From Cellvibrio sp. 79 (lineage in GTDB: Bacteria; Pseudomonadota; Gammaproteobacteria; Pseudomonadales; Cellvibrionaceae): 64,000 nucleotides of DNA. Where the stretch lies: assembly GCA_003056245.1 (NCBI GenBank), contig MVDH01000002.1:124001-188000 (forward strand), written 5' to 3'. Both the position numbers and the translations under genes were made by a program. The first letter of the stretch is position 1; each line of letters begins with the position of its first letter. Shown one piece after another: positions 1 to 64,000 of this stretch. Below the pieces are notes generated by a model, which was not told where the DNA came from, searched no databases, and saw nothing but the letters and a program-made list of their open reading frames with translations.

Positions 1-778
1 CGTAACTCATGGCGATAACGTCACTGCTCAATCCTTGCGAAATTTGTTTCTTCACGTGCGCAAATAATTTTTCCAGCGCACCGAGGAAACCTTTACCCGT
101 ATCGATTTTGTCCGTTTCACCGCGATGTAATTGCACTATCGGGCGCAAGTTCAGCGCGCTGGCCAGTTGGAAATTAATCCACGAAATATTGTTATCGCCT
201 TTACGTAAATGGCGACGTTCACGCATGTAGGACAGATCGTTCGGAATTAAATAACCGTAAACCTGATCGCGCATATTATCGATGTCGCGAACAGCTCGAT
301 TGAGCGCCATCTTTTCCACATTAATGCGCTTTACCAATTCATAAACCAGCAAGGCGTGGCCGGTAAACATGGACATGGAATCGTACAAGCGAATGCGGAA
401 CGGTGCGCGGCCTTCATTTTTTTCCAGCTCGCGGAATTTAGGTTCGTTCACCAATGCCGCTTCGGAAACGCGTTTGAATACATCGCTTTTTTTGCTGTTG
501 ATGGTGACGACTTGTACCAAATCGTATTTCGGCAACAAGCGGTCTTTCAAAATATCCGTCATGTCGTTGACTGATAGTGGATCAGACTGCGCCAAGCCAT
601 ACACATCCCGTGAGTGGTTTTTGTAAAAGTTGAGCATGGTTTGCGGGTCGCGATAATCCAGCTCCTGCCCCTTGGCGTGATTGATGTAAATCGGCAACAC
701 TTCAATGTTGTGCTGTTGGATAAATTTCGCGGGTAAATCACAAGTTGAGTCGACGGCGATACACGTCCTGGATGACAT
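1..778 (-). CDS. DegV family protein (C-terminus beyond window)
   Basis: The reading frame runs on the minus strand from an ATG at 778 off the left edge, so about 259 residues are visible and the C-terminus is missing. The N-terminus reads MSSRTCIAVDSTCDLP. This matches the DegV signature near the start (AVDS.CDLP), and the following 'VLPIYI' and 'MFTGHALLV' segments fit the two-lobed fold. DegV proteins are known to bind fatty acids; the FakB members hand them to a fatty acid kinase. No FakA-like kinase is visible here, so the ligand and role in this organism are not shown. A GGGGAG ribosome binding site lies about 9 bases before the ATG. The gene appears monocistronic, with 250 bases of noncoding DNA upstream. 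Confidence 0.85.
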   Translation of the reverse strand, partial: MSSRTCIAVDSTCDLPAKFIQQHNIEVLPIYINHAKGQELDYRDPQTMLNFYKNHSRDVYGLAQSDPLSVNDMTDILKDRLLPKYDLVQVVTINSKKSDVFKRVSEAALVNEPKFRELEKNEGRAPFRIRLYDSMSMFTGHALLVYELVKRINVEKMALNRAVRDIDNMRDQVYGYLIPNDLSYMRERRHLRKGDNNISWINFQLASALNLRPIVQLHRGETDKIDTGKGFLGALEKLFAHVKKQISQGLSSDVIAMSY

Positions 779-1028
779 TTTTGTTCTCCCCTGATAAGGC
801 ATAGTGAGTTGGTAACACTGCTATACCGTCCCTGGCGGGTTATCCTGGGCCCCGTTCAAAAGGCTGTTTTGATGAAGCCAGTATCGGGGTTGCGCGAAGG
901 AAGCTGAAGTCGCATAAATCAATGTATGTTGTAAGGCGATGTAAGTATCGTTGTGAGATATTGCTTACACGGATGCAGATTTTGGCGATAAATGGTTATA
1001 AGAGGGAGGGGTTGGTTGGGCCAGACAA

Positions 1029-2411
1029 TTAATCCGTTTCCGGCGTCATAGGTAGTGAAATACTGAAGCGGGCACCACCCAGATCCGATGTGTGGATACG
1101 GATATCGCCCTCGTAACTGCGCACGATTTCCGCTGCCACTGAAAGGCCAATACCCTGGCCGGGGATGCTGGTATCCAAACGTTGACCGCGTTCAAGGATG
1201 CGTTCCCGTTGGGCAACAGGAACACCGGGGCCGTCATCTTCAATATCAATACGCAAGCGGTTATTTTCGATAACGCTCGTCATACGCACGTGTTTTCTAC
1301 CGTATTTAAAAGCGTTTTCCAATAAATTCCCGACCAGCTCCATCACATCCTGCTCATCGCCTGCGACCAGTGAATTGGGGGCAAGCTCCAGCTCCTGTTG
1401 CATCTGTTTACTGGCATACACTTTTTGCAAAGTAGCAAATAAACGAGTGGCAATTGGCTCGATACGGGTGCGTCTGAAAGTCCCTTTTTGCTGACTGGAA
1501 ACGGCGCGCTGCAATTGGTAAGTCACTACCTGGCTCATGCGTGTAACTTGTTCGCTGAGTTCATGGTCGGGGTGGGTCGATTGATTGATTTTGCTTTGCA
1601 AAACGGCGAGTGGTGTTTTCAGGCTGTGCGCCAAATCAGCAAGGCTGTTGCGGTAGCGCTGGCGCAATGCCTGTTCGCGATCCAACACCTGATTGAGGTT
1701 GTTAACGATTCGTTGCAGTTCCTTGGGGTGGTCACCTTCAATGCTACTGGTGTCGCCGCTTTGCATCGCCTTGAGCGCTACGGCCAATTTTCCCAGCGGG
1801 CGCAGACCCCAGCGCAGGATTAACGTTTGCGCGATTAATAAAAATATTCCCGCAGCGCCGAGCCAGCGCCAGAGTTCATTGCGATAAGCGCTTAGCTCCG
1901 CGCGATATTCATCCGCACTATGAATAACCACGAAATGAAATGGGGTTGGGTTGCCGTTGGCATCTTCCCAATTCACGGTATAGCGGGCGATGAAATGTGG
2001 CTTGTTTTCCAGCTCTTTTTCGCTGAATAACATTTTGCCGGGGGTATCGCTTTTGGCGATGGTTTTGTAAGCGGGTGGCGTATTCAGTGCGGCAGAATTG
2101 GAATGCCACACGGCTTTGGCATCGCCATTAAAAATGTAGCCGTAAAGGCCGGAGTTGGGATGTTCAAAATCTGCTTCGCTCAGGGTGACCGACGTAACGC
2201 GCAGGCCAGTGATGCGATCATTTCGGGTTTCGGGTTCGGCCACGCTCATCAATAAATTCACGTGGCCACGCAAGCGTGAACGCTCGGCGACTTCCAAACT
2301 GTTTTCAAACGCGCGATCCAGAAAGAAACCGGTCAATCCCAAAAACAACGGCAACAATAATGCCGACGCCAATAACAGGCGCGCGGCGATGGAATCCAAA
2401 CGTGAACCCAC
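1029..2411 (-). CDS. PhoQ-like sensor histidine kinase
   Basis: A 460-residue inner-membrane histidine kinase. It has a membrane segment at about residues 10-30, a periplasmic sensor region to about 180, a second membrane segment at about 183-200, a HAMP-like linker, an H-box around LAHSLKTP (phospho-acceptor His at about 262), an N-box (NLLENAFKYG) and G-boxes (DDGPGVP, GQGIGLSVA). It would autophosphorylate and pass phosphate to the response regulator encoded just upstream, whose stop lies 2 bases from this GTG start. Family knowledge makes PhoQ (Mg2+ or cationic peptide sensing) the nearest named type. The ligand cannot be read from the sequence, so no gene symbol is given. All catalytic boxes look intact. 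Confidence 0.88.
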   Translation of the reverse strand: MGSRLDSIAARLLLASALLLPLFLGLTGFFLDRAFENSLEVAERSRLRGHVNLLMSVAEPETRNDRITGLRVTSVTLSEADFEHPNSGLYGYIFNGDAKAVWHSNSAALNTPPAYKTIAKSDTPGKMLFSEKELENKPHFIARYTVNWEDANGNPTPFHFVVIHSADEYRAELSAYRNELWRWLGAAGIFLLIAQTLILRWGLRPLGKLAVALKAMQSGDTSSIEGDHPKELQRIVNNLNQVLDREQALRQRYRNSLADLAHSLKTPLAVLQSKINQSTHPDHELSEQVTRMSQVVTYQLQRAVSSQQKGTFRRTRIEPIATRLFATLQKVYASKQMQQELELAPNSLVAGDEQDVMELVGNLLENAFKYGRKHVRMTSVIENNRLRIDIEDDGPGVPVAQRERILERGQRLDTSIPGQGIGLSVAAEIVRSYEGDIRIHTSDLGGARFSISLPMTPETD

Positions 2412-2413
2412 GC

Positions 2414-3091
2414 TTATTGTTTATCCAGGTTAAAACGGTAACCGAGACCGCGTTGGGTGGTGATCAAATTGAGCGTGCCTTCCGGGTCCAGTTTTTTGCG
2501 CAGGCGGCCGACGAAGACTTCGATCACGTTGCTATCGCGGTCGTAGTCCTGCGCGTACAAATGTTCGGTCAGTTCGCTTTTGGAAATATTTTTGCCCGCG
2601 TGCATCGCCAGGTAGGTGAGGGTGTTGTATTCAAAACTGGTGAGTTCCACTTCAGCTTCATCGCGGAAAACACGCTTGGCGCTGGTGTCGATAGAGATGG
2701 GGCCGTAGCGCAATACCGATGAAGCATGGCCACTGGCACGGCGCAACAACGCATGAATACGCGCACGCAATTCTTCCGGGTGGAACGGTTTGGTGAGGTA
2801 ATCATCGGCGCCGGCTTCAAGACCTTCCACTTTATCTTGCCAGTTGCCGCGCGCGGTCAAAATCAGGATCGGATAATTGCGTGCTTTCGCGCGTAATTGT
2901 TTGATCAAACTGGAGCCATCCAGAAGTGGTAAGCCCAGGTCGATGATGGCCAGGTCGTAATCGTATTCGGTTCCCAGGAATAAACCTTCGCGGCCATCGG
3001 CAGCGGCATCACAGGCGTATTTTTCCGTGGCCATCAGGCTTTGGATTTGCTCGCGCAGTGGCTTTTCATCTTCAACAATCAGGATACGCAT
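2414..3091 (-). CDS. OmpR/PhoP-family response regulator
   Basis: A 225-residue two-component regulator. It starts MRILIVEDE, with the acidic pocket (E7, D8), phospho-acceptor Asp at about 51 (IIDLGLP) and the conserved Lys in LTKPFHPEEL. A winged-helix DNA-binding domain ends in RGLGYRF. An in-frame ATG seven codons upstream (3112) exists, but the family N-terminus and the usual 220-230 residue length favour 3091. It is the first gene of a two-gene operon with the sensor kinase and would bind DNA when phosphorylated. PhoP/QseB-like by overall sequence; the regulon is unknown. Confidence 0.88.
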   Translation of the reverse strand: MRILIVEDEKPLREQIQSLMATEKYACDAAADGREGLFLGTEYDYDLAIIDLGLPLLDGSSLIKQLRAKARNYPILILTARGNWQDKVEGLEAGADDYLTKPFHPEELRARIHALLRRASGHASSVLRYGPISIDTSAKRVFRDEAEVELTSFEYNTLTYLAMHAGKNISKSELTEHLYAQDYDRDSNVIEVFVGRLRKKLDPEGTLNLITTQRGLGYRFNLDKQ

Positions 3092-3309
3092 AGTCAGTGT
3101 CTGTCCGTGCAAGTGGATAAAAATAGTGAGGCTTGTTGCAACGCCTGGCGACCGGGAAAGCCTGGAACCGGGCGCCCATTAAACCGCGTGTGCGCTATAA
3201 AATCCATGCTCCTTATGGCGCTCCAGGTTTTGCGATTACAAGCGCATTTTTTCTGTGGCCTGATTTGCACAAAAGCGTGCGTTTGATTTATTTCATCAGA
3301 ACCCCGGTC

Positions 3310-3360
3310 CCATCGTACATGCTGTTTTGTGCCTCATTATGAGGCGACGATGGTTTTCTT
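3310..3360 (+). other. Nested hairpin in the 530-base intergenic region
   Basis: The region 3092-3622 between the divergent phoP-like gene and the giant fusion gene has no convincing gene. It contains an outer inverted repeat CCATCGT (3310-3316) with ACGATGG (3347-3353), enclosing an inner perfect hairpin GCCTCAT-T-ATGAGGC (3331-3345). A T-rich TTTTCTTT follows. This could end a small RNA, act as a leader attenuator for the fusion gene, or be chance. The rest of the region presumably holds the two divergent promoters, but I see no strong -35/-10 pair. Confidence 0.3.
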
Positions 3361-3622
3361 TCCCATTTTTCTCTGGATTTGAATTTTTCATCCCATGTTT
3401 GGACAGCTTCCATAACTGGGATGAACTTTGTCACCGCCTCCTTCTTAATAGGCACAGGCTTAGTGGACCACATAACTAATAAACAAGGTCCATGGCGAGC
3501 CATTCAGTCATGAAATTATCCGTGTAATTTCATCATTTCCTCCACGCTTTACCTATCAACTGCATAGTGCAACGCGGTTACGTCGTTACTGCATTTTGCG
3601 CTGTGCTTTATTGGAGCATTCA

Positions 3623-6600
3623 ATGAACAGACTAATAACCAGGATGACCCGGCGCTATGCCGATGGTGGCCGAAGAGGCCATAAACTGATGCTATGGCTC
3701 TCCGCCCTTGGGCTGAGTTTTTCGGCTGCCGTTCCCGCCGTAGCCCAAGCGCCAAAGGCGGTAGATTTCCAGCGCGTAACCGTTGCAGAGGGCCTGGACT
3801 TGCCCATGGAGTTTGAAATTTCCGCTGATGGCCGCGCCTTTGTCGTGAGCAAATGCGGCAAGTTTTACGGCTGGAAACTGGATGGCGGCACGGCCACACA
3901 AACCTCGACGGTGCCGAACGTGCGTTGCGTCTTTGAAGATGGCTTATTGAGCCTGGCGCTGGACCCGAACTTTACCCAGAACAATTATCTCTACGTGCAG
4001 TACACCTCGCCCGGCAGTAAGACGCGGGTGTCGCGCTTTACCGTGAATGCGAATAACGGTTTGAACACCGCCTCGGAATCCATCCTGCTGGAGTGGACCA
4101 CCGGCAATGAAGCCCACGGCCATATGGGCGGCAGTTTGAAGTTTGATAAGGACGGCAATCTGATTATCACAACGGGTGATAACAATGCGGCGTCCGGCTA
4201 TTTCTCGGCGGGTGCACAAGCGACATCCGGCAATACCAATGACTTGCGCGGTAAAGTGCTGCGTATCAAGCCTACTGCGGACGGCAAATACACCATTCCT
4301 GCCGGCAACCTGTTCCCGGCAGATGCCACCCATCGCGCGGAAATTTACGGCATGGGCTTTCGCAACCCTTTCCGGATCAACCTCGATCCGCTCACCGGTT
4401 ATCTGTATGTGGGCGATATCGGTCCGGACGCTTCAGCCGATAGCGCCGAAGGTCCCGGTGGGTTGGACGAGTTGAATGAGTTGCGTGCTGCCGGCAATTA
4501 CGGTTGGCCGCATATCATTGGTTTTAACCAGCCTTACGCCGGTTTTAACCCGAATAACATCGTGAATAATTACGCGACCAATACCGGCGCGAAGAACCTG
4601 CCGGCCGCAAAGCCGGCGTTGTGGACGATTCGTCACCAGGCCACAATGTCCGGCCCGGTGTATCGCTTTAACGAGGCGATCAAAAATGATTTCAAGTTGC
4701 CCGCGTATTACGACGGCCGTTTGATTTTCTGGGATTTCAACAGCAGCAAATTCTTCACCATCAACCTCGCGGCGGGTGCAAATCCACCCGTTGCCGAAGA
4801 ATTCCCACTAAATACCGGCGGTGTGCAAGGTGCGATTGATGCCGAACTTGATCCACGTACCCAGCAGCTTTATGTGTTGCAGTGGGGCTCGGGTTGTTGC
4901 GATAAGGAGCCCTTCAACAATGGCATGTTGTATCGCTTTGATTACATCGGCGGGCGAGATAACGGCACCAACGTTTCGCTCGGTAGCGTAGCGACAGCGA
5001 CCTCGGCGGTTGGCGGCAATGCGGCGGCCTATGCGGTTGATGGCGACCCGACGACCCGTTGGGAAAGTGCGACGTCTGATCCGCAGACGCTGACGATCGA
5101 TCTGCGCCAGGACACCAAAATCGCCACCATCGTGCTCAAATGGGAAGCGGCATTCAGCTCCAAATATGTGATTGAAGCATCTACTAATGGCACAAACTGG
5201 GAGTTGTTAGCTAGCGAAGCCAATGGTACCGGCGGCACCAAGTTACATCTGATCAATTCCACCAAAACCTATCGCTATGTGCGTTTGACCGGCACCGCGC
5301 GCGGTACCGCTTACGGGCATTCACTGTTTGAGTTTGAGGTTTATACGGGTACCGATACGGTGCCGGAAGAGCCCTTAACCCAATACGCGTACCTGAATAT
5401 GCCGAAGACTCTGGATGCAGCCTATACCGGTGTACCCAAGCTACTTTCCCAAACCGGCGCATTCAGCAATACCGCGAATATGACACCAAGTACGAACTTG
5501 TTACCCTTTGCGCCGAACAGCCAGTTGTGGTCCGACCATGCGGCTAAATCCCGCTGGATCTCCATTCCTGCGACCAAAAAAATCAAATGGGATGCGAAAA
5601 ATAATTGGGTTTACCCGCAAGGTACCGTGGTGGTGAAACATTTCTCCCTGCCTACCAATGTAAATAACCCGGCGATCACCAAACGCCTGGAAACTCGCCT
5701 GATCGTGGTGAAAGCCGATGGCAAGATTTACGGTGTGACCTACAAGTGGCGTGCGGACAATAGCGATGCGGACTTACTGACTGCTGGTCAATTGGAAAAC
5801 ATCAATATCACCAACGCCAACGGCACCACCGGTACCCAGACCTGGGCTTACCCGAGCCCGACCGAATGTATGGATTGCCACAACGCCCAATCGGCGCAGG
5901 TCCTCGGGCTGAGCACGCGCCAGTTAAACGGCAATTTCACGTATTCCAATGGGGTAGAAAACCAGTTGGTGCGCTGGAATAACCTCGGTTTGTTCTCACC
6001 GGCATTCAACAATACCCAAGTGGCGACCTTCGACAAAATGGTGCCGCTGACCGATACCAGCGCCTCGCTGGAAACCCGGATCAAATCCTATCTGGATGCT
6101 AACTGCGCCCACTGCCATGGCACCGGCCAGGGCGGTTCGCAATGGGATGCGCGTTTCAATACCCCGCTCGCGCAGATGCAGATTGTGAATCAAACCACGA
6201 CCGGTATCCGCAACTACCAAAATGATTACGGGATCGCGAATGCCAAGGTGATTGCCGCCGGTAATCCGCTTGAATCGATTCTGTATATCCGCGACAAGAG
6301 CGTTAACACCAATGATCGTATGCCACCGATTGGCCGTTTGGTGGAGCACAAGGAGTACATCGATTTACTGAACCAGTGGATTACCAGCCTCGCTAACACC
6401 CAGCCGCAGGAAAAAGTGTTGTTGTCGCGTGGCAAGCCGGTGACCACTTCATCATTTGAAGGCGGTTTTATCGGGACCAATGTCGTGGATGGCAATGCCC
6501 AGACTCGTTGGGGTAGTGAGTTTACTGATCCACAATGGATCGAGATCGACCTGCAAACCGCTTACAACATCAGCGAAATCCGCCTGCAATGGGAAGCGGC

Positions 6601-9160
6601 CTTTGGCAAAAACTATGTGATTGAAGGCTCGCTGGATCGCACCGGCTGGTCGCCCATCGTGAACAAAACCAATGGCGTGGGTGGCCTTGAAGTGCACAAC
6701 GCAGCGGGTAAGTATCGTTACATTCGTTTGACCGGTACCGCGCGCGGCACGGTGTGGGGTTATTCGCTGTTCGAGTTCGAAGTGTGGGGCAGTACGGATG
6801 CGCCGGTACAAACTCCAACTATCACGCTGACGACTCCGGCCTCCGGCCAGCAATATACCCAGGGTACGGCGGTGAGTTTGCAGGTAGCAGTGTCTGATGC
6901 AGCCTGGTTTACCGCTGGTGGCCGCTACCGCTACACGCTGGATACCAATGCAGCGGTTACCGTGGCGAACATTAATCCAGTGAACCTCGGGGCGCTGGCC
7001 GTTGGTGCGCATACCATCAATGTGCAGTTGTATAACGCGGCCGGGCAGGCGGTTGGTACGGCGAAGACTGCATCGTTCACGGTGAATGCAACATCAACCA
7101 CGCCCGTGCTTGTCTCGCAGGGCAAAACTGTCACCACCTCGGCGGTGATTGGCGGCAACACCGGTGCGGCGGCGGTGGATGGCAATATGGGTACACGCTG
7201 GGAAAGTATCTTTGCGGATAACCAATACATCCAGATCGACCTGGGTTCCAAAATGGCGATCAGCCGCGTATTGCTTGAGTGGGAAACTGCTTACGGTAAG
7301 GGCTATTACATCGAAGTATCCGACAACGCCACCCAGTGGACCGAAATCTTCCGTACTACCACCGGCAACGGCGCGCAGGATGATTTAACGGTAAGCGGGC
7401 AGGGCCGTTATATCCGCCTGACCGGTACTGCACGCGGCACACAATACGGCTTCTCACTGTGGGAATTCCGTGTGTACGGCAGCCCGGCTGATGTGGTTAC
7501 TACACCGACTATCAGTATTTCCGCGCCCACTGCTGGCCAGCAATTCACACAAGGCACCAATGTGAGTTTGCAGGTGGCGATTTCCGACAGCGCCTGGTTT
7601 ACCGGTGGTGGAGCCTATCGTTATTCGGTAAATGGCGGTGCGGCGGTACGAATTGCCAATGCCACTGCGGTAAATCTGGGGGCGCTCGGTGTAGGTAACC
7701 ACAGCGTGCAGGTCACCCTGGTGAATGCGCAAAACCAGGCGGTGGGTACTAGCTCGACCGTTAACTTTAGCGTGCGCACTACCAGTACCAATCCTGTGAC
7801 GCCAAGCCCGGCCAAACTGACTCCTGTTGGGGCGACTGCATCCAGCTTTGTCGGTGCCGGTACGGCAGCGGCGGCTATCGATGGCAATGTGGCGACCCGT
7901 TGGGAAAGTGCTACCAGTGATCCGCAGTACATCCAACTGGATCTGGGCAAGAGCACTTACTTCACCCGCGTTGTGCTGAATTGGGAAGCGGCTTACTCGA
8001 AGGCTTACACCATCGATGTATCGGAAAACGGTGCTGATTGGGTGAATGCCTATACCACGGCGAATAGCGATGGAGGAATTGATGACCTGGTATTGGATGG
8101 TCAGAGAGGTCGCTACATCCGTATGCGCGGTACCGCGCGTGCCACCGGTTACGGCCATTCGCTGTTCGAGTTTGATACCTACGGGATTGCGGCGGATACC
8201 AATCCCGCGCTAGTGAGTTTTGTATTACCAGCGGCAGATGCGGCCATCCCGCAAATCCAGGCGGTAACCTTCCAGGTCGGTATTACCGATGCTAACTGGA
8301 TCGCCAACGGCGGCGGTTACAACTACTACCTCGATACCAATGCGGCGGTGCGCGTGAATAACCTGAATGCGGTAAACCTCGGTTTACTGCCGACCGGTCA
8401 ACACACGTTGAAAGTGAGCCTGGTGGACAGTCGCGGTGTGGAAGTGAGCGTGCCGAAAATCCGTAAGTTCCGGGTCAGTTGCGGCACCACTTGTCCGAAG
8501 GTACTGGTGTTCTCCAAAACTGCCGGCTTCCGCCATGACTCCATTGCGGCTGGCATCGCCATGATCCAGCAAATTGGAACTGCCAACGGTTATTCGGTGA
8601 CGGCGACAGAAGATTCCGCGGTCTTTACCACCGCGAACCTCGCGCAGTACTCCACCATCGTATTCCTGAATACCACGGGCGATATTTTCAATGCCGCCCA
8701 GGAAGCCGCGTTCAAAACCTACATGGAAACGGGTGGCGGTTTTGTTGGCACCCATGCGGCAGCGGATACCGAACACGATTGGGATTGGTACACCGACACG
8801 CTGTTTGCCGGTGCGGAATTTATCCATCACGGCGATGGAATCCCGCGTGCGCGAGTGGTGATCGAGAAACCCAATAACGATCTGGTAAAACACATCGGCA
8901 CCGAATGGATGCTCGCGGATGAGTGGTATTTCTGGAAAACCAGCCCGCGCAATAACGGTACGGTAGAAGTGCTCGGCACCCTGGATCGTTCGAGTTACAC
9001 CTCGAATTATCCGGTTGCTGATCACCCGGTTATCTTCACCAACAGAATCGGTACTGGCCGCATGTTCTACACGGCCATCGGCCATGTGGACGCGAATTTC
9101 GCGGATGCCAAAACCGTTGAAATGATTCGCAAAGCGATTGAATGGACCTCTGCTGATTGA
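3623..9160 (+). CDS. Giant secreted PQQ sugar dehydrogenase / diheme cytochrome / F5-8C / ThuA fusion
   Basis: 1845 residues from the ATG at 3623, chosen over 3596 because GGAG sits 7 bases upstream and a signal peptide follows (residues about 20-43, ending AVAQA). Domains in order: PQQ-type glucose/sorbosone dehydrogenase beta-propeller (about 46-443; GHMGGSLKF, RGKVLRIKP, GFRNPFRI); F5/8C (discoidin-like) domain 1 (450-576); SO2930/HNE_0200-like cytochrome region (588-928) with heme sites CMDCH at 749-753 and CAHCH at 828-832; F5/8C 2 (933-1056); Ig-like 1; F5/8C 3 (1162-1290); Ig-like 2; F5/8C 4 (1397-1525); Ig-like 3; and a ThuA-like domain (1625-1845; KTAGFRHDSI, THAAADTEHDW). Likely role: periplasmic or extracellular oxidation of a sugar with electrons passed to the attached hemes, anchored on glycan by F5/8C domains. 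The PQQ propeller resembles CAZy AA12 and related families. The substrate is unknown. A TonB receptor follows after a terminator. Confidence 0.85.
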   Translation: MNRLITRMTRRYADGGRRGHKLMLWLSALGLSFSAAVPAVAQAPKAVDFQRVTVAEGLDLPMEFEISADGRAFVVSKCGKFYGWKLDGGTATQTSTVPNVRCVFEDGLLSLALDPNFTQNNYLYVQYTSPGSKTRVSRFTVNANNGLNTASESILLEWTTGNEAHGHMGGSLKFDKDGNLIITTGDNNAASGYFSAGAQATSGNTNDLRGKVLRIKPTADGKYTIPAGNLFPADATHRAEIYGMGFRNPFRINLDPLTGYLYVGDIGPDASADSAEGPGGLDELNELRAAGNYGWPHIIGFNQPYAGFNPNNIVNNYATNTGAKNLPAAKPALWTIRHQATMSGPVYRFNEAIKNDFKLPAYYDGRLIFWDFNSSKFFTINLAAGANPPVAEEFPLNTGGVQGAIDAELDPRTQQLYVLQWGSGCCDKEPFNNGMLYRFDYIGGRDNGTNVSLGSVATATSAVGGNAAAYAVDGDPTTRWESATSDPQTLTIDLRQDTKIATIVLKWEAAFSSKYVIEASTNGTNWELLASEANGTGGTKLHLINSTKTYRYVRLTGTARGTAYGHSLFEFEVYTGTDTVPEEPLTQYAYLNMPKTLDAAYTGVPKLLSQTGAFSNTANMTPSTNLLPFAPNSQLWSDHAAKSRWISIPATKKIKWDAKNNWVYPQGTVVVKHFSLPTNVNNPAITKRLETRLIVVKADGKIYGVTYKWRADNSDADLLTAGQLENINITNANGTTGTQTWAYPSPTECMDCHNAQSAQVLGLSTRQLNGNFTYSNGVENQLVRWNNLGLFSPAFNNTQVATFDKMVPLTDTSASLETRIKSYLDANCAHCHGTGQGGSQWDARFNTPLAQMQIVNQTTTGIRNYQNDYGIANAKVIAAGNPLESILYIRDKSVNTNDRMPPIGRLVEHKEYIDLLNQWITSLANTQPQEKVLLSRGKPVTTSSFEGGFIGTNVVDGNAQTRWGSEFTDPQWIEIDLQTAYNISEIRLQWEAAFGKNYVIEGSLDRTGWSPIVNKTNGVGGLEVHNAAGKYRYIRLTGTARGTVWGYSLFEFEVWGSTDAPVQTPTITLTTPASGQQYTQGTAVSLQVAVSDAAWFTAGGRYRYTLDTNAAVTVANINPVNLGALAVGAHTINVQLYNAAGQAVGTAKTASFTVNATSTTPVLVSQGKTVTTSAVIGGNTGAAAVDGNMGTRWESIFADNQYIQIDLGSKMAISRVLLEWETAYGKGYYIEVSDNATQWTEIFRTTTGNGAQDDLTVSGQGRYIRLTGTARGTQYGFSLWEFRVYGSPADVVTTPTISISAPTAGQQFTQGTNVSLQVAISDSAWFTGGGAYRYSVNGGAAVRIANATAVNLGALGVGNHSVQVTLVNAQNQAVGTSSTVNFSVRTTSTNPVTPSPAKLTPVGATASSFVGAGTAAAAIDGNVATRWESATSDPQYIQLDLGKSTYFTRVVLNWEAAYSKAYTIDVSENGADWVNAYTTANSDGGIDDLVLDGQRGRYIRMRGTARATGYGHSLFEFDTYGIAADTNPALVSFVLPAADAAIPQIQAVTFQVGITDANWIANGGGYNYYLDTNAAVRVNNLNAVNLGLLPTGQHTLKVSLVDSRGVEVSVPKIRKFRVSCGTTCPKVLVFSKTAGFRHDSIAAGIAMIQQIGTANGYSVTATEDSAVFTTANLAQYSTIVFLNTTGDIFNAAQEAAFKTYMETGGGFVGTHAAADTEHDWDWYTDTLFAGAEFIHHGDGIPRARVVIEKPNNDLVKHIGTEWMLADEWYFWKTSPRNNGTVEVLGTLDRSSYTSNYPVADHPVIFTNRIGTGRMFYTAIGHVDANFADAKTVEMIRKAIEWTSAD

Positions 9161-9181
9161 TCCCCGTTTGGGTTAATGACC

Positions 9182-9215
9182 AACCCGCATCGTGAAAGCG
9201 ATGCGGGTTTATTTT
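9182..9215 (+). terminator. Rho-independent terminator after the fusion gene
   Basis: An 11-bp perfect stem pairs AACCCGCATCG (9182-9192) with CGATGCGGGTT (9199-9209) around a 6-base loop TGAAAG, followed by TATTTT. It lies between the fusion gene stop (9160) and the TonB receptor start (9246), so the receptor is either read through or has its own promoter in a very short interval. Confidence 0.75.
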
Positions 9216-9245
9216 GCGCGTTAAAAATAAAGACGAGAGTTGTAA

Positions 9246-11144
9246 ATGAAGAACAATGCAAAGAATTTACTCCCGGCAACCCTGCTGTTGGCTATGACAA
9301 CCGCGGTCGCCCAACAGCCTGCATCAGTAGCGGAGCAAGTGATTGTCACCGGCACCTATCACCCGCTCGCGGCGGGGCAGGTGTCATCCAGCGTCAGTGT
9401 GCTGGACCAGGAAACCATCGGACAGCTCAACAAAACCAATCTGGCCGATTTGCTGGAATCCGTACCCGGGGTGTTGATTGAACGCCAGGGCGGCCCCGGT
9501 GGTTTGGCGGTGGCCTCAATTCGCGGCGCGGAAACCAACTACACATTGGTGATGCTCGATGGCGTCGCCATGAATGACCCCGGCAACAGTCGCGGTGGTG
9601 CGTTTGACCTGGGCAGCATTAATGTGGAATCCATCGACCGTATTGAAATTGTGCGCGGCCCGCAGTCGGCGATTTATGGTGCGGATGCCTTGGGCGGCGT
9701 GATCAATATTATTACCCTGCGCCCATCAGCGGGGCATCAACAAACCCTGTCTGTATCGGCGGGCAGTGATGATTATCAGCGTACGGGCTTGAGCGCCCTT
9801 GGCAAAGCGGGAGCCATCGATTACGTATTACAAGCACGGGTGCGCGACAGCGGCGAGCCGGTTAAAGGCAGTGCGGCGGAAGATAGCGAAATCAATCTTC
9901 GCCTCGGTTGGCAACCGGCAGATGCACACCGGTTGTCGGCAAGTTTCCGTTATTTCGACGGCGAACGCACCAGTTACCCGGAGCAAAGCGGCGGTCCGGA
10001 ATTTGCGTTGTCACCACTGCTGGATCGCACCGAATTTACCGACAAAAGTACCGCGCTTGGCTGGCAATATCAGGTTGCGGAGCGCTGGAAAAGTCAGGTA
10101 CAGGCAACCCTTTACCAGCGCGATGAAACATTTGCTTCTCCCGGCATCGCTCCCTATTTCGCCATTCCTCCCAATGGTGCGGATACTGACTTCGAACGCC
10201 AGCAAGTTTCCTGGATTAACACCCTCGGTCAACCGGGAAAACTCTGGGGAAATGTGGGGGTGGAGCAGCGCAGGGAAGAGGGCGATAGTAGCGGCTATCT
10301 GGATGTCGGCATGTTGATGCCGACCGACTTTGCACTGGATCGTCGCACAGACAGCGTCTTTGCTGATATCAACTCACAAATCACCGACCAGCTCCTGCTG
10401 CAAGCTAGCCTGCGCAACGATGAGACCGATGATTTTGGCAACCAGACTTCATCCCGGTTGGGTTTGAAATATCAACTTACAGAACCGCTAGCCCTGCGCG
10501 CCAACTGGGGCAACGGCTACAAATTGCCGAGCTTTTTTGCCTTGGGTCATCCGCTGGTTGGAAACGAAGATTTAAAACCGGAGCAGGTCGATAGTTGGGA
10601 TATTGGCATCGACTGGGCGCTCACCAACCAGTTATCAACCGGAGTGAATTATTTCGCCAACGACTTTCGCGATCCCATCGATTTTGATAGCGAACTCTTC
10701 ACCAACGTCAATCGCGAGCAGGTGGAAACCAGCGGTGTTGAATGGCAATTGCAGTGGCAGAGTGAGGATGATCGCGTCCATCTACGCGGCAACGCGACTT
10801 ATACCGACATTGATGTGAAAGACAGCGTTTCGGTATTAACCGGTCGGCCCCAATGGCAAGCGGGATTGGCCTTGGCGTGGCAAATCAGCGATCACTGGCG
10901 CAGTAGCCTGGATTACCAGCGAGTCGGCGAACAATTTGCGACCAGCCAGCATACCGGCACGGCAACGCTCCACGAACTGGATGCTTACCAGCGCGTAAAT
11001 GCGTCGTTGTTCTGGTCAATCAGCGATGCGCTAGTGATGGATTTTGCGGTGGAAAATTTGTTCGATGCCGAGGCTACAACGGCGGTGGGATTTCCTGCTG
11101 CGGGGTTATCGGCCCGGGTAGGATTGCGCTGGACAGTTCAGTGA
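9246..11144 (+). CDS. TonB-dependent outer membrane receptor (BtuB-like size)
   Basis: 632 residues with a signal peptide (cleaved near AVAQQ), a TonB-box-like EQVIVTG at about residue 30, a plug domain (SVSVLDQETI, LLESVPGV, IRGAETNYTLVMLDG, IVRGPQSAIYGADALGGVINI) and a 22-strand-type barrel. This is the short BtuB/CirA-like class. It would import a ligand across the outer membrane with TonB energy. No cobalamin riboswitch can fit in the 85 bases upstream, so B12 is not supported as the ligand. Its position just downstream of a PQQ sugar dehydrogenase suggests transport of an oxidised sugar or of PQQ itself (TonB receptors for PQQ exist). That is speculation. The barrel ends in WTVQ, without the usual terminal aromatic residue. 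Confidence 0.88.
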   Translation: MKNNAKNLLPATLLLAMTTAVAQQPASVAEQVIVTGTYHPLAAGQVSSSVSVLDQETIGQLNKTNLADLLESVPGVLIERQGGPGGLAVASIRGAETNYTLVMLDGVAMNDPGNSRGGAFDLGSINVESIDRIEIVRGPQSAIYGADALGGVINIITLRPSAGHQQTLSVSAGSDDYQRTGLSALGKAGAIDYVLQARVRDSGEPVKGSAAEDSEINLRLGWQPADAHRLSASFRYFDGERTSYPEQSGGPEFALSPLLDRTEFTDKSTALGWQYQVAERWKSQVQATLYQRDETFASPGIAPYFAIPPNGADTDFERQQVSWINTLGQPGKLWGNVGVEQRREEGDSSGYLDVGMLMPTDFALDRRTDSVFADINSQITDQLLLQASLRNDETDDFGNQTSSRLGLKYQLTEPLALRANWGNGYKLPSFFALGHPLVGNEDLKPEQVDSWDIGIDWALTNQLSTGVNYFANDFRDPIDFDSELFTNVNREQVETSGVEWQLQWQSEDDRVHLRGNATYTDIDVKDSVSVLTGRPQWQAGLALAWQISDHWRSSLDYQRVGEQFATSQHTGTATLHELDAYQRVNASLFWSISDALVMDFAVENLFDAEATTAVGFPAAGLSARVGLRWTVQ

Positions 11145-11156
11145 GGGCTTAGTCGT

Positions 11157-11178
11157 ACCGGGCAATTTATTGCCCGGT
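11157..11178. terminator. Hairpin between convergent genes
   Basis: A 9-bp perfect stem pairs ACCGGGCAA with TTGCCCGGT around the loop TTTA. It lies between the convergent TonB receptor and PepSY genes, where a bidirectional terminator is expected. No clear T-run follows on either strand, so function is uncertain. Confidence 0.45.
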
Positions 11179-11198
11179 GTTAATGCTATTGCCCTGTG

Positions 11199-11564
11199 TT
11201 ACTGGCTAATAATCTGGCCGGTCTGGCCATCAACCCGGACTACTTTCATCCGGCCCGAGTTAAGCACTTTTACACCATAGATCACGCCAGTTTCAGTGTG
11301 CTGGCTATTAACACCCATCACTTGGCCACCGGTAGAGCGGCGCACCAAATCAGCGGCTTGGGCCGGGGTGATTTTGGGCGGTTGGGTATCGTTATTGATA
11401 CTGCTGCTGTCAATCATGCTGTTGCCGGGGGTGCTGGAGGCCAGCCCCATATCGCCATCCAGGAAATCGGGTTCGGCGCTTGCGGGTTGAACAGTTACCA
11501 ATGCAAAAGCCAGCAAAGTGCTGGCTAGTGGTGGAACAAATTGTGTGATCAATGTGAACTTCAT
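11199..11564 (-). CDS. Small secreted PepSY-domain protein
   Basis: 121 residues from the ATG at 11564, where a signal peptide begins (MKFTLITQF, cleavage near QPASA). Earlier in-frame starts would place noncoding DNA before it. After a low-complexity stretch rich in Ser and Asn, the C-terminal 60 residues look like one PepSY domain (ITPAQAADLVRRSTGG, GVIYGVKVL, VVRVDGQTGQII). PepSY domains are thought to inhibit or modulate peptidases or to act in the periplasm of two-component loci; the target here is unknown. The gene lies downstream of a divergent or convergent set with no obvious operon partner. Confidence 0.65.
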   Translation of the reverse strand: MKFTLITQFVPPLASTLLAFALVTVQPASAEPDFLDGDMGLASSTPGNSMIDSSSINNDTQPPKITPAQAADLVRRSTGGQVMGVNSQHTETGVIYGVKVLNSGRMKVVRVDGQTGQIISQ

Positions 11565-11679
11565 ACTACTGGGTCCGGCAATACTTGTTGCAACAAGATT
11601 TATGCATTCACTATCGCCGCTGTTGCTGCAAAGGTCAATTTCACCGTTGCGGTTTTTAATCACAGATAACCTTGAACGA

Positions 11680-12258
11680 TTATCTGTGACGGATGCGGTC
11701 GCCAGGGTGATGACGGGTTTCGGTGTGGTAAATCCGGCCGCCATATAAGTAACTCACTTCATAACCCACCAACTGCCGCTCATAACGTGTGCGATATTGG
11801 GTGGAGCAAACTTCACGATCTTCATAGCGGGTTACGGTACGGCTACCACCGGCAACATCATTACCGATAGCAGCGCCAATCAAACCACCGGCGGCAGTTG
11901 CATGGCCGCTATGGCCCATTTCTTTACCAATCGCTGCACCAATCAAACCGCCGACCACGGTGCCTTTGAATGAATCACCGCCGCGTTGACGCTCGCGATA
12001 CTCTACGGTTTCCACCCGGCAGGAATCGCGCGGAACATCAACCGCCACTTCGCGATAAATTGGCTGAACATCGGTCACCGGTGCATAGTAGTCACGCTCA
12101 TAAACCACCACGCGTTCGTGATGAACCGTGGTGTGGTGATGATGGTGATGCCTGTCGTTATGACGTTTATGGTGGTGATGATCACGATCCGCCAACGCGT
12201 TGTTTGCCAGCAACAGGCTGACGCTGGCCAAAGTGCTGATAAGTAACAGGCGTTTCAT
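11680..12258 (-). CDS. Glycine-zipper 2TM protein with His-rich N-terminus
   Basis: 192 residues with a signal peptide (MKRLLLISTLASVSLLLANNALA) followed directly by a histidine cluster (HHHHKRH, then HHHHHH). Two glycine-zipper helices follow (GGLIGAAIGKEMG and GGLIGAAIGNDVAGG), typical of the Rick_17kDa/glycine-zipper 2TM envelope proteins. The C-terminus again is rich in Tyr, Arg and His (GGRIYHTETRHH). Such proteins sit in the outer membrane or periplasm with poorly known roles. The His clusters suggest metal binding, which is inference. Confidence 0.7.
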   Translation of the reverse strand: MKRLLLISTLASVSLLLANNALADRDHHHHKRHNDRHHHHHHTTVHHERVVVYERDYYAPVTDVQPIYREVAVDVPRDSCRVETVEYRERQRGGDSFKGTVVGGLIGAAIGKEMGHSGHATAAGGLIGAAIGNDVAGGSRTVTRYEDREVCSTQYRTRYERQLVGYEVSYLYGGRIYHTETRHHPGDRIRHR

Positions 12259-12484
12259 GGTGGTTCTCCACTGGGGTTAGAACGGCTGGGATTAAACGGC
12301 ATCTGCCGCATTGCGTTTACGTGATTCCAGACTAGTCCCCGCAAACTGAATTCAAACTGAAAGCCCGGCGGGTTTTATTGTGCGTCAGATCGCAATTGCG
12401 TTATTTGGCTCGAAATTGCGCGAAGCGATGAAATGTCGCTGAAATAAAGCCCGTAAATGCGCCAAATTGTGGTGCAACTCGGGT

Positions 12485-12490
12485 TATAAT
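12485..12490 (+). promoter_or_regulatory. Candidate -10 element for proA
   Basis: A perfect TATAAT lies 52 bases before the proA start in a 284-base intergenic region shared with the divergent glycine-zipper gene. A -35 at ideal spacing is weak; TTGTGG at 12467 is too close. The start of transcription would be near 12497. Confidence 0.35.
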
Positions 12491-12542
12491 CGCGGCCATT
12501 TTTTCCAAACTGCATTTTGGGCTTTCCCGCACAGGTTGTTTC

Positions 12543-13817
12543 ATGTCTGCATCTAAATCCGAATTGAATGTTAAAGAGTACATGGCTGGTCTCGGCCAAA
12601 AAGCGCGTGTTGCATCCCGTATTATCGCTGCGGCGCCGACCGCGCTGAAAAACAAAGCGTTGCTGGCGATTGCCGATGAGCTGGACAAATCGCGCATTAC
12701 CCTCGTTGCCGAAAACCAGAAAGACCTGGCCGCCGGTAAAGCCAATGGCCTGGATGCAGCGATGCTCGACCGCCTTGCGGTTAAGCCAACAACGATTGAT
12801 GGCATGATCGAAGGCCTGCGCCAGGTTGCCGCCTTGTCCGATCCTTGCGGTGAAATTACCGATATGAGCTATCGCCCCAGCGGCATCCAGGTGGGCAAAA
12901 TGCGTGTGCCGTTGGGGGTGGTGGGCATTATTTATGAGTCGCGCCCCAATGTGACTATCGATGCGGCCAGCTTGTGTTTGAAATCCGGCAACGCGGCAAT
13001 TCTGCGCGGCGGCAGCGAAGCGATTCATTCCAACCGCGCCATCGCCAACTGTTTGCAAGCGGGCCTGAAAGCCGCCGGTTTGCCTGCGGATGTGGTGCAA
13101 GTGGTAGAAACGACTGATCGTGCGGCGGTAGGCGAGCTGATTACCATGCCGCAATTTGTGGATGTAATTGTTCCGCGCGGCGGCAAAGGTTTGATCGAGC
13201 GCATCAGCAACGATGCCAAAGTACCGGTGATCAAACACCTTGATGGTATTTGCCACGTGTACATCGACGATAAAGCCGATCTGGATAAAGCCTTCACCAT
13301 TTCCATGAACGCCAAAACCCATCGCTACGGTGTGTGCAATGCGATGGAAACTTTATTAGTTCACGAGCAAGTTGCTGCACAAATCCTGCCGCGCCTCGCT
13401 GCTGCGTACACGGAAAAAGGTGTTGAGTTGCGCGGTGACGATAAAACGCGCGCAATTATTTCGGCGAATGTAGCGACGGAAGAAGATTGGTCAACCGAAT
13501 ATCTCGCACCGATTTTATCGATCAAATTAGTGAGCGGTCTGGATGAGGCGATTGCCCATATCAACCAATACAGTTCACAACACACCGATGCCATCGTGAG
13601 TGAAGATTACACCCGCGCCCGCCGCTTTATTACTGAAGTGGATTCCGCTTCGGTCATGGTGAATGCATCAACGCGTTTTGCCGATGGTTTTGAATACGGC
13701 CTGGGTGCAGAAATTGGAATTTCCACCGACAAAATCCACGCGCGTGGTCCGGTTGGTTTGGAAGGGCTGACTTCGCAAAAATGGGTTGTGTTTGGCGATG
13801 GGCATGTTCGTACGTAA
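12543..13817 (+). CDS. proA: Gamma-glutamyl phosphate reductase
   Basis: 424 residues, full length for ProA. The enzyme reduces gamma-glutamyl phosphate with NADPH to glutamate semialdehyde, the second step of proline synthesis. Diagnostic stretches include [29 protein letters not shown] and the catalytic cysteine segment [10 protein letters not shown], with the C-terminal [16 protein letters not shown]. proA often sits beside nadD in gammaproteobacteria, as here. The start at 12543 has only a weak ribosome binding site, but the N-terminus aligns with the family. Confidence 0.96.
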
Positions 13818-13820
13818 TCC

Positions 13821-13859
13821 CCACCCCCTCCCAGCCTCCCCCTTGAAAAGGGGGAGGGG
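13821..13859. repeat. GC-rich palindromic repeat, copy A
   Basis: A head CCACCCCCTCCCAG (13821-13834) is followed by a palindrome with arms CCTCCCCCTT (13835-13844) and AAGGGGGAGG (13848-13857). It starts a few bases after the proA stop. A second copy lies in opposite orientation 38 bases on, and two further copies lie at about 45.0-45.2 kb. The layout resembles a REP doublet. It could also stop transcription of proA. Confidence 0.8.
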
Positions 13860-13897
13860 CATTGGTTTCGCCTCCTCATGGGATGGTGCGATCTGTT

Positions 13898-13933
13898 CCT
13901 CCCCCTTGAAAAGGGGGAGGCTAGGAGGGGGTC
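13898..13933. repeat. GC-rich palindromic repeat, copy B (inverted to A)
   Basis: The palindrome has arms CCTCCCCCTT (13898-13907) and AAGGGGGAGG (13911-13920) with a tail CTAGGAGGGGGTC (13921-13933). Read on the minus strand, the tail becomes GACCCCCTCCTAG, which matches the head of copy A. A and B are therefore an inverted pair. The tail lies 4 bases before the TTG start of nadD and provides a purine-rich Shine-Dalgarno sequence. Confidence 0.8.
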
Positions 13934-13937
13934 GCTC

Positions 13938-14573
13938 TTGCGCAAAAGTATAGGTTTTTTTGGCGGCACGTTTGATCCGATCCATCTCGGGCATTTGCGC
14001 CTTGCGTTGGAATTAAAGCAACAGCTCGCGCTGGATGAAATGCGTCTCTTGCCGTGTTACATCCCGCCGCATCGTGCATCGCCCAGTGTGGATGCGCAGC
14101 AGCGATTAGCGATGTTGCAACTGGCGTTAAATGATTGCGCTGAATTGCATTGGGATGCACGGGAACTGCAACGCGAAAAACCCTCCTACACTTACGACAC
14201 CTTGTGCGAATTGCGTGCAGAGTTCGGCGCTGATGTGAGTTTGAGCTGGTGTATGGGGATGGACAGTTTTGCCACGCTGGATAGTTGGCATCGCTGGCAG
14301 GAATTAATCGGGCTGGCGCATTTGGTGGTTGTCGCGCGCCCCGGTTGGAAAATTCCGATGACCGGACCGGTTGCAGATTTGATCGCGCAACATCGCGCTG
14401 ATGTTAGCTGCATTCGTGCAGAAGCGGCGGGCAAACTGGTAATACTTGAACAACGGTTGTTGCCAATTTCTGCTACGGAAATTCGCGCGCAGATCCAGGC
14501 GAATGAATCGCCACAGTTTTTAGTGCCGGATGCTGTGTGGAATTACATTCGCGCTCACGGTTTGTATCGCTAG
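13938..14573 (+). CDS. nadD: Nicotinate-nucleotide adenylyltransferase
   Basis: 211 residues from a TTG at 13938, giving MRKSIGFFGGTFDPIHLGH. It joins nicotinate mononucleotide with ATP in NAD synthesis. The nucleotidyl-transferase motifs GGTFDPIHLGHL and ISATEIR are intact. An ATG 60 bases upstream is in frame, but translation from it would read through the palindromic repeat and add an unrelated N-terminus. AGGAGGGGG seven bases before the TTG is a strong ribosome binding site and sets the start. Unusually, this site is part of the repeat tail. Next genes are rsfS, rlmH and mrdA, the standard order. Confidence 0.93.
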   Translation: MRKSIGFFGGTFDPIHLGHLRLALELKQQLALDEMRLLPCYIPPHRASPSVDAQQRLAMLQLALNDCAELHWDARELQREKPSYTYDTLCELRAEFGADVSLSWCMGMDSFATLDSWHRWQELIGLAHLVVVARPGWKIPMTGPVADLIAQHRADVSCIRAEAAGKLVILEQRLLPISATEIRAQIQANESPQFLVPDAVWNYIRAHGLYR

Positions 14574-14639
14574 CAAAACGCACTGGCGATGAACGAAATT
14601 TTATTTTTAGTTTTATTTTTTTAGCCAATAGGTAACTGA

Positions 14640-14972
14640 ATGTCTGATTTAAACAAAGCGATCATCGACGCCCTTGAAAATCTCAAAGGCAAAAATATTG
14701 TCACGCTCGATGTGCGCGAACTTACCGATGTGATGGACACATTGATTATTGCCAGCGGTACTTCCAGCCGTCACTCGCGCTCGCTCGCTGAAAACCTGGT
14801 AGAAGAAACCAAAAAAGCCGGCTTCCGCGCACTGGGTGTTGAAGGTATTGAAACCGGTGATTGGGTGCTGGTCGACTTCGGTGATACCGTCGTGCACGTG
14901 ATGCAGCAGGAAACGCGCGATTACTACGAGTTGGAAAAACTCTGGTCGATGAAGCCTGCAAATAGAACCTGA
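14640..14972 (+). CDS. rsfS: Ribosomal silencing factor RsfS
   Basis: 110 residues of the RsfS/YbeB/Iojap family, which binds protein L14 of the large ribosomal subunit and blocks subunit joining in starvation. Family stretches: [23 protein letters not shown] and [18 protein letters not shown]. It sits between nadD and rlmH as in most gammaproteobacteria, 14 bases before rlmH. The upstream 66 bases are AT-rich and may carry a local promoter, but no clear element stands out. Confidence 0.95.
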
Positions 14973-14986
14973 TCGTTTACTGCCGA

Positions 14987-15463
14987 ATGCGCATAAGAAT
15001 TATCGCCATAGGCACAAAAATGCCCGACTGGGTTGATGCGGGTTACGCGGAATATGCCAAGCGTATGCCGCGCGATCTCACCATCGAAATGGTGGAATTG
15101 CCGCTCGCCCAACGCAGCAAAAACAGTGACATCGCCAAAGCCATGGAAAAGGAAGGCGAGGTGATGCTCGCGGCGATAGAAAAAGGCGGTAAAGACGAAC
15201 AAGTTATTGCGTTGGATGTCAAAGGCAAACCCTGGAGCACCGAGCAGCTTGCTGAAAATCTCGCGAGCTGGAAAATGAGTGGCAATAACTATTCATTGTT
15301 GATTGGTGGGCCCGACGGATTAGCGCAAAGTTGTTTGCAAAAAGCCTCGATAAAATGGTCGCTTTCGCCGCTTACCTTGCCGCATCCACTTGTGCGAATT
15401 CTAGTGATCGAACAGTTATACCGGGCCAGCAGTATTTTGCAAAACCATCCATACCACAAATAA
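14987..15463 (+). CDS. rlmH: 23S rRNA pseudouridine-1915 N3-methyltransferase
   Basis: 158 residues of the SPOUT methyltransferase RlmH, which methylates pseudouridine 1915 in helix 69 of 23S rRNA using S-adenosylmethionine. The N-terminus [15 protein letters not shown], the SAM-binding LLIGGPDGL and the C-terminal [13 protein letters not shown](S)SI are typical. The C-terminus ends NHPYHK, as in the family. Its closeness to rsfS and mrdA fits a co-transcribed cluster. Confidence 0.95.
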
Positions 15464-15521
15464 ATTGCAGTAATTTAAACAACGCAGCAACATCAACCTG
15501 GATTTTTATTTCGGCCCAAGC

Positions 15522-17564
15522 ATGCAAGAAAACCAGCATTTTAAAGATCACCAGCGCGAGGCAAAATTATTTCGCAATCGCGTGCTGGTGATGGCGGCTT
15601 TTATGTTGGCGCTGGTGTGCACGCTGATATATCGCTACTACGATTTGCAAATCGTTAACTACGAAGAATATGCCACCCAATCCGAACGCAACCGCGTTCA
15701 CGTGCAGCCAATCCCGCCTACGCGCGGCTTGATCTTTGATCGCAATAACGAATTGCTGGCCGATAACAAACCCAGCTTCACGCTTTCAGTAATCAGCATC
15801 GATGCGACCGAATTAACTACCACCATCGAGTTACTCAAAACCCTGATTGAAATTACGCCGTCGGATCTGGGCAAATTCTATAAAGCACAAAAACAACGTC
15901 GCCATAAACTCGACCCGGTGCCGTTGCGTTATCGCCTCACGGAAGATGAAATTGCCCGCCTCGCGGTCAACCAGCATTTGCTGGATGGTGTAGAAGTGAA
16001 TGCGGAACTGGTGCGCAATTATCCCCATGCCGATATGTTCGCCCACGTGATTGGTTATACCGGTCGCATCAGCGAAAAAGACATGGACTCATTTACCCCC
16101 GAGCAATTGCAACGTTATTCAGGTACCCATGCGATTGGCAAAAGCGGTATCGAAAATAGTTATGAAGATATTTTGCTCGGCGAAGTGGGTAGCCAGAACG
16201 TAGAGACGAATGCCCGAGGGCGTGTAATGCGGGTACTGGATCGTATCGACCCTAAACAAGGCAGCGACCTGCACCTCCATCTGGATACGCATTTGCAAGA
16301 AACCGCCGTGGCTGCGATGCAGGGGCGCCGTGGTGCCGTAGTCGCCATTGATGTTAAAACCGGTGGCGTTTTGGCGGCAGTGAGTAACCCTGGTTATGAT
16401 CCCAATTTGTTCGTGACCGGCATCAGTTACAACGACTATAAAAATCTCAACGATGACATCGACACCCCGCTGTTTAACCGTTTCCTGCAAGCGCAATATC
16501 CTCCCGGTTCTACCATCAAACCGGTCATTGGTCTTGCCGGTTTGCATACCGGCTTTACCGATGTTGACCGCGCAATTTCCGACCCCGGGTTTTTCACCTT
16601 GCCCGGCAGCTCGCGTATTTATCGCGACTGGAGCTTGGCGAAAACCGGTGGCGGTCACGGCCGTGTGAATCTCAAAGTGGGCATTTCGCAATCCTGCGAT
16701 ACCTATTTCTGGGATCTGGGAACGCGCATGGGCATCGACAAAATGAGTGAGTTCGGTGCGCATTTTGGCCTTGGCCAATTAACCGGTATTGATGTGCCCA
16801 GCGAGCGCAAAGGTATCTGGCCGTCGCGCGAGTGGAAACGTGCCGCGAAAGGCCAAGCCTGGTATCCGGGCGATACGGTGAACATGTCCATTGGCCAGGG
16901 ATTTGTACTGGCGACGCCCCTGCAACTGGCGGTAATGGCCAGCACCATCGCCAATCGCGGCGTTCGTTACAAACCGCAATTTGTGCAACGCATTGGCGAC
17001 AAGATCCATGAGCCGATTATCGAAGAAACTCTGGAGATAAAACCCGCTTATTGGGATGCAATTTTTGATGGGATGGCTGAGGTAGTCCATGGCCAGCGCG
17101 GCACCGCGCGCGCTTATATGAGTCCGGGAGCGGAATATCGTATGGCCGGTAAATCGGGAACTGCGCAGGTGGTTGCCATCGCCCAGAATGCAAAATACAA
17201 CTCGGCGATGTTGCAGGAGCGTCATCGCGACCACGCCTTGTTTATCGCCTTCGCACCGCTGGAAGATCCGAAAATTGCCGTAGCGGTGATGGTGGAAAAC
17301 GCTGAAGGCGGTTCCAGTAAAGCGGCGCCAGTTGCGCGCTGGATGATGGATGCCTATCTACTCGGCTATTCATTGAAAGCCGATGAATTTGTTCCGCCGC
17401 TCGGCTTCCACCATGCGGCCATTATCAAACGCCTTAACAATTATATTGCCACGCGCAATGCGGCCCGCGAAGGTAAAACCCTGGATGAGCCGGTAAAAAC
17501 CCCCGAACCTGCTGCGCAACCGGTTGGTATCAATGCAGAGGAAGGAGTGACAGATGATGAGTAG
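15522..17564 (+). CDS. mrdA: Penicillin-binding protein 2
   Basis: 680 residues. It is a class B penicillin-binding protein that cross-links peptidoglycan during side-wall elongation together with RodA. One N-terminal membrane segment (about 22-42) precedes the dimerisation domain (PTRGLIFDRNNELLA). The transpeptidase has the active-site motif PPGSTIKP (Ser in STIK), SQSCD (the SxD variant normal for PBP2) and KSGTAQ. The C-terminal tail beyond the transpeptidase is rich in Pro, Glu and Ala and slightly longer than in E. coli. It overlaps the rodA start by 11 bases, suggesting coupled translation. Confidence 0.95.
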   Translation: MQENQHFKDHQREAKLFRNRVLVMAAFMLALVCTLIYRYYDLQIVNYEEYATQSERNRVHVQPIPPTRGLIFDRNNELLADNKPSFTLSVISIDATELTTTIELLKTLIEITPSDLGKFYKAQKQRRHKLDPVPLRYRLTEDEIARLAVNQHLLDGVEVNAELVRNYPHADMFAHVIGYTGRISEKDMDSFTPEQLQRYSGTHAIGKSGIENSYEDILLGEVGSQNVETNARGRVMRVLDRIDPKQGSDLHLHLDTHLQETAVAAMQGRRGAVVAIDVKTGGVLAAVSNPGYDPNLFVTGISYNDYKNLNDDIDTPLFNRFLQAQYPPGSTIKPVIGLAGLHTGFTDVDRAISDPGFFTLPGSSRIYRDWSLAKTGGGHGRVNLKVGISQSCDTYFWDLGTRMGIDKMSEFGAHFGLGQLTGIDVPSERKGIWPSREWKRAAKGQAWYPGDTVNMSIGQGFVLATPLQLAVMASTIANRGVRYKPQFVQRIGDKIHEPIIEETLEIKPAYWDAIFDGMAEVVHGQRGTARAYMSPGAEYRMAGKSGTAQVVAIAQNAKYNSAMLQERHRDHALFIAFAPLEDPKIAVAVMVENAEGGSSKAAPVARWMMDAYLLGYSLKADEFVPPLGFHHAAIIKRLNNYIATRNAAREGKTLDEPVKTPEPAAQPVGINAEEGVTDDE

Positions 17565-18711
17565 GCAGGATTTTCAGCGCCGGATGCCGGAAGCGGCGCG
17601 CGCGTTCAGTCGCCCAACCCGGTTGGCCGAGCGTTTCCATATCGATTTTTTCCTGCTGTTATTACTGCTGGCGCTGACCACTATCGGCCTCACTGTGCTT
17701 TACAGTGCGAGTGGTCACAATCTGCCAAGCGTGGAAAAGCAGGGCAGTTTCTTTATGATTGCCTACGCCACTATGTTTGTAGTGGCGCAAATCCCGGTGG
17801 ATTTTATGCGGCGTATGGCGCCCTTTGCCTATGTGGGTGGTGTATTCCTGCTGCTGGCGGTAACCATTTTTGGCGATATTTCCATGGGCGCCCAGCGCTG
17901 GTTGCAACTCGGCAGTTTCCGGTTCCAACCCTCCGAAATCATGAAGCTCGCCATGCCGATTACGATCGCGGCCTATTTAAGCAGTGGCCATTTGCCGCCG
18001 CGTTTTACGCGCGTGATTGCAGTATTGGTTCTGATCGGCATTCCCACCGCGCTGATCATCGAACAGCCCGATTTGGGCACCTCTATTCTGGTAGCAACAT
18101 CAGGCCTTATGGTGTTGTTTTTTTCCGGACTGTTATGGCGCTATATCGCTGCCGCCGTGGTGATTTTCGGTGCGAGCCTATGGCCGATCTGGCATTACAT
18201 GCTCCACGATTACCAGCGCCAGCGCGTATTGACCATGCTCGATCCCACACAAGATCCACTCGGTACCGGCTGGAATATTATCCAATCCAAAACTGCGATT
18301 GGCTCGGGCGGTTTATCCGGTAAGGGCTGGATGGAAGGTACCCAATCCCGCCTCGATTTCCTGCCCGAAGGCCATACCGATTTTATTATTGCGGTGATGT
18401 CGGAAGAGTTCGGGTTATTCGGTGTGATCTTGTTACTCACTATTTATTCCCTGGTGATTATTCGCGGGCTGACGATTGCTGTTAAATCGCAAAATACTTT
18501 TGGCCGCTTGCTGGCGGCGAGTGTCAGCTCCACCTTTTTTGTGTACGTGTTTGTAAATATGGGTATGGTGTCGGGCATGTTGCCGGTAGTGGGAGTACCC
18601 TTACCGCTGATCAGCCAGGGCGGCACCGCGATTGTGGCGCTGTTTGCCGGTTTCGGTATTTTGATGGCGATATCGACTGAACAAAAACGAGTGATGACTC
18701 CCCAATCTTGA
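17554..18711 (+). CDS. rodA: Rod-shape peptidoglycan polymerase RodA
   Basis: 385 residues with about ten membrane segments, SEDS family. It polymerises lipid II into glycan strands with PBP2. Conserved SEDS stretches are visible: FQPSEIMKLAMPI, EQPDLGTSILV, GTGWNIIQSKTAIGSGG, EGHTDFIIAVMSEEFG and PLPLISQGGTAIV. The start codons ATGATG at 17554 overlap the end of mrdA, with GGAAGGAG just upstream. Confidence 0.95.
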   Translation: MMSRQDFQRRMPEAARAFSRPTRLAERFHIDFFLLLLLLALTTIGLTVLYSASGHNLPSVEKQGSFFMIAYATMFVVAQIPVDFMRRMAPFAYVGGVFLLLAVTIFGDISMGAQRWLQLGSFRFQPSEIMKLAMPITIAAYLSSGHLPPRFTRVIAVLVLIGIPTALIIEQPDLGTSILVATSGLMVLFFSGLLWRYIAAAVVIFGASLWPIWHYMLHDYQRQRVLTMLDPTQDPLGTGWNIIQSKTAIGSGGLSGKGWMEGTQSRLDFLPEGHTDFIIAVMSEEFGLFGVILLLTIYSLVIIRGLTIAVKSQNTFGRLLAASVSSTFFVYVFVNMGMVSGMLPVVGVPLPLISQGGTAIVALFAGFGILMAISTEQKRVMTPQS

Positions 18712-18773
18712 TAATCAAAAACACTGATTATTGGAAAGGTACAGAGTCTGGTGTTGAACGTAAGAGAAGCGTT

Positions 18774-19811
18774 ATGCGGTTTGCGAACACAGTTATGCAG
18801 TTAAAAAAAATGAAAAGTGGGTTGATGTTGCTAGCGGCATTGGGCGCAAGTGCATCAGTCAGCGCTGATTACACCCAACATCCGCTCGCGGCAGAGTTCG
18901 TTAATGAAATGGTGCAGAAGCACGGTTTTACGGCGGATGAAATAAACCAGTGGTTGAGCAAAGCGGAAAAGCGCCAGCCGATTCTGGATGCCATTGCGCG
19001 CCCGGCGGAAAAATCCAAAACCTGGAAAGAATATCGCCCGATTTTTATTGTGCCCATGCGCATCACCAACGGCGTTAATTTCTGGAATGAAAATCGCGAA
19101 GCATTGGCGCGCGCTGAAAAACAATACGGTGTGCCCGCCGAAATTATCGTGGCGATTATTGGTGTGGAAACCAATTACGGTAAAAACACGGGCAGCTGGT
19201 ATGTGATCGATGCGTTGACTACGCTCGCCTTTGACTATCCACCGCGTGCGCCGTTTTTCCGTTCGGAATTAGTAAATTATTTTATTCTCACGCGCGAGCA
19301 AAAACACAATCCGCTGGAGTTTAAAGGTTCCTACGCCGGTGCGATGGGTTACGGGCAGTTTATGCCATCCAGCTATCGCAATTTTGCGGTGGACTTCAGT
19401 GGCGATGGTTTCACCGATATCTGGAATAATCCCACCGATGCGATTGGTAGTATCGCCAATTATTTTAAGCAGCACGGGTGGCAGGAAGGTAAAACGGTAG
19501 TGACGCCGGCAAAACTTAAACAAGCGCGCGAGCAAGTGTTAGCCAATACATCGTTTAATAAAGTAGAACCGCCTGCGCTCACGGTAAATGATTGGAAAAA
19601 AATCGGCGTGGTGCCTGCTGCAAAAATTTCGGCGCGCACACCGGTAATCGCGATTGAATTTGATGGCGCTAACGGCTTGGAATATTGGTTGGGCTTGCAA
19701 AATTTCTACACGATTACCCGCTATAACCGCAGCCCGATGTATGCCATGGCCGTTTACGATTTGAGTCAGGATATTAAAGCGGCTATGAAGAAAAGCGTAA
19801 CCAAAAAATAG
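18774..19811 (+). CDS. mltB: Lytic murein transglycosylase B
   Basis: 345 residues from the ATG at 18774, which has AAGAGAAG 3 bases upstream and is followed by a signal-like segment (MKSGLMLLAALGASASVSA). It cleaves peptidoglycan glycan strands to anhydro-muramyl products. Catalytic Glu lies in GVETNYGKNTG, followed by GAMGYGQFMPSSYRNFA and the C-terminal WLGLQNFYTITRYNRS. No lipobox cysteine is seen, so it is probably periplasmic and soluble, unlike E. coli MltB. It lies between rodA and rlpA in an elongation operon. Confidence 0.9.
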   Translation: MRFANTVMQLKKMKSGLMLLAALGASASVSADYTQHPLAAEFVNEMVQKHGFTADEINQWLSKAEKRQPILDAIARPAEKSKTWKEYRPIFIVPMRITNGVNFWNENREALARAEKQYGVPAEIIVAIIGVETNYGKNTGSWYVIDALTTLAFDYPPRAPFFRSELVNYFILTREQKHNPLEFKGSYAGAMGYGQFMPSSYRNFAVDFSGDGFTDIWNNPTDAIGSIANYFKQHGWQEGKTVVTPAKLKQAREQVLANTSFNKVEPPALTVNDWKKIGVVPAAKISARTPVIAIEFDGANGLEYWLGLQNFYTITRYNRSPMYAMAVYDLSQDIKAAMKKSVTKK

Positions 19812-19829
19812 CGGCGTTTGCGGAGCACA

Positions 19830-20738
19830 ATGTCTATGCAACAACAATCTTCAGCAGATTTTTCCATCAACAATCGATTATTGGTGTGTTGCCTGCTGGC
19901 GTTGCTCTGCGTGTGGTTAGTCGCTTGTTCGGGGCCCAAACCCAAACCGAAAGCGGGTGCAAACGAGCCTTATAATCCCAATGATGGGCGTTACAAACAC
20001 GATAAGGATTTTGGCCCCGATAAGGATATAGATCTTTCACATATTCCCGACGCAGTGCCACGTCCTGAATTGCGCACTCGCGCGGGCAATAAAAATCCTT
20101 ACACAGTGCTCGGTAAAACCTATCACTTGATTGAAGATGAAACCTCGTATAAAGAGCGCGGTTACGCATCGTGGTACGGCAATAAATTTAACGGTTATCA
20201 CACCTCGAATGGCGAACTTTACGATATGTACGCGATGACCGGTGCACATAAAACGCTACCAATTCCATCGTATGTGCGCGTGACAAATCTTGATAACGGT
20301 AAAAGTGTTGTTGTGCGAATTAATGATCGCGGCCCCTTTCATCAAGGGCGCATTGTCGATTTAAGTTACGCCGCCGCCCAACGCATCGGCATTCATAAAG
20401 CGGGCACTGGCCGGGTAGAAGTTGAAATTGCATTGCCCGGTGATGCACCACCGATTCCGCGGCGCGCGGATAACACGACGGTAAAACCGATTGAGTCCGC
20501 ATTGCCCCCGGGAACTTTTTTGCAAATAGGTGCGTTTGGCCATAAACAAGCCGCACAGGATTTTGCGGCAACACTGGGAACCAAATTAACATTTCCAGTC
20601 GTGATCAGCTCGGCGGCATCACCTAAAGAAGTGCATCGTGTTCGCCTCGGTCCGTTTAAAGATGCAAAAAATTTGCAGATGGCGCGCGATCAATTAGCGC
20701 GTATCAATATTTTTGAGGCCCATGTGGTCTATCAGTAA
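19830..20738 (+). CDS. rlpA: Septal ring lytic transglycosylase RlpA
   Basis: 302 residues from the ATG at 19830 (GGAG four bases before it; an earlier TTG is less likely). It is a lipoprotein with lipobox LVAC (Cys 33). The double-psi beta-barrel carries ASWYGNKFNGYHTSNGE and RINDRGPFHQGRIVDLS, which cuts denuded glycan strands. The C-terminal SPOR domain (FLQIGAFGHKQAAQDFA, VRLGPFKDAKNL) binds denuded peptidoglycan at division sites. It follows mltB after 18 bases. Confidence 0.93.
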   Translation: MSMQQQSSADFSINNRLLVCCLLALLCVWLVACSGPKPKPKAGANEPYNPNDGRYKHDKDFGPDKDIDLSHIPDAVPRPELRTRAGNKNPYTVLGKTYHLIEDETSYKERGYASWYGNKFNGYHTSNGELYDMYAMTGAHKTLPIPSYVRVTNLDNGKSVVVRINDRGPFHQGRIVDLSYAAAQRIGIHKAGTGRVEVEIALPGDAPPIPRRADNTTVKPIESALPPGTFLQIGAFGHKQAAQDFAATLGTKLTFPVVISSAASPKEVHRVRLGPFKDAKNLQMARDQLARINIFEAHVVYQ

Positions 20739-20839
20739 TTTAATGACGCAACCTGTGCGAGTGAAATATTCAGTTTGAGTTCACCGCGAATAGTTAGTGT
20801 TGCAAAACGTATTTTTTTGTTTGAAGAGTGTTAATCGCC

Positions 20840-22102
20840 ATGATTAAAAAATCTATTGTTTATGGACTGTTATTTTCATCGACGTTGCTATTTTCATCGG
20901 TAGCGATCTTCGCCCAGCAACCCGCAACACAACAACCGGCAAATCAATTGCCCACTGCGCAATTGCCATCATCAACATTGCCGACACCAACACCTGGACA
21001 GGTGGTTGAGCAAAAGCCGCAAGTTATTCCGGGACCTCCACAATTGGCAGCAACCGGTTTTATCCTGGTCGATGCAACGACTGGTAGCATCGTAGCGGAA
21101 TACAATGCCGACCAACGTTTACCACCCGCCAGCTTGACCAAAATGATGTCCAGCTATTTGGTTGTGGATGAAATTGAAAAAGGCAAAGTCGCCGAAGATG
21201 CGATGGTGAACATCAGCGTAAAAGCCTGGAAAATGGGTGGCTCGCGCATGTATGTAAAAGAGGGAACGCAGGTTCCTGTGATCGATTTATTGCGCGGTGT
21301 AATTATTCAATCAGGCAATGATTCAACCGTTGCGCTCGCTGAATATGTTTCCGGTAATGAAGATGCCTTCGTTGATGTCATGAACCAGAAGGCAGCGCAA
21401 TTGGGTATGAACAATACCCACTTTGAAAACTCCACCGGCTGGCCAGCAGAAGGGCATTTAACGACCGCGAAAGACCTTGCGATCCTCGCGCGTGCAATTA
21501 TTAATGACCATCCAAAACATTATCCGCTCTACGCTGAAAAATATTTTTTCTACAACAATATTCGCCAACCTAACCGCAACTTGTTGTTGTTCCGCGATGA
21601 AACTGTTGATGGTTTAAAAACCGGTCACACTGAAGAAGCTGGTTATTGTCTAGTTGCCTCTTCCAAACGCGAAAGCACCCGTTTTATTGCTGTAGTGATG
21701 GGCACTGCCAGTGAAAATGCGCGTGCGGCTGAAACCGAAAAATTGCTGGCGTACGGCTTCCGTTATTTCCAGACAACGCCGTTGTATCAAGCCGGGCAAC
21801 AGGTGAGTGCTTCACGTGTGTGGGCCGGAAAAAGCGAAGAGGTTACACTGGGTATCCCCAATAATATTGTGCTGACTTTACCAAAAGGCCGCGAGCAAGC
21901 ACTGCAAGCAAAGATGCATATCAACGAAATTATCAAAGCGCCGATTACTGTGGGTCAGGAGTTGGGTAATCTCACGGTGGAACTGGATGGTCAATTAATC
22001 GTGAATACCCCGATCGTTGCGTTACAGCCTGTTGAAGAAGCCGGATTTTTTGCGCGCCTGATCGACAATTTGAAATTATTTTTTCGCAATTTATTCAGTT
22101 GA
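20840..22102 (+). CDS. dacA: D-alanyl-D-alanine carboxypeptidase (PBP5/6 family)
   Basis: 420 residues from the ATG at 20840; a GTG four codons earlier is possible. The enzyme trims the terminal D-Ala of peptidoglycan pentapeptides. A signal peptide (to about SVAIFAQ) is followed by a Gln/Pro-rich linker of about 45 residues. The motifs are SLTK (LPPASLTKMM), SGN (IQSGNDST) and KTG (DGLKTGHTEEAGYC). The C-terminal PBP5 domain ends with an amphipathic anchor (FFARLIDNLKLFFRNLFS). The Pro/Gln linker after the signal peptide is longer than in E. coli DacA. In relatives the next genes are ybeD-lipB-lipA, which here lie 20 kb away. Confidence 0.93.
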   Translation: MIKKSIVYGLLFSSTLLFSSVAIFAQQPATQQPANQLPTAQLPSSTLPTPTPGQVVEQKPQVIPGPPQLAATGFILVDATTGSIVAEYNADQRLPPASLTKMMSSYLVVDEIEKGKVAEDAMVNISVKAWKMGGSRMYVKEGTQVPVIDLLRGVIIQSGNDSTVALAEYVSGNEDAFVDVMNQKAAQLGMNNTHFENSTGWPAEGHLTTAKDLAILARAIINDHPKHYPLYAEKYFFYNNIRQPNRNLLLFRDETVDGLKTGHTEEAGYCLVASSKRESTRFIAVVMGTASENARAAETEKLLAYGFRYFQTTPLYQAGQQVSASRVWAGKSEEVTLGIPNNIVLTLPKGREQALQAKMHINEIIKAPITVGQELGNLTVELDGQLIVNTPIVALQPVEEAGFFARLIDNLKLFFRNLFS

Positions 22103-22121
22103 TCGCTAGAATCAGTTCGCT

Positions 22122-22233
22122 GGTAACTGTTTGCGCAGGATGTGCAAGAGCAAGCAGTTACCCGGAAATCCTGAAGACCCCAGCGGTATCAGCAATTCCG
22201 GCCAAGGCAGGTATTGCTGGTGTTTGTGCAAAC
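22122..22233 (+). other. Structured intergenic segment before the DUF805 gene
   Basis: Three inverted repeats lie in succession: GGTAACTG (22122-22129) with CAGTTACC (22155-22162); CAGCAAT (22190-22196) with ATTGCTG (22213-22219); and GTTTG (22222-22226) with CAAAC (22229-22233). Within the first, a small hairpin presents AGGAT in its loop, reminiscent of CsrA/RsmA sites. It may be a leader, a small RNA or a dacA terminator. I recognise no known riboswitch family. Confidence 0.3.
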
Positions 22234-22321
22234 GCTTCTGGTTGTTATTGTTGATGACCCGTTAAAAAGTACAACGGTTTTCCACTCAACTATTCACTTA
22301 TAACAAACCAAGGAGCTATTC

Positions 22322-23059
22322 GTGTCTACCAATCCTTACCAAACCCCTGAAGGCCAGTTAACTACTGATGATCAAGCCTACGGCGAGATCGAGTTTTTCT
22401 CTCCCTCATCACGTATTAATCGCTTGCGTTATTGGGCGCACGGCGTTTTATTTGCATTGGGTTTTTACGCCATTGCCGCTGTTGGTTTTGCGTTGTTCTC
22501 GTTTGTATCGCCGTGGGTCGGTGGTCCAATTATCGCCATTGCATATATTGCGTTGGTGGTAACCAGTGTAATTGTGATGATCCAGCGTCTGCACGATTTG
22601 AATAAAACAGGTTGGTTGTGGTTACTTGCACTTGTACCGCTGGCCAATATTTATTTAATTGTGATATTGATTTTCTTTAAAGGCACTCCCGGTGCTAACA
22701 ATTATGGTTTGCAACCACCGCCGAACAAAACCTGGCATTGGGTGCTGGCTTTAGCCTTCCCGGTATTGATTACTGTTATTCTGGTTGCAGTTGCAATCCC
22801 GGCTTATAACCAATATCTGGAACGTGCAGGCTTGCAAGGTCTGGACGCACAGTACGAGCAGCAATCTGATTATCCCGCAGATGATGCCACTACAGAAGGC
22901 GCTGCTGATGACGCAGGTTATCCAACTGAAGATGCAAGCGCTACCGAAGAGCAAACCTATGAATCTGTTGATGAAGCTACTTATGAAGAAGCTCCCGCAG
23001 AAGAAGGTGTGATCGAAGGCGAAGTTGAAGCAACGGAAGAAACTGAAACTCCACAATAA
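22322..23059 (+). CDS. DUF805 membrane protein with acidic tail
   Basis: 245 residues from a GTG at 22322, with AAGGAG seven bases upstream. Four membrane segments (about residues 38-60, 65-90, 99-118, 140-165) carry the DUF805 signature RLHDLNKTGWLWLL and FFKGTPGANNYG. After the last membrane segment, about 75 residues are strongly acidic (many Glu, Asp, Ala, Thr) with no predicted fold. DUF805 proteins have no firm function. The acidic tail is an addition not typical of the short DUF805 proteins. A good terminator follows. Confidence 0.8.
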   Translation: MSTNPYQTPEGQLTTDDQAYGEIEFFSPSSRINRLRYWAHGVLFALGFYAIAAVGFALFSFVSPWVGGPIIAIAYIALVVTSVIVMIQRLHDLNKTGWLWLLALVPLANIYLIVILIFFKGTPGANNYGLQPPPNKTWHWVLALAFPVLITVILVAVAIPAYNQYLERAGLQGLDAQYEQQSDYPADDATTEGAADDAGYPTEDASATEEQTYESVDEATYEEAPAEEGVIEGEVEATEETETPQ

Positions 23060-23082
23060 TCTGCAAAACGATTATCCGGTAA

Positions 23083-23114
23083 AAATAAGGCAGCCCTGGC
23101 TGCCTTATTTTTTT
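23083..23114 (+). terminator. Rho-independent terminator after DUF805 gene
   Basis: An 11-bp stem pairs AAATAAGGCAG with CTGCCTTATTT around CCCTGG, followed by a run of T. It ends the DUF805 transcription unit. Confidence 0.85.
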
Positions 23115-23653
23115 ACATTAAATTATTATTTTCTGCCTGTTTTTTTGCATTGATACTCGCTTCTATTGATTATCACCGCCTTACGGCCATTAATTACGAT
23201 GGCAACGCTTGCCCTCAAATTTATAACATCAATGCCAGGTTATATTGCTGGCGGTTTTATCGATAAATTGAATTGCTTGTGCATACGTATTCATATTGCC
23301 GGTCCCCACTCATAAAACTATTCTGTTTCAATGGTCTTTTATAAAAATCGTTTTAACGATAGAAAAATAGCTTTTGCATAATAAAGATGAATTCAGACCG
23401 TTATTGCCCGCGTTGGCTAAACGCCTTTTAAATACTCTTACATAGAAAATTGGTTCAGTAGCAATGGCAGCAGGTTTTCTTGCAGCCAGGGAATCTGCGC
23501 AATTTTTTGCTCGATTGGAAAATGATGCAAGTTTTTTCTCGGATGTGAATGCATCTGCGGGATTACCTTTGCCTGAAAATTTTCCATTCACATAACAATA
23601 ATATTTCCAGGTGTGCTAATTCCCGGCGACCTGGTTTTCTGTGGGAGAAGGCT
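23115..23653. other. 540-base AT-rich noncoding region
   Basis: No supported gene is seen between the DUF805 terminator and the second giant fusion. Short frames on either strand lack ribosome binding sites and family features. The region presumably contains the promoter and leader of the fusion gene, but I could not identify a convincing -35/-10 pair or operator. Confidence 0.4.
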
Positions 23654-26600
23654 ATGCATCGCTTATCAACGTGTGTCAGTGAAAAATGGCAGCGCTTTAT
23701 TTTCTGTATTTCTTTTATCTTGTGTGCTTTTGCCTGCACACAATCCGCGCAGGCGCAAAATTGGAGCAACAGTTATTTTCGCGGTACGCCTAACAACTGG
23801 GCTGCTACACCGCTCACCAAAAATACCACCAGTGGCTTGTGGGAAACCCAGCAGGCATTTGCTGGTGCCAATCCGCGCTTCAAAATTAGTCGTTATACGG
23901 ACAACTGGAATGAGGCTTATCCTGCACAGGATTATTTAATTACTGGCGGTGATGGCGATTATAAAATTACCTTTAACGACACCACCAAAGCAGTTGTAGC
24001 CACAAAGCTGCCTCTATCACTTCCTGCAAATAATATTTGTTTCAGTAATCCCAATAATTTTGCCGCACCTTATATTTATTTTTGGAATCCACTGCCCGCT
24101 GGCGCAGTGACCCCTTTGCCCGCTTGGCCCGGTAAGAGTATGACCAAGCGTGGCACTTTTTATTGTTATGATTTCACCACATCGATTCCTGCCGGTATGC
24201 AAATGCCGACATCGCTGGATGTTATTTTTAGCAATAATGGTGCGAACCAAACTGCAAACCTGAAGTTTACCGGCGCGGCTTGTTATGACAACAATGCCTG
24301 GAAAGCGCTGTCGCAATGTGGATTTAGCGTCGCTGCCAATTCATCTGTTGCGAGCAGTTCTTCAGCAGCGAGCGTTTCTTCTGTAGCTGTGTCTTCTTCG
24401 CTTTCATCATCAGCTGCGTCTTCTTCTGCAGTATCGTCATCAGCAGTTGCATCGAGTAAATCCAGTTCCCTCATTGCATCCTCATCAAGCTCGGCTCCCG
24501 CGTCTTCGAGCCAATCGTCGCTTGCAATAAGTTCTTCCAGCAGTTCAGTTGCGCTAACAAAAACGAAAATCTATTTTAAAAATACTGCTAACTGGGCCTC
24601 AGTAAATATTCACTATTTTAATGTGCTGCCCGCGCTAACCGCTTCCACATGGCCGGGCGTGGCGATGGTTAGAAATACCAGCTTGCCCACTTTTTTCAGT
24701 TATGAATTCGCAACAACTGTTAATTCAGCAGGTATTGTTTTTAATTCCAATAGCAATCCAAAAACGGTCGATTTGAATTTTGTTGCACCGAATAATTGTT
24801 ATGACTTTGGTACAGCGAGTTGGAAAACCGCAAGTGCCTGTGGTGTGCCGACTGATTTAGTTGCTAATGCTGGCGTGGATCGCAAAGCCAATATCAATAC
24901 GCGTCAGGCATTATCCGCAGCAGCATCAACCGGTAATTATGCCACCGCAAGTTGGACAAGCACTGCATGGTCAGGCGCGCTGACCGGCAAACACGTTGTT
25001 ACACCGCTACTTACCGCTGTGGGAAATATAACGGTAACGCTCACCTTGACCGCTGCTGATGGCAGCACCGCAATCGATACTATGGTGATCAATGTTGTTG
25101 CTGCAACACAAGCATTACCCGAACGCCCGCAATTGGCGGCACCTTTAGGTTTTCCTATTACCGGTACTGTGAGCACCGGGAAATATCGCTTCGTAAATGC
25201 TTACCCGAATTTAAATGAATTTTTCTTTTCACCGGTGATGGTTACTAACGATGGCATTAACGACTTGGTGTATGTCGTCGATAAAGAAGGTGCGATTTAC
25301 GTATTCCCGAATAAAGAAAATGTCATTGCGACCGAAGTGCGCAAATTGCTGGATATAAAATCCACCGTGCTCAACAACAACGAAAGCGGAATGTTGAGCA
25401 TGGCATTTGATCCTTACTTCGCCACCAATGGTTATATTTATGTGTATTACATTTTTGGTGAGACAGATAATTTTTATCCGCGCACCGATGGCATGGTCGG
25501 TGGTAAAACCGGCGACGCAATTATTGAACGTTGGACTGTCGATAATCCTGCAAATCCAACTTCCGCCGGCTCCAAAGTTGAAGTCTTGCGCATCCCGCAA
25601 ATTGGTGAGGATCACAAAGGCGGCATGATGCAATTTCATCCCACTGAGCATTATTTGTATGTGGGAATAGGTGAGGGTGGATACGGCCACAGTGCATTTG
25701 CACAAAATCCATTGCCGAGTGACCCTTACAATCGCCGCACCAATAACAGCGCGCAAGATCCGACCACACTGCGCGGAAAATTTATTCGCATTGAGCCGCT
25801 AGCCCAAGCGGAAGGCGGAAAATATTATCGCGTACCGGCGGATAATCCTTTTGTTGGTCGCGCAGGATATTTACCGGAAATCTGGTCAATGGGGCATCGC
25901 AATCCATGGCGTTGGGCGTTTGATACGGATGCGCCTTACACTTTGTGGGAAACCGAAATTGGGCAAGATACTGATCTCGCCTACGAAGAGGTGAATATCA
26001 TCACCAAAGGCCAGAATTACGGTTGGCCAGTGTGTGAAGGAACGCGCAACCGTGGCGCACTTGGTGGCGATGCTGCAAAAAATTGTTTAACCGATTTTGT
26101 TCCTCCGCGTGAAGGTTATGGCCGCACGTCCGGTGTGTCCATTATCGGTGGATTTGTTTATCGCGGTAGCGATTTGCCCAATCTCAACGGCAGTTTTATT
26201 TTTGGCGATTACGTCAGTAAACGTCTCTGGTCAGTTGCGAATGATGGGCAAGCGAAAAAATTAATTAGCGAAGCATTCCCGCATTACATTTCATCGATTG
26301 GTAAAGACTTGAAAAAGAATTTACTCATCTCGAGTCACGGTCGTGAGCTTGGTGGGCCTTCCAGTATTTTCAAAGTGGTGGATGATGATCTGGCATCCGC
26401 ACAAATTCCGCCAACACTATCGGCTACCGGCTTATTTGCGGATCTGGTTAATGTAATTCCAGCGCACGGTGTTATCGAATACAGCGTAAATACCAGTGGC
26501 TGGTTTGACGGCGGCAAGGTGCGGCATTTTGTGGCGGTGCCCAATGCGAGCAAAGTGACATTCGATCCGACCGCGATCTGGAATTTACCGGTAGGGTCGG

Positions 26601-29600
26601 TGGTGGTGAAGCATCTTGCCGTTGCGACTTCGGCGAATGCGAATAAACCATTTACTACGTCAGTATTGTTTCGTCAGGAAACCGGATGGCAAGCGGCGAA
26701 TTATCGCTGGAATGCAGCGGGAACTGATGCGAATTTAGTGACTGAATCTTCGGTAGAACCCGACGGTGGTTTGGTGAATGTGGTGCGCAAAGTAGAAACG
26801 GGCAGCACCTGCGCCGGTTGCCATAAAGATGCGGATGGAAAATTAATTCCACTCGCAACAGATACCCGCCAGCTGAATGGTAATTTTAATTACCAGGGTG
26901 TAACTAAAAACCAACTGGAAGTATTTAACGCAATTAATTTATTTACTGCCGGCATTAATAATGGCAGTAGTTACGAAAAATTCGCCACACCAACGGATGC
27001 CAGCGTTGATCTAACGGCGCGCGCAAAATCCTATCTGCACACCAACTGTGCGCACTGCCACTCAGGTATTTCAGGCGGCATGGATATGCGTTACAGCACC
27101 GCATTGGAAGCAATGAAGCTGGTGAATGATCACAACCGTGTAGTGCCGGGAATTCCCGCGAACAGCAATGTCTACAAATACCAAACCGGTGCAGGTATGC
27201 GTATGCCCTATGGTTCTGTTGCAACGAATGCGGATGCCGAAACATTATTCCGCAATTGGATTAACGAACTGGGTGTTGATGTTAGCCAAACCGGAATTGA
27301 TATTACTGCCACCAAATTATCACCCGAAGTAAATGAAGTTGTCGGTTTGAATCTGGAATCGGTGTATAGCAATGGCACACGTTTATCCGCAGCGGGTTCC
27401 GTAACCTGGACATCAAGCAATCCTGCGGTAATGTCTACGCAAGGTAAAACGGGCGCAGCAATAAATGTCACTGCATTATCAACAGGCACAGTAACAATTA
27501 CCGCGAGCAGTGATGGTTATAGCGATAGCATCACCCTGGACATTATTCCTGCATCAAATCCTGTGACTGCTTTAGCTATTGCGGGCACTGCAAATCTGCG
27601 TATTAAAACGGGCGAGATGCAACAACTTGCCGCAGTCGCAACAACAGGTGATGGTTTGTTGGGAATGACTTCGCAAGTAACCTGGACGAGTAGCAATACT
27701 GCAATTGCAAATGTATCGGCAAATGGATTGGTTACTGCGGGTGCTACTGCAGGTACCGCAACTATCACTGCAACTTACAGTGCGATTTCGACAACTTATT
27801 CTGTTACGGGATTAGGTGCTGGCCAATATGTTTATGTAAAAAAACCGGCCGCATGGACGACAGTGAATACTCATATCTGGACTGTTCAGGGAACTATCAG
27901 TACCGATCGTACCGGTACATGGCCGGGGCCTGCGTTAACTGAAACAGCACCTAAATACGGTGCAGGTTGGTTACGCACATTTATCCCGGTTGCATGGGCA
28001 AACACAACGGGCAATACCAATATTATTTTTAGCAACAATAAAGCGAACCAAACCGGAACATTAACTGTAAACCAAGCCAGCCCGAGCTGGTATGACACTG
28101 CTTTGTCAGCCATTGAACCCGTATTACAAGTAGAAGCAGGCACACAAATCCAGGTAGGTAATGGCACTGCGACTATCGCGAGCAGCGCCAACTTGAGCGG
28201 AAAATTATTTGTGCCGGGCACACTGGTGGATATCAAAGCGAATGCCGCTGGCCCAGGAATGAAGTTCGTTCATTGGGAAGGTACAGGTGCTGCCTATTTG
28301 TTGGATGCAAATAGCGCGACTACAAAAATGGTAGTGGGCAATGCGGTTTCGCTCACGTTGCTTGCGGTGTTCGATAGCATCACTGATCAACATCAAGTTG
28401 CGCGCAGCCATTATCAAAGCCAGGGTTGCATTGGTTGTCATGGCAGTGATGGTAACGGCACTCCGTCGTTGCTCGATTTGCAAACGCGCTATACGCAAAC
28501 CAACCTCGCCAATTACATCGCAGCGAATATGCCTAAAGGTAATGTCGGCAGTTGTACTGGCACTTGTGCAACCAGTATTGCCGCGATGATTTTTGCCGAA
28601 GCATTTATTCCGCCTGCGGGTGTTTGCAGTGCAGACAGTCTTGATGATTTGGTTCCGCAAGATCGCAGCTTCCGTTTGCTATCCACACTTGAATACAACA
28701 ATTCGGTGCGCGATTTATTGGGACTGACGAATAATATTGATGTTACTAGTGGACGCATTCCTGCTGATTTGCCAGTGAATGGATTTAAAACCAATGCCAA
28801 CGCAATCTTCACCAACGATTACGCCAAAGGTTATGTGCTAGCGGCAGAAGCGGCGGCAGCAATGGTGAGCAATATTTACAGCCTTACGCCAGGATGCAGT
28901 ACCGCAACTTGTTTTGTGCAGAATTTTGGCAAGCGTGCTTATCGTCGTCCGCTCAGCACAACGGAAGTAAATAAATTGGTTGCGTTGCAAACAGCGCAAG
29001 GCAATGTTGCATTGCTCACCGCGATTCTTTCATCGCCTTCAATGTTGTATCGCTCGGAAGTCGGTGAATTGAAAGGCACCTATTACGAGCTCACCGATTA
29101 CGAAGTTGCCGCTATGTTGTCCTACACCTATTGGGCGACAACACCGGATGCTGCATTGATGGCCGCTGCGGATGCAGGGCAATTAAGTACGCCTGCGCAA
29201 ATTTCTGCCAAGGTTACGCAGATGTTGCAAGATCCTAAAGCAAAAATTGCTTTTGAGCGTTTCGTTACTGGTTGGCTGGATCTTGATAAAGAAATCAAAA
29301 CCACAGCGATCAGTGCAAGCCTCAAAGCTGATATGAAAACCGAAACTATTGAGTTGGTAAAACGCACGGTATTTGGTGGTGGCAGTTACAACGAATTGCT
29401 CAACGCTAATTACAGCTACATGACGCAGCAGCTCGCCACCCATTACGGTTTAACTTGGCCGGGCGGCAGTGGTGTACAGCGTGTGGATTACAACGCGGCC
29501 AATGCGGAGCGTCGTGGTGTATTAGGGCATGCAGGAATTCTTGCGATCCAATCAGCATCGGAAAAAACACATCCGGTAAAACGTGGTTTGTTTGTACGGC

Positions 29601-30127
29601 GCAATTTGCTCTGTCAGGATTTCCCTCCACCACCGGTAGGTGCGGAATTAAAACCGCAGGAAGATCCAAGCCTCACAGTGCGTGAACGTTTTGAACATGC
29701 GCATTTGAAAGAGGGATGTGAGTCCTGCCATCAATATATCGACGGCATTGGTTTCGGTTTGGAAAATTACAATGCGCTCGGTTTGTACGTTACTACCGAG
29801 AAAACTGACAACGGTTTGATTAAAGCGATTAACTCGCTCGGTTATATTGGCAGCTTGAATTCGGCGGAAACTTATTTGTCCGAATCAGAACCGGTAGTGC
29901 CTTATCAGGGTATGGATGAATTAGCGGGTTTAATTGCGGGCAGCTCTAACGCAAAAGCCTGTTACGTGCGGCAATGGTATCGCTACACACGCGGCCAACT
30001 GGAAGAGGTTACCGATAGTTGTACGCTGCAAGTATTTGGTAAAACCTTCAAGGAATCGAGCAATGCCAGCATGTTGGATTTGATGATCCAATTTACTCAA
30101 ACTAAAAACTACATCTTGCGTAAATAA
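23654..30127 (+). CDS. Giant secreted CBM / PQQ sugar dehydrogenase / multiheme / DUF1592 fusion
   Basis: 2157 residues from the ATG at 23654 (GGGAGAAGG just upstream; an upstream in-frame start lacks a signal). Order: signal peptide (to about 36, SAQAQN); N-terminal module FRGTPNNW (36-118) as in starch enzymes; CBM26-like module (125-223); poly-serine linker (230-301); second CBM26-like module (303-398); PKD-like domain (400-481); PQQ sugar dehydrogenase propeller (490-906; GHRNPWRWAF); SO2930-like cytochrome region (915-1205) with heme sites CAGCH 1053 and CAHCH 1132; two Big-2 domains (1216-1388); third CBM26-like module (1390-1488); a repeat-like domain; cytochrome c with CIGCH 1592; and DUF1587/1592/1588/1585-type C-terminus (about 1670-2157) with CESCH 2022. 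Likely an extracellular sugar oxidase with an internal electron path; the substrate may be an alpha-glucan judging by CBM26. A DUF1552 gene follows after 17 bases. Confidence 0.85.
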   Translation: MHRLSTCVSEKWQRFIFCISFILCAFACTQSAQAQNWSNSYFRGTPNNWAATPLTKNTTSGLWETQQAFAGANPRFKISRYTDNWNEAYPAQDYLITGGDGDYKITFNDTTKAVVATKLPLSLPANNICFSNPNNFAAPYIYFWNPLPAGAVTPLPAWPGKSMTKRGTFYCYDFTTSIPAGMQMPTSLDVIFSNNGANQTANLKFTGAACYDNNAWKALSQCGFSVAANSSVASSSSAASVSSVAVSSSLSSSAASSSAVSSSAVASSKSSSLIASSSSSAPASSSQSSLAISSSSSSVALTKTKIYFKNTANWASVNIHYFNVLPALTASTWPGVAMVRNTSLPTFFSYEFATTVNSAGIVFNSNSNPKTVDLNFVAPNNCYDFGTASWKTASACGVPTDLVANAGVDRKANINTRQALSAAASTGNYATASWTSTAWSGALTGKHVVTPLLTAVGNITVTLTLTAADGSTAIDTMVINVVAATQALPERPQLAAPLGFPITGTVSTGKYRFVNAYPNLNEFFFSPVMVTNDGINDLVYVVDKEGAIYVFPNKENVIATEVRKLLDIKSTVLNNNESGMLSMAFDPYFATNGYIYVYYIFGETDNFYPRTDGMVGGKTGDAIIERWTVDNPANPTSAGSKVEVLRIPQIGEDHKGGMMQFHPTEHYLYVGIGEGGYGHSAFAQNPLPSDPYNRRTNNSAQDPTTLRGKFIRIEPLAQAEGGKYYRVPADNPFVGRAGYLPEIWSMGHRNPWRWAFDTDAPYTLWETEIGQDTDLAYEEVNIITKGQNYGWPVCEGTRNRGALGGDAAKNCLTDFVPPREGYGRTSGVSIIGGFVYRGSDLPNLNGSFIFGDYVSKRLWSVANDGQAKKLISEAFPHYISSIGKDLKKNLLISSHGRELGGPSSIFKVVDDDLASAQIPPTLSATGLFADLVNVIPAHGVIEYSVNTSGWFDGGKVRHFVAVPNASKVTFDPTAIWNLPVGSVVVKHLAVATSANANKPFTTSVLFRQETGWQAANYRWNAAGTDANLVTESSVEPDGGLVNVVRKVETGSTCAGCHKDADGKLIPLATDTRQLNGNFNYQGVTKNQLEVFNAINLFTAGINNGSSYEKFATPTDASVDLTARAKSYLHTNCAHCHSGISGGMDMRYSTALEAMKLVNDHNRVVPGIPANSNVYKYQTGAGMRMPYGSVATNADAETLFRNWINELGVDVSQTGIDITATKLSPEVNEVVGLNLESVYSNGTRLSAAGSVTWTSSNPAVMSTQGKTGAAINVTALSTGTVTITASSDGYSDSITLDIIPASNPVTALAIAGTANLRIKTGEMQQLAAVATTGDGLLGMTSQVTWTSSNTAIANVSANGLVTAGATAGTATITATYSAISTTYSVTGLGAGQYVYVKKPAAWTTVNTHIWTVQGTISTDRTGTWPGPALTETAPKYGAGWLRTFIPVAWANTTGNTNIIFSNNKANQTGTLTVNQASPSWYDTALSAIEPVLQVEAGTQIQVGNGTATIASSANLSGKLFVPGTLVDIKANAAGPGMKFVHWEGTGAAYLLDANSATTKMVVGNAVSLTLLAVFDSITDQHQVARSHYQSQGCIGCHGSDGNGTPSLLDLQTRYTQTNLANYIAANMPKGNVGSCTGTCATSIAAMIFAEAFIPPAGVCSADSLDDLVPQDRSFRLLSTLEYNNSVRDLLGLTNNIDVTSGRIPADLPVNGFKTNANAIFTNDYAKGYVLAAEAAAAMVSNIYSLTPGCSTATCFVQNFGKRAYRRPLSTTEVNKLVALQTAQGNVALLTAILSSPSMLYRSEVGELKGTYYELTDYEVAAMLSYTYWATTPDAALMAAADAGQLSTPAQISAKVTQMLQDPKAKIAFERFVTGWLDLDKEIKTTAISASLKADMKTETIELVKRTVFGGGSYNELLNANYSYMTQQLATHYGLTWPGGSGVQRVDYNAANAERRGVLGHAGILAIQSASEKTHPVKRGLFVRRNLLCQDFPPPPVGAELKPQEDPSLTVRERFEHAHLKEGCESCHQYIDGIGFGLENYNALGLYVTTEKTDNGLIKAINSLGYIGSLNSAETYLSESEPVVPYQGMDELAGLIAGSSNAKACYVRQWYRYTRGQLEEVTDSCTLQVFGKTFKESSNASMLDLMIQFTQTKNYILRK

Positions 30128-30144
30128 CTGAGGAGGGCATTAAG

Positions 30145-31473
30145 ATGAATGTATTAAAAAATAAAATGCAGCGTCGCGATTTCCTGCGCAGTATTGCCAA
30201 GTTGGGTTTGACTACCGCATTCACCAGTCAATTTATGTTGTCGGCCAATGTGTTTGCACAAACGGCAGGTGCCAAGCGTTTTATCATGGTGTATTACCCG
30301 AATGGTTGTGTGCGCGACAAATGGCATTCCTACAACGCGGGTGCGTTGGGTAGCAGCAGTTTTGCTACCAGCCCGCTGCAACATTTAAATTCGCACATCA
30401 CTAAAATTGTGCCGATAAAAAATCTCACCTATAACGGCCATGGCGGAAGCTCTGGCCATCCGGAAGCCTGTCGTGCGGTATTTTCCGGTGGGCAAGAATA
30501 TGCGACCACATTTGATGTCGCGATTGGTGAAGCGCTTGGAGGTCGCCTTACCAAAAATATGCACGTGGGTGTTTGGTCGAGCAAAGCCAAGGGCACTGAA
30601 TATATGCCTTTCACCGACAAGAATCGCAACAAAATACAAGTGTCGGATAATCCGCAACAAGTGTATGACGCATTGCTTGCTGACGTTGTAGGTAATGGCA
30701 CCGGCACGCCCGACCCGGATGCGGAGCGGCGCAAAAAAGTATTGGAAACCCTGCATGAAAATCTGGATTTATTGCAAGCCAATACGCTCAATGTAAAACA
30801 ACAAGGAAAATTATTAACCCACGAAGAAGCGCTTAATTATTATCAGAATACGTTGGCGGGTACGTTGGATATTGGCGGCACTGGCTTTGCGCGCCCCACT
30901 ATCGGCATGACCGGTGTTGATGACGACGCAGATGCAATTGCCAAAGCGCAAATGCGCAATATCGCCATGGCATTCCAGGCAAATGTTACGCGCACTGCAA
31001 CCTTCCAATTTATGGGCGCACAAGATGAATCCTTAAGAATAATTTCTCCCGATATCAGACCCTACATGGGCGATTACGGTTCCGGAGTAAAATTAACCTA
31101 CAACGAAACCCGCAGCCACGTCAGTTCACACAATGAGTCATCGCTATTCGATGCGCAAACCCGTTGGTACAACATTATGGTCTCCTACCTAATGGACGAA
31201 CTCGCCGCCCGCCCCGATGTAACTTGCGGCGGAACATTGTTGGATAACACTTTAATTTTAGTAATGTCCGAAGTCGGTGGTGGCAATCATCAACAGGAAA
31301 ACCCTGGAATATATGTTGCGGGTGGCGCGAACAATATGATTCGCTCTGGTAATGCGATTGATGCAAATAATGCGGGGATGTCGAATTTGTATTTGGATAT
31401 TTCCAAAGCGTTTGGTTTGAATTGGGGTAGGTATGGGAATAGTTCGGGAGGGATTGCGGGATTTTTGCGGTAA
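30145..31473 (+). CDS. Tat-exported DUF1552 protein
   Basis: 442 residues with a twin-arginine signal (MQRRDFLRSIAKLGL, then a hydrophobic stretch ending VFAQ). The mature part fits DUF1552 (FIMVYYPNGC, HGGSSGHPEACRAVFSGG, HNESSLFDAQTRWYN, LILVMSEVGGGNHQQ), a family related to alkaline-phosphatase-like proteins. DUF1552 genes commonly sit next to genes for DUF1592/DUF1588 proteins. Here the pair is directly coupled: 17-base gap with GAGGAGGG as ribosome binding site. Tat export implies folding, possibly with a cofactor, in the cytoplasm. Function is unknown; a joint role with the fusion is inference. Confidence 0.85.
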   Translation: MNVLKNKMQRRDFLRSIAKLGLTTAFTSQFMLSANVFAQTAGAKRFIMVYYPNGCVRDKWHSYNAGALGSSSFATSPLQHLNSHITKIVPIKNLTYNGHGGSSGHPEACRAVFSGGQEYATTFDVAIGEALGGRLTKNMHVGVWSSKAKGTEYMPFTDKNRNKIQVSDNPQQVYDALLADVVGNGTGTPDPDAERRKKVLETLHENLDLLQANTLNVKQQGKLLTHEEALNYYQNTLAGTLDIGGTGFARPTIGMTGVDDDADAIAKAQMRNIAMAFQANVTRTATFQFMGAQDESLRIISPDIRPYMGDYGSGVKLTYNETRSHVSSHNESSLFDAQTRWYNIMVSYLMDELAARPDVTCGGTLLDNTLILVMSEVGGGNHQQENPGIYVAGGANNMIRSGNAIDANNAGMSNLYLDISKAFGLNWGRYGNSSGGIAGFLR

Positions 31474-31482
31474 TTTCAATAT

Positions 31483-31509
31483 ACCACTCGGCTTTAATAA
31501 CCAAGTGGT
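31483..31509. terminator. Weak hairpin between DUF1552 and LRR genes
   Basis: ACCACT (31483-31488) pairs with AGTGGT (31504-31509) over a 15-base loop, with AT-rich DNA after it. It lies between two convergent genes and may terminate either, but the stem is short. Confidence 0.3.
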
Positions 31510-31547
31510 TTCATTAAAATTTTAACGCTATAGGAGAGATGCAGATA

Positions 31548-32282
31548 TTATGCCTTGTCAATCATCTCGTGAAAATCATTAGTAAGCTTTTCAAATTTTT
31601 TCTTATCACAGTCACTGCATAAAAAAGGCATTTTTCGACCAGTAAGCATATATTTTTTTTGACCGCATTTTCCACATGTACTGCTTGCTTGTTTCGCCGC
31701 AACGATAGGTGTTTGTAATTGGATATTTAGCTTTTTTGCTAAATAAGCATATTGCTTTTTTTCAAATTGATTGGAGATAGTCAGTTTTTTTAAATTTTTA
31801 CATTCAGCTAATATTGAAATATCATCATTTTCCAGTTTTGTATTAAAAATGTATAAAGTGTTCAAGTTAGGTAATTTTGCTAGTTCTTCAATAGTTACTA
31901 AATGCAGTGGTTTTCCTAGTGTGCTGCTGCCACCCAATGTAAGTTGTTCGATATTTGTTAATTTGCTTATCCCGCAAATACTTGGTGCTTTTGGGAAATC
32001 ACTTATATTGAGATGTGTTAATTGATACATCTCAAATATTGGACTCAGATCTGAAATTTTTGTCGCCCATTCGAGAGTAAGTTGTTGGGTTGACTTAAGA
32101 TGCTGTATCCCTTCCAGTGTTTCCAGTTTTATATTGTACAGCCGAGTGTTGATTGCCCTGCATTTTTCAATGACTATTGGCCAGGTTTTTTTGGTGATAT
32201 TTCTTAAATCAATCGTTTCAGGATTGGCTAGGTGTTCAGGAGAGAAATCTCTATCTAGAAGAACAATCATGCTTTTGCTCAT
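31548..32282 (-). CDS. Leucine-rich-repeat-like protein with C-terminal zinc ribbon
   Basis: 244 residues. The first 170 contain repeated leucine-rich units (LKSTQQLTLEW, YQLTHLNISDF, LTNIEQLTLGG, LPNLNTLYIFNTKL, CKNLKKLTISNQF), a solenoid likely to bind protein. The C-terminal 50 carry two CxxC pairs (CGKCG and CSDC), a probable zinc ribbon. No signal peptide, so cytoplasmic. The gene is clearly more AT-rich than the flanking housekeeping genes, suggesting a later arrival. No function is assigned. I know of no close named family. Confidence 0.6.
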   Translation of the reverse strand: MSKSMIVLLDRDFSPEHLANPETIDLRNITKKTWPIVIEKCRAINTRLYNIKLETLEGIQHLKSTQQLTLEWATKISDLSPIFEMYQLTHLNISDFPKAPSICGISKLTNIEQLTLGGSSTLGKPLHLVTIEELAKLPNLNTLYIFNTKLENDDISILAECKNLKKLTISNQFEKKQYAYLAKKLNIQLQTPIVAAKQASSTCGKCGQKKYMLTGRKMPFLCSDCDKKKFEKLTNDFHEMIDKA

Positions 32283-32481
32283 ATAAGGATGTATGGTTTA
32301 TTTTCAATGGGTAGGTTAATAAGGGCAGTCGTTATCCATTCAAGCAACATAGGATTTCAAATTCTTGATTCGTGTTCTTGTGTTGATTATTTTACAGAGC
32401 GTAACTCCATACTTCACATGATTGCCTTTGGAAAATGGTGCCTCATATGTTGAATCGCTGAGTATGAGTGATGAAAATACT

Positions 32482-32778
32482 TTACACCTGATCATCCCAC
32501 TCCTTTGTATACCCATTGTTTCGCAAGTGGGCACGTATGCTTTCAAATACATACTCATTCCATGCTTCCAGGTCAGTTTGGCCTTCTACAACTGCGGATG
32601 ATTTTTTATCTTCCACGATTGCGTCTACCATTTCCCAAAAAAATTTAGATAATGCGCTTGCTTCCTGAGATGAGGAGACATGGCCAGAGTTGATTATCTG
32701 TTCGATTAAAGGTTTATTAAGTTTTTTTGCATAGTGAAGAAGTATTTCTTTCTCTTTTTCGTGGCTAAATTGAATCAT
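32482..32778 (-). CDS. Small hypothetical protein
   Basis: 98 residues from the ATG at 32778 (MIQFSHEKEKEILL); an upstream ATG at 32814 would overlap the neighbour further. It is rich in Lys and Glu with helix-forming stretches and no signal or membrane segment. I do not recognise the family. It is close behind the lipoprotein gene on the same strand and AT-rich like it, suggesting they move or are expressed together. Confidence 0.45.
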   Translation of the reverse strand: MIQFSHEKEKEILLHYAKKLNKPLIEQIINSGHVSSSQEASALSKFFWEMVDAIVEDKKSSAVVEGQTDLEAWNEYVFESIRAHLRNNGYTKEWDDQV

Positions 32779-32797
32779 AATATTCTTTATGAAAGCG

Positions 32798-33322
32798 CTA
32801 CTGTGCAGGCACATAAATGAGGCCAGTTAATGAAAACTCACCGGTTTCCCTATCGACTGCTTCAAATGCTGCTCCAGGTTCCATGCCGCTATCTGCACCG
32901 TAGATTGGCAGTAAACCAAGAAGACCAGGAATAACAATAGGTACATATGCTACTGCTTTTCTTGGTTGGTTGGAGTTCCAAATGGTGACGAAGTAGATAT
33001 CTTCCCGTGTTAATTCAAACGCTGCTTCTGTATTCCATATCTCAGATTCATCCTTTTTTGGTGATAATTTTAATGAGTGTTTACCAATAGGGAGCTCGAC
33101 GCGTGTGTAGGAAGCATGGGGGAGTTGGGCGATAAGCTTGCCATCAATAAATAATTCGGGGCTATCTGATTTTCTGATTCGATCTAACTCGGATCTGAAG
33201 ATGTAAATTGCCGCATTACCTTTAGCTGGATTAATAATCGAAACTGGCTGCGATGGTTTAACCGGAAGCGTGGTACATCCTGAAATAATACAAAGTAGCA
33301 ATGCTATGCATACTGTTTTCAT
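32798..33322 (-). CDS. DUF2846-like lipoprotein
   Basis: 174 residues with a lipobox (LCIISGC, Cys at about 16), so probably an outer-membrane lipoprotein. AAIYIFRSE, PELFIDGKLIAQLP and VELPIGKHSLKLS match the DUF2846 beta-sandwich pattern. Residues 120-150 contain a hydrophobic loop (PIVIPGLLGLLPIYG). The function of the family is unknown. AT-rich and flanked by genes with no clear role. Confidence 0.65.
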   Translation of the reverse strand: MKTVCIALLLCIISGCTTLPVKPSQPVSIINPAKGNAAIYIFRSELDRIRKSDSPELFIDGKLIAQLPHASYTRVELPIGKHSLKLSPKKDESEIWNTEAAFELTREDIYFVTIWNSNQPRKAVAYVPIVIPGLLGLLPIYGADSGMEPGAAFEAVDRETGEFSLTGLIYVPAQ

Positions 33323-33396
33323 ATTTGAATCGTCCTGTGAAAACGGAAGTGTAGAGCCAAATATTGCTCAGCTAAATGCTCGGAATCCTGAAAAAA

Positions 33397-34074
33397 TTAG
33401 TAAGGTTTTTCGTTTTCTGGATTTTCCAAAGTTAAGCTAAATATTCTGAAGTTAAATATGGTCAATAAAATTGCAAAAAAGGATTTTGCAGTGTGATACA
33501 GCACAATCGAAACAGGGTTCCAAAGCTCCATACTGGAAAATAGTTTCTTTGTTATTAGGAATGGAATGTTTGTTAGCAACCATATAATGATAAATCCAGA
33601 AAATATTACTCCTTTGTACTCTTTGGTTGCATTCCAGCTCAATTTAAATGCTTCGATTGGAGCCTTCTTATAAAGAACGCAATAAAACTCCGCAAATGAG
33701 AATCGCACCATGATAATAATGGCAGGAACTATGAGAAGCAGAAGTCCAGTGATGAATGCAATTGTTGAAAGTAGGTAAAGTCCCAAAAGGGGAAACAAAA
33801 GCTTTAAGGCAAGCTGATAGTATTGCTTTGTTGATATCACTTCACTCTTTACGACTGAGGAAATATAAAGAATGAGCGCACATTGATATAATGGAAATAC
33901 CAATAGGGAGGGAATCATTGCCAGATATTCAATGCGCTTAATCTCTGGAACATAGTGGATGGTTAATGCATAGAAGATGTTAACAGGTATTAGTAGTGAC
34001 CCAATTAAAACTATCAGGGGCACCAGATTTTTTTTGAAAAAATACCAGGCATCTGCGATGAAATTTAATGTCAT
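33397..34074 (-). CDS. Multi-pass membrane protein (YciC/UPF0259-like)
   Basis: 225 residues with five to six membrane segments (about 17-38, 53-75, 93-125, 151-170 and 185-210). The N-terminal ADAWYFFKKNLVPL and the central APIEAFKLSWNATKEYKG resemble the YciC/UPF0259 and related inner-membrane families. Function is unknown. It lies about 100 bases after the stop of the downstream DUF58 gene on the same strand, and is AT-rich, so it is likely a separate unit from the MoxR operon. Confidence 0.5.
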   Translation of the reverse strand: MTLNFIADAWYFFKKNLVPLIVLIGSLLIPVNIFYALTIHYVPEIKRIEYLAMIPSLLVFPLYQCALILYISSVVKSEVISTKQYYQLALKLLFPLLGLYLLSTIAFITGLLLLIVPAIIIMVRFSFAEFYCVLYKKAPIEAFKLSWNATKEYKGVIFSGFIIIWLLTNIPFLITKKLFSSMELWNPVSIVLYHTAKSFFAILLTIFNFRIFSLTLENPENEKPY

Positions 34075-34177
34075 AAGTGGTGATAGTTTTTAGTAGTAGG
34101 TTGGATTTTTACTATAATAAATTGATGTAATCCCAATAGGCACTGGTTTTACCTGCATTACTATTGCCCGCTCTGAA

Positions 34178-35521
34178 TTACAAAACCCCCGCACTTTTTA
34201 TTTCCAGATACGCATTAGCCACCCTTACAGCTAATTGATTCGCTGTGCAATCCACTGCATAAACTCCTGCGGCAGTCAGTTTTTTATGCGATTCGCTACG
34301 CTCGTGCATGAAACGGCGAACACCTGCGTAATTGAGTGCATCATCAAAAGTGCTTACGGGCAATTCGTTGAGATCATCCAGTACCTGTTCACGGATATTG
34401 GCGATCATCACCAGATGACGTTTCTTTAATAGTTTGGCGGCGAGCAACAATTCGCTATTGTCTTCATCGCGAGAGTTGGTGACTAAAATAATGAGCGAGC
34501 GTTTAGGTTGTAGCACTGATAATTTTTCGGCAGCAGTAATGTAATCGGCTGTGGATTGGCTCGCTTGTAAATCGTAAATGCCGTTGAGCAAAACCTTTAC
34601 GCGTTCGGTGCCTTTTTGCGGGGGAATCCAGCGATGTTTGCTACCTTCGTTGCCGAAGCTCATCAGGCTTACGTTATCGCCTTGACGTAAGGCGATGTAG
34701 CTTATCAATAACATTGCATTTAGCGCGTGATCAAAATGGCTGAGTTCGTCATCTTTCGCGCGCATGCGGCGGCCACTATCAACCATTAATACAATTTGCT
34801 GGTCGCGTTCATCCTGGTAATCGCGCGCGATTAATTTCTGGCGGCGCGATGTGGCTTTCCAGTCGAGTTGACGCAAGCTATCGCCCTGGCGAAATTCGCG
34901 CAACTGATGAAACTCCATGCCTTCTCCACGCCGTTGTTTTTTTCGGATACCCATTTGGCTGGTGTGGTTTTCAGTGGCGAGAATTGCATAGTTGGCGATG
35001 GCTACGAAGTCCGGATACACCCTGGATTCCGAAGTGGTGCCAGTCCAATAACGAATATTCCACAAGCCCAATGGGCTGCTGAATTCGATATGGCTTTTGT
35101 TGATGAGTAGTGAGCCGCGTTCCAGTGGTCGCAATGAGTATTCGCTTTTGCTGATTTGATTGGGCTTTAATTCCAGTGTGAGTGGTAAATGTTGATAATC
35201 ACTGCTGGCGGGCACGCCGTCAAAAACGCGAACTTGTGTGGCGTGAGCAAAGTGATGGCGAATTTGTAATTTAACCGGTGTCCATTTATCTACCGCAAGA
35301 TTACCAGGCAAGTCGCGCGTAATTTCAACGGGAGGTAAACGGCGCGAGAGCAAAAAATCCAGCAATACAATTATCAATGCTCCAGCAAAAAGAGCTTCCA
35401 GTAAAAACTCCGGAATGCTGGCCTTAAAATAATGGGCGCTGAATTTATTGATCAATATGGCAATGCCGAGCAATGCAAAAAATGTTGCACAGCGCGTGGC
35501 CGGTATCCATTGTCTACGCAT
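34178..35521 (-). CDS. DUF58 domain protein of the MoxR operon
   Basis: 447 residues from the ATG at 35521 (an in-frame TTG at 35533 is also possible). Two membrane helices near residues 17-60 precede a beta-rich region and the DUF58 core (GEGMEFHQLREFRQGDSLRQLDWKATSRRQKLIARDY), then a degenerate von Willebrand A domain (IVLMVDSGRRM). DUF58 proteins accompany MoxR ATPases and probably act as clients or adaptors for complex assembly or cell-envelope stress. The last gene of the MoxR operon, 92 bases after moxR. Confidence 0.85.
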   Translation of the reverse strand: MRRQWIPATRCATFFALLGIAILINKFSAHYFKASIPEFLLEALFAGALIIVLLDFLLSRRLPPVEITRDLPGNLAVDKWTPVKLQIRHHFAHATQVRVFDGVPASSDYQHLPLTLELKPNQISKSEYSLRPLERGSLLINKSHIEFSSPLGLWNIRYWTGTTSESRVYPDFVAIANYAILATENHTSQMGIRKKQRRGEGMEFHQLREFRQGDSLRQLDWKATSRRQKLIARDYQDERDQQIVLMVDSGRRMRAKDDELSHFDHALNAMLLISYIALRQGDNVSLMSFGNEGSKHRWIPPQKGTERVKVLLNGIYDLQASQSTADYITAAEKLSVLQPKRSLIILVTNSRDEDNSELLLAAKLLKKRHLVMIANIREQVLDDLNELPVSTFDDALNYAGVRRFMHERSESHKKLTAAGVYAVDCTANQLAVRVANAYLEIKSAGVL

Positions 35522-35613
35522 ACTTTTTTTCAAGTGCAGTTATTCCATCTATAAGTGCAGGTGCGCTTTATTTCAAATAGGTTGTCAGGTCAGTGGCTAT
35601 CAAGCGTGAACCA

Positions 35614-36636
35614 TTAATGACGCGGTGCTTCGACTTGCAACAAAATGTTATTCAAAATGCGTTCGGCCGCTACACCTTCAATCGCCAATTCCGGTGATAA
35701 CAAAATACGGTGGCGCAATGCCGGTATAAACATTTTTTTCACATCGTCCGGCGTAACAAATGCATTGTTATTGATTAATGCGTAAGCACGCGCTGCGGCC
35801 AATAATGCGATAGAGGCGCGTGGTCCTGCGCCGCGCGAAATGCCTGACCAGCTGCGCGTAGCACGCACCAGTTTTACGACATATTGGAGGATTTGTTCAT
35901 CGACAGTAATTTGCTCGGCAATTTTTTGCAGGCTCAGCACATGGGCTGGTTTTAATAAGGTACGGATATGCTCCAGACCAAAACCACCTTGCGCTTGCGA
36001 ACTCACCTGACGCAACATAATTTGTTCATCGCTTTCATTCGGGTAATCAATGATTACTTTCAGCATAAAACGATCGAGTTCTGCTTCCGGCAATGGATAA
36101 GTGCCTTCCTGTTCAATCGGGTTTTGTGTTGCCAGCACCATAAAGGGTTCGCCGGTTTTAAACGATTCACCTTCAATAGTGATTTGCCCTTCCTGCATTA
36201 CTTCGAGTAACGCTGCCTGGGTTTTGGCTGGCGCACGGTTAATTTCATCCGCGAGTAATAAATTGGTGAAAGCGGGGCCGCGGCGAATCTCAAATTCCTG
36301 TTTGGCCATATTGAACATGGCGTGACCGGTAACATCGCTGGGCATCAAGTCGGGCGTGAATTGCACGCGCGAAAATTGGCCGCCAAAACATTTAGCGAGG
36401 CTGCGCACTAATAAAGTTTTACCGAGACCGGGCACACCTTCAATCAACACATGGCCGCGCGCAATTAATGCAATCAACACTTGTTCAATAATTGCATCCT
36501 GGCCAATGAGGACTTTTTTAATTTCATTGAGCAGGTTATTGGCAACGGTGCTGGCTTGTTGCAAACGGTTTTGCAAACTCTCTTCCTGGCCTTTGCCAGA
36601 GTCTGTTGCATTCTGGTTGTCTACTGAATCATTCAT
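35614..36636 (-). CDS. MoxR-family AAA+ ATPase
   Basis: 340 residues. It is a MoxR-type ATPase thought to act as a chaperone in maturing protein complexes, with DUF58 and VWA partners. Walker A is GVPGLGKT (about 66-73) and Walker B is LLLADEINRAP. Sensor 1 (ATQNPIEQEGTYPLPEAELDRF) and the lid domain are intact. It overlaps the DUF4350 gene start-to-stop by four bases, indicating translational coupling. The operon order is RDD, SpoIIM, DUF4129, DUF4350, MoxR, DUF58. Confidence 0.93.
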   Translation of the reverse strand: MNDSVDNQNATDSGKGQEESLQNRLQQASTVANNLLNEIKKVLIGQDAIIEQVLIALIARGHVLIEGVPGLGKTLLVRSLAKCFGGQFSRVQFTPDLMPSDVTGHAMFNMAKQEFEIRRGPAFTNLLLADEINRAPAKTQAALLEVMQEGQITIEGESFKTGEPFMVLATQNPIEQEGTYPLPEAELDRFMLKVIIDYPNESDEQIMLRQVSSQAQGGFGLEHIRTLLKPAHVLSLQKIAEQITVDEQILQYVVKLVRATRSWSGISRGAGPRASIALLAAARAYALINNNAFVTPDDVKKMFIPALRHRILLSPELAIEGVAAERILNNILLQVEAPRH

Positions 36637-38222
36637 AAATATTTCCTGATAATTTGCAAATGCGCGATGGCCCGGGTGAATTCTTGCGGGTGTGTAAGGT
36701 TGCTGGTAAATAAAGCGTGCTGGATATCGGAATGGCTTAAGCCCGTAAGCGTATGTAGATATTCAATTTGCTGCTGTGCGTTTTCCGACGGCAACATCTG
36801 TTGTGCAAGTTGTTCCATAATTTCTGCGCGCAACAATGCTAATAATTGCGGGTGCTGTTGTTTTCGCCAGAGCAACATAGCGCTTGCATAAATATGTTCG
36901 GCAAGGCTGCGGCGTCCTTCTTGCGGTACGGTAAATACTGGCCCAAAACGTGAGCCGCTCGCCCATAGCCAAAATACCAACGCGAGCAAACCTGCGAGCA
37001 CAGCATATTTTGCCTGCGTCCAAATAATTGCAGCGAGAGATGGGGCGTCCTGATTAACTAAAAACCAGACGCGGCCGTTGGGATTGACCAAACTCCAGAG
37101 TGCATAAGCGTGATCGTGACAATCAATGCGGCGATTGGTCCAAATATAATTATCACTGGTGATGGTCACCGAGCCATCGCCAATTTCAAAAAAGAGTAAA
37201 TGTGCCTCTTTGCTGCTTGCTATTGCAGCGTCTGTAGCAGAGGCCTCTGCTATTGCGGATTCATCATTCAATGCTTCATCATTCAATGCTTCATCGATAT
37301 CTTCACTGTTATGCGGGCTTTCCGTTGCGTCAGTGCTTTCATCATCAATAGCGTCATCGCTGGTTACTGATTCACCAGTCTCTTCGTCACTACTGTTGTC
37401 GTGATAAGTAAACGGTTTTTCGTGGCTAAAATCAAAGTGTAATGGTTTGGTTTCGTCGGCGAAATTAATGTCAGTGGGTGGTTCTGCCAGATTGCAGCGA
37501 TAATAATTTTCCGGCTTTTTGGGTTCGTCTTTTTTTACAGCTTTCTTTGATTGTTCATCTGCGGACTTTGATTTTTCTTCATCGGTGGGTTTTTCTTCGC
37601 CAGCGGGTTTTTCTTCATTAACGGATTTTTCTTCGCCAGAAGATTTTTCGGTTGTAGTGCCGGTCTTTTCCTTATTCTCTTTATTATCTGGCTTATCTTC
37701 TTTTTCCTCATCCAGTTCGTCCGCGATTGCATCCAGCAGGTCTTTTGCTTCTTTGCTTTCTTCCTCTGCAGGTGTAATACCAAAATCGCTCAGCAATAAA
37801 TCTTCTTCATTGGTGTGGGTGCCGATAAATGGATTCTGTGTGGATGTGATTAGCGTACCGCCGCTCTCAACCCATTCATATAAACTATCGTAGCGATCTT
37901 CATCCAGTGTCTTGTTGGCGTTAATCAAAACCAGAGTGTCGTCGCGGCCCAATTCAATATTACGCCAGCGATGGCTGGTGAGCAGGCTAAGGTTTTTTAC
38001 TGTGGTGGCCTGAATGCCGTGTTTGCGCAAAAAAATTTCAGCGGCGAGAAATTCATTTTGCAGCGCCTCTTTGGAATAACCCAGATCAATTTCTTTTTCT
38101 TCCCATACCAGTGTGGTGTACCACCAATAGCCGAGCGCACCAACGATAGTGGCGAGCAGGGTAACTAATAATGTGATTTTTACATTTCCCGGTTCAGGTT
38201 TTTTGTTAGGGGACACCGTCAT
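36633..38222 (-). CDS. DUF4350 membrane protein with charged insert
   Basis: 529 residues. An N-terminal membrane helix (about 17-36) is followed by a DUF4350-like sugar-isomerase-fold region (AAEIFLRKHGIQATTVKN, LVLINANKTLDEDRYDSLYEWVESGGTLI), split by a long charged insert of about 150 residues (Lys/Glu-rich, then Asp/Glu/Ser-rich). A second membrane helix lies at about 405-425 (YAVLAGLLALVFWLWASG). DUF4350 proteins occur in MoxR operons, role unknown. The insert includes short tandem repeats (EEKPAGEEKPTDEEK and ALNDEALNDE) and is unusual compared with the ordinary 370-400 residue members. Confidence 0.75.
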   Translation of the reverse strand: MTVSPNKKPEPGNVKITLLVTLLATIVGALGYWWYTTLVWEEKEIDLGYSKEALQNEFLAAEIFLRKHGIQATTVKNLSLLTSHRWRNIELGRDDTLVLINANKTLDEDRYDSLYEWVESGGTLITSTQNPFIGTHTNEEDLLLSDFGITPAEEESKEAKDLLDAIADELDEEKEDKPDNKENKEKTGTTTEKSSGEEKSVNEEKPAGEEKPTDEEKSKSADEQSKKAVKKDEPKKPENYYRCNLAEPPTDINFADETKPLHFDFSHEKPFTYHDNSSDEETGESVTSDDAIDDESTDATESPHNSEDIDEALNDEALNDESAIAEASATDAAIASSKEAHLLFFEIGDGSVTITSDNYIWTNRRIDCHDHAYALWSLVNPNGRVWFLVNQDAPSLAAIIWTQAKYAVLAGLLALVFWLWASGSRFGPVFTVPQEGRRSLAEHIYASAMLLWRKQQHPQLLALLRAEIMEQLAQQMLPSENAQQQIEYLHTLTGLSHSDIQHALFTSNLTHPQEFTRAIAHLQIIRKYL

Positions 38223-39916
38223 TGTGCACCGCCTTGTGAGCCGGTTGAGCGTTGTGAATCAGTGTGGTTTAGCCAGGATGAGTTCCATTGCTGGCATAAT
38301 TGTTCAGCTATTTGTACCTCTGGATTCTGATGGCCGTAAGCCAATTGCTGCCAGACGCGTGTTAACAATGCAAAGTAGTCTGTACGTACGTCGTGGTTGA
38401 GTGGTGTTTTCCTGGTTTTTGCTTCGTGTGCAACATGGTCGCGCATGAGTTGCACGCATTCGCCTTCTGTGTGGCCATCCTGAATTTCCACGCCGCTATG
38501 AATTAATTGGAACAGGCTGGCGCGATAGAGCAATGCAAGCGCGGCGCGATTATCGCCGCTGCGCAGCAGGTCAAGCGCGCTGCGGCTAATATCCGCTGGC
38601 AGCGATTCGCGGGTAACATCCATTCCAAATAAGGTGACCGGTTTTTCGCGCATTACCTGCGCGGGTTTTGTGCGAACAAATTGTGCTGCCAACCAATGGC
38701 GGTAACGATAGAAAACAAAGACAGCCAATGCGACAACCCCAGCCCATAATAAAATTTCCAGCAAGCTGGCGGCGGCTACAAAACCTTTAAAATCGCGCAG
38801 GGAATCAAATAGCTTTTTCCAGAATTCAGCGGGCTCTTTTTCTTCTTCCTCTTCCGGTTCATCCCATTTAATCGTGCTTACTTTTTCTTTGCGGCTGAAT
38901 TCGCTTTGCTGCATCACCTCTTTAATCGCGCTGTGTGCACTGTCGCGGTTAAGTTCGCGATATTCGTCGAGGGGTTTGTCTATCACTATTTCATCATTGT
39001 CATCGGCAGAATCCGCTTCCATTCCTGGTAGATGTTCAGATGTTGGCGTTGGCTCCGGGGTTTGTGTTTGTTCTGTCGTTGGTGCTTCATCGGCATAAGC
39101 GATATCGGGTGTGCTTGCTATTAACAAAAACAGTGCTGTGCTTAACGCGATTGCTAAAATATTTAACGATGACGGCGTCATTCGTTTGTTGGCGATACGG
39201 CGAAAGGCGATATCAATATCCCAGGCTTCAAGTTTTACGCGGCGATTCAAATAGAGTGCAAAACCGCAGGCGACATAAAAGGGGGCAGTTAATAGCAGCG
39301 CGCAATACCAGATGACAATTTGCAGCTCGATCAGTTTTACGGATTCATCGCTAAAAAATAATCCCGCCCATTCGATATTTAATTCACGTGGAATAAATGC
39401 CCAGATCAATGTGATCATCCCGGTCCACAACGAAAATTCCATCATCAATCCAAAAAAGCCGATCCAGTTGGCGGGCGAAGAATCTTCGCGATGCAAAACG
39501 CCTAAACGCTCCTGCCGACGTGCGTCACTTAATCCTTCCAACTGCACGATAGCTAAATCCATGCTGCGCGTTGGGCTCAGGCGACGCCAGGTGAGGCTTA
39601 AAAATAGTTGTTTGAATGCAAATGATTTGAATGCTTTTAACGTGCTGCGTGTATCCGGTAAATCGTTAAATACTGCGCGGCTCAAAATGTGTAGCAGCGG
39701 CCGTTCGTAAAGTGGTTTTAACCACCAGATTAGCAATGCGCTTACCCACCATTTATCGGTGGGAATCAGTAATGCAATTAATAATATCGGCAGGCTGACG
39801 ATCAACCAGATTTTGGTCATGGGCAACCACCAGCGGCGCGCCATCAATAAGCCCAGGTCGACAGCTTCCCATGCGGTGCGCGGGCGAATTTCCAGCGTGA
39901 CTTGATCCAGATTCAT
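38219..39916 (-). CDS. Membrane protein with C-terminal DUF4129
   Basis: 565 residues. Several membrane segments occupy the N-terminal half (about 40-60, 150-170, 205-230, 255-275). Then follows a Pro/Thr/Glu-rich linker and another helix at about 390-410. The C-terminal DUF4129 region (ISRSALDLLRSGDNRAALALLYRASLF, YFALLTRVWQQLAYG) is typical of the MoxR operon partner, a domain once described in transglutaminase-associated proteins. It overlaps its neighbours by four bases on both sides. Function is unknown; envelope assembly is inference. Confidence 0.75.
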   Translation of the reverse strand: MNLDQVTLEIRPRTAWEAVDLGLLMARRWWLPMTKIWLIVSLPILLIALLIPTDKWWVSALLIWWLKPLYERPLLHILSRAVFNDLPDTRSTLKAFKSFAFKQLFLSLTWRRLSPTRSMDLAIVQLEGLSDARRQERLGVLHREDSSPANWIGFFGLMMEFSLWTGMITLIWAFIPRELNIEWAGLFFSDESVKLIELQIVIWYCALLLTAPFYVACGFALYLNRRVKLEAWDIDIAFRRIANKRMTPSSLNILAIALSTALFLLIASTPDIAYADEAPTTEQTQTPEPTPTSEHLPGMEADSADDNDEIVIDKPLDEYRELNRDSAHSAIKEVMQQSEFSRKEKVSTIKWDEPEEEEEKEPAEFWKKLFDSLRDFKGFVAAASLLEILLWAGVVALAVFVFYRYRHWLAAQFVRTKPAQVMREKPVTLFGMDVTRESLPADISRSALDLLRSGDNRAALALLYRASLFQLIHSGVEIQDGHTEGECVQLMRDHVAHEAKTRKTPLNHDVRTDYFALLTRVWQQLAYGHQNPEVQIAEQLCQQWNSSWLNHTDSQRSTGSQGGAQ

Positions 39917-40917
39917 AATGAGCCCCGCTCAGCGCTTGCTGATTCGCCGCGCAATTGCCGCCCGCTAAAAACCAGATAACCGATTACCAGCGCCCATAAA
40001 AACCCACCGACCAAATATTTTTGCCATGGCAACAGAATATTGTTGGAAGACCAGAAGGCTTCGATAAAGGCAGCGATGACTAACATAATGATTACGCCGT
40101 ACACCAATTGAATCGCAATTTTACTGGCGCGCTTGAGTGATTCGACGCGTGTAAAATTTCCGGGCGCAAGTAATGCGTGGCCGAGCTTTAAACCTGCCGC
40201 GCCGGAAATACAAATCGCGGTTAATTCAAAACTGCCGTGGCCAACAACGAAAGAAAAAAATGTTTCGGTGAATTGCGCGTTGGTTAAATGGCCGGCAACG
40301 GCGCCCATCAACAATCCATTAAACACTAAAAAGAAAATCGAACCGACGCCAAATAAAATCCCGGAAGCAAAGGTGCGGAAACTCACACCGATGTTGTTGC
40401 TGATGTAATAGCCAAACATTTGCACATTGGTATCGGATTCGCGCGCTGCTCCCAAGGTGCGGTTAGCGGGATCGTACATCTCTTCAAAGTTGCTTACCTG
40501 ATCGGGCGGGGCGATGGTGTAGACCAAATCCGGTTGCCACAGAATCGCGAGAAACATTAACAATCCCGGTACATACAGCAGCGCTGTCGCCCACCAGATA
40601 TACGCTTGTTGTTCGCGCACCAAGCGTGGAAAGCCCGCCACAATAAAACTGATGAACTGTTGGAAAAATGGCTGCTTGCGGCGATACAACTGCTGATGCC
40701 CGCGCACCACCAGATCGCCGAGTTTATCCACCAAATGGCTTGAGTAATGACGATCACGTGCGAGTGCATGGAAATGGCATAGACGGCGATAGCGGCTGGC
40801 AAAGCTCGCCAGCTCATCCCCTTTTAATTGGCCATCGGATTTTTCCAGCTCGACAATTTGCATTTCCAGCACATGCCAGAGCGGTTGGTAGAGTTGTTCG
40901 AATTGTCCTTGTTTCAT
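39913..40917 (-). CDS. SpoIIM/DUF95-family membrane protein
   Basis: 334 residues with about five membrane segments after a soluble helical N-terminus (first 100 residues). The stage II sporulation M family signature is visible around SNNIGVSFRTFASGILFGVGSIFFLVFNGLLMG and VVGHGSFELTAICISGAAGL. In non-spore formers this gene is part of the MoxR-DUF58-RDD operon. The function there is unknown. It overlaps the DUF4129 gene by four bases and follows the RDD gene after 18. Confidence 0.85.
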   Translation of the reverse strand: MKQGQFEQLYQPLWHVLEMQIVELEKSDGQLKGDELASFASRYRRLCHFHALARDRHYSSHLVDKLGDLVVRGHQQLYRRKQPFFQQFISFIVAGFPRLVREQQAYIWWATALLYVPGLLMFLAILWQPDLVYTIAPPDQVSNFEEMYDPANRTLGAARESDTNVQMFGYYISNNIGVSFRTFASGILFGVGSIFFLVFNGLLMGAVAGHLTNAQFTETFFSFVVGHGSFELTAICISGAAGLKLGHALLAPGNFTRVESLKRASKIAIQLVYGVIIMLVIAAFIEAFWSSNNILLPWQKYLVGGFLWALVIGYLVFSGRQLRGESASAERGSL

Positions 40918-40935
40918 TGCTTTTTATGTCTGCTC

Positions 40936-41709
40936 TTACTGCTTGCCAACCATAGTGTTGGCCATTTGCTTGATGGCGATCACCGGATCTTTGGCGTGAA
41001 TCACTGGTTGGAGAATAGTCGCCAGCTCACTTTGGCGCTCGGCGGATAAATATTTGCTGCGCTCGGCAAAGGCGAGCAGCGCGCGTTGTTCATCGGTAGA
41101 AAAATCGGCGGGCACGGGTAATTGGCCGCGCACCTCAAAACTGGGTTCGCGCAATGGCGGCGCATCGTAAATCACCATACTGCCGGCGGCTAAATCGCCC
41201 AGGCGTTTGAACTGGCGGTTGCATAAGCTGGCAATAATCCCGGTGAGGTAGGCCATCGGCAGGAAATCGACCACACGGAGCAGGTTGCGCAACAGTGACG
41301 GGCCAAAGGTAATCGGTGTTCCATCGTCATTGACGACGCGAATACCCATCCATTTTTTACCGGGCGTGCGACCATTGCGCGCGACTTCAAAAAATACCGG
41401 ATAAAACCATTCCAGCAGGAACGTAAGGATTAGTGCCATGCCCATCCCCATTCGGCCAAGCAGGGATAGGACGATAAAAATAACGGTAGTGATCCCGAAG
41501 CGGATCAGGATATCCAGGATCTGCGCCAGGATGCGCACGCCGAATCCTGCCGGAGTGAGCGGCAGCAGGGCACCTTCGGGGGTTTCCAATGATTGACGGG
41601 TATCGAGTAACAAAACCTTTTCCTTACCTGGAGCGGGGCTATCGCTACTAAAGCAGCGCTCTCTCGCTGTGAGATTGATGTCGTGTAAATTATTGTTTGG
41701 TGTTGCCAA
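40936..41709 (-). CDS. RDD-family membrane protein
   Basis: 257 residues, the first gene of the operon. An RDD domain (LTPAGFGVRILAQILDILIRFG, ARNGRTPGKKWMGIRVVNDDG, LLRNLLRVVDFLPMAYLTG) spans three to four membrane helices. The C-terminal soluble helix (ALLAFAERSKYLSAERQSELATIL) is common in operon members. Function is unknown for the family; some RDD proteins are proposed as transporters. Its upstream 100 bases likely contain the promoter of the six-gene operon. Confidence 0.85.
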   Translation of the reverse strand: MATPNNNLHDINLTARERCFSSDSPAPGKEKVLLLDTRQSLETPEGALLPLTPAGFGVRILAQILDILIRFGITTVIFIVLSLLGRMGMGMALILTFLLEWFYPVFFEVARNGRTPGKKWMGIRVVNDDGTPITFGPSLLRNLLRVVDFLPMAYLTGIIASLCNRQFKRLGDLAAGSMVIYDAPPLREPSFEVRGQLPVPADFSTDEQRALLAFAERSKYLSAERQSELATILQPVIHAKDPVIAIKQMANTMVGKQ

Positions 41710-41809
41710 ATATGGGGGCGAGAATAGCTGATAAGGCTTTTTATGAACAGTGTTGCGGAGGTAGAAGGGCGAGAAGTTTACAGGGGATTGGTCATTTGAA
41801 CGGCAGGTT

Positions 41810-42190
41810 TCATTTTGTGTCCTTACAGGGAAATGAATTATGAAGTGCTTCTTGAATGAGGTCCGAGGCTCGGAGTTTCAGCTTTTCGGCAGATTGTTTC
41901 TTTAGATATTCAAAGACAAAATCATTAATTGTTACTGTTTTAAGTTGATCATAACTGCACCATACCTTTCCTTCTGTACTATCAAGCACACCCAGCATAT
42001 ATAACCTGGCAGCAATTCTTCTTTCGGGAGATTTACTAATAAACTCGGGTAAAAACTCGGCTCCTGTCAGGTTTACCCTATCCTCTGTAATCGCTATAGG
42101 CTGGGATTGATCAGCTGAGGCGCAACTACAAAGTAGACCAGCGTATAGCAAAGTTGATATTGGAATTGATAGACGTGCATTCTGATGCAT
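41810..42190 (-). CDS. Rap1a/Tai-like protein with signal or lipobox
   Basis: 126 residues from the ATG at 42190, chosen over 42202 because TGGAG lies before it. The signal segment ends LLCSC, a possible but imperfect lipobox. The mature part resembles the Rap1a/Tai immunity fold: YMLGVLDSTEGKVWC, a spaced helical region, and EALHNSFPC at the end, with two Cys likely disulfide-bonded. Rap1a-type proteins protect against type VI amidase effectors, but no effector or secretion gene is near, so the immunity role is not supported here. A stand-alone periplasmic member is equally possible. Confidence 0.55.
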   Translation of the reverse strand: MHQNARLSIPISTLLYAGLLCSCASADQSQPIAITEDRVNLTGAEFLPEFISKSPERRIAARLYMLGVLDSTEGKVWCSYDQLKTVTINDFVFEYLKKQSAEKLKLRASDLIQEALHNSFPCKDTK

Positions 42191-42333
42191 TACACACTCC
42201 ATATTGTCGACGCATTGTAGAGAGGCAATTGGGCACCATTTAGGCGTTGAGGTAAATACGTGTAGCTATTTTGATAGCCGGAAACCATATAGTTGTGACG
42301 GCGTTAAAGGTTTATCGCTCCTGAGCTAGGCGT

Positions 42334-42339
42334 TATAAT
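42334..42339 (+). promoter_or_regulatory. -10 element for ybeD-lipB-lipA
   Basis: A perfect TATAAT lies 28 bases before the ybeD start, inside an inverted repeat GGCGT (42329-42333) and ACGCC (42342-42346). No strong -35 is visible at 17 bases. The position suggests a short leader for the lipoate operon. Confidence 0.45.
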
Positions 42340-42366
42340 TCACGCCTCTCCTACAGGTTTACAGAT

Positions 42367-42639
42367 ATGGCCCAGCAAGAACCCCCAAAAATTGAATTTC
42401 CCTGCGAAAACTACCCCATCAAAGTCCTTGGTGAAGCCGGTCCTGAGCTACATAGCTATGTAGTTGAGATTATGGAACGCCATGCACCGGGGTTTGACCA
42501 AACCCGCATTACGGTTAAAGAGAGCAGCAAAGGCAGCTTTAACTCGGTGACTGTCTGGATTACGGCGACCGGTGTTGAGCAACTCACGGCTATTCACAAC
42601 GATCTGCGCCTCAATCGCAGTATCAAGATGGTGATGTGA
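42367..42639 (+). CDS. ybeD: DUF493 protein YbeD
   Basis: 90 residues, YbeD/DUF493 ferredoxin-like fold. The sequence [37 protein letters not shown] and [11 protein letters not shown] matches the family end to end. Its role is unclear, though it is conserved upstream of lipB in gammaproteobacteria. The lipB start lies 1 base after its stop. Confidence 0.93.
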
Positions 42640-42640
42640 T

Positions 42641-43288
42641 TTGAGTGGTTTGACATTAGACGTCATCAACCTTGGCCAGCGCGATTACGCGGGTGTCTGG
42701 CAGGCGATGAGCGATTTCACCAATCAGCGCACGCCAGAAACAACTGACCAACTCTGGCTGGTGGAACATCCACCGGTCTTTACCCAAGGGCAGGCGGGGA
42801 AGGCGGAACATTTGCTATTCCCCGGCGATATCCCGGTGGTGCAGACTGATCGCGGTGGCCAAGTGACTTACCACGGTCCCGGCCAACTGGTGGCTTATCC
42901 GTTACTGGATTTGCGCCGCCTGAAAATCGGTGTCCGTGATCTAGTAACGGCGCTCGAACAAACCATCGTTGCTACTTTGGCACATTATGGAATTGAATCC
43001 GCCGCCAAACCCGATGCGCCCGGTGTATACGTCAATGGCAACAAAATTGCCTCGCTTGGCCTGCGCGTGCGTCGCGGTTGCAGCTTCCATGGGCTTGCCT
43101 TGAATGTGGATATGGATCTGGCGCCCTTCCAGCGCATTAACCCCTGCGGTTATCAAGGCCTAGCGATGGCCCACATTCGCGATCTTGTGCCTGAATGTCC
43201 TGCTTTGGTGCAAGTCCAGGATAAACTTGTTATGGAATTCGCGCGGAAATTGGGTTACGAAACCTGTACAATGCGCGCCGTAGATTAA
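42641..43288 (+). CDS. lipB: Octanoyltransferase LipB
   Basis: 215 residues from a TTG at 42641, the only start matching the family N-terminus ([11 protein letters not shown]). LipB moves octanoate from acyl carrier protein to lipoyl domains. Signatures: [38 protein letters not shown], the Lys of GNKIASLGL and the Cys of INPCGYQG, both catalytic. It is 15 bases before lipA. Confidence 0.94.
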
Positions 43289-43303
43289 CGTCACGAGATT
43301 CTT

Positions 43304-44338
43304 ATGTCAGACCTTCCTCCCGTAGCCACCTTCGTCCCTGAACTTCAACCGGTTAAACGCACCGAGCGCCATAAGCAAGGTGAGAAACTGCGCGATGCCG
43401 ATAAGGTGGAGCGTATCCCGGTCAAAGTGATTGCCAGTGATCGTGACGATATTCCGCGTAAGCCCGACTGGATTCGCGTGCGTATTCCCGCATCGCCAGA
43501 AGTGGAACGCATCAAAACTATCCTGCGTAAAAATAAATTATCTTCAGTTTGTGAAGAAGCGAATTGCCCGAACCTGGGCGAATGCTTCAGTGGCGGCACT
43601 GCCACCTTCATGATCATGGGCGATATCTGTACCCGTCGCTGTCCCTTCTGCGATGTGGGCCATGGCAAACCGAATCCGCTCGACGAACATGAGCCGCGCA
43701 AACTCGCTGAAGCGATTGCAGAGATGCGTTTGAAATACGTGGTGATCACTTCGGTTGACCGCGATGACTTACGCGATGGCGGAGCACAACATTTTGCCGA
43801 TTGTATTCGCGAAGCCCGTGCGCTCAGCCCGAAATTACAAGTGGAAGTCTTGGTGCCGGATTTCCGTGGCCGGATGGAAATCGCATTGGATATCCTCGAA
43901 AAAGAGGCCCCCGATGTGTTTAACCACAACATGGAAACCGTCTCGCGCTTATATCGCCAGGTGCGCCCCGGTGCCAATTACAACTGGTCGCTGGAGTTGC
44001 TCAAACAATACAAAGCGCGTCGCCCTGACGTGCTGACCAAATCCGGTTTAATGGTTGGCCTTGGCGAAACCAAAGAAGAAATTATCGAAGTGATGAAACA
44101 TATGCGTGAGCACGATATCGACATGCTCACCATCGGCCAATATTTGCAGCCCTCCAAAGATCACATTCCGGTTGCACGCTATGTTCACCCCGATGAGTTT
44201 GAGGAATACACCAGACTTGCTGAAGAAATGGGATTTAAACACGCCGCTTGCGGCCCGTTGGTCCGCTCGTCCTATCACGCCGACAAACAAGCGCACGGCG
44301 AAGATGTAAAGTGGTTCGGTGAAGTAAAAAAAGCCTGA
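43304..44338 (+). CDS. lipA: Lipoyl synthase LipA
   Basis: 344 residues. A radical SAM enzyme that inserts two sulfurs into octanoyl groups. The auxiliary cluster motif [12 protein letters not shown] and the radical SAM motif CTRRCPFC are both intact, and the RSSY motif near the C-terminus ([10 protein letters not shown]) is the third ligand to the auxiliary cluster. The terminator at 44362 ends the ybeD-lipB-lipA transcript. Confidence 0.96.
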
Positions 44339-44361
44339 TTATTTTTTTCGTACTGCGTCGC

Positions 44362-44389
44362 AAAAACTCCCGCCAGCCGGGAGTTTTTT
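44362..44389 (+). terminator. Rho-independent terminator after lipA
   Basis: ACTCCCG (44366-44372) pairs with CGGGAGT (44378-44384), extended by A/T pairs, with a T-run following. It ends the lipoate operon. Confidence 0.85.
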
Positions 44390-44484
44390 ATCTCTGCTAC
44401 TGTCACTGATTAAGCGCGATTTATTTATCTCTGCAATTAAATCGCAGCTACAGTTAATACACCCTTTTGCTATTCCGGATTATC

Positions 44485-44997
44485 GTGAACCTATCTCGCT
44501 CCACTCTTGCTCTCGCCCCTGATATTTTTGTTCTGGAACAAAAACCGGAATTTTTCGGACAAGTCGCGCATTGGCATCATCGGGAATGTGAGCGCCAGGG
44601 TTTGAAATCCTCGCTTTCATTACGCCAACAACGGTTGGTTTTGCACGTTCAACAAAATTCAATTCCCAAAACGCTGATTGCCCTGCGTGGCAATCAACTG
44701 CTGGGTTGCGTAAGTCTCGTCAACTATACCTATCGCAGCAGCGAGCGCATGCCCAAAGTCGCGAGCGACAGCCCGGTATGGTTGAGTAATTTATTTGTGC
44801 TGGATCAATATCGCCGGCAGGGAATTGGAACCGCATTAATTGATGCAGCAAAAAATTACGCGCAGGATTTGGGATTAGCGGAGCTGTGGCTTTCTGCTAC
44901 GGATTACACGAATTATTATCAGAAACGTGATTGGGAAATCGTGCGCCGCACCCGCTTGGCGGGGCGGCAGGTTAATGTGATGCGGGTAAGTTTTTAA
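44485..44997 (+). CDS. GNAT-family N-acetyltransferase
   Basis: About 170 residues from a GTG at 44485; a TTG 18 bases earlier is possible, and neither has a strong ribosome binding site. The acetyl-CoA loop is YRRQGIGTALIDAAKNYA, preceded by WLSNLFVLDQ and followed by LWLSATDYTNYYQKRDWEIV, all GNAT-like. The acceptor is unknown. It stands alone between the lipA terminator and a palindromic repeat (copy C). Confidence 0.8.
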   Translation: MNLSRSTLALAPDIFVLEQKPEFFGQVAHWHHRECERQGLKSSLSLRQQRLVLHVQQNSIPKTLIALRGNQLLGCVSLVNYTYRSSERMPKVASDSPVWLSNLFVLDQYRRQGIGTALIDAAKNYAQDLGLAELWLSATDYTNYYQKRDWEIVRRTRLAGRQVNVMRVSF

Positions 44998-44998
44998 A

Positions 44999-45035
44999 CC
45001 CCACCCTAACCCTCCCCTTGGAAAGGGGAGGGGAC
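44999..45035. repeat. GC-rich palindromic repeat, copy C
   Basis: A head CCCCACCCTAA is followed by a palindrome with arms CCCTCCCCTT (45010-45019) and AAGGGGAGGG (45023-45032). It resembles copies A, B and D. It starts right after the GNAT stop. Weaker, decayed versions (CTACCTTTGAAAAGTAAG near 45054; CACCCCTTAAAAAAGG near 45089) follow. Confidence 0.75.
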
Positions 45036-45204
45036 TTATATCACCCTGATTCTACCTTTGAAAAGTAAGAAATTTATATCGCTCTGGTTCACCCCTTAAA
45101 AAAGGATTGTTTGCGTTGCAAAATAATAATTATTTATGTTGGTACGATTGGCAAATGTCGGTATGTTATGTATTTGCGTTAATCTCTGTTTAACAGGGAG
45201 TAAA

Positions 45205-45243
45205 GCCCCTCCCCCTTAACAAGGGGGAGGTTGGGAGGGGGTG
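45205..45243. repeat. GC-rich palindromic repeat, copy D (inverted to C)
   Basis: GCCCCTCCCCCTT and AAGGGGGAGG arms around AAC, with a tail TTGGGAGGGGGTG. Its reverse complement matches copy A almost base for base, so C/D is an inverted pair like A/B. The tail ends 20 bases before the DUF559 start. Confidence 0.8.
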
Positions 45244-45263
45244 TTTTTATCAAGGATAGGCAC

Positions 45264-45626
45264 ATGAAAAACGAAAAAATTTTCAACCAAAAACAACAAA
45301 AACTACTCCGTCAGCAACTAAGGGCCAATGCGCCTATACCTGAAAGAATACTTTGGGCAAAAATTCGCAATCAACAACTCGGTGTTAAATTTCGCAGGCA
45401 ACATGGCATTGGTCGTTATATTGTTGACTTCTATTGTCCTGAATGTGCATTGGTTATTGAGTTGGATGGCGATAGCCATTATCAGAGTGGAGCACAAGAG
45501 TACGATGCGGTTCGCGATGAGTTTATGAATGCACTGGGTTTACAGGTTCTGCGTTTTACGAATAGCGAGCTGATGGAAAACTCTGAAGCCGTGGTAATGA
45601 AAATTTACGAATATGTAAAAAGATAA
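45264..45626 (+). CDS. DUF559 (Vsr-like endonuclease fold) protein
   Basis: 120 residues from the ATG at 45264, with AAGGATAGG upstream; an earlier start would translate the repeat. The DUF559 fold is related to very-short-patch-repair endonucleases: PERILWAKIRNQQLGVKFRRQH, RYIVDFYCPECALVIELDGDSHYQ and RDEFMNALGLQVLRFTNSEL. The VDF and ELDG acidic residues fit a PD-(D/E)xK nuclease core. DUF559 genes are widespread with unknown function. Its position next to a palindrome pair is noted under findings. Confidence 0.85.
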   Translation: MKNEKIFNQKQQKLLRQQLRANAPIPERILWAKIRNQQLGVKFRRQHGIGRYIVDFYCPECALVIELDGDSHYQSGAQEYDAVRDEFMNALGLQVLRFTNSELMENSEAVVMKIYEYVKR

Positions 45627-45672
45627 CGCGGAGCGCCTAAGGCAGCTCCGCTAAAAAATAAAACAATAATCA

Positions 45673-47004
45673 TCAATGCAACTTCAACCTCGGTCTCAAC
45701 CAGCGATTCAATCGCCCCCCTAACATAATTAACCCGGTACGAATTAATCCATGAATTGCAAACTGGTGCATGCGGTATAACGAAATATAAACCATACGCG
45801 CCAGACGGCCCTCGATAAACATACTGCCTTTACTCAGGTTGCCCATTAAATTTCCAACGGTGGAGTAACTCGCGAGAGAAATTAATGAGCCGTGATCCGT
45901 ATATTTATAGGCATGTAACGGTTTGTTATTGAGCAATGCCAATAAATTTTTGTAGCAGGTACTCGCCATTTGATGCGCGGATTGCGCGCGCGGTGGAACG
46001 CGTGAACCATCGGGGTTGGTAAATTGAGCGCAGTCGCCAATGGCAAAAATATGCGTGTCGCGCGAGGTTTGCAAAAATTCATTCACATGCAATTGATTGA
46101 TGCGATTGGTTTCCAGTCCGGCGATATTCGCCATAAATTCGGGTACTTTAATTCCTGCTGCCCACACCATTAAATCGGCTTCGATTAATTGGCCGTCTTT
46201 GGTTTGCAAGCCATCTTTAGTAGCGGCGGTAATCATCGTGTTGAGTTTTACGTCCACACCGATTTTAACCAGCTCACCATGAGCGGCATCGGAAATTCGT
46301 TCAGGTAATGCAGGAAGAATTCTCGGGCCCGCTTCTACTAACGTAACCTGTAAATGTTCTTTGGAAACGGCGTTAAAACCGTAGTTGTGAATTTCCTGCA
46401 CCGCGTGATGCAACTCAGCCGAAAGTTCTACTCCCGTTGCACCGGCGCCGACAATCGCGATGCGCACACGATCTTCCGCACCGGTCACGCGCTGGATGCG
46501 CAAAAATTTATTGAGCAATTTGTTGTGGAATTTATGCGCTTGTGTGGGGCTATCCAGAAACAAGCAATTTTCTTTAACGCCGGTAGTATTGAAATCGTTG
46601 GAGATTGAACCCAGCGCAATTACCAGATAATCATAGGGAATGCGTGTGGATGGTAAAAACTCTACGCCGTCCTCATCGTGCATCGGTGCTAAAACCACTT
46701 CGCGATTCTCACGATCAATATCGATCATGGTGCCGACGCGAAAGAAAAAATGATGCGCGTTGGCGTGGCCGCGATAACTCACTGCGTCTACATCTTCGTC
46801 CATAGTGCCCACGGCAATTTCATGCAGTAATGGCTTCCATAAGTGTGTGGTGTTGCGGTCGATGAGTGTAACTTCTGCTTTGTTTTTGCGCCCGAGTTTA
46901 TCGCCGAGCCGGGTGGCGAGTTCAAGCCCGCCTGCGCCGCCGCCGACAACAACAATACGCGGTTTGGCCGCGGTTGTAGCAAGTTGAGTGGTTGATGTTT
47001 GCAT
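45673..47004 (-). CDS. Type II NADH dehydrogenase-like FAD oxidoreductase
   Basis: 443 residues. The FAD-binding motif [17 protein letters not shown] at the N-terminus, the NAD(H)-binding [20 protein letters not shown] in the middle and AIGDCAQF at the C-terminal FAD site match NDH-2 (Ndh). It would transfer electrons from NADH to quinone without pumping protons. The C-terminal amphipathic part (about 385-443: [29 protein letters not shown]) is the expected membrane anchor. The gene stands 24 bases from the TPR gene on the same strand, which may be co-transcribed. Confidence 0.9.
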
Positions 47005-47027
47005 GGTTCACCTGCATAGGTAGTGGA

Positions 47028-48452
47028 TTAATCTCTCTCCAGAAAATGGCTTGCCAATGGCCGCTCGATAAATCGATAAGTTTTTTGTTCTAATGCGGCG
47101 TTAAATTGCTGTTTGGCAGCCTGGGTTTTGCCAGCGCGATAATCGCGATAGCCGGAATAAAAATAATATTCAGTGCGTTCGCAGCGATTGCTCGCGGCTT
47201 TTTCAAATTGTGTGCGATTAATTTTATCCGTCCAGTAAGCATAAACCGCACCTTCCCATTCGTTGCCTACCGCAATTTTTTTACTGCGTGTAACGGCGGT
47301 GAAATCCCATTCTGTTTGATCGCTGATGATGTCCGCTTTGATCGAATCATAAATGCTGATTTCCGTTCGCGTTTGTAAATATTCAGTGAAGCTTACCGCT
47401 GCTTGCATCCAGTTACCGGCATTCATATAAATTTCATGGTAGGCGGTGTCGCCAGGTAAAAGGCCTTGCTGTTTGGCTTTATCGAGCAATTCAAATGCTT
47501 TCTGCTCGCGCCCCAGCATCGAATAGCTTTGGGCGGCCCAGGCATAATTTTCGGCGGTGGGGGCAAGCTCAAGTACTATGGCGATTTCATTCAGTGCAAG
47601 TGGGTAATGGTTGTTGTCGATAAACATTTGTGCCAGCTGGTAATGTGATTCAGCGTTGTCTGTAGCAAATGGAATCGCTTTTTGATAATAGCGTGCGGCA
47701 CTGTAAAGCGAATCATTTTGTTCATAAGCACAACCACTTGTTTCCGCGCGATCTTCATAGGTCTCAGCGAGGGTTTGGTATAAATCGCGCGAGTGAACCT
47801 GATTGCCCTCCGCTTGTTTCAGCGTGGCAATGGCTAAAGGGTAATAGCCTTGGGTGCGATACATTTTGGCGAGCTGGACGTAGGCCTTATCACTGGTTGG
47901 TTGTTCGCGGGTCGCACTGAGTAATGCATCAAAAAGTTCATTGGGATTTTTTTCGCGCGCATCTTTTTGGGCAATATAACGCTGTAGAAAATAGGCGAGT
48001 GATGGAGGATTTAACTGTTCACGCGCTTGGGGCGACAATTGGTTGAATATTGTTTTGGCTTTTTGCAAGGCTTTGTTATCGCCCTTGACGACATCATCGT
48101 AATAAATGTTGTACAAAGCGATTAAAGTATTTTCGTTGCCGGGAACCAGTTTCAATACTTTGCGAAATTCGCGAATAGCTTGCTTGCGATCAGCCGCAGA
48201 TTTACTTTTTTCTGCTTGTGCGACGTAAGCGTAACCCAGCTTGTAACGCAACTCTGGATTGTTTGGGTCTTTTACTAATTGTTGTTCCAGCTCTGCAACT
48301 AATCCTGATGCGGTAATTGCGGGGGCCTCAACTTTTTTTACCGATTGCTGGCTGCAACTTGCCAGAAGCAAGCTGCCAATAAGCAGTGCAGTTGCCGGCC
48401 CGAGTTGATGCAGCTGCAATAAATAATTGTACGGCTTAACCAAAAAATTCAT
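47028..48452 (-). CDS. TPR-repeat lipoprotein
   Basis: 474 residues with a lipobox LLASC at about 33, so probably a lipoprotein. Many tetratricopeptide units follow, for example NPELRYKLGYAYVAQAEK, DKAYVQLAKMYRTQGYYPLAIATLKQA, AESHYQLAQMFIDNNHYPLALNEI and ENYAWAAQSYSMLGREQKAFELLDKA. TPR solenoids bind partner proteins. It is preceded by the DUF3857 transglutaminase gene (ten bases apart), which also ends in a TPR. The pair may act together at the envelope, role unknown. Confidence 0.75.
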   Translation of the reverse strand: MNFLVKPYNYLLQLHQLGPATALLIGSLLLASCSQQSVKKVEAPAITASGLVAELEQQLVKDPNNPELRYKLGYAYVAQAEKSKSAADRKQAIREFRKVLKLVPGNENTLIALYNIYYDDVVKGDNKALQKAKTIFNQLSPQAREQLNPPSLAYFLQRYIAQKDAREKNPNELFDALLSATREQPTSDKAYVQLAKMYRTQGYYPLAIATLKQAEGNQVHSRDLYQTLAETYEDRAETSGCAYEQNDSLYSAARYYQKAIPFATDNAESHYQLAQMFIDNNHYPLALNEIAIVLELAPTAENYAWAAQSYSMLGREQKAFELLDKAKQQGLLPGDTAYHEIYMNAGNWMQAAVSFTEYLQTRTEISIYDSIKADIISDQTEWDFTAVTRSKKIAVGNEWEGAVYAYWTDKINRTQFEKAASNRCERTEYYFYSGYRDYRAGKTQAAKQQFNAALEQKTYRFIERPLASHFLERD

Positions 48453-48461
48453 TTGCGCCTC

Positions 48462-50738
48462 TTAGAGTTTATAACCCAGTGCTTCCGCTTTTTTAAACGC
48501 AGTGTCAGACTCTTTGAATTGATGGGTATACCCTAAAGCCAATCCCAATTGATAATGTGCCTCTGCACTGTTCGGGGCGGTTGTCACCGCCGTTTGTGCC
48601 GTTTCCAATGCTTTTCGGTAATCGCCGTTTTTAATCTGTAATTTACTTAGTGCAATCAAGCTGGCGATATCATTTTTGCCATTGTTTTGCAGTGCAGCAA
48701 TGTCTGCGGCGGCGGCATCATATTCGTATGCCAGAGTCCAATCGGTAGAGTCGAGCAACTCTTCTGTTTTTTTATAAAAATCAGCGTAATTGGTTAGTTC
48801 AATACGATTGGCTTTCAGTATCAGATTCTGCTCCATAATATAACGTTGCGGTTCTTCAGTACCTGTTTGTACCAGTTTATAAAAGGGATTGTCGATATTG
48901 GCTCCGCGCGTTTTTATGCGCAGCTGATGTTTTACACTGGGGCTGTTAAATACAACACGTGTTTGCAAACTATAACCCGGATCATTGACATAGGGTTGTT
49001 TGCGATCAGCCGGTTTGTGCAAGTTGCGTAAGTCGGCAAATAAATTGGTGAGCTGGGTGATACTGAATGCGTAATTGATCGGCTCTTTATCGCCGCCCCA
49101 TACTTTCGTGAACGCAAAGCGCCCGTTGATGACAAATGGCTGCCACAAGTTGTCAGCATTGCTGGTGCTTAATTCAATAACTTCAGCGGCGTTATAAATC
49201 TGGCCGATTAACTCGCGGAAATATTTATCGCGCTCGCGTGAGTATTGCCACATGCTGCGTAAGCGTTGTTCATAAAGCCCGCCAAATGTAAGTTTAAAAC
49301 TGGCTTGTGCGTTTTGACCGTCAAATTTATCGAATACCAATTCCAGATGTGCAAAATGTTTATTTGGCCCCAGGTTTGGGAGCACGCTGATCTGTTTGCT
49401 CTGTTCGTTAACGACTAACGCTGGCTGGCCTTCAATCCCCACGGAAAAACCGGGATACAAACTGGTTTCGCCGGTAGTATCCATCCAGATTTCCTGCAAA
49501 CCATTTTGCGCAGGAATATGGACGATCATATGGTCAAAGCTGATGCCAGGAATCGCCATGTCGGGAATGCCGCGCCCGCGTGTCACGATTAATGCCGGAT
49601 CGGCTTTTATTCCCAAATCGCGCAACAGTTTTACTGCCAGCACGGTTTGGTCTTTGCAGTCACCGTAACCATTTTTCAAAATATCAGTGGTATCGTGCGG
49701 TTCATAACCGCCGCGCCCCACATGGGCAAATACGTAACGAATTCGATCCTGAATCGTTTGGTAAACCGCTTTAACTTTTGCCTCCGGTGTGAGTGCAGTT
49801 TTCTTTATATCAGTAACAATTTGCGCTAAGGCTGCATCACTTAATAAATGCGGCTCAACCAAACCGTCGGCCCAGCGCGCAACATCATTCCATTTATCGG
49901 TAGTGGCAACGCGCAGGTAAGGCGCATAGTCATGCTCGCGTGGCATATCGCTTTGTAATTCAATTTTGGCGATATTTTTTCCAGTCCAGGTAATTGTTTG
50001 TTGTTGATCTTTTTCGCTGCGTTTTTGAGTGATGGGATAAGCGGTAACACCACTGCTGAATAAAGTAATACCAACTGGTGCAGTGATGTTTAATTCGCTG
50101 GTCAAAATCGCATCGGCCCGTGAGCCTTGGCCTGCGGCGCGGTCTTCCCACCAATGGAAACTGAAACTGTCAAACCATTGGTTGGGCACCATTTTTTTGG
50201 TATCGGTGTAGCGATACTGGAATTCAATTACCGAGCCTTTGCGCACATTGGGGAGCGAAAATAATAATTCCTTGCGATCGTGATAAAAATTTTCATCGGT
50301 GGGGCTTTGGATTTGGGTTGCGTCGGCCTTGATACTATCGAGTTGCCCATCGGGGGTGCGTACATGGGCAAATTCCAATTTTATGTCTTCATAAAAACTG
50401 TTGAAGCTGACGCTGATTTGGCTGTAATCGCGCACTGCTTCATCGCTATTGATATAAACAGCCACATAGGATGTTGCATGACTCATCAATTGTGCATCTA
50501 TATAGACATCAGTCTTGCGCAACAACACTTGCGCTTCGGATTTGTCGGCTGGTTTGAAACCGCGCATCAGGGTTTTTAAGGGCGGGGCGATTCGCGCTGC
50601 TTCATTGTTATTGTTGTTGGCTGCGAAGCTACTACCTGGATTAAACATCAAGCCTGGCAAGCACAACAATACAAAAAAGAGCCGCGAATATTTTTTAAAC
50701 AACCGCACAAAAAAATCTGACACGCGAAATTTCTCCAA
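48462..50738 (-). CDS. DUF3857 / transglutaminase-like protein with TPR tail
   Basis: 758 residues with a signal peptide (about 18-40, ending SSFAANN). DUF3857 (about 60-230) precedes a transglutaminase-like core with Cys in NGYGDCKDQT, His in SFDHMIVHI and Asp in WMDTTGETS, so the catalytic triad appears intact. A beta-rich DUF2569/DUF3858-like part follows, and the end holds two TPR units (SLIALSKLQIKNGDYRKALETAQTA, AEAHYQLGLALGYTHQF). Such proteins are exported and of unknown role; peptidase or cross-linking activity is possible. It is the first gene of a set with the TPR lipoprotein. Confidence 0.8.
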   Translation of the reverse strand: MEKFRVSDFFVRLFKKYSRLFFVLLCLPGLMFNPGSSFAANNNNNEAARIAPPLKTLMRGFKPADKSEAQVLLRKTDVYIDAQLMSHATSYVAVYINSDEAVRDYSQISVSFNSFYEDIKLEFAHVRTPDGQLDSIKADATQIQSPTDENFYHDRKELLFSLPNVRKGSVIEFQYRYTDTKKMVPNQWFDSFSFHWWEDRAAGQGSRADAILTSELNITAPVGITLFSSGVTAYPITQKRSEKDQQQTITWTGKNIAKIELQSDMPREHDYAPYLRVATTDKWNDVARWADGLVEPHLLSDAALAQIVTDIKKTALTPEAKVKAVYQTIQDRIRYVFAHVGRGGYEPHDTTDILKNGYGDCKDQTVLAVKLLRDLGIKADPALIVTRGRGIPDMAIPGISFDHMIVHIPAQNGLQEIWMDTTGETSLYPGFSVGIEGQPALVVNEQSKQISVLPNLGPNKHFAHLELVFDKFDGQNAQASFKLTFGGLYEQRLRSMWQYSRERDKYFRELIGQIYNAAEVIELSTSNADNLWQPFVINGRFAFTKVWGGDKEPINYAFSITQLTNLFADLRNLHKPADRKQPYVNDPGYSLQTRVVFNSPSVKHQLRIKTRGANIDNPFYKLVQTGTEEPQRYIMEQNLILKANRIELTNYADFYKKTEELLDSTDWTLAYEYDAAAADIAALQNNGKNDIASLIALSKLQIKNGDYRKALETAQTAVTTAPNSAEAHYQLGLALGYTHQFKESDTAFKKAEALGYKL

Positions 50739-50768
50739 ACAGTAACAACAATAGATTTACAGCTTTAT

Positions 50769-51761
50769 CTATACATCAACCCATTGACCTTCAGCCGCAC
50801 TTTCGAAAATAGCATCGATGGTACGCATATTGGCAATGGCGTCAGCAAGCGGTGTTGGGACTGGTGTTTTATTAAAAACACTTTGTGCAAATGCATCGCC
50901 CATTTCGCTGTAATGATTGGCTGGTGGAATTTCAATTTCTTCCACTACACGATTGCGGGTAATGCGTATTGTTTTTGGCGATGAGTCCGTGGGGCCGTAA
51001 AACGGCTGACCCAAATAAAGGCTACCTTCTTCACCGCTTGCCTCAACGAATTGTTGCGGTTCGATTTTAGTGGATGCGGTAAACGTTGCTGTGCCATCGG
51101 TAAACTCAAGGATGCCGGAAATAAGGCAATCCACTTCTTCACCGGGCAAGGGTGTGATATGGCCCATCACCTGTGCGGGCTCTTCATTGAATAACCAGCG
51201 CGACAATGAAATGGAATAACAACCAATATCCAGTAGCGCGCCGCCGCCCATTTCGATTTTGTTGCGAATGTTGTCAGTGTCGCGATTATTGTAAGAAAAG
51301 TTCGAATGCACTGAACGCAATTTGCCGATGCGACCTTCCGCGATTAATTTTTTTGCCAATTGCCATTGCGGATGAAAGCGATACATAAACGCTTCCATGA
51401 CCTTCAAATGCGGATGTGCTTTGGCTGCCGCCACTAAACGCTGTGCGTCCTCGGTATTTAATCCCAAGGGCTTTTCGCACAGAACATGCTTGCCGGCTTC
51501 GAGTGCTTTGATCGACCACTCCACGTGCAGGTGATTGGGCAATGGGTTGTAAATCGCATCCACATCCGGATCTGCCAGCAGCTCGTGGTAGTGGCCATAA
51601 GCTTTGGTGATATGCAGTTGATCCGCAACAGTTTGTGCGCTTTCCAATGTGCGCGAACAAATCGCTACCACCTGGTTATGGGCGGAGTTTTGCAGCGCAG
51701 GGATCACTTTTTCGCGGCCAATCTTGGCAGTGCTGAGCACGCCCCAACGAAGTTTTTGCAT
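50769..51761 (-). CDS. Gfo/Idh/MocA-family oxidoreductase
   Basis: 330 residues. The Rossmann domain starts LRWGVLSTAKIGREKVIPAL and includes CEKPLGLNTEDAQRLV, both typical of the glucose-fructose oxidoreductase/inositol dehydrogenase family. The C-terminal domain begins MEAFMYRFHPQWQLAKKLI. It would oxidise or reduce a sugar or inositol with NAD(P). The substrate is not readable. It stands alone, with no operon partner within 150 bases. Confidence 0.87.
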   Translation of the reverse strand: MQKLRWGVLSTAKIGREKVIPALQNSAHNQVVAICSRTLESAQTVADQLHITKAYGHYHELLADPDVDAIYNPLPNHLHVEWSIKALEAGKHVLCEKPLGLNTEDAQRLVAAAKAHPHLKVMEAFMYRFHPQWQLAKKLIAEGRIGKLRSVHSNFSYNNRDTDNIRNKIEMGGGALLDIGCYSISLSRWLFNEEPAQVMGHITPLPGEEVDCLISGILEFTDGTATFTASTKIEPQQFVEASGEEGSLYLGQPFYGPTDSSPKTIRITRNRVVEEIEIPPANHYSEMGDAFAQSVFNKTPVPTPLADAIANMRTIDAIFESAAEGQWVDV

Positions 51762-51929
51762 GGCTAGTCCTTAAATGTCAGGAAATTTTATGGATGGACG
51801 GATGAGTTAACCGGAGTGCGGTCAGTGTAGCCCAAGCGCGACCCGGAGGGTGAGCCGGGCAGCAGGAAGCGCTATAAAAATATGGAGGAAAGCGGACGAT
51901 AGTGGATGTGAGTGTTACCAGCGCATTCT

Positions 51930-52592
51930 TTACCAGGGCAATGTATCGCCATTGGAATGCCAGAAGGTGCCGGTAGTCTCTAGCGTAAGTCCCTCAATGC
52001 GTTGGCTCAGGCGCTGGGCGGATTCTTCGGCGGAAATATCGCCCCCGAAGTTGACCATCGCTGTTTGTACATAACCAGGATGCAAAATGGCGACCGCGAT
52101 GCCTTTCGGGTGAAGGTCGCGCGCCAGCGACATCGCCGCTGCATTCAATGCGGCTTTGGACATGCGGTAACCGTAATAAGCACCGGAAGTATTGTCGGCA
52201 ATCGAACCCATGCGGCTGGTGATAAATGCGATTTTGGAGCCTCTCTGCAGGCTGCCCAGCAACGCTTCTGTTACGCGCAAAGGCGCCACAGCGTTGATAT
52301 TGAACTGGTGTTCAATGCTGCTGTAATCAATATTGCCTAATGCCTCGCGTTGTAAAACACCTGCGTTATTTATTAATAAATCCAGTTTTTTTCCGGTCAG
52401 GGTATCGGCGAGATTATTGAGTGCTATCGGGTCAGTTACATCCACGCCAGCAATAACGCGTGCACCGGTTTCGGTCAGCTCCGGTGATGCATTACGGCAA
52501 ACCCCAATTACTTGCCAACCCTGCGCGAGATAGGTTTTACACAGGGCCAGGCCAATGCCGCGATTGGCGCCGGTAATCAACACAGTTTGCAT
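51930..52592 (-). CDS. Short-chain dehydrogenase/reductase
   Basis: 220 residues. The NAD(P)-binding TGANRGIGLALCK, the NNAG motif (INNAGVLQ), Ser in FITSRMG and the YxxxK site (YRMSK) are all present. The C-terminus PGYVQTAMVNFGG is typical of the csgA-like carbonyl reductase group. The substrate is unknown. It is separate from the Gfo/Idh gene. Confidence 0.87.
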   Translation of the reverse strand: MQTVLITGANRGIGLALCKTYLAQGWQVIGVCRNASPELTETGARVIAGVDVTDPIALNNLADTLTGKKLDLLINNAGVLQREALGNIDYSSIEHQFNINAVAPLRVTEALLGSLQRGSKIAFITSRMGSIADNTSGAYYGYRMSKAALNAAAMSLARDLHPKGIAVAILHPGYVQTAMVNFGGDISAEESAQRLSQRIEGLTLETTGTFWHSNGDTLPW

Positions 52593-52700
52593 AGGTTCGT
52601 CCTCTAATGTGAATGCCGCAAAATGCGAAAACTATAGAGTGAACTATTGCAGATGGAAAGCCTGACCCGTTACGGAACAAAAAATATGGCATCGGGATCA

Positions 52701-53741
52701 TTAAAGCTTGCCGGGTAATTGACCGGTCCAGCGTTTGAACGCGCGGCGCAAATTCGCGGCATCATAAAAGTGCAAATGTTGAGCAACTTCTTCCTGGGTG
52801 ATGCCTTCCTTGCTCAGCCAATCCAATGCCAAATGCTTACGCGCCTGATCAAATTGCTGTTGGAAACTGCTGTTGTGTTTTTGCAATTTGCGTTTGAGGC
52901 TGGCGCTGCTCATGCCAAAATCCTGCGCTGTCTTTTCAAGATGGGGATTGTGATGAATATTGGTTTTTAAGTAGTAATAAATTTCATGTAAAAAGCCGCG
53001 CATGGGCGGAGCAATAATTTTCTGATGTGTTGTATCTATTGTGAAGGTTTGCGCGATTTGGGTGGCTGAGCCAGGAGGGTTCCATGACCGATACAATTCG
53101 GTACGTGCAATCGACATCGCGTTGCTGCGTGCATTAAATAAAACCTGCGTACCCAAATGTACCTGGTACTGTTCAATGTAGGCAGGTTTATGGTGACTAA
53201 CATGATATGTCCACGGAAGTTGGTAACCGGCGCGTCGGCGTGTGTAAATTTGTAAAGCGGTGAAAATCATTTCCAATAAAAAAGGCATTAGCGACGCTGC
53301 GCCAAAATTGTCTTGCCAATAAATTACCAATCGTTCCTTTTCATAGTGAAAGTGCGGGCTGAGCAGTGGTGATATTGCATAACTATCTTTGGTAAATAAC
53401 TCAAGAAATTCATGCACGTTATTGGCATTTTCCAGCGTTTGGCTTTTTGTGAATAGATCATTGCAAAGTAGAAATGCCAATTCATGGCCTGCTGGATGTT
53501 TAAGTATATTCCCAATCAATTGAAGTAATTGTGCAGCGGAAAACTGAAGTGCTTTGTGCGAGAGGTCTTGCAGAAAAATGCCGGTATTACGAAGCAGTTT
53601 GTGTTCCTGGTGGCCGCGGGTACAAGCGAGTTTAATTAAATTGCCTGGCCAGCCATCAGCATGTACAAATGCAGTGTCTATTTCCCGCCATGCTTGCGGC
53701 AGATAATAACCATCAGGTGTTGTGGGAATATCGGGGTTCAC
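52701..53741 (-). CDS. AraC-family transcriptional regulator
   Basis: 346 residues from a GTG immediately after the GGDEF gene's TAA (TAAGTG), so translation is likely coupled. The N-terminal 220 residues resemble the arabinose-binding-like AraC_binding/OruR type. The C-terminal HTH_18 domain (LEKTAQDFGMSSASLKRKLQKHNSSFQQQFDQ, EVAQHLHFYDAANLRRAFKRWTGQLPGKL) has both helix-turn-helix units. The effector and targets are unknown. The link to the upstream GGDEF gene suggests a signalling pair. Confidence 0.85.
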   Translation of the reverse strand: MNPDIPTTPDGYYLPQAWREIDTAFVHADGWPGNLIKLACTRGHQEHKLLRNTGIFLQDLSHKALQFSAAQLLQLIGNILKHPAGHELAFLLCNDLFTKSQTLENANNVHEFLELFTKDSYAISPLLSPHFHYEKERLVIYWQDNFGAASLMPFLLEMIFTALQIYTRRRAGYQLPWTYHVSHHKPAYIEQYQVHLGTQVLFNARSNAMSIARTELYRSWNPPGSATQIAQTFTIDTTHQKIIAPPMRGFLHEIYYYLKTNIHHNPHLEKTAQDFGMSSASLKRKLQKHNSSFQQQFDQARKHLALDWLSKEGITQEEVAQHLHFYDAANLRRAFKRWTGQLPGKL

Positions 53742-54668
53742 TTAGGCAACCTGATCTAATACCGATTTACGTTTTTCTTTTGCATGTAGCAATGCAACCG
53801 TTGCACGCTCAATCAGTGAGTCGGCAGTGTCTTGTTGATGTGAATCAGTGAGTGCAATACCGATACTGGCGGTGTGAAAAATACTTTCCCCCTGCATCCG
53901 TGACTTAAACGCAAAATGACGAATTGCACGGGTAATTTCTGCAGCGAGGGCTTCTGTCATAAGGCGGCCGGTATTGGGTAGCACCAGTGCAAAACGATCA
54001 CCGGCATAACGACAAAGTAAATCGTTGCCGCGAATGTTAAGCAAAATAAATTCACCCAGCGCCTGCAAAAACCGATCACCTTCCTGATGACCGTAGCGGC
54101 GATTGGTATCATCAAAATAATCGATATCAATAAACACTAATGTCAATGATGATTGATTGCGGTAATGAGTCGCCAATTCCTGTTGCAATTGTTTGCGCAA
54201 ATAAGCTGCACCGTTCAACTGGGTGATAAAATCCAGCCCGCGATGTTCGCGAAATAAACGTTCGCGTTTGCGCAATTGTTCATTAATCGCTATTTGTTCC
54301 TGGTGCCAGTGATAAATCCCCAAGGTTAATAAAGCGAGACCGATAGGCATCAATCCGGACTCTACCCAATGGTCCCATAACGCCGCTTCGGGGAAAGTAA
54401 TAAATTCATCCAGCCAATCCTGAAAGCCAGCCAGAAAGATACAGCTCAACCCCAGGCTTAACCATTGCGTGACGCGCCCGGCGGGGCGACTGTGCAGAAT
54501 CAATAATAACCACACCAATGCGAGTAATGTTGCACCGCCTTCACTAACCACATCCAGCCAATTGATAACGTCCCAGCGTTTGGTGTCGCCCAATGCAAAG
54601 TTTGCACTCAATAAAATGTTGGCGATTAATCCCAACGCCAGTAATTTCCATTGATGAAGTTTTAACAT
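53742..54668 (-). CDS. Membrane GGDEF-domain protein with degenerate AGDRF motif
   Basis: 308 residues. About five membrane helices (roughly 6-25, 40-62, 70-90, 100-125) precede a GGDEF domain at about 145-300. The signature loop reads CRYAGDRFALVLP, AGDRF instead of GG(D/E)EF, and the upstream D-D-N motif reads IDIDYFDDTNRRYGHQEGD with Asp in place of the usual Lys. The first Gly-to-Ala change is tolerated in known cyclases, but Arg in the fourth position is not usual, so activity is doubtful. It may bind GTP or c-di-GMP as a receptor instead. It is co-transcribed with the AraC regulator. Confidence 0.75.
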   Translation of the reverse strand: MLKLHQWKLLALGLIANILLSANFALGDTKRWDVINWLDVVSEGGATLLALVWLLLILHSRPAGRVTQWLSLGLSCIFLAGFQDWLDEFITFPEAALWDHWVESGLMPIGLALLTLGIYHWHQEQIAINEQLRKRERLFREHRGLDFITQLNGAAYLRKQLQQELATHYRNQSSLTLVFIDIDYFDDTNRRYGHQEGDRFLQALGEFILLNIRGNDLLCRYAGDRFALVLPNTGRLMTEALAAEITRAIRHFAFKSRMQGESIFHTASIGIALTDSHQQDTADSLIERATVALLHAKEKRKSVLDQVA

Positions 54669-54868
54669 GGTGCGATCAATTCCTGCGGAAAAAGTATTTC
54701 AATAAATAAAAGCCCGCCACCCTTAACAGTTATTTATGACAATTTTGTGAATTTGATTTTAATTATCAGAAATCAGTTTTTTTACCTTGAGCTGAAATGC
54801 CTTGTATTGTTTTGGTGCATTAACGCGGAGGCAAATTAGCTCAACGCATTTTTTTTGAGGGCTGCATT

Positions 54869-54886
54869 TAGTCACTTAACTGTCAT
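54869..54886 (+). promoter_or_regulatory. Candidate Pho box upstream of the TonB receptor-phytase pair
   Basis: TAGTCACTTAACTGTCAT fits the 18-base PhoB site. The second half CTGTCAT is a perfect match, the 4-base spacer TTAA is A/T only, and the first half TAGTCAC keeps the GTCA core. A TAATTT 10 bases downstream (54897) could serve as -10, as at PhoB-dependent promoters. It lies 86 bases before the receptor start. Confidence 0.5.
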
Positions 54887-54971
54887 CTATGGCACCTAAT
54901 TTTGCTCCCCGATATTTCACATCCCTGCGGGGACATTGCACAACAGATGGGGAAGCAAGGTGGGCCGCTTA

Positions 54972-57734
54972 ATGAAAATTCAATCAACATCAAAAAATAG
55001 TTTTTTAAAAAATACATTGGCAATTGCATTGGCAAGTATTGCAGCGGGCGCTGTTGCCGATGGCCGCATTGAAGGCCAGGTAAAAACAACCGACTACGGT
55101 ATCGCACTGGAAGGTGTGAAAGTGCGCATTGTCGAATTGAATCGCGAAGCAGCCAGCCAACGTGATGGCCGTTTTATTTTTGTAGATGTAAAACCGGGAA
55201 CCTACACCCTGGAGACGAGTTATATTGGTGCTGATGCAGTTAGGCAGCGTGTCAATGTTACTGATAATACAACTGCTAGAACTCAATTCCAGTTAAGCGG
55301 TGTCTCCGGAATTGTTGAAAACGTTATTGTCATTGGCCAGGCCGCAGGCCTGAATAAAGCATTAAATAAACAACGCGCAGCAGAAAATATTATTACTGCA
55401 GTTTCCGCTGATGCAATTGGCCAATTTCCTGATACTAACGTTTCTGAATCGTTGCAACGTCTGCCGGGGTTATCGATTGAGCGCGACCAGGGCGAAGGTC
55501 GCTATGTGCGCGTGCGCGGCATGGGTCCGGATTTTAACGCGGTAACTATTAACGGCGTTGGTGTACCTGGTCCTGATGCAGATCGCCGTGCGGTTGCATT
55601 GGATGTGATTCCATCGGATCTATTGGAAAATTTAGTCGTTACAAAAACCTTGACACCGGATATGGACGCCAATTCGTTGGGCGGAAGTATCGAAGTGCAA
55701 AGCTTGTCGGCGTTTGATCGCGACGGATTATTTTTGCAAATGACGGCGGAAGGTAGCTTTGATGAAAACACTGAGCAAACCAGCCCGAAACTTGCACTCA
55801 CGGCAAGCAATCAATTCAGTGTTGGTGGCGATGAAAATAATCTGGGTGTGGCATTTGGTATCAGTTCATTTAAGCGCGATTTCGGTTCGGATAATGTGGA
55901 AACTGGTGGCGCCTGGGATTTTGAAGACGGTGCTTTGCTGGAAGAGATTGAGCAACGTGATTACCGTATTTCCCGTGAGCGTTCCGGCTTGACGTTAAAC
56001 GTTGATTTTAAACCTTCCGAAAACACTGATTTGTATTGGCGCAACCTTTACAGCGAATACACAGATTCAGAAATTCGTCTGGCAAATGTTATTGAGTTCG
56101 AAGATCCTGCGGCAGAAGGTGATGTCGTTACCGCAGAAGTACAACGCGAATTAAAAGACCGCACTGAAACCCAGAAAATCTTATCCAGTTCCTTCGGAGG
56201 TCAAACCCGTGTGGATAACTGGATGGTGGATTATCGTATTGCACACAGCAAATCCAGTGAAGATGAACCACAAAATATCGCTGGCGCCGTATTTAAAATC
56301 GACGATGATGTAATTGCTGATGAAGTGTTTGAGCTGGCGTTTACCGATAGCAAGAAAATTCATATCACTGCACCTGCTGAATTTTATCAGGCTGCAAGCT
56401 ACAAGCTTGACGAAGTGGAATTGGGTAGCACCAATACCAACGATGAAAGCAATGCATTTAATCTGGATATCGCTCGCGATCTGGAAATTGGTGCTCGTCC
56501 AACTCAATTAAAGTTTGGTGTGAAACGTGTTGAACGCGAAAAAGATAATGATGTAAATGTCTGGACATCTGAAGATTTTAACGGCGACACATCACTGGCG
56601 AATTTCGCTGGTGGCAATGCGGATTATCAATTAGGCCAGTTTGGTTCTACCATTAATGCTCGTGCAGTAAAAGCTGCTATCGCCGAGAATGAAGAAGATG
56701 AAGTGGAAAGTAGTATCGGCGATTATGATATTACCGAAGATACCAGTGCTGCATATGTGACGGGGCGTATTGATATAGACGCATTGCGAATTCTCACTGG
56801 CGTTCGCTATGAAAAAACGGATTTCTCCGCGCAAGGTTATTCCTGGGACGATGCCGAAGAAATTGCCAGCACGCGTAACTTCGATAACTCCAATGATTAT
56901 TTTTTGCCGGCGTTGCACCTTCGCTACAGCCTGAATGATAAAACCCAGATTCGCGCTGCCTGGACTAACTCTGTTGTGCGTCCCGGTTTTGCGCAGCTAT
57001 CGCCCGGCCAATTAATTGAAGAAGATGATGGTGATATAGAAGCTGAATTCGGAAATCCGGAATTGAAATCCTTGGAGTCGCAAAATTTCGATGCAGGTAT
57101 TGAATATTATCCGGGGGTTGCCAGCGTGATATCGGCATTCGTATTCCATAAAACTATTGATAATTTTGTTTATCAAACCGATTTGGCAGGTTCTGCGGAT
57201 TATGAAGATTATAAGCACGCAGTGACCTATGCTAATGGCGACTCGGCAGAAATTACCGGTATTGAATTGGCGGCATCCAAACAATTTTCATCCTTGCCTT
57301 CTCCGTGGAATGGATTATTAATTGGCGCTAACGCTACGTTGGTAGATTCGACAGCAGAAATTGGTGCTTACGATGACGGCGAATTTGTCGCCCGCGATAT
57401 TGCCATGCCGAGCCAATCGGATACTTCCGCAAACCTGATGCTGGGTTATGAATCTGAAAAAATCAGTGCGCGTTTATCGGCAAACTATAAATCCAGTTAT
57501 TTGCTGGAAGTGACTGAACCACTGGAAGCGGATTTCGATACTTATGTAGATGACCAATTGCAATTGGATTTCTCATTGCGTTATTACATCACTGATTCTG
57601 TCAAAGTACATTTTGAAGCCTTAAACCTCACCGATGAAATTTATTACACCTACGTAAAGAATTCGCGTTACAACGCGCAGTATGAAACCTATGGTGCGAC
57701 ATACAAACTCGGTGTTAGCTTTATGCTGTTTTAA
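54972..57734 (+). CDS. TonB-dependent receptor with carboxypeptidase-regulatory-like N-domain
   Basis: 920 residues from the ATG at 54972 (an upstream TTG is less likely). After a signal peptide (to AGAVADG), a carboxypeptidase-D-regulatory-like domain (RIEGQVKTTDYGIALEGVKV, GRFIFVDVKPGTYTLETSYIGA) precedes the plug (QFPDTNVSESLQRLPGLSIERDQGEGRYVRVRGM, NLVVTKTLTPDMDANSLGGSI) and barrel, which ends YKLGVSFMLF with the usual terminal aromatic. It belongs to the TonB-Xanth-Caul-like group. The phytase gene follows, so the receptor may import inositol phosphate or a product. This agrees with known TonB receptor-phytase neighbours. Confidence 0.88.
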   Translation: MKIQSTSKNSFLKNTLAIALASIAAGAVADGRIEGQVKTTDYGIALEGVKVRIVELNREAASQRDGRFIFVDVKPGTYTLETSYIGADAVRQRVNVTDNTTARTQFQLSGVSGIVENVIVIGQAAGLNKALNKQRAAENIITAVSADAIGQFPDTNVSESLQRLPGLSIERDQGEGRYVRVRGMGPDFNAVTINGVGVPGPDADRRAVALDVIPSDLLENLVVTKTLTPDMDANSLGGSIEVQSLSAFDRDGLFLQMTAEGSFDENTEQTSPKLALTASNQFSVGGDENNLGVAFGISSFKRDFGSDNVETGGAWDFEDGALLEEIEQRDYRISRERSGLTLNVDFKPSENTDLYWRNLYSEYTDSEIRLANVIEFEDPAAEGDVVTAEVQRELKDRTETQKILSSSFGGQTRVDNWMVDYRIAHSKSSEDEPQNIAGAVFKIDDDVIADEVFELAFTDSKKIHITAPAEFYQAASYKLDEVELGSTNTNDESNAFNLDIARDLEIGARPTQLKFGVKRVEREKDNDVNVWTSEDFNGDTSLANFAGGNADYQLGQFGSTINARAVKAAIAENEEDEVESSIGDYDITEDTSAAYVTGRIDIDALRILTGVRYEKTDFSAQGYSWDDAEEIASTRNFDNSNDYFLPALHLRYSLNDKTQIRAAWTNSVVRPGFAQLSPGQLIEEDDGDIEAEFGNPELKSLESQNFDAGIEYYPGVASVISAFVFHKTIDNFVYQTDLAGSADYEDYKHAVTYANGDSAEITGIELAASKQFSSLPSPWNGLLIGANATLVDSTAEIGAYDDGEFVARDIAMPSQSDTSANLMLGYESEKISARLSANYKSSYLLEVTEPLEADFDTYVDDQLQLDFSLRYYITDSVKVHFEALNLTDEIYYTYVKNSRYNAQYETYGATYKLGVSFMLF

Positions 57735-57811
57735 CTTCTCTGGTTGTCAGAGAATATTCAGGGTAAAGTTTAAGTATGAATTAAGCTAACGCAATTATTG
57801 TAGTGAATCAC

Positions 57812-57852
57812 ATGTGCATCTGATTGCTAAACACCCATTATCAGGTGCACAT
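57812..57852 (+). other. 13-bp stem-loop between the receptor and phytase genes
   Basis: ATGTGCATCTGAT (57812-57824) pairs with ATCAGGTGCACAT (57840-57852), with one G-U pair and a 15-base loop. It ends 24 bases before the phytase start and lacks a T-run, so it is not an ordinary terminator. It could be an RNA processing or stability element or a DNA operator. Confidence 0.5.
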
Positions 57853-57876
57853 TTCATTCACCAGGGAATATTGTTC

Positions 57877-59805
57877 ATGAGAAAAATAGTCATTACATTG
57901 TTGTCAAGCTGCCTTTATTTATCTGTGGGTGCTGTTGCACAAGAGCAAAAAACCTTATCTGGCAAGATTAGGGCCAGTGCAGTTGTACCGTTGGTTCAAT
58001 CAAGCTATTTGGGTGTGGATGAGCGCGCAGGTATAACCTGGTTTGACGCACGCGGTAAACGTAAAGCACATTTGTCGACACCGGCAGAGTTGTTAGATGT
58101 GCGTGAGAATGTTGCGGTTAATTACAACGGTAAACTAACGGCGTTCGATGTGGCGGCCACTGTGTTATTACCAGAACAGCAGCCGGCGCTGATCGCTTTG
58201 GATAAGCCAGGAAAGAAAATTATTGAGCTGGCGCGCTTACCGATTCCCGCATTTAAAATTGAAAATTTATGTTTGAGTCGTGACCCTGCCAATAATATAT
58301 CGGTGTATTTGCTGGATGAACGCGGTACCGCCGAACATTGGTTGGTATTGGATGCACACGGCAATCAGCAAACCAAAAAAATGCGCAGTCTTCCCATTTC
58401 TCCCAACAGCAAGTCCTGCTCGGTAGATGATGCCAGTGAACGTTTATTTGTTGCTGAAGAATCTATTGGCGTTTGGGCTCAAGGTGCATCTGTTGAGTCA
58501 TCCCCGGGGCGGACTGTGGTTGATATGTCTTCCCCTTTTGGCAAGCTCAGTGATACTGCAGAATTGATAAGTGCAATTCCTGGAGGTTTATTGGTGTTTG
58601 ATGGGGAACAAAAAAAACTACATGTATATCGCACATATAAATTTGAATTGATAAATAGCATTGCTGTGAATGATGTAGACGAAGCCGAGTATCTCGCCTC
58701 CCGTTACGACTCAGTAAAACAACAGTTAACAGTAGTATTATTTGATGAGGGTAAAAAGCAACACCACGAAATCATTATTCCCTGGGGTCATGCACAATCT
58801 CAAAAATTGCCGGTGTTAGCGATAAGTTCAGTAACTGCGAATGCGCAAACGCAAATGATGGCGCGTTTTGGCGATGCTGCCGATGATCCTGCTATTTGGG
58901 TTAATAAAAATAATCCGCAACAAAGCCGTGTTATTGGTACTAATAAGCAACAAGGTTTATTTGTTTACGACTTGCAAGGTAACGAAGTTCAACACTTCAA
59001 CACCGGTAAATTAAATAATGTGGATGTGCGTTACGGTATGCAGGTTGGCCAGCAACAATTGGACATCGCTGTAGCGACCAACCGCGATGATAATAGCCTT
59101 GCGATTTACACGATTGACCCTGCTTCTGGAAATTTGAATTTTTCTGGTAGTGTAAAAACCAATCTCGAAGAAATTTATGGTTTTTGCATGTATCAATCAC
59201 CTGTATCGGCAAAAATTTACGCCATTCCCAATGCAAAAAGCGGTGAGTTTCAGCAAATCGAATTAACGGCAATCCTCGATAAAAAGAAAACAGTCACCTG
59301 GAAGGGTAAGGTTGTGCGTCGCTTTTTTGTTAAAAGCCAGCCGGAGGGTTGTGTGGCGGATGATCAGCACCAGCGTTTATTTATTGGTGAAGAAGATGTC
59401 GCGCTGTGGACTTTAGGTGCTGAGGAGAATGCAAGCACGACACCGGAGTTAGTGTTGGCAGCTGGCGATACGCTGGTGGCTGATGTTGAAGGCGTTGGTG
59501 TATATGCTGGTAAGGAAAAATCGTACGTTGTAGTTTCAAGCCAGGGTAACAATACGTTTGTTGTGATGGATGCATTGCCGCCGTTTAAGATGCGTGGAAT
59601 TGTTCGCATTGATCTGGATGCTGCCAATAATATTGATGGCGTTTCTGAAACGGATGGTTTGGAAGTGAGTTCGGTAAATTTTGGTGGAGCGTTTAACGAA
59701 GGCCTATTGGTTGTACAGGATGGGCATAAAGTGATGCCGGAAGCGCCGCAGAATTTTAAATATGTTGCCTGGAAAAAAATTCGCGAAGCACTGCGATTAG
59801 AATAA
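57877..59805 (+). CDS. Dual-domain beta-propeller phytase
   Basis: 642 residues from the ATG at 57877, chosen because a signal peptide (MRKIVITLLSSCLYLSVGAVAQ) follows. The C-terminal half (about 325-642) is a beta-propeller phytase with FGDAADDPAIWVNKNNPQQSR, GTNKQQGLFVYDL, QPEGCVADDQHQRLFIGEEDVALW and ETDGLEVSSVNFGG. It hydrolyses phytate to lower inositol phosphates and phosphate with Ca2+. The N-terminal half (about 30-315) looks like a second, incomplete propeller (SKSCSVDDASERLFVAEESIGVWAQG mirrors the QPEGC segment), as in known dual-domain phytases. Predicted periplasmic or secreted, and probably phosphate-regulated. Confidence 0.9.
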   Translation: MRKIVITLLSSCLYLSVGAVAQEQKTLSGKIRASAVVPLVQSSYLGVDERAGITWFDARGKRKAHLSTPAELLDVRENVAVNYNGKLTAFDVAATVLLPEQQPALIALDKPGKKIIELARLPIPAFKIENLCLSRDPANNISVYLLDERGTAEHWLVLDAHGNQQTKKMRSLPISPNSKSCSVDDASERLFVAEESIGVWAQGASVESSPGRTVVDMSSPFGKLSDTAELISAIPGGLLVFDGEQKKLHVYRTYKFELINSIAVNDVDEAEYLASRYDSVKQQLTVVLFDEGKKQHHEIIIPWGHAQSQKLPVLAISSVTANAQTQMMARFGDAADDPAIWVNKNNPQQSRVIGTNKQQGLFVYDLQGNEVQHFNTGKLNNVDVRYGMQVGQQQLDIAVATNRDDNSLAIYTIDPASGNLNFSGSVKTNLEEIYGFCMYQSPVSAKIYAIPNAKSGEFQQIELTAILDKKKTVTWKGKVVRRFFVKSQPEGCVADDQHQRLFIGEEDVALWTLGAEENASTTPELVLAAGDTLVADVEGVGVYAGKEKSYVVVSSQGNNTFVVMDALPPFKMRGIVRIDLDAANNIDGVSETDGLEVSSVNFGGAFNEGLLVVQDGHKVMPEAPQNFKYVAWKKIREALRLE

Positions 59806-59822
59806 ATCATTTTCTCCGTAAC

Positions 59823-59856
59823 AAAAAAATAGCGCATTGGATGCGCTATTTTTTTA
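59823..59856. terminator. Bidirectional terminator between phytase and small lipoprotein gene
   Basis: AATAGCGCAT pairs with ATGCGCTATT around TGG, with A-rich and T-rich flanks on either side. It serves the convergent phytase and lipoprotein genes. Confidence 0.8.
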
Positions 59857-59878
59857 TTCGTAGGGATCGATATGAGAG

Positions 59879-60172
59879 TTATTGGCCTTTACGTGACTCG
59901 CGAATGTAAAAGCGCGCATCTTTGGCGCTATTGTAGCAACCATCAAAATTTTCCACGGCTTGTTTGGTCCGTGCAGCAGTAATCAAACTGAGTGCTTTGG
60001 TATAGCTAACGGTACCGCTAAACCCATCGGCTTTGGCGATGGATAGTTCGCTCCATGCTGCATCTACCTCTTTATCACAAGCGCCGCGAAATTGGGTTTT
60101 TCCTGCGCACGCCGATAGGGTAACCGTGAGGGCGATTAATCCAAGGTAGTTAAATGTGTTGCGACCAGGCAT
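59879..60172 (-). CDS. Small lipoprotein of unknown function
   Basis: 97 residues from the ATG at 60172, with GGAG eight bases upstream; earlier starts precede it but lack this. The lipobox LSAC (TLSACAGKTQF) marks an outer-membrane or periplasmic lipoprotein. Two further cysteines (GACDKEV, DGCYNSA) may form a disulfide. The helical mature region (KADGFSGTVSYTKALSLITAARTKQAVENF) is conserved in other gammaproteobacterial lipoproteins in my memory, but I cannot name the family. No obvious partner. Confidence 0.6.
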   Translation of the reverse strand: MPGRNTFNYLGLIALTVTLSACAGKTQFRGACDKEVDAAWSELSIAKADGFSGTVSYTKALSLITAARTKQAVENFDGCYNSAKDARFYIRESRKGQ

Positions 60173-60297
60173 GTGCGAATCTCCATAAGTAATCGTTGAT
60201 GTTTGGATCAACCTTATTCTCAAGAGTTCACATTCTGGCGTCAGTCTGCATGAATGCCAAGCTGAAATTGAATGCTCCGGTTTGTGCCCGTGTTTTT

Positions 60298-60867
60298 TCA
60301 GGCGAGCAAGGCGTCTGGTTGTTGATGAACCTCACGGTCAATAACACCAATTACCTGATCGATGACCTGATCGAGTGAACCGCGCACATCAATACGGTAA
60401 ACATCTGTCTCATGGCTTGGGTCTTCAAGGCTATCAAATTGACTATCAACCAAACTGGGTGCCATAAAATGACCCGCACGCTTGTTTACACGGGATTGGA
60501 TGGTGTCTTTGTCGGAATGAAGGAAAATAAAAATAGTTTTAAGGCCGGTTTTGCGTAATTCGTCGCGATGAACGCGCTTTAATCCGGAAAAGGCGAGTGT
60601 AGAGTTCTGGTTCCTGGTATCGGCATCGCGAAAGTAATCGCGCATGCGAATCACCCAAGGCAAACGTAAAGCATCAGTCAAGGGGATGCCTTGCGCCATT
60701 AAATCGCGGGATTCCTGACTGTGAAAGTCGTCTCCATCCAGAAATTCATAGCCGTAATGATCTGCAAGGGCTTTCGCCACCGAGGTTTTACCGCTACCGG
60801 ATACACCCATCACAATGATCAGGTTGGTTTGTGCATGCGGATTGGTTATGGCAAATGAGTGCTGCAT
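60298..60867 (-). CDS. gntK: Gluconokinase (GntK type)
   Basis: 189 residues from an ATG at 60867; another at 60888 is possible. It phosphorylates gluconate to 6-phosphogluconate with ATP. The P-loop GVSGSGKTSVAKAL, FLDGDDFHS and the lid or substrate segment RAGHFMAPSLVDSQFDSLEDP are typical. It is divergent from the LacI regulator, which probably controls it. With the adjacent transporter and GH94-like gene it fits a pathway that yields gluconate from an aldonic disaccharide. Confidence 0.9.
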   Translation of the reverse strand: MQHSFAITNPHAQTNLIIVMGVSGSGKTSVAKALADHYGYEFLDGDDFHSQESRDLMAQGIPLTDALRLPWVIRMRDYFRDADTRNQNSTLAFSGLKRVHRDELRKTGLKTIFIFLHSDKDTIQSRVNKRAGHFMAPSLVDSQFDSLEDPSHETDVYRIDVRGSLDQVIDQVIGVIDREVHQQPDALLA

Positions 60868-61024
60868 TGGGTGTGATCTCGTGTACATCTTGCGACAAAT
60901 CCGGCCTTGGCTGAATGATGCAATGGAATCGCAATCAAAACTGCTCAGCCAACGCAAATGATAGCGCAACCATTGTGCTTGTGGTATGTTAGCAAAAAAT
61001 AATAGCCAAGTGCAGATATTGCCT

Positions 61025-62059
61025 ATGAAAACCGCAAAAAAAAGACTTTCAGAGAAAAAAATCACTCTGGTTGATGTTGCCAATGCTTCCGGTGTTAGTG
61101 CTATCACAGTCTCCCGTGTTATCAACCAGCCTGAAAAAGTCTCGGAATCCCTGCGTATCCAGGTGCAAAAAGCGATTGATTCGCTGGGATACATCCCCAA
61201 TCAACATGCAAGTTCACTGGCGTCGTCCAAGTCCCGGGTTATCGGTGTGGCGATTCCCTCACTCAGCAACATCGTCTTTACCGAGGTATTGCGTGGTATT
61301 TATGAGGTGATGGGAGCCAATGGCTACAAAGTGCTGTTAGTGGATACCCATTATTCGCCGCTCGAAGAAGAGAAAATGATTCGCACCCTGCTGAGCCAAT
61401 CGCCGGAAGGTTTGATCATCACCGGCGGAGACCAGACCAAAGCCTGCCAGAACTTCCTCACCAAAGCGCGAATTCCTATTGTCCAGATAATGGAATTGCT
61501 TGCTGATCCCATTGATATGAACGTTGGTTTTGCCCATGGCCGCGCCGGTTATGACGTGGTCAAACATTTGATTGGCCAGGGTTATGAGCGTATCGGTTTT
61601 ATCGGCGCACGTATGGACCCGCGCGTGCAGCAACGTATGCAGGGCTACAAACTCGCGCTTGAGCAGATGGGCAAGTTTGATAAGAATTTAATCGTCACTA
61701 CGCCTGAGCCTTCATCTATAGGTGTGGGCGGGGAGTTGTTTAAAAGTTTGATGGCATCTACCAATGGTGTTGTCGACGCAGTGTTTTGTGTGAACGATGA
61801 CCTGGCGTTGGGCGCGCTGTTTGAAGCCCAGCGTATGAATATCAACGTTCCACAGGATCTCGCGATTTGCGGATTTAACGATATTGAAGCTGCTGCCTAT
61901 GTTAACCCATCGCTCACCAGCGTATCGGTAGGGCGTTATGAAATGGGGGTAAAAGCGGCCGACATGATTATCCGTGTACTCAATGAAAAACCCATTGAAT
62001 CCAGAAAAGTGGATATGGGTTATGAAATCAAAAAACGCGTGTCTACCAGTCGCCTCTGA
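61025..62059 (+). CDS. LacI-family transcriptional repressor (GntR-like)
   Basis: 344 residues from the ATG at 61025. The N-terminal helix-turn-helix (ITLVDVANASGVSAITVSRVINQPEKVSESLR) is standard LacI, followed by a periplasmic-binding-protein-like ligand domain (VIGVAIPSLSNIVFTEVLRGIYEVMG). The sequence is close to the gluconate repressor GntR group in my reading. It lies between gntK (divergent) and the transporter gene (38 bases downstream), so it probably responds to gluconate, a phosphorylated product or the imported sugar acid. Confidence 0.85.
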   Translation: MKTAKKRLSEKKITLVDVANASGVSAITVSRVINQPEKVSESLRIQVQKAIDSLGYIPNQHASSLASSKSRVIGVAIPSLSNIVFTEVLRGIYEVMGANGYKVLLVDTHYSPLEEEKMIRTLLSQSPEGLIITGGDQTKACQNFLTKARIPIVQIMELLADPIDMNVGFAHGRAGYDVVKHLIGQGYERIGFIGARMDPRVQQRMQGYKLALEQMGKFDKNLIVTTPEPSSIGVGGELFKSLMASTNGVVDAVFCVNDDLALGALFEAQRMNINVPQDLAICGFNDIEAAAYVNPSLTSVSVGRYEMGVKAADMIIRVLNEKPIESRKVDMGYEIKKRVSTSRL

Positions 62060-62096
62060 TGATTGCGTCTAACAATAATTATTCCTGAGGTGTGCT

Positions 62097-63728
62097 GTGA
62101 CTACTACTCATAACAATGATCGCTTGGCCAAACTAACCTGGCGTGAGCGCATCGGCTATGGACTGGGTGATGCGGGTTTCAATTTTTATTGGGCTATCAT
62201 CGGCTCTTACCTTGTTTTCTTTTACACCGATGTATTTGGTCTGAGTGCGGCAGCAGCGGCAACAATGCTGACGGTAACCAAACTTATTGCAGCAATTACC
62301 GATCCGGTTATTGGTGGTCTTGCTGATCGCACCAGCACTCGCTGGGGAAAGTTTCGTCCGTATTTGATTTGGGGTGTTCTCCCAATGATGGGAGCGGGAA
62401 TTCTGACCATGAGCACGCCGGATCTGGATGATACTGGCAAATTAATTTGGGCCTACATTACCTATAGTTTATTAATGGCGTGCTATAGCTTGCTCAACAT
62501 GCCGTACAACTCGCTTTCGGCAGTGCTTACCGCGAACACACAAGAGCGCAATGCGCTTAACAGTACGCGTTTCTTTTTTGCTTATTTCTGCAGTATTTTT
62601 GTGGGTGCTGCTACTCCTGAGCTAGCTGAATATTTTGGTGATGGGGATCGTTACAGTGCGCGTGGTTGGCAAATGACGATGGTTTGTTATTCCATTATCG
62701 CCTCCTGTTTGTTCATCACTACTTTTTTTACTACTCGTGAACGTATTCAGCCTCCACCGAATCAGGAAAAAACCAGTCCGCTAACTGATTTAAAGGATTT
62801 ATTTACTTGTCGTCCATGGCTGGTGTTATTTGTATTGGCTCTGGTGTTTATGATCACCATGACTTTACGTGGAAGCTCAGCTGCTTATTATTTTCGCTAT
62901 TTTGTTGAACGCCCAGACTTGCTCGGTAGTTATGTCGGTTTGCAGATGGCAGGGCTAATGGTGGGAGCAATGTGCGCGTCAACCGTTACAAAATATTTCG
63001 ACAAACGTAAATTAATGATTTTCCTGCTTTGTGTTGTTGCTGTTCTATCTATTTTATTTACCCTTGTACCCAAACCGAAAAGTAATGGTGTATTGGATAT
63101 CTCTACCAACGACATTCATCAACTTGAAGCCGGTCAATTGCTAGGGCAGCCTCACGCAGAAGGCGATCATTATCAATGGCTGCGTCACGATAAAATCTTC
63201 TGGATTATTAAAGAGCAGGTTGTGCTTTCCGAGACTGGCCCGACACTTAATCTGGAAAATGCCAAAGGGCAAGTTATTAGCGTAGTGCGCACTCACAGCG
63301 ATGGCGCAATTCAAGATAGTTCGGACTTGCCTAAAGAAATTATATGGATGTTTGTGTTGAATATTTTAATCAGTATTGCGCTTGGTTTTAAACCGCCTAT
63401 TACGTGGGCGATGTATGCAGATATCGCCGATTATAATGAATGGAAAAATGGTCGTCGCGCAACGGGAATGACTTTTGCTGCTACAACATTTTCCCAGAAA
63501 ATTGGTAGTGCTGCGGGCTCTGCTTTGATGCTTGCCGTATTGGCAATGATGGGATATCAGGCGGGTGAAATGCAGGCAGGCGCTTCATTGACCAGCATCG
63601 TTTATATGCAAACCACTGTTCCGGGAATATTTGCTTTACTTACTGCACTGTCGTTGGTGTTTTACAATCTGACGGATAAGAAGCTTGAGCAAGTTCAATT
63701 AGATCTTAAAGAGCGTTATCAGGTTTAA
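62097..63728 (+). CDS. GPH-family sugar or sugar-acid cation symporter
   Basis: 543 residues from a GTG at 62097 with TGAGG before it. It is a major facilitator of the glycoside-pentoside-hexuronide group with about 12 membrane segments. The signature YGLGDAGFNFYWAIIGSYLVFFYTDVFGLS and the conserved DPVIGGLADRTSTRWGKFRPYLIWG are present. Between segments, at about residues 325-418, a soluble insert of roughly 90 residues (with HYQWLRHDKIFWII) makes the protein longer than the 440-490 residues usual for the family. Genes around it suggest an aldonic acid or cellobionate substrate. Confidence 0.85.
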   Translation: MTTTHNNDRLAKLTWRERIGYGLGDAGFNFYWAIIGSYLVFFYTDVFGLSAAAAATMLTVTKLIAAITDPVIGGLADRTSTRWGKFRPYLIWGVLPMMGAGILTMSTPDLDDTGKLIWAYITYSLLMACYSLLNMPYNSLSAVLTANTQERNALNSTRFFFAYFCSIFVGAATPELAEYFGDGDRYSARGWQMTMVCYSIIASCLFITTFFTTRERIQPPPNQEKTSPLTDLKDLFTCRPWLVLFVLALVFMITMTLRGSSAAYYFRYFVERPDLLGSYVGLQMAGLMVGAMCASTVTKYFDKRKLMIFLLCVVAVLSILFTLVPKPKSNGVLDISTNDIHQLEAGQLLGQPHAEGDHYQWLRHDKIFWIIKEQVVLSETGPTLNLENAKGQVISVVRTHSDGAIQDSSDLPKEIIWMFVLNILISIALGFKPPITWAMYADIADYNEWKNGRRATGMTFAATTFSQKIGSAAGSALMLAVLAMMGYQAGEMQAGASLTSIVYMQTTVPGIFALLTALSLVFYNLTDKKLEQVQLDLKERYQV

Positions 63729-63808
63729 CCCTCGTATTTTTTAGCGCTGCAATGCGGCGCTTTCTCAAATAAATCTCTCGTTGAATTGATTTTCGATAGG
63801 AAACATCC

Positions 63809-64000
63809 ATGACTAAGCTACTGAAGCCCAGCCATGCTGGGGAACGTTACGATTTGCTAACACCCACAGCTATGCCTCGCGCTGCCGGTTTTTTATGGAA
63901 CCAGCGCATGATGATCCAATCTACTTGTCGCGGTTATGCCGTCGCACAATTTATGCAGCCGGAACCGGCTAAATATGCGTATGCACCGAACCTGGAAGCA
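63809..64000 (+). CDS. GH94-like phosphorylase, N-terminus only (cut by window)
   Basis: 64 residues are visible from the ATG at 63809, with TAGGAAA upstream; the rest lies beyond the right edge. The N-terminus reads [17 protein letters not shown], then [17 protein letters not shown] and [18 protein letters not shown]. These recall the N-terminus of GH94 cellobionic acid phosphorylases, which split cellobionate with phosphate into glucose 1-phosphate and gluconate. That would feed the gluconokinase here. The match is from memory on a short piece, so it is tentative; another GH94 specificity is possible. Confidence 0.55.

Follow-up and report, generated by a model that had tools for sequence, protein, structure and literature searches.

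A starch-binding relative of Cbp2D in Cellvibrio and its DUF1552 neighbour as a candidate redox unit distinct from a related propeller-dihaem protein

The window, a stretch of 64,000 nucleotides from Cellvibrio sp. 79, encodes two large multidomain proteins, P0001 and P0002, each with a close neighbour on the same strand:

3596..9160, + strand: P0001, frame of 1854 aa; ATG at 3623, the start used in the first-pass annotation
3746..4915, + strand: GSDH-type propeller of P0001 (GSDH match, aa 67-308)
5435..6391, + strand: TIGR03806-like dihaem region of P0001 (aa 614-932)
8498..9148, + strand: ThuA domain of P0001 (aa 1635-1851)
9246..11144, + strand: BtuB-like TonB-dependent receptor, 85 bp downstream of P0001
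23549..30127, + strand: P0002, frame of 2192 aa; predicted tetrahaem starch-binding redox protein
24035..24265, 24569..24778 and 27830..28063, + strand: three CBM26 copies of P0002 (Pfam profile)
25109..26338, + strand: GSDH-type propeller of P0002 (GSDH match, aa 575-902)
26408..27271, + strand: TIGR03806-like dihaem region of P0002 (aa 954-1241)
28364..28633, + strand: X183-type cytochrome c domain of P0002, like Cbp2D X183 (7b21) and TtX183A/B
28673..30100, + strand: PSD3-PSD5-PSD4-PSCyt3-PSD2 module of P0002 (PSCyt3 with CxxCH, about 29510-29797)
30145..31473, + strand: P0003, DUF1552/HXXSHH protein with a twin-Arg leader (RRDFL near the N-terminus)

Pfam/NCBIfam profile matches give P0001 the order propeller, F5/8 type C, dihaem region, three more F5/8 type C stretches (four altogether) and ThuA. 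The same profiles find a Big_2 domain in P0002, whose PSD2 match scores 23.5, below its cut-off of 25.8, and whose start is likely the ATG at 23654, ahead of the signal peptide. The first-pass annotation had described secreted redox proteins with a common core and different carbohydrate-binding modules. This holds for both: a GSDH-type propeller is followed by a dihaem region, the cores are homologous, and the modules are F5/8 type C in P0001 and CBM26 in P0002. The shared order is right, although an F5/8 type C domain separates propeller and dihaem region in P0001 and none does so in P0002. Likewise, the SO2930-like character proposed for the dihaem region is borne out by two CxxCH motifs in each (residues 758 and 837 in P0001, 1088 and 1167 in P0002), but not by TIGR03806, whose scores of 237.2 and 161.1 stay below the cut-off of 313.3. 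P0001 has only these two CxxCH, P0002 has four. Each architecture recurs, in 13 P0001-type genes (13/13 with two CxxCH) and in 33 P0002-type genes (33/33 with four), the window's own included, which excludes chance for both.

The TonB receptor was correctly placed near one of the fusions. Its orthologues, at 66-84%, adjoin a P0001-type gene in each of five other Cellvibrio genomes, and this receptor adjoins 6/13 P0001-type genes, with L082 lying 2 kb from a contig end. The receptor scores 255 bits against the B12 receptor model TIGR01779, which is below the cut-off, and 51.6 bits against the PqqU model. By identity and bits it is nearer to BtuB (26%, 147 bits) than to PqqU (22%, 70.5 bits), so that a role as PQQ importer is not supported. 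Among the 12 other P0001-type loci, proA and the window's other neighbours recur only at L076 (G010). In genome G018, the P0002-type pair is flanked by a receptor related to this one at 47-48%. Since 46-53% relatives are present in most Cellvibrio genomes searched, we draw no link between receptor and P0002-type genes.

P0001 and P0002 had been proposed to be paralogous parts of one system. We reject a joint system, since distribution, position and phylogeny all speak against it. In 21 genomes of the genus both types occur in six, the P0001-type alone in two, the P0002-type alone in five and neither in eight (one-sided Fisher test for co-occurrence, p 0.12). Across the 76 genomes searched, seven have both. 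The two types are close neighbours in two of the six with a readable distance (G000 and G010), whereas they lie 85-405 kb apart in G007 (assuming a circular contig), G012, G018 and G023; in G008 they are on separate contigs. In a tree of the cores, each type forms one group and free-standing members of about 770 aa interleave. The two fusions are not sisters, as a clade uniting them is rejected (p-AU 0.025) in an AU test that uses one quick tree with flagged long branches. A 76-row tree contains some of the window's and own genes twice, the second time as partial copies.

The earlier reading further proposed that P0001 and P0002 are PQQ sugar dehydrogenases whose oxidation of glycans yields aldonic acids and whose electrons go to LPMOs or the respiratory chain; on this view, as we take it here, PQQ would be imported. 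The isolated X183 domain of Cbp2D did reduce LPMOs in vitro (PMC8981238, in the part covered). Furthermore, the genome contains six AA10 genes, and the receptor adjoining P0001 could bring in the cofactor. The GSDH Pfam profile is over cut-off in both proteins. The propellers are homologous to soluble PQQ glucose dehydrogenase (sGDH) and E. coli YliI, and 110/110 retain the catalytic His and the Arg-Asn (MAFFT alignment), residues which we take to form the PQQ pocket. Moreover, 46/110 propeller rows have a Lys no more than three columns away from YliI Lys 314. However, the Gln that follows RNP in sGDH and YliI is absent, and the RxR pair that holds PQQ (YliI 341/343; sGDH 406/408) is missing from 110/110 propellers, neither Arg being present in any of them (MAFFT; last blade aligned at low identity). 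PqqC was detected in 0/18 carrier genomes, and PqqE had no match over cut-off in the window's own genome. Both proteins also stay far below the TIGR03606 PQQ dehydrogenase subfamily cut-off (67.7 and 83.8 versus 434.55), and the pf08450-X173 pair of Teredinibacter turnerae was negative for both PQQ binding and glucose dehydrogenase activity (PMC10916295 section 2.5). Together with the closeness of the receptor to BtuB, these results make PQQ dehydrogenases unlikely; the P0002 propeller has a doubtful cofactor, possibly not PQQ. The suggested feeding of LPMOs fares no better, since none of the six AA10 genes is on the window's contig (C8), and we know of no AA10 that acts on starch.

The evidence fits P0002 better as a relative of C. 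japonicus Cbp2D that binds starch. The X132 of Cbp2D is a PSD module, and the PSD3-PSD5-PSD4-PSCyt3-PSD2 stretch of P0002 is equivalent to its C-terminal X132 region. Like Cbp2D and TERTU_3803, P0002 has an X183-type cytochrome, a C-terminal X132 region with CxxCH and an in-chain CBM. Cbp2D (CBM2, X158, FN3, X183, X132) shares with P0002 the combination of CBM, X183 and PSD/PSCyt3 and a DUF1552 gene directly downstream, at 47 bp in C. japonicus. It differs in that it has the cellulose-binding CBM2 and YceI but no CBM26, in that no propeller/dihaem core was found in it, and in its locus, where the gene taken as cbp2E precedes cbp2D. TERTU_3803 of T. turnerae consists of CBM10, CBM2, X122, pf08450-X173, X183 and X132 (PMC10916295), whereas TERTU_2913, unlike it and Cbp2D, has no CBM. 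A protein similar to TERTU_3803 that we examined, L187, resembles P0002 in that a single chain contains a propeller, an X183-type cytochrome and the PSD module, and in that DUF1552 lies downstream. Unlike P0002, it carries both an SGL and a GSDH domain of propeller type, its CBMs are of the cellulose type, and TIGR03806 gives no match at E up to 1e-5. Finally, L057 of C. japonicus combines CBM26, propeller, dihaem region, X183 and PSD, with DUF1552 adjoining, at identities to the window's pair of 63% (propeller), 36% (PSD) and 27% (DUF1552). It is probably cbp26A, although another frame in G018, of 4012 aa, also bears CBM26. C. japonicus cbp26A is upregulated on mannan, xyloglucan and fungal necromass and also on starch, which argues against a starch-only reading. 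It also counts against a starch unit that the neighbours of P0002 are housekeeping genes rather than starch genes: dacA and/or DUF58 flank 7/12 other P0002-type loci (L058-L061, L064, L065, L067) and are absent from the examined flanks of L057, L062, L063, L066 and L068.

The pairing of P0002 with a Tat-exported DUF1552 protein, pointed out earlier, is confirmed by P0003, which starts 17 bp after P0002 and matches PF07586 HXXSHH (DUF1552) with 96.9 bits (cut-off 30). DUF1552 adjoins a PSD gene in 151/159 cases. The 159 cases were sampled from the match table as 40 places in the genus and 60 others beyond the set already included, the remaining matches being mostly from G029, G031, G046 and G047. 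Duplicates were removed by the last 150 residues, so that a few truncated copies remain (L177/L189, L178/L186 and the L062/L098 fragment). Five of the eight unpaired members (L226, L227, L242, L281, L098) are at a locus edge, L298 is the second tandem copy near an edge, L062 a 203-aa fragment, and L268 lies near the start of the examined stretch. PSD and DUF1552 distances correlate at 0.985 (computed without L099 and L102, for which phmmer gave no frame, and the truncated L111), and the PSD partner carries the PSCyt3 haem motif in 147/151 pairs. Thus, the two genes are paired and co-evolving, and travel as a unit. DUF1552 matches number eight in the window's own genome, at least 24 in G029 and at least 25 in G047.

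Conserved in P0003 are H105, H226, H325, H329, H382 and D124. Its predicted fold matches the sulfatase/alkaline-phosphatase superfamily at Foldseek TM-scores of about 0.3-0.4 from a model of middling quality (pLDDT 74.8), in which the five His would cluster in space. Foldseek returned no PSD fold match at E up to 0.001, the VIA rows lying mainly over the X183 part, and we claim no new fold for PSD. In the one lineage seen whose PSD partner has lost its haem, DUF1552 has lost four of the five His, while H105 and D124 are kept. This coupled loss counts as one event, because all cases belong to a single orthologous group, present in four Cellvibrio genomes. H325 or H329 is lacking from the alignment in 13/147 haem-bearing pairs, in two via gaps.

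It is about an even question whether P0002 and P0003 together make up a secreted redox unit of the Cbp2D/TERTU_3803 type that binds starch, with PSD and DUF1552 as its catalytic part and P0001 separate. For its metal, electron path, substrate and reaction we infer the following. The CBM26 domains, judged by their family, would hold P0002 on a starch-like alpha-glucan, and the propeller and dihaem region would feed or relay electrons, which might then travel via the haem of X183 to that of PSCyt3 in the PSD module. This module and the Tat-exported DUF1552 protein would form one catalytic redox unit, whose multi-His, probably metal-binding, site may act on the polymer or on a nearby oxidant. P0001 would be a separate relative with its own TonB receptor rather than the system's second half.

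Alternatively, P0002 could be an electron wire only: a multihaem conduit at the surface that serves LPMOs or acceptors outside the cell, while PSD and DUF1552 would have a structural or maturation role. Its four CxxCH and the reduction of LPMOs by Cbp2D X183 fit this, and the T. turnerae authors suggested long-range electron delivery (PMC10916295). However, the TtX183 domains failed to drive their LPMO (PMC10916295, conclusions), and single deletions of cbp2D or cbp2E grew worse than that of lpmo10B (PMC12542752, in the part covered, citing earlier work). Moreover, catalysis is suggested by the strong conservation of five His in a fold typical of enzymes and by the loss of four of them along with the haem in the one lineage seen, and we regard a mere wire as improbable. 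That DUF1552 is a hydrolase (sulfatase/phosphatase-like, or a lactonase) of substituents or oxidised ends, with independent redox domains, would suit the predicted fold, but is very unlikely given the haem motif in nearly all partners and the coincident loss of haem and His.

The literature searched, with subscription papers mostly outside its scope, contains no link between Cbp2D and DUF1552 and no reported activity for PSD, X132 or DUF1552, and the parts covered report no deletion of a DUF1552 gene. The sections covered of PMC12542752 contain no word beginning with DUF; those of PMC10916295 and PMC8981238 contain one each, naming a domain within a protein and not the neighbour of cbp2D. Planctomycete and Verrucomicrobia PSCyt3-PSD genes, as far as PMC5615132 (section 13) was covered, encode these same domains, some of them together with CBMs, and sit beside a conserved gene; their products are predicted to be periplasmic or cytoplasmic and are assigned no function. 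That text states the pairing of PSCyt3 with a neighbour, so that a PSD-DUF1552 pairing is probably known in Verrucomicrobia; the families are named only in its supplement. The neighbour is probably DUF1552, since this name occurs three times in the paper.

Growth on insoluble cellulose requires Cbp2D and Cbp2E, and among the X183-X132 redox proteins of the Cbp2D/TERTU_3803 type a role in growth on insoluble polysaccharide is established for Cbp2D only (PMC12542752, in the part covered). The DUF1552 gene directly beside cbp2D is a candidate for a missing partner of Cbp2D, and the same PSD-DUF1552 pair recurs both in a form that binds starch and in extensive sets of paralogs. This recasts the role of X132 as that of a unit of two proteins which can be tested at specified residues. 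A bolder and rather unlikely proposal is that DUF1552 proteins constitute a new metalloenzyme class with an alkaline-phosphatase fold, whose hydrolytic centre would have turned into a five-His metal site, supplied with electrons by the PSD/PSCyt3 cytochrome partner, for LPMO-free oxidative cutting of polysaccharides. CBMs would target it to cellulose (Cbp2D) or starch (P0002), with the propeller-dihaem part as a swappable electron source. If this is true, the same machine would be encoded by the numerous PSCyt3-PSD genes found in Planctomycetes and Verrucomicrobia.

As the first-pass annotation had claimed, profile matches place a GSDH propeller and a TIGR03806-like dihaem region in both large proteins of the window, P0001 and P0002. 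P0001 additionally carries ThuA and four F5/8 type C domains, for two of which the nearest PDB domains are glucanase/chitosanase domains. P0002 adds three CBM26 domains, the only place of CBM26 matches in the 5.7 Mb Cellvibrio genome, and its C-terminal half consists of an X183 cytochrome followed by PSD3-PSD5-PSD4-PSCyt3-PSD2 (the PSD module). Its closest named relatives come from Cellvibrio mixtus J3-8, at 89%, and from other members of that genus, at 85-86%, and a gammaproteobacterial MAG gave another 89% match.

1029-3112: kinase/regulator pair (histidine kinase, response regulator), in divergent orientation to P0001
3596-9160, +: P0001, beside a TonB receptor
23549-30127, +: P0002
30145-31473, +: P0003, DUF1552 protein
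54936-59805: TonB receptor with a CarboxypepD_reg-like domain, then a phytase-domain protein (PF02333)

Among 12 other loci of P0001-type genes (those of the same architecture), some with short flanks, only that of genome G010 (L076) has the kinase/regulator pair. Shorter P0001-type genes at L072 and L074 lack the TonB receptor and have a PF06537 gene directly upstream, and the neighbour at L075 hints at a possible beta-glucan link for P0001-type proteins.

L072:3238-5562 and L074:12573-15014: dihaem oxidoreductase (PF06537)/P0001-type loci
L075:11661-15575: 1304-aa protein after the P0001-type gene, with GH16-like, Glyco_hydro_cc, CBM6 and F5/8 type C domains

The description of P0001 and P0002 as paralogous fusions holds in that their core parts are homologous, but not as a sister grouping. 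TIGR03806-like matches occur at four places in this genome and in 40 of the 76 genomes searched, this one counted. In a propeller and dihaem tree of 76 rows, P0001-type and P0002-type proteins each form one group, with free-standing members in between. A single clade of both was rejected in a mixture-model tree of 40 rows, in which long branches were flagged (p-AU 0.025), which is moderate evidence against such a clade. Six genomes of the genus have both types, two the P0001-type alone, five the P0002-type alone and eight neither (co-occurrence p 0.12, not significant). Since dacA or DUF58 lies near the P0002-P0003 pair in 7 of 12 other loci, and proA lies near the P0001-TonB receptor pair in the window and G010 only, the nearness of P0001 and P0002 looks accidental.

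We aligned 110 propellers with E. coli YliI (13 P0001-type, 33 P0002-type, 24 free-standing and 40 mostly from Bacteroidota), with residue numbering and roles after sGDH. All 110 retain the catalytic His and the Arg-Asn pair, and the positions of His144, Arg228 and Asn229 are consistent with printed alignments. None of the 110 retains either Arg of the RxR pair. The YliI Lys column itself is unaligned, but 46 rows carry a Lys no more than three columns away. Most of the Bacteroidota loci L130-L171 (Spirosoma, Dyadobacter, Larkinella and others) encode proteins of mostly about 950 aa that lack the RxR pair, have propellers nearer to that of P0001 (about 180-230 bits) and gave no match to the dihaem queries. 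PqqC was found in 10 of 76 genomes, in none of the 21 of the genus and in none of the 18 with a P0001- or P0002-type gene; the PqqE search gave only a sub-threshold match in this genome, as in all 14 controls. Import is a possible source of PQQ. Section 2.5 of PMC10916295 reports that the T. turnerae pf08450-X173 pair bound no PQQ. The finding as such stands, but the tree, the co-occurrence, the neighbours and the absence of RxR and PqqC do not uphold the proposal that P0001 and P0002 form one PQQ-dependent sugar oxidation system.

The C-terminal half of P0002 points elsewhere. We took L185:6426-9794 as the C. japonicus protein Cbp2D because its X183 is identical to that of PDB 7b21; its length, 1122 aa, is that published. 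Its Pfam order is CBM2, YceI, cytochrome c, PSD3, PSD5, PSD4, PSCyt3, which makes the X132 region that follows X183 the PSD/PSCyt3 module. DUF1587 (PSD3) is already annotated in Cbp2D in a figure legend of PMC8981238. A twin-Arg DUF1552 gene directly adjoins, 47 bp downstream, and the same combination is present at L187, TERTU_3803-like in its architecture, and at L188, which is close to TERTU_2913. Judged by its domains, P0002-P0003 is a starch-binding form of the Cbp2D-type pair. Such pairs occur in named records of Microbulbifer, Gilvimarinus, Marinagarivorans, Catenovulum, Colwellia, uncultured Arenicella and Pseudoalteromonas, whose counterpart, adjoined by a DUF1552 gene, NCBI annotates as 'starch-binding protein'. 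Two very short contigs of this genome, C4 at 7320 bp and C7 at 6822 bp, hold mainly Cbp2D-like/DUF1552 loci, so the assembly may not fully resolve the set of paralogs.

According to PMC12542752, deletion of cbp2D or cbp2E reduces growth on insoluble cellulose and a multiple mutant does not grow. Its authors suggest a new mechanism of direct cutting. The same paper reports higher expression of cbp26A, probably our L057, on starch, mannans and xyloglucan. On fungal necromass, cbp26A ranks with the top genes (PMC11497827). A study of a lignocellulose community (PMC6004670) tabulates a Cellvibrio CBM2 DUF1592 protein.

PSD and DUF1552 genes adjoin in all 33 distinct complete P0002-type loci and, overall, for 151 of 159 DUF1552 genes (PSD upstream in 150). 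Distance correlations over 30 loci, which rest on non-independent distances and are given without p-value, were 0.985 for PSD against DUF1552, 0.956 for propeller against dihaem and just 0.594 for propeller against PSD. L057 is closer than L091 to the P0002 propeller (63% versus 53% identity), whereas L091 is closer to its PSD module (71% versus 36%) and to P0003 (72% versus 27%). The P0002-type chain thus behaves as two modules with a history of exchange, the second moving with the neighbouring DUF1552 gene.

By VIA Z, the predicted model of P0003 (pLDDT 74.8) adopts a fold of the alkaline phosphatase superfamily; its Foldseek TM-scores are low. In this superfamily the nucleophile usually lies by the helix after the second strand, and metal ligands near a late strand. 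In the model, H105 directly precedes that helix, the putative nucleophile place, and H382 follows a late strand, probably near the usual metal ligands. Conservation was counted over 147 haem-bearing pairs: H105 is retained in 146, H325 in 138, H329 in 142 and H382 in 143. At position 226, 117 pairs have H and 24 have Y, and 145 have D or E at position 124. None of the 147 has lost 226, 325 and 329 jointly. Four orthologous pairs, L086 of this genome and L237, L239 and L240 of three further Cellvibrio genomes, have a PSD gene without CxxCH, and L086, the one scanned with Pfam, has no PSCyt3.

L086:5554-9028 (contig C9): CBM2-PSD protein without CxxCH, and adjoining DUF1552 protein without four of the five conserved His

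In their DUF1552 proteins Asn replaces His at positions 226, 329 and 382, position 325 holds Ala or Gly, and H105 and D124 are retained. The coupled loss of haem and His is confined to one lineage, and so is one event, yet it is striking. The more interesting result lies beyond the frame of the first-pass annotation: P0002-P0003 is to be placed with Cbp2D, and the neglected DUF1552 neighbour may carry the catalytic site.
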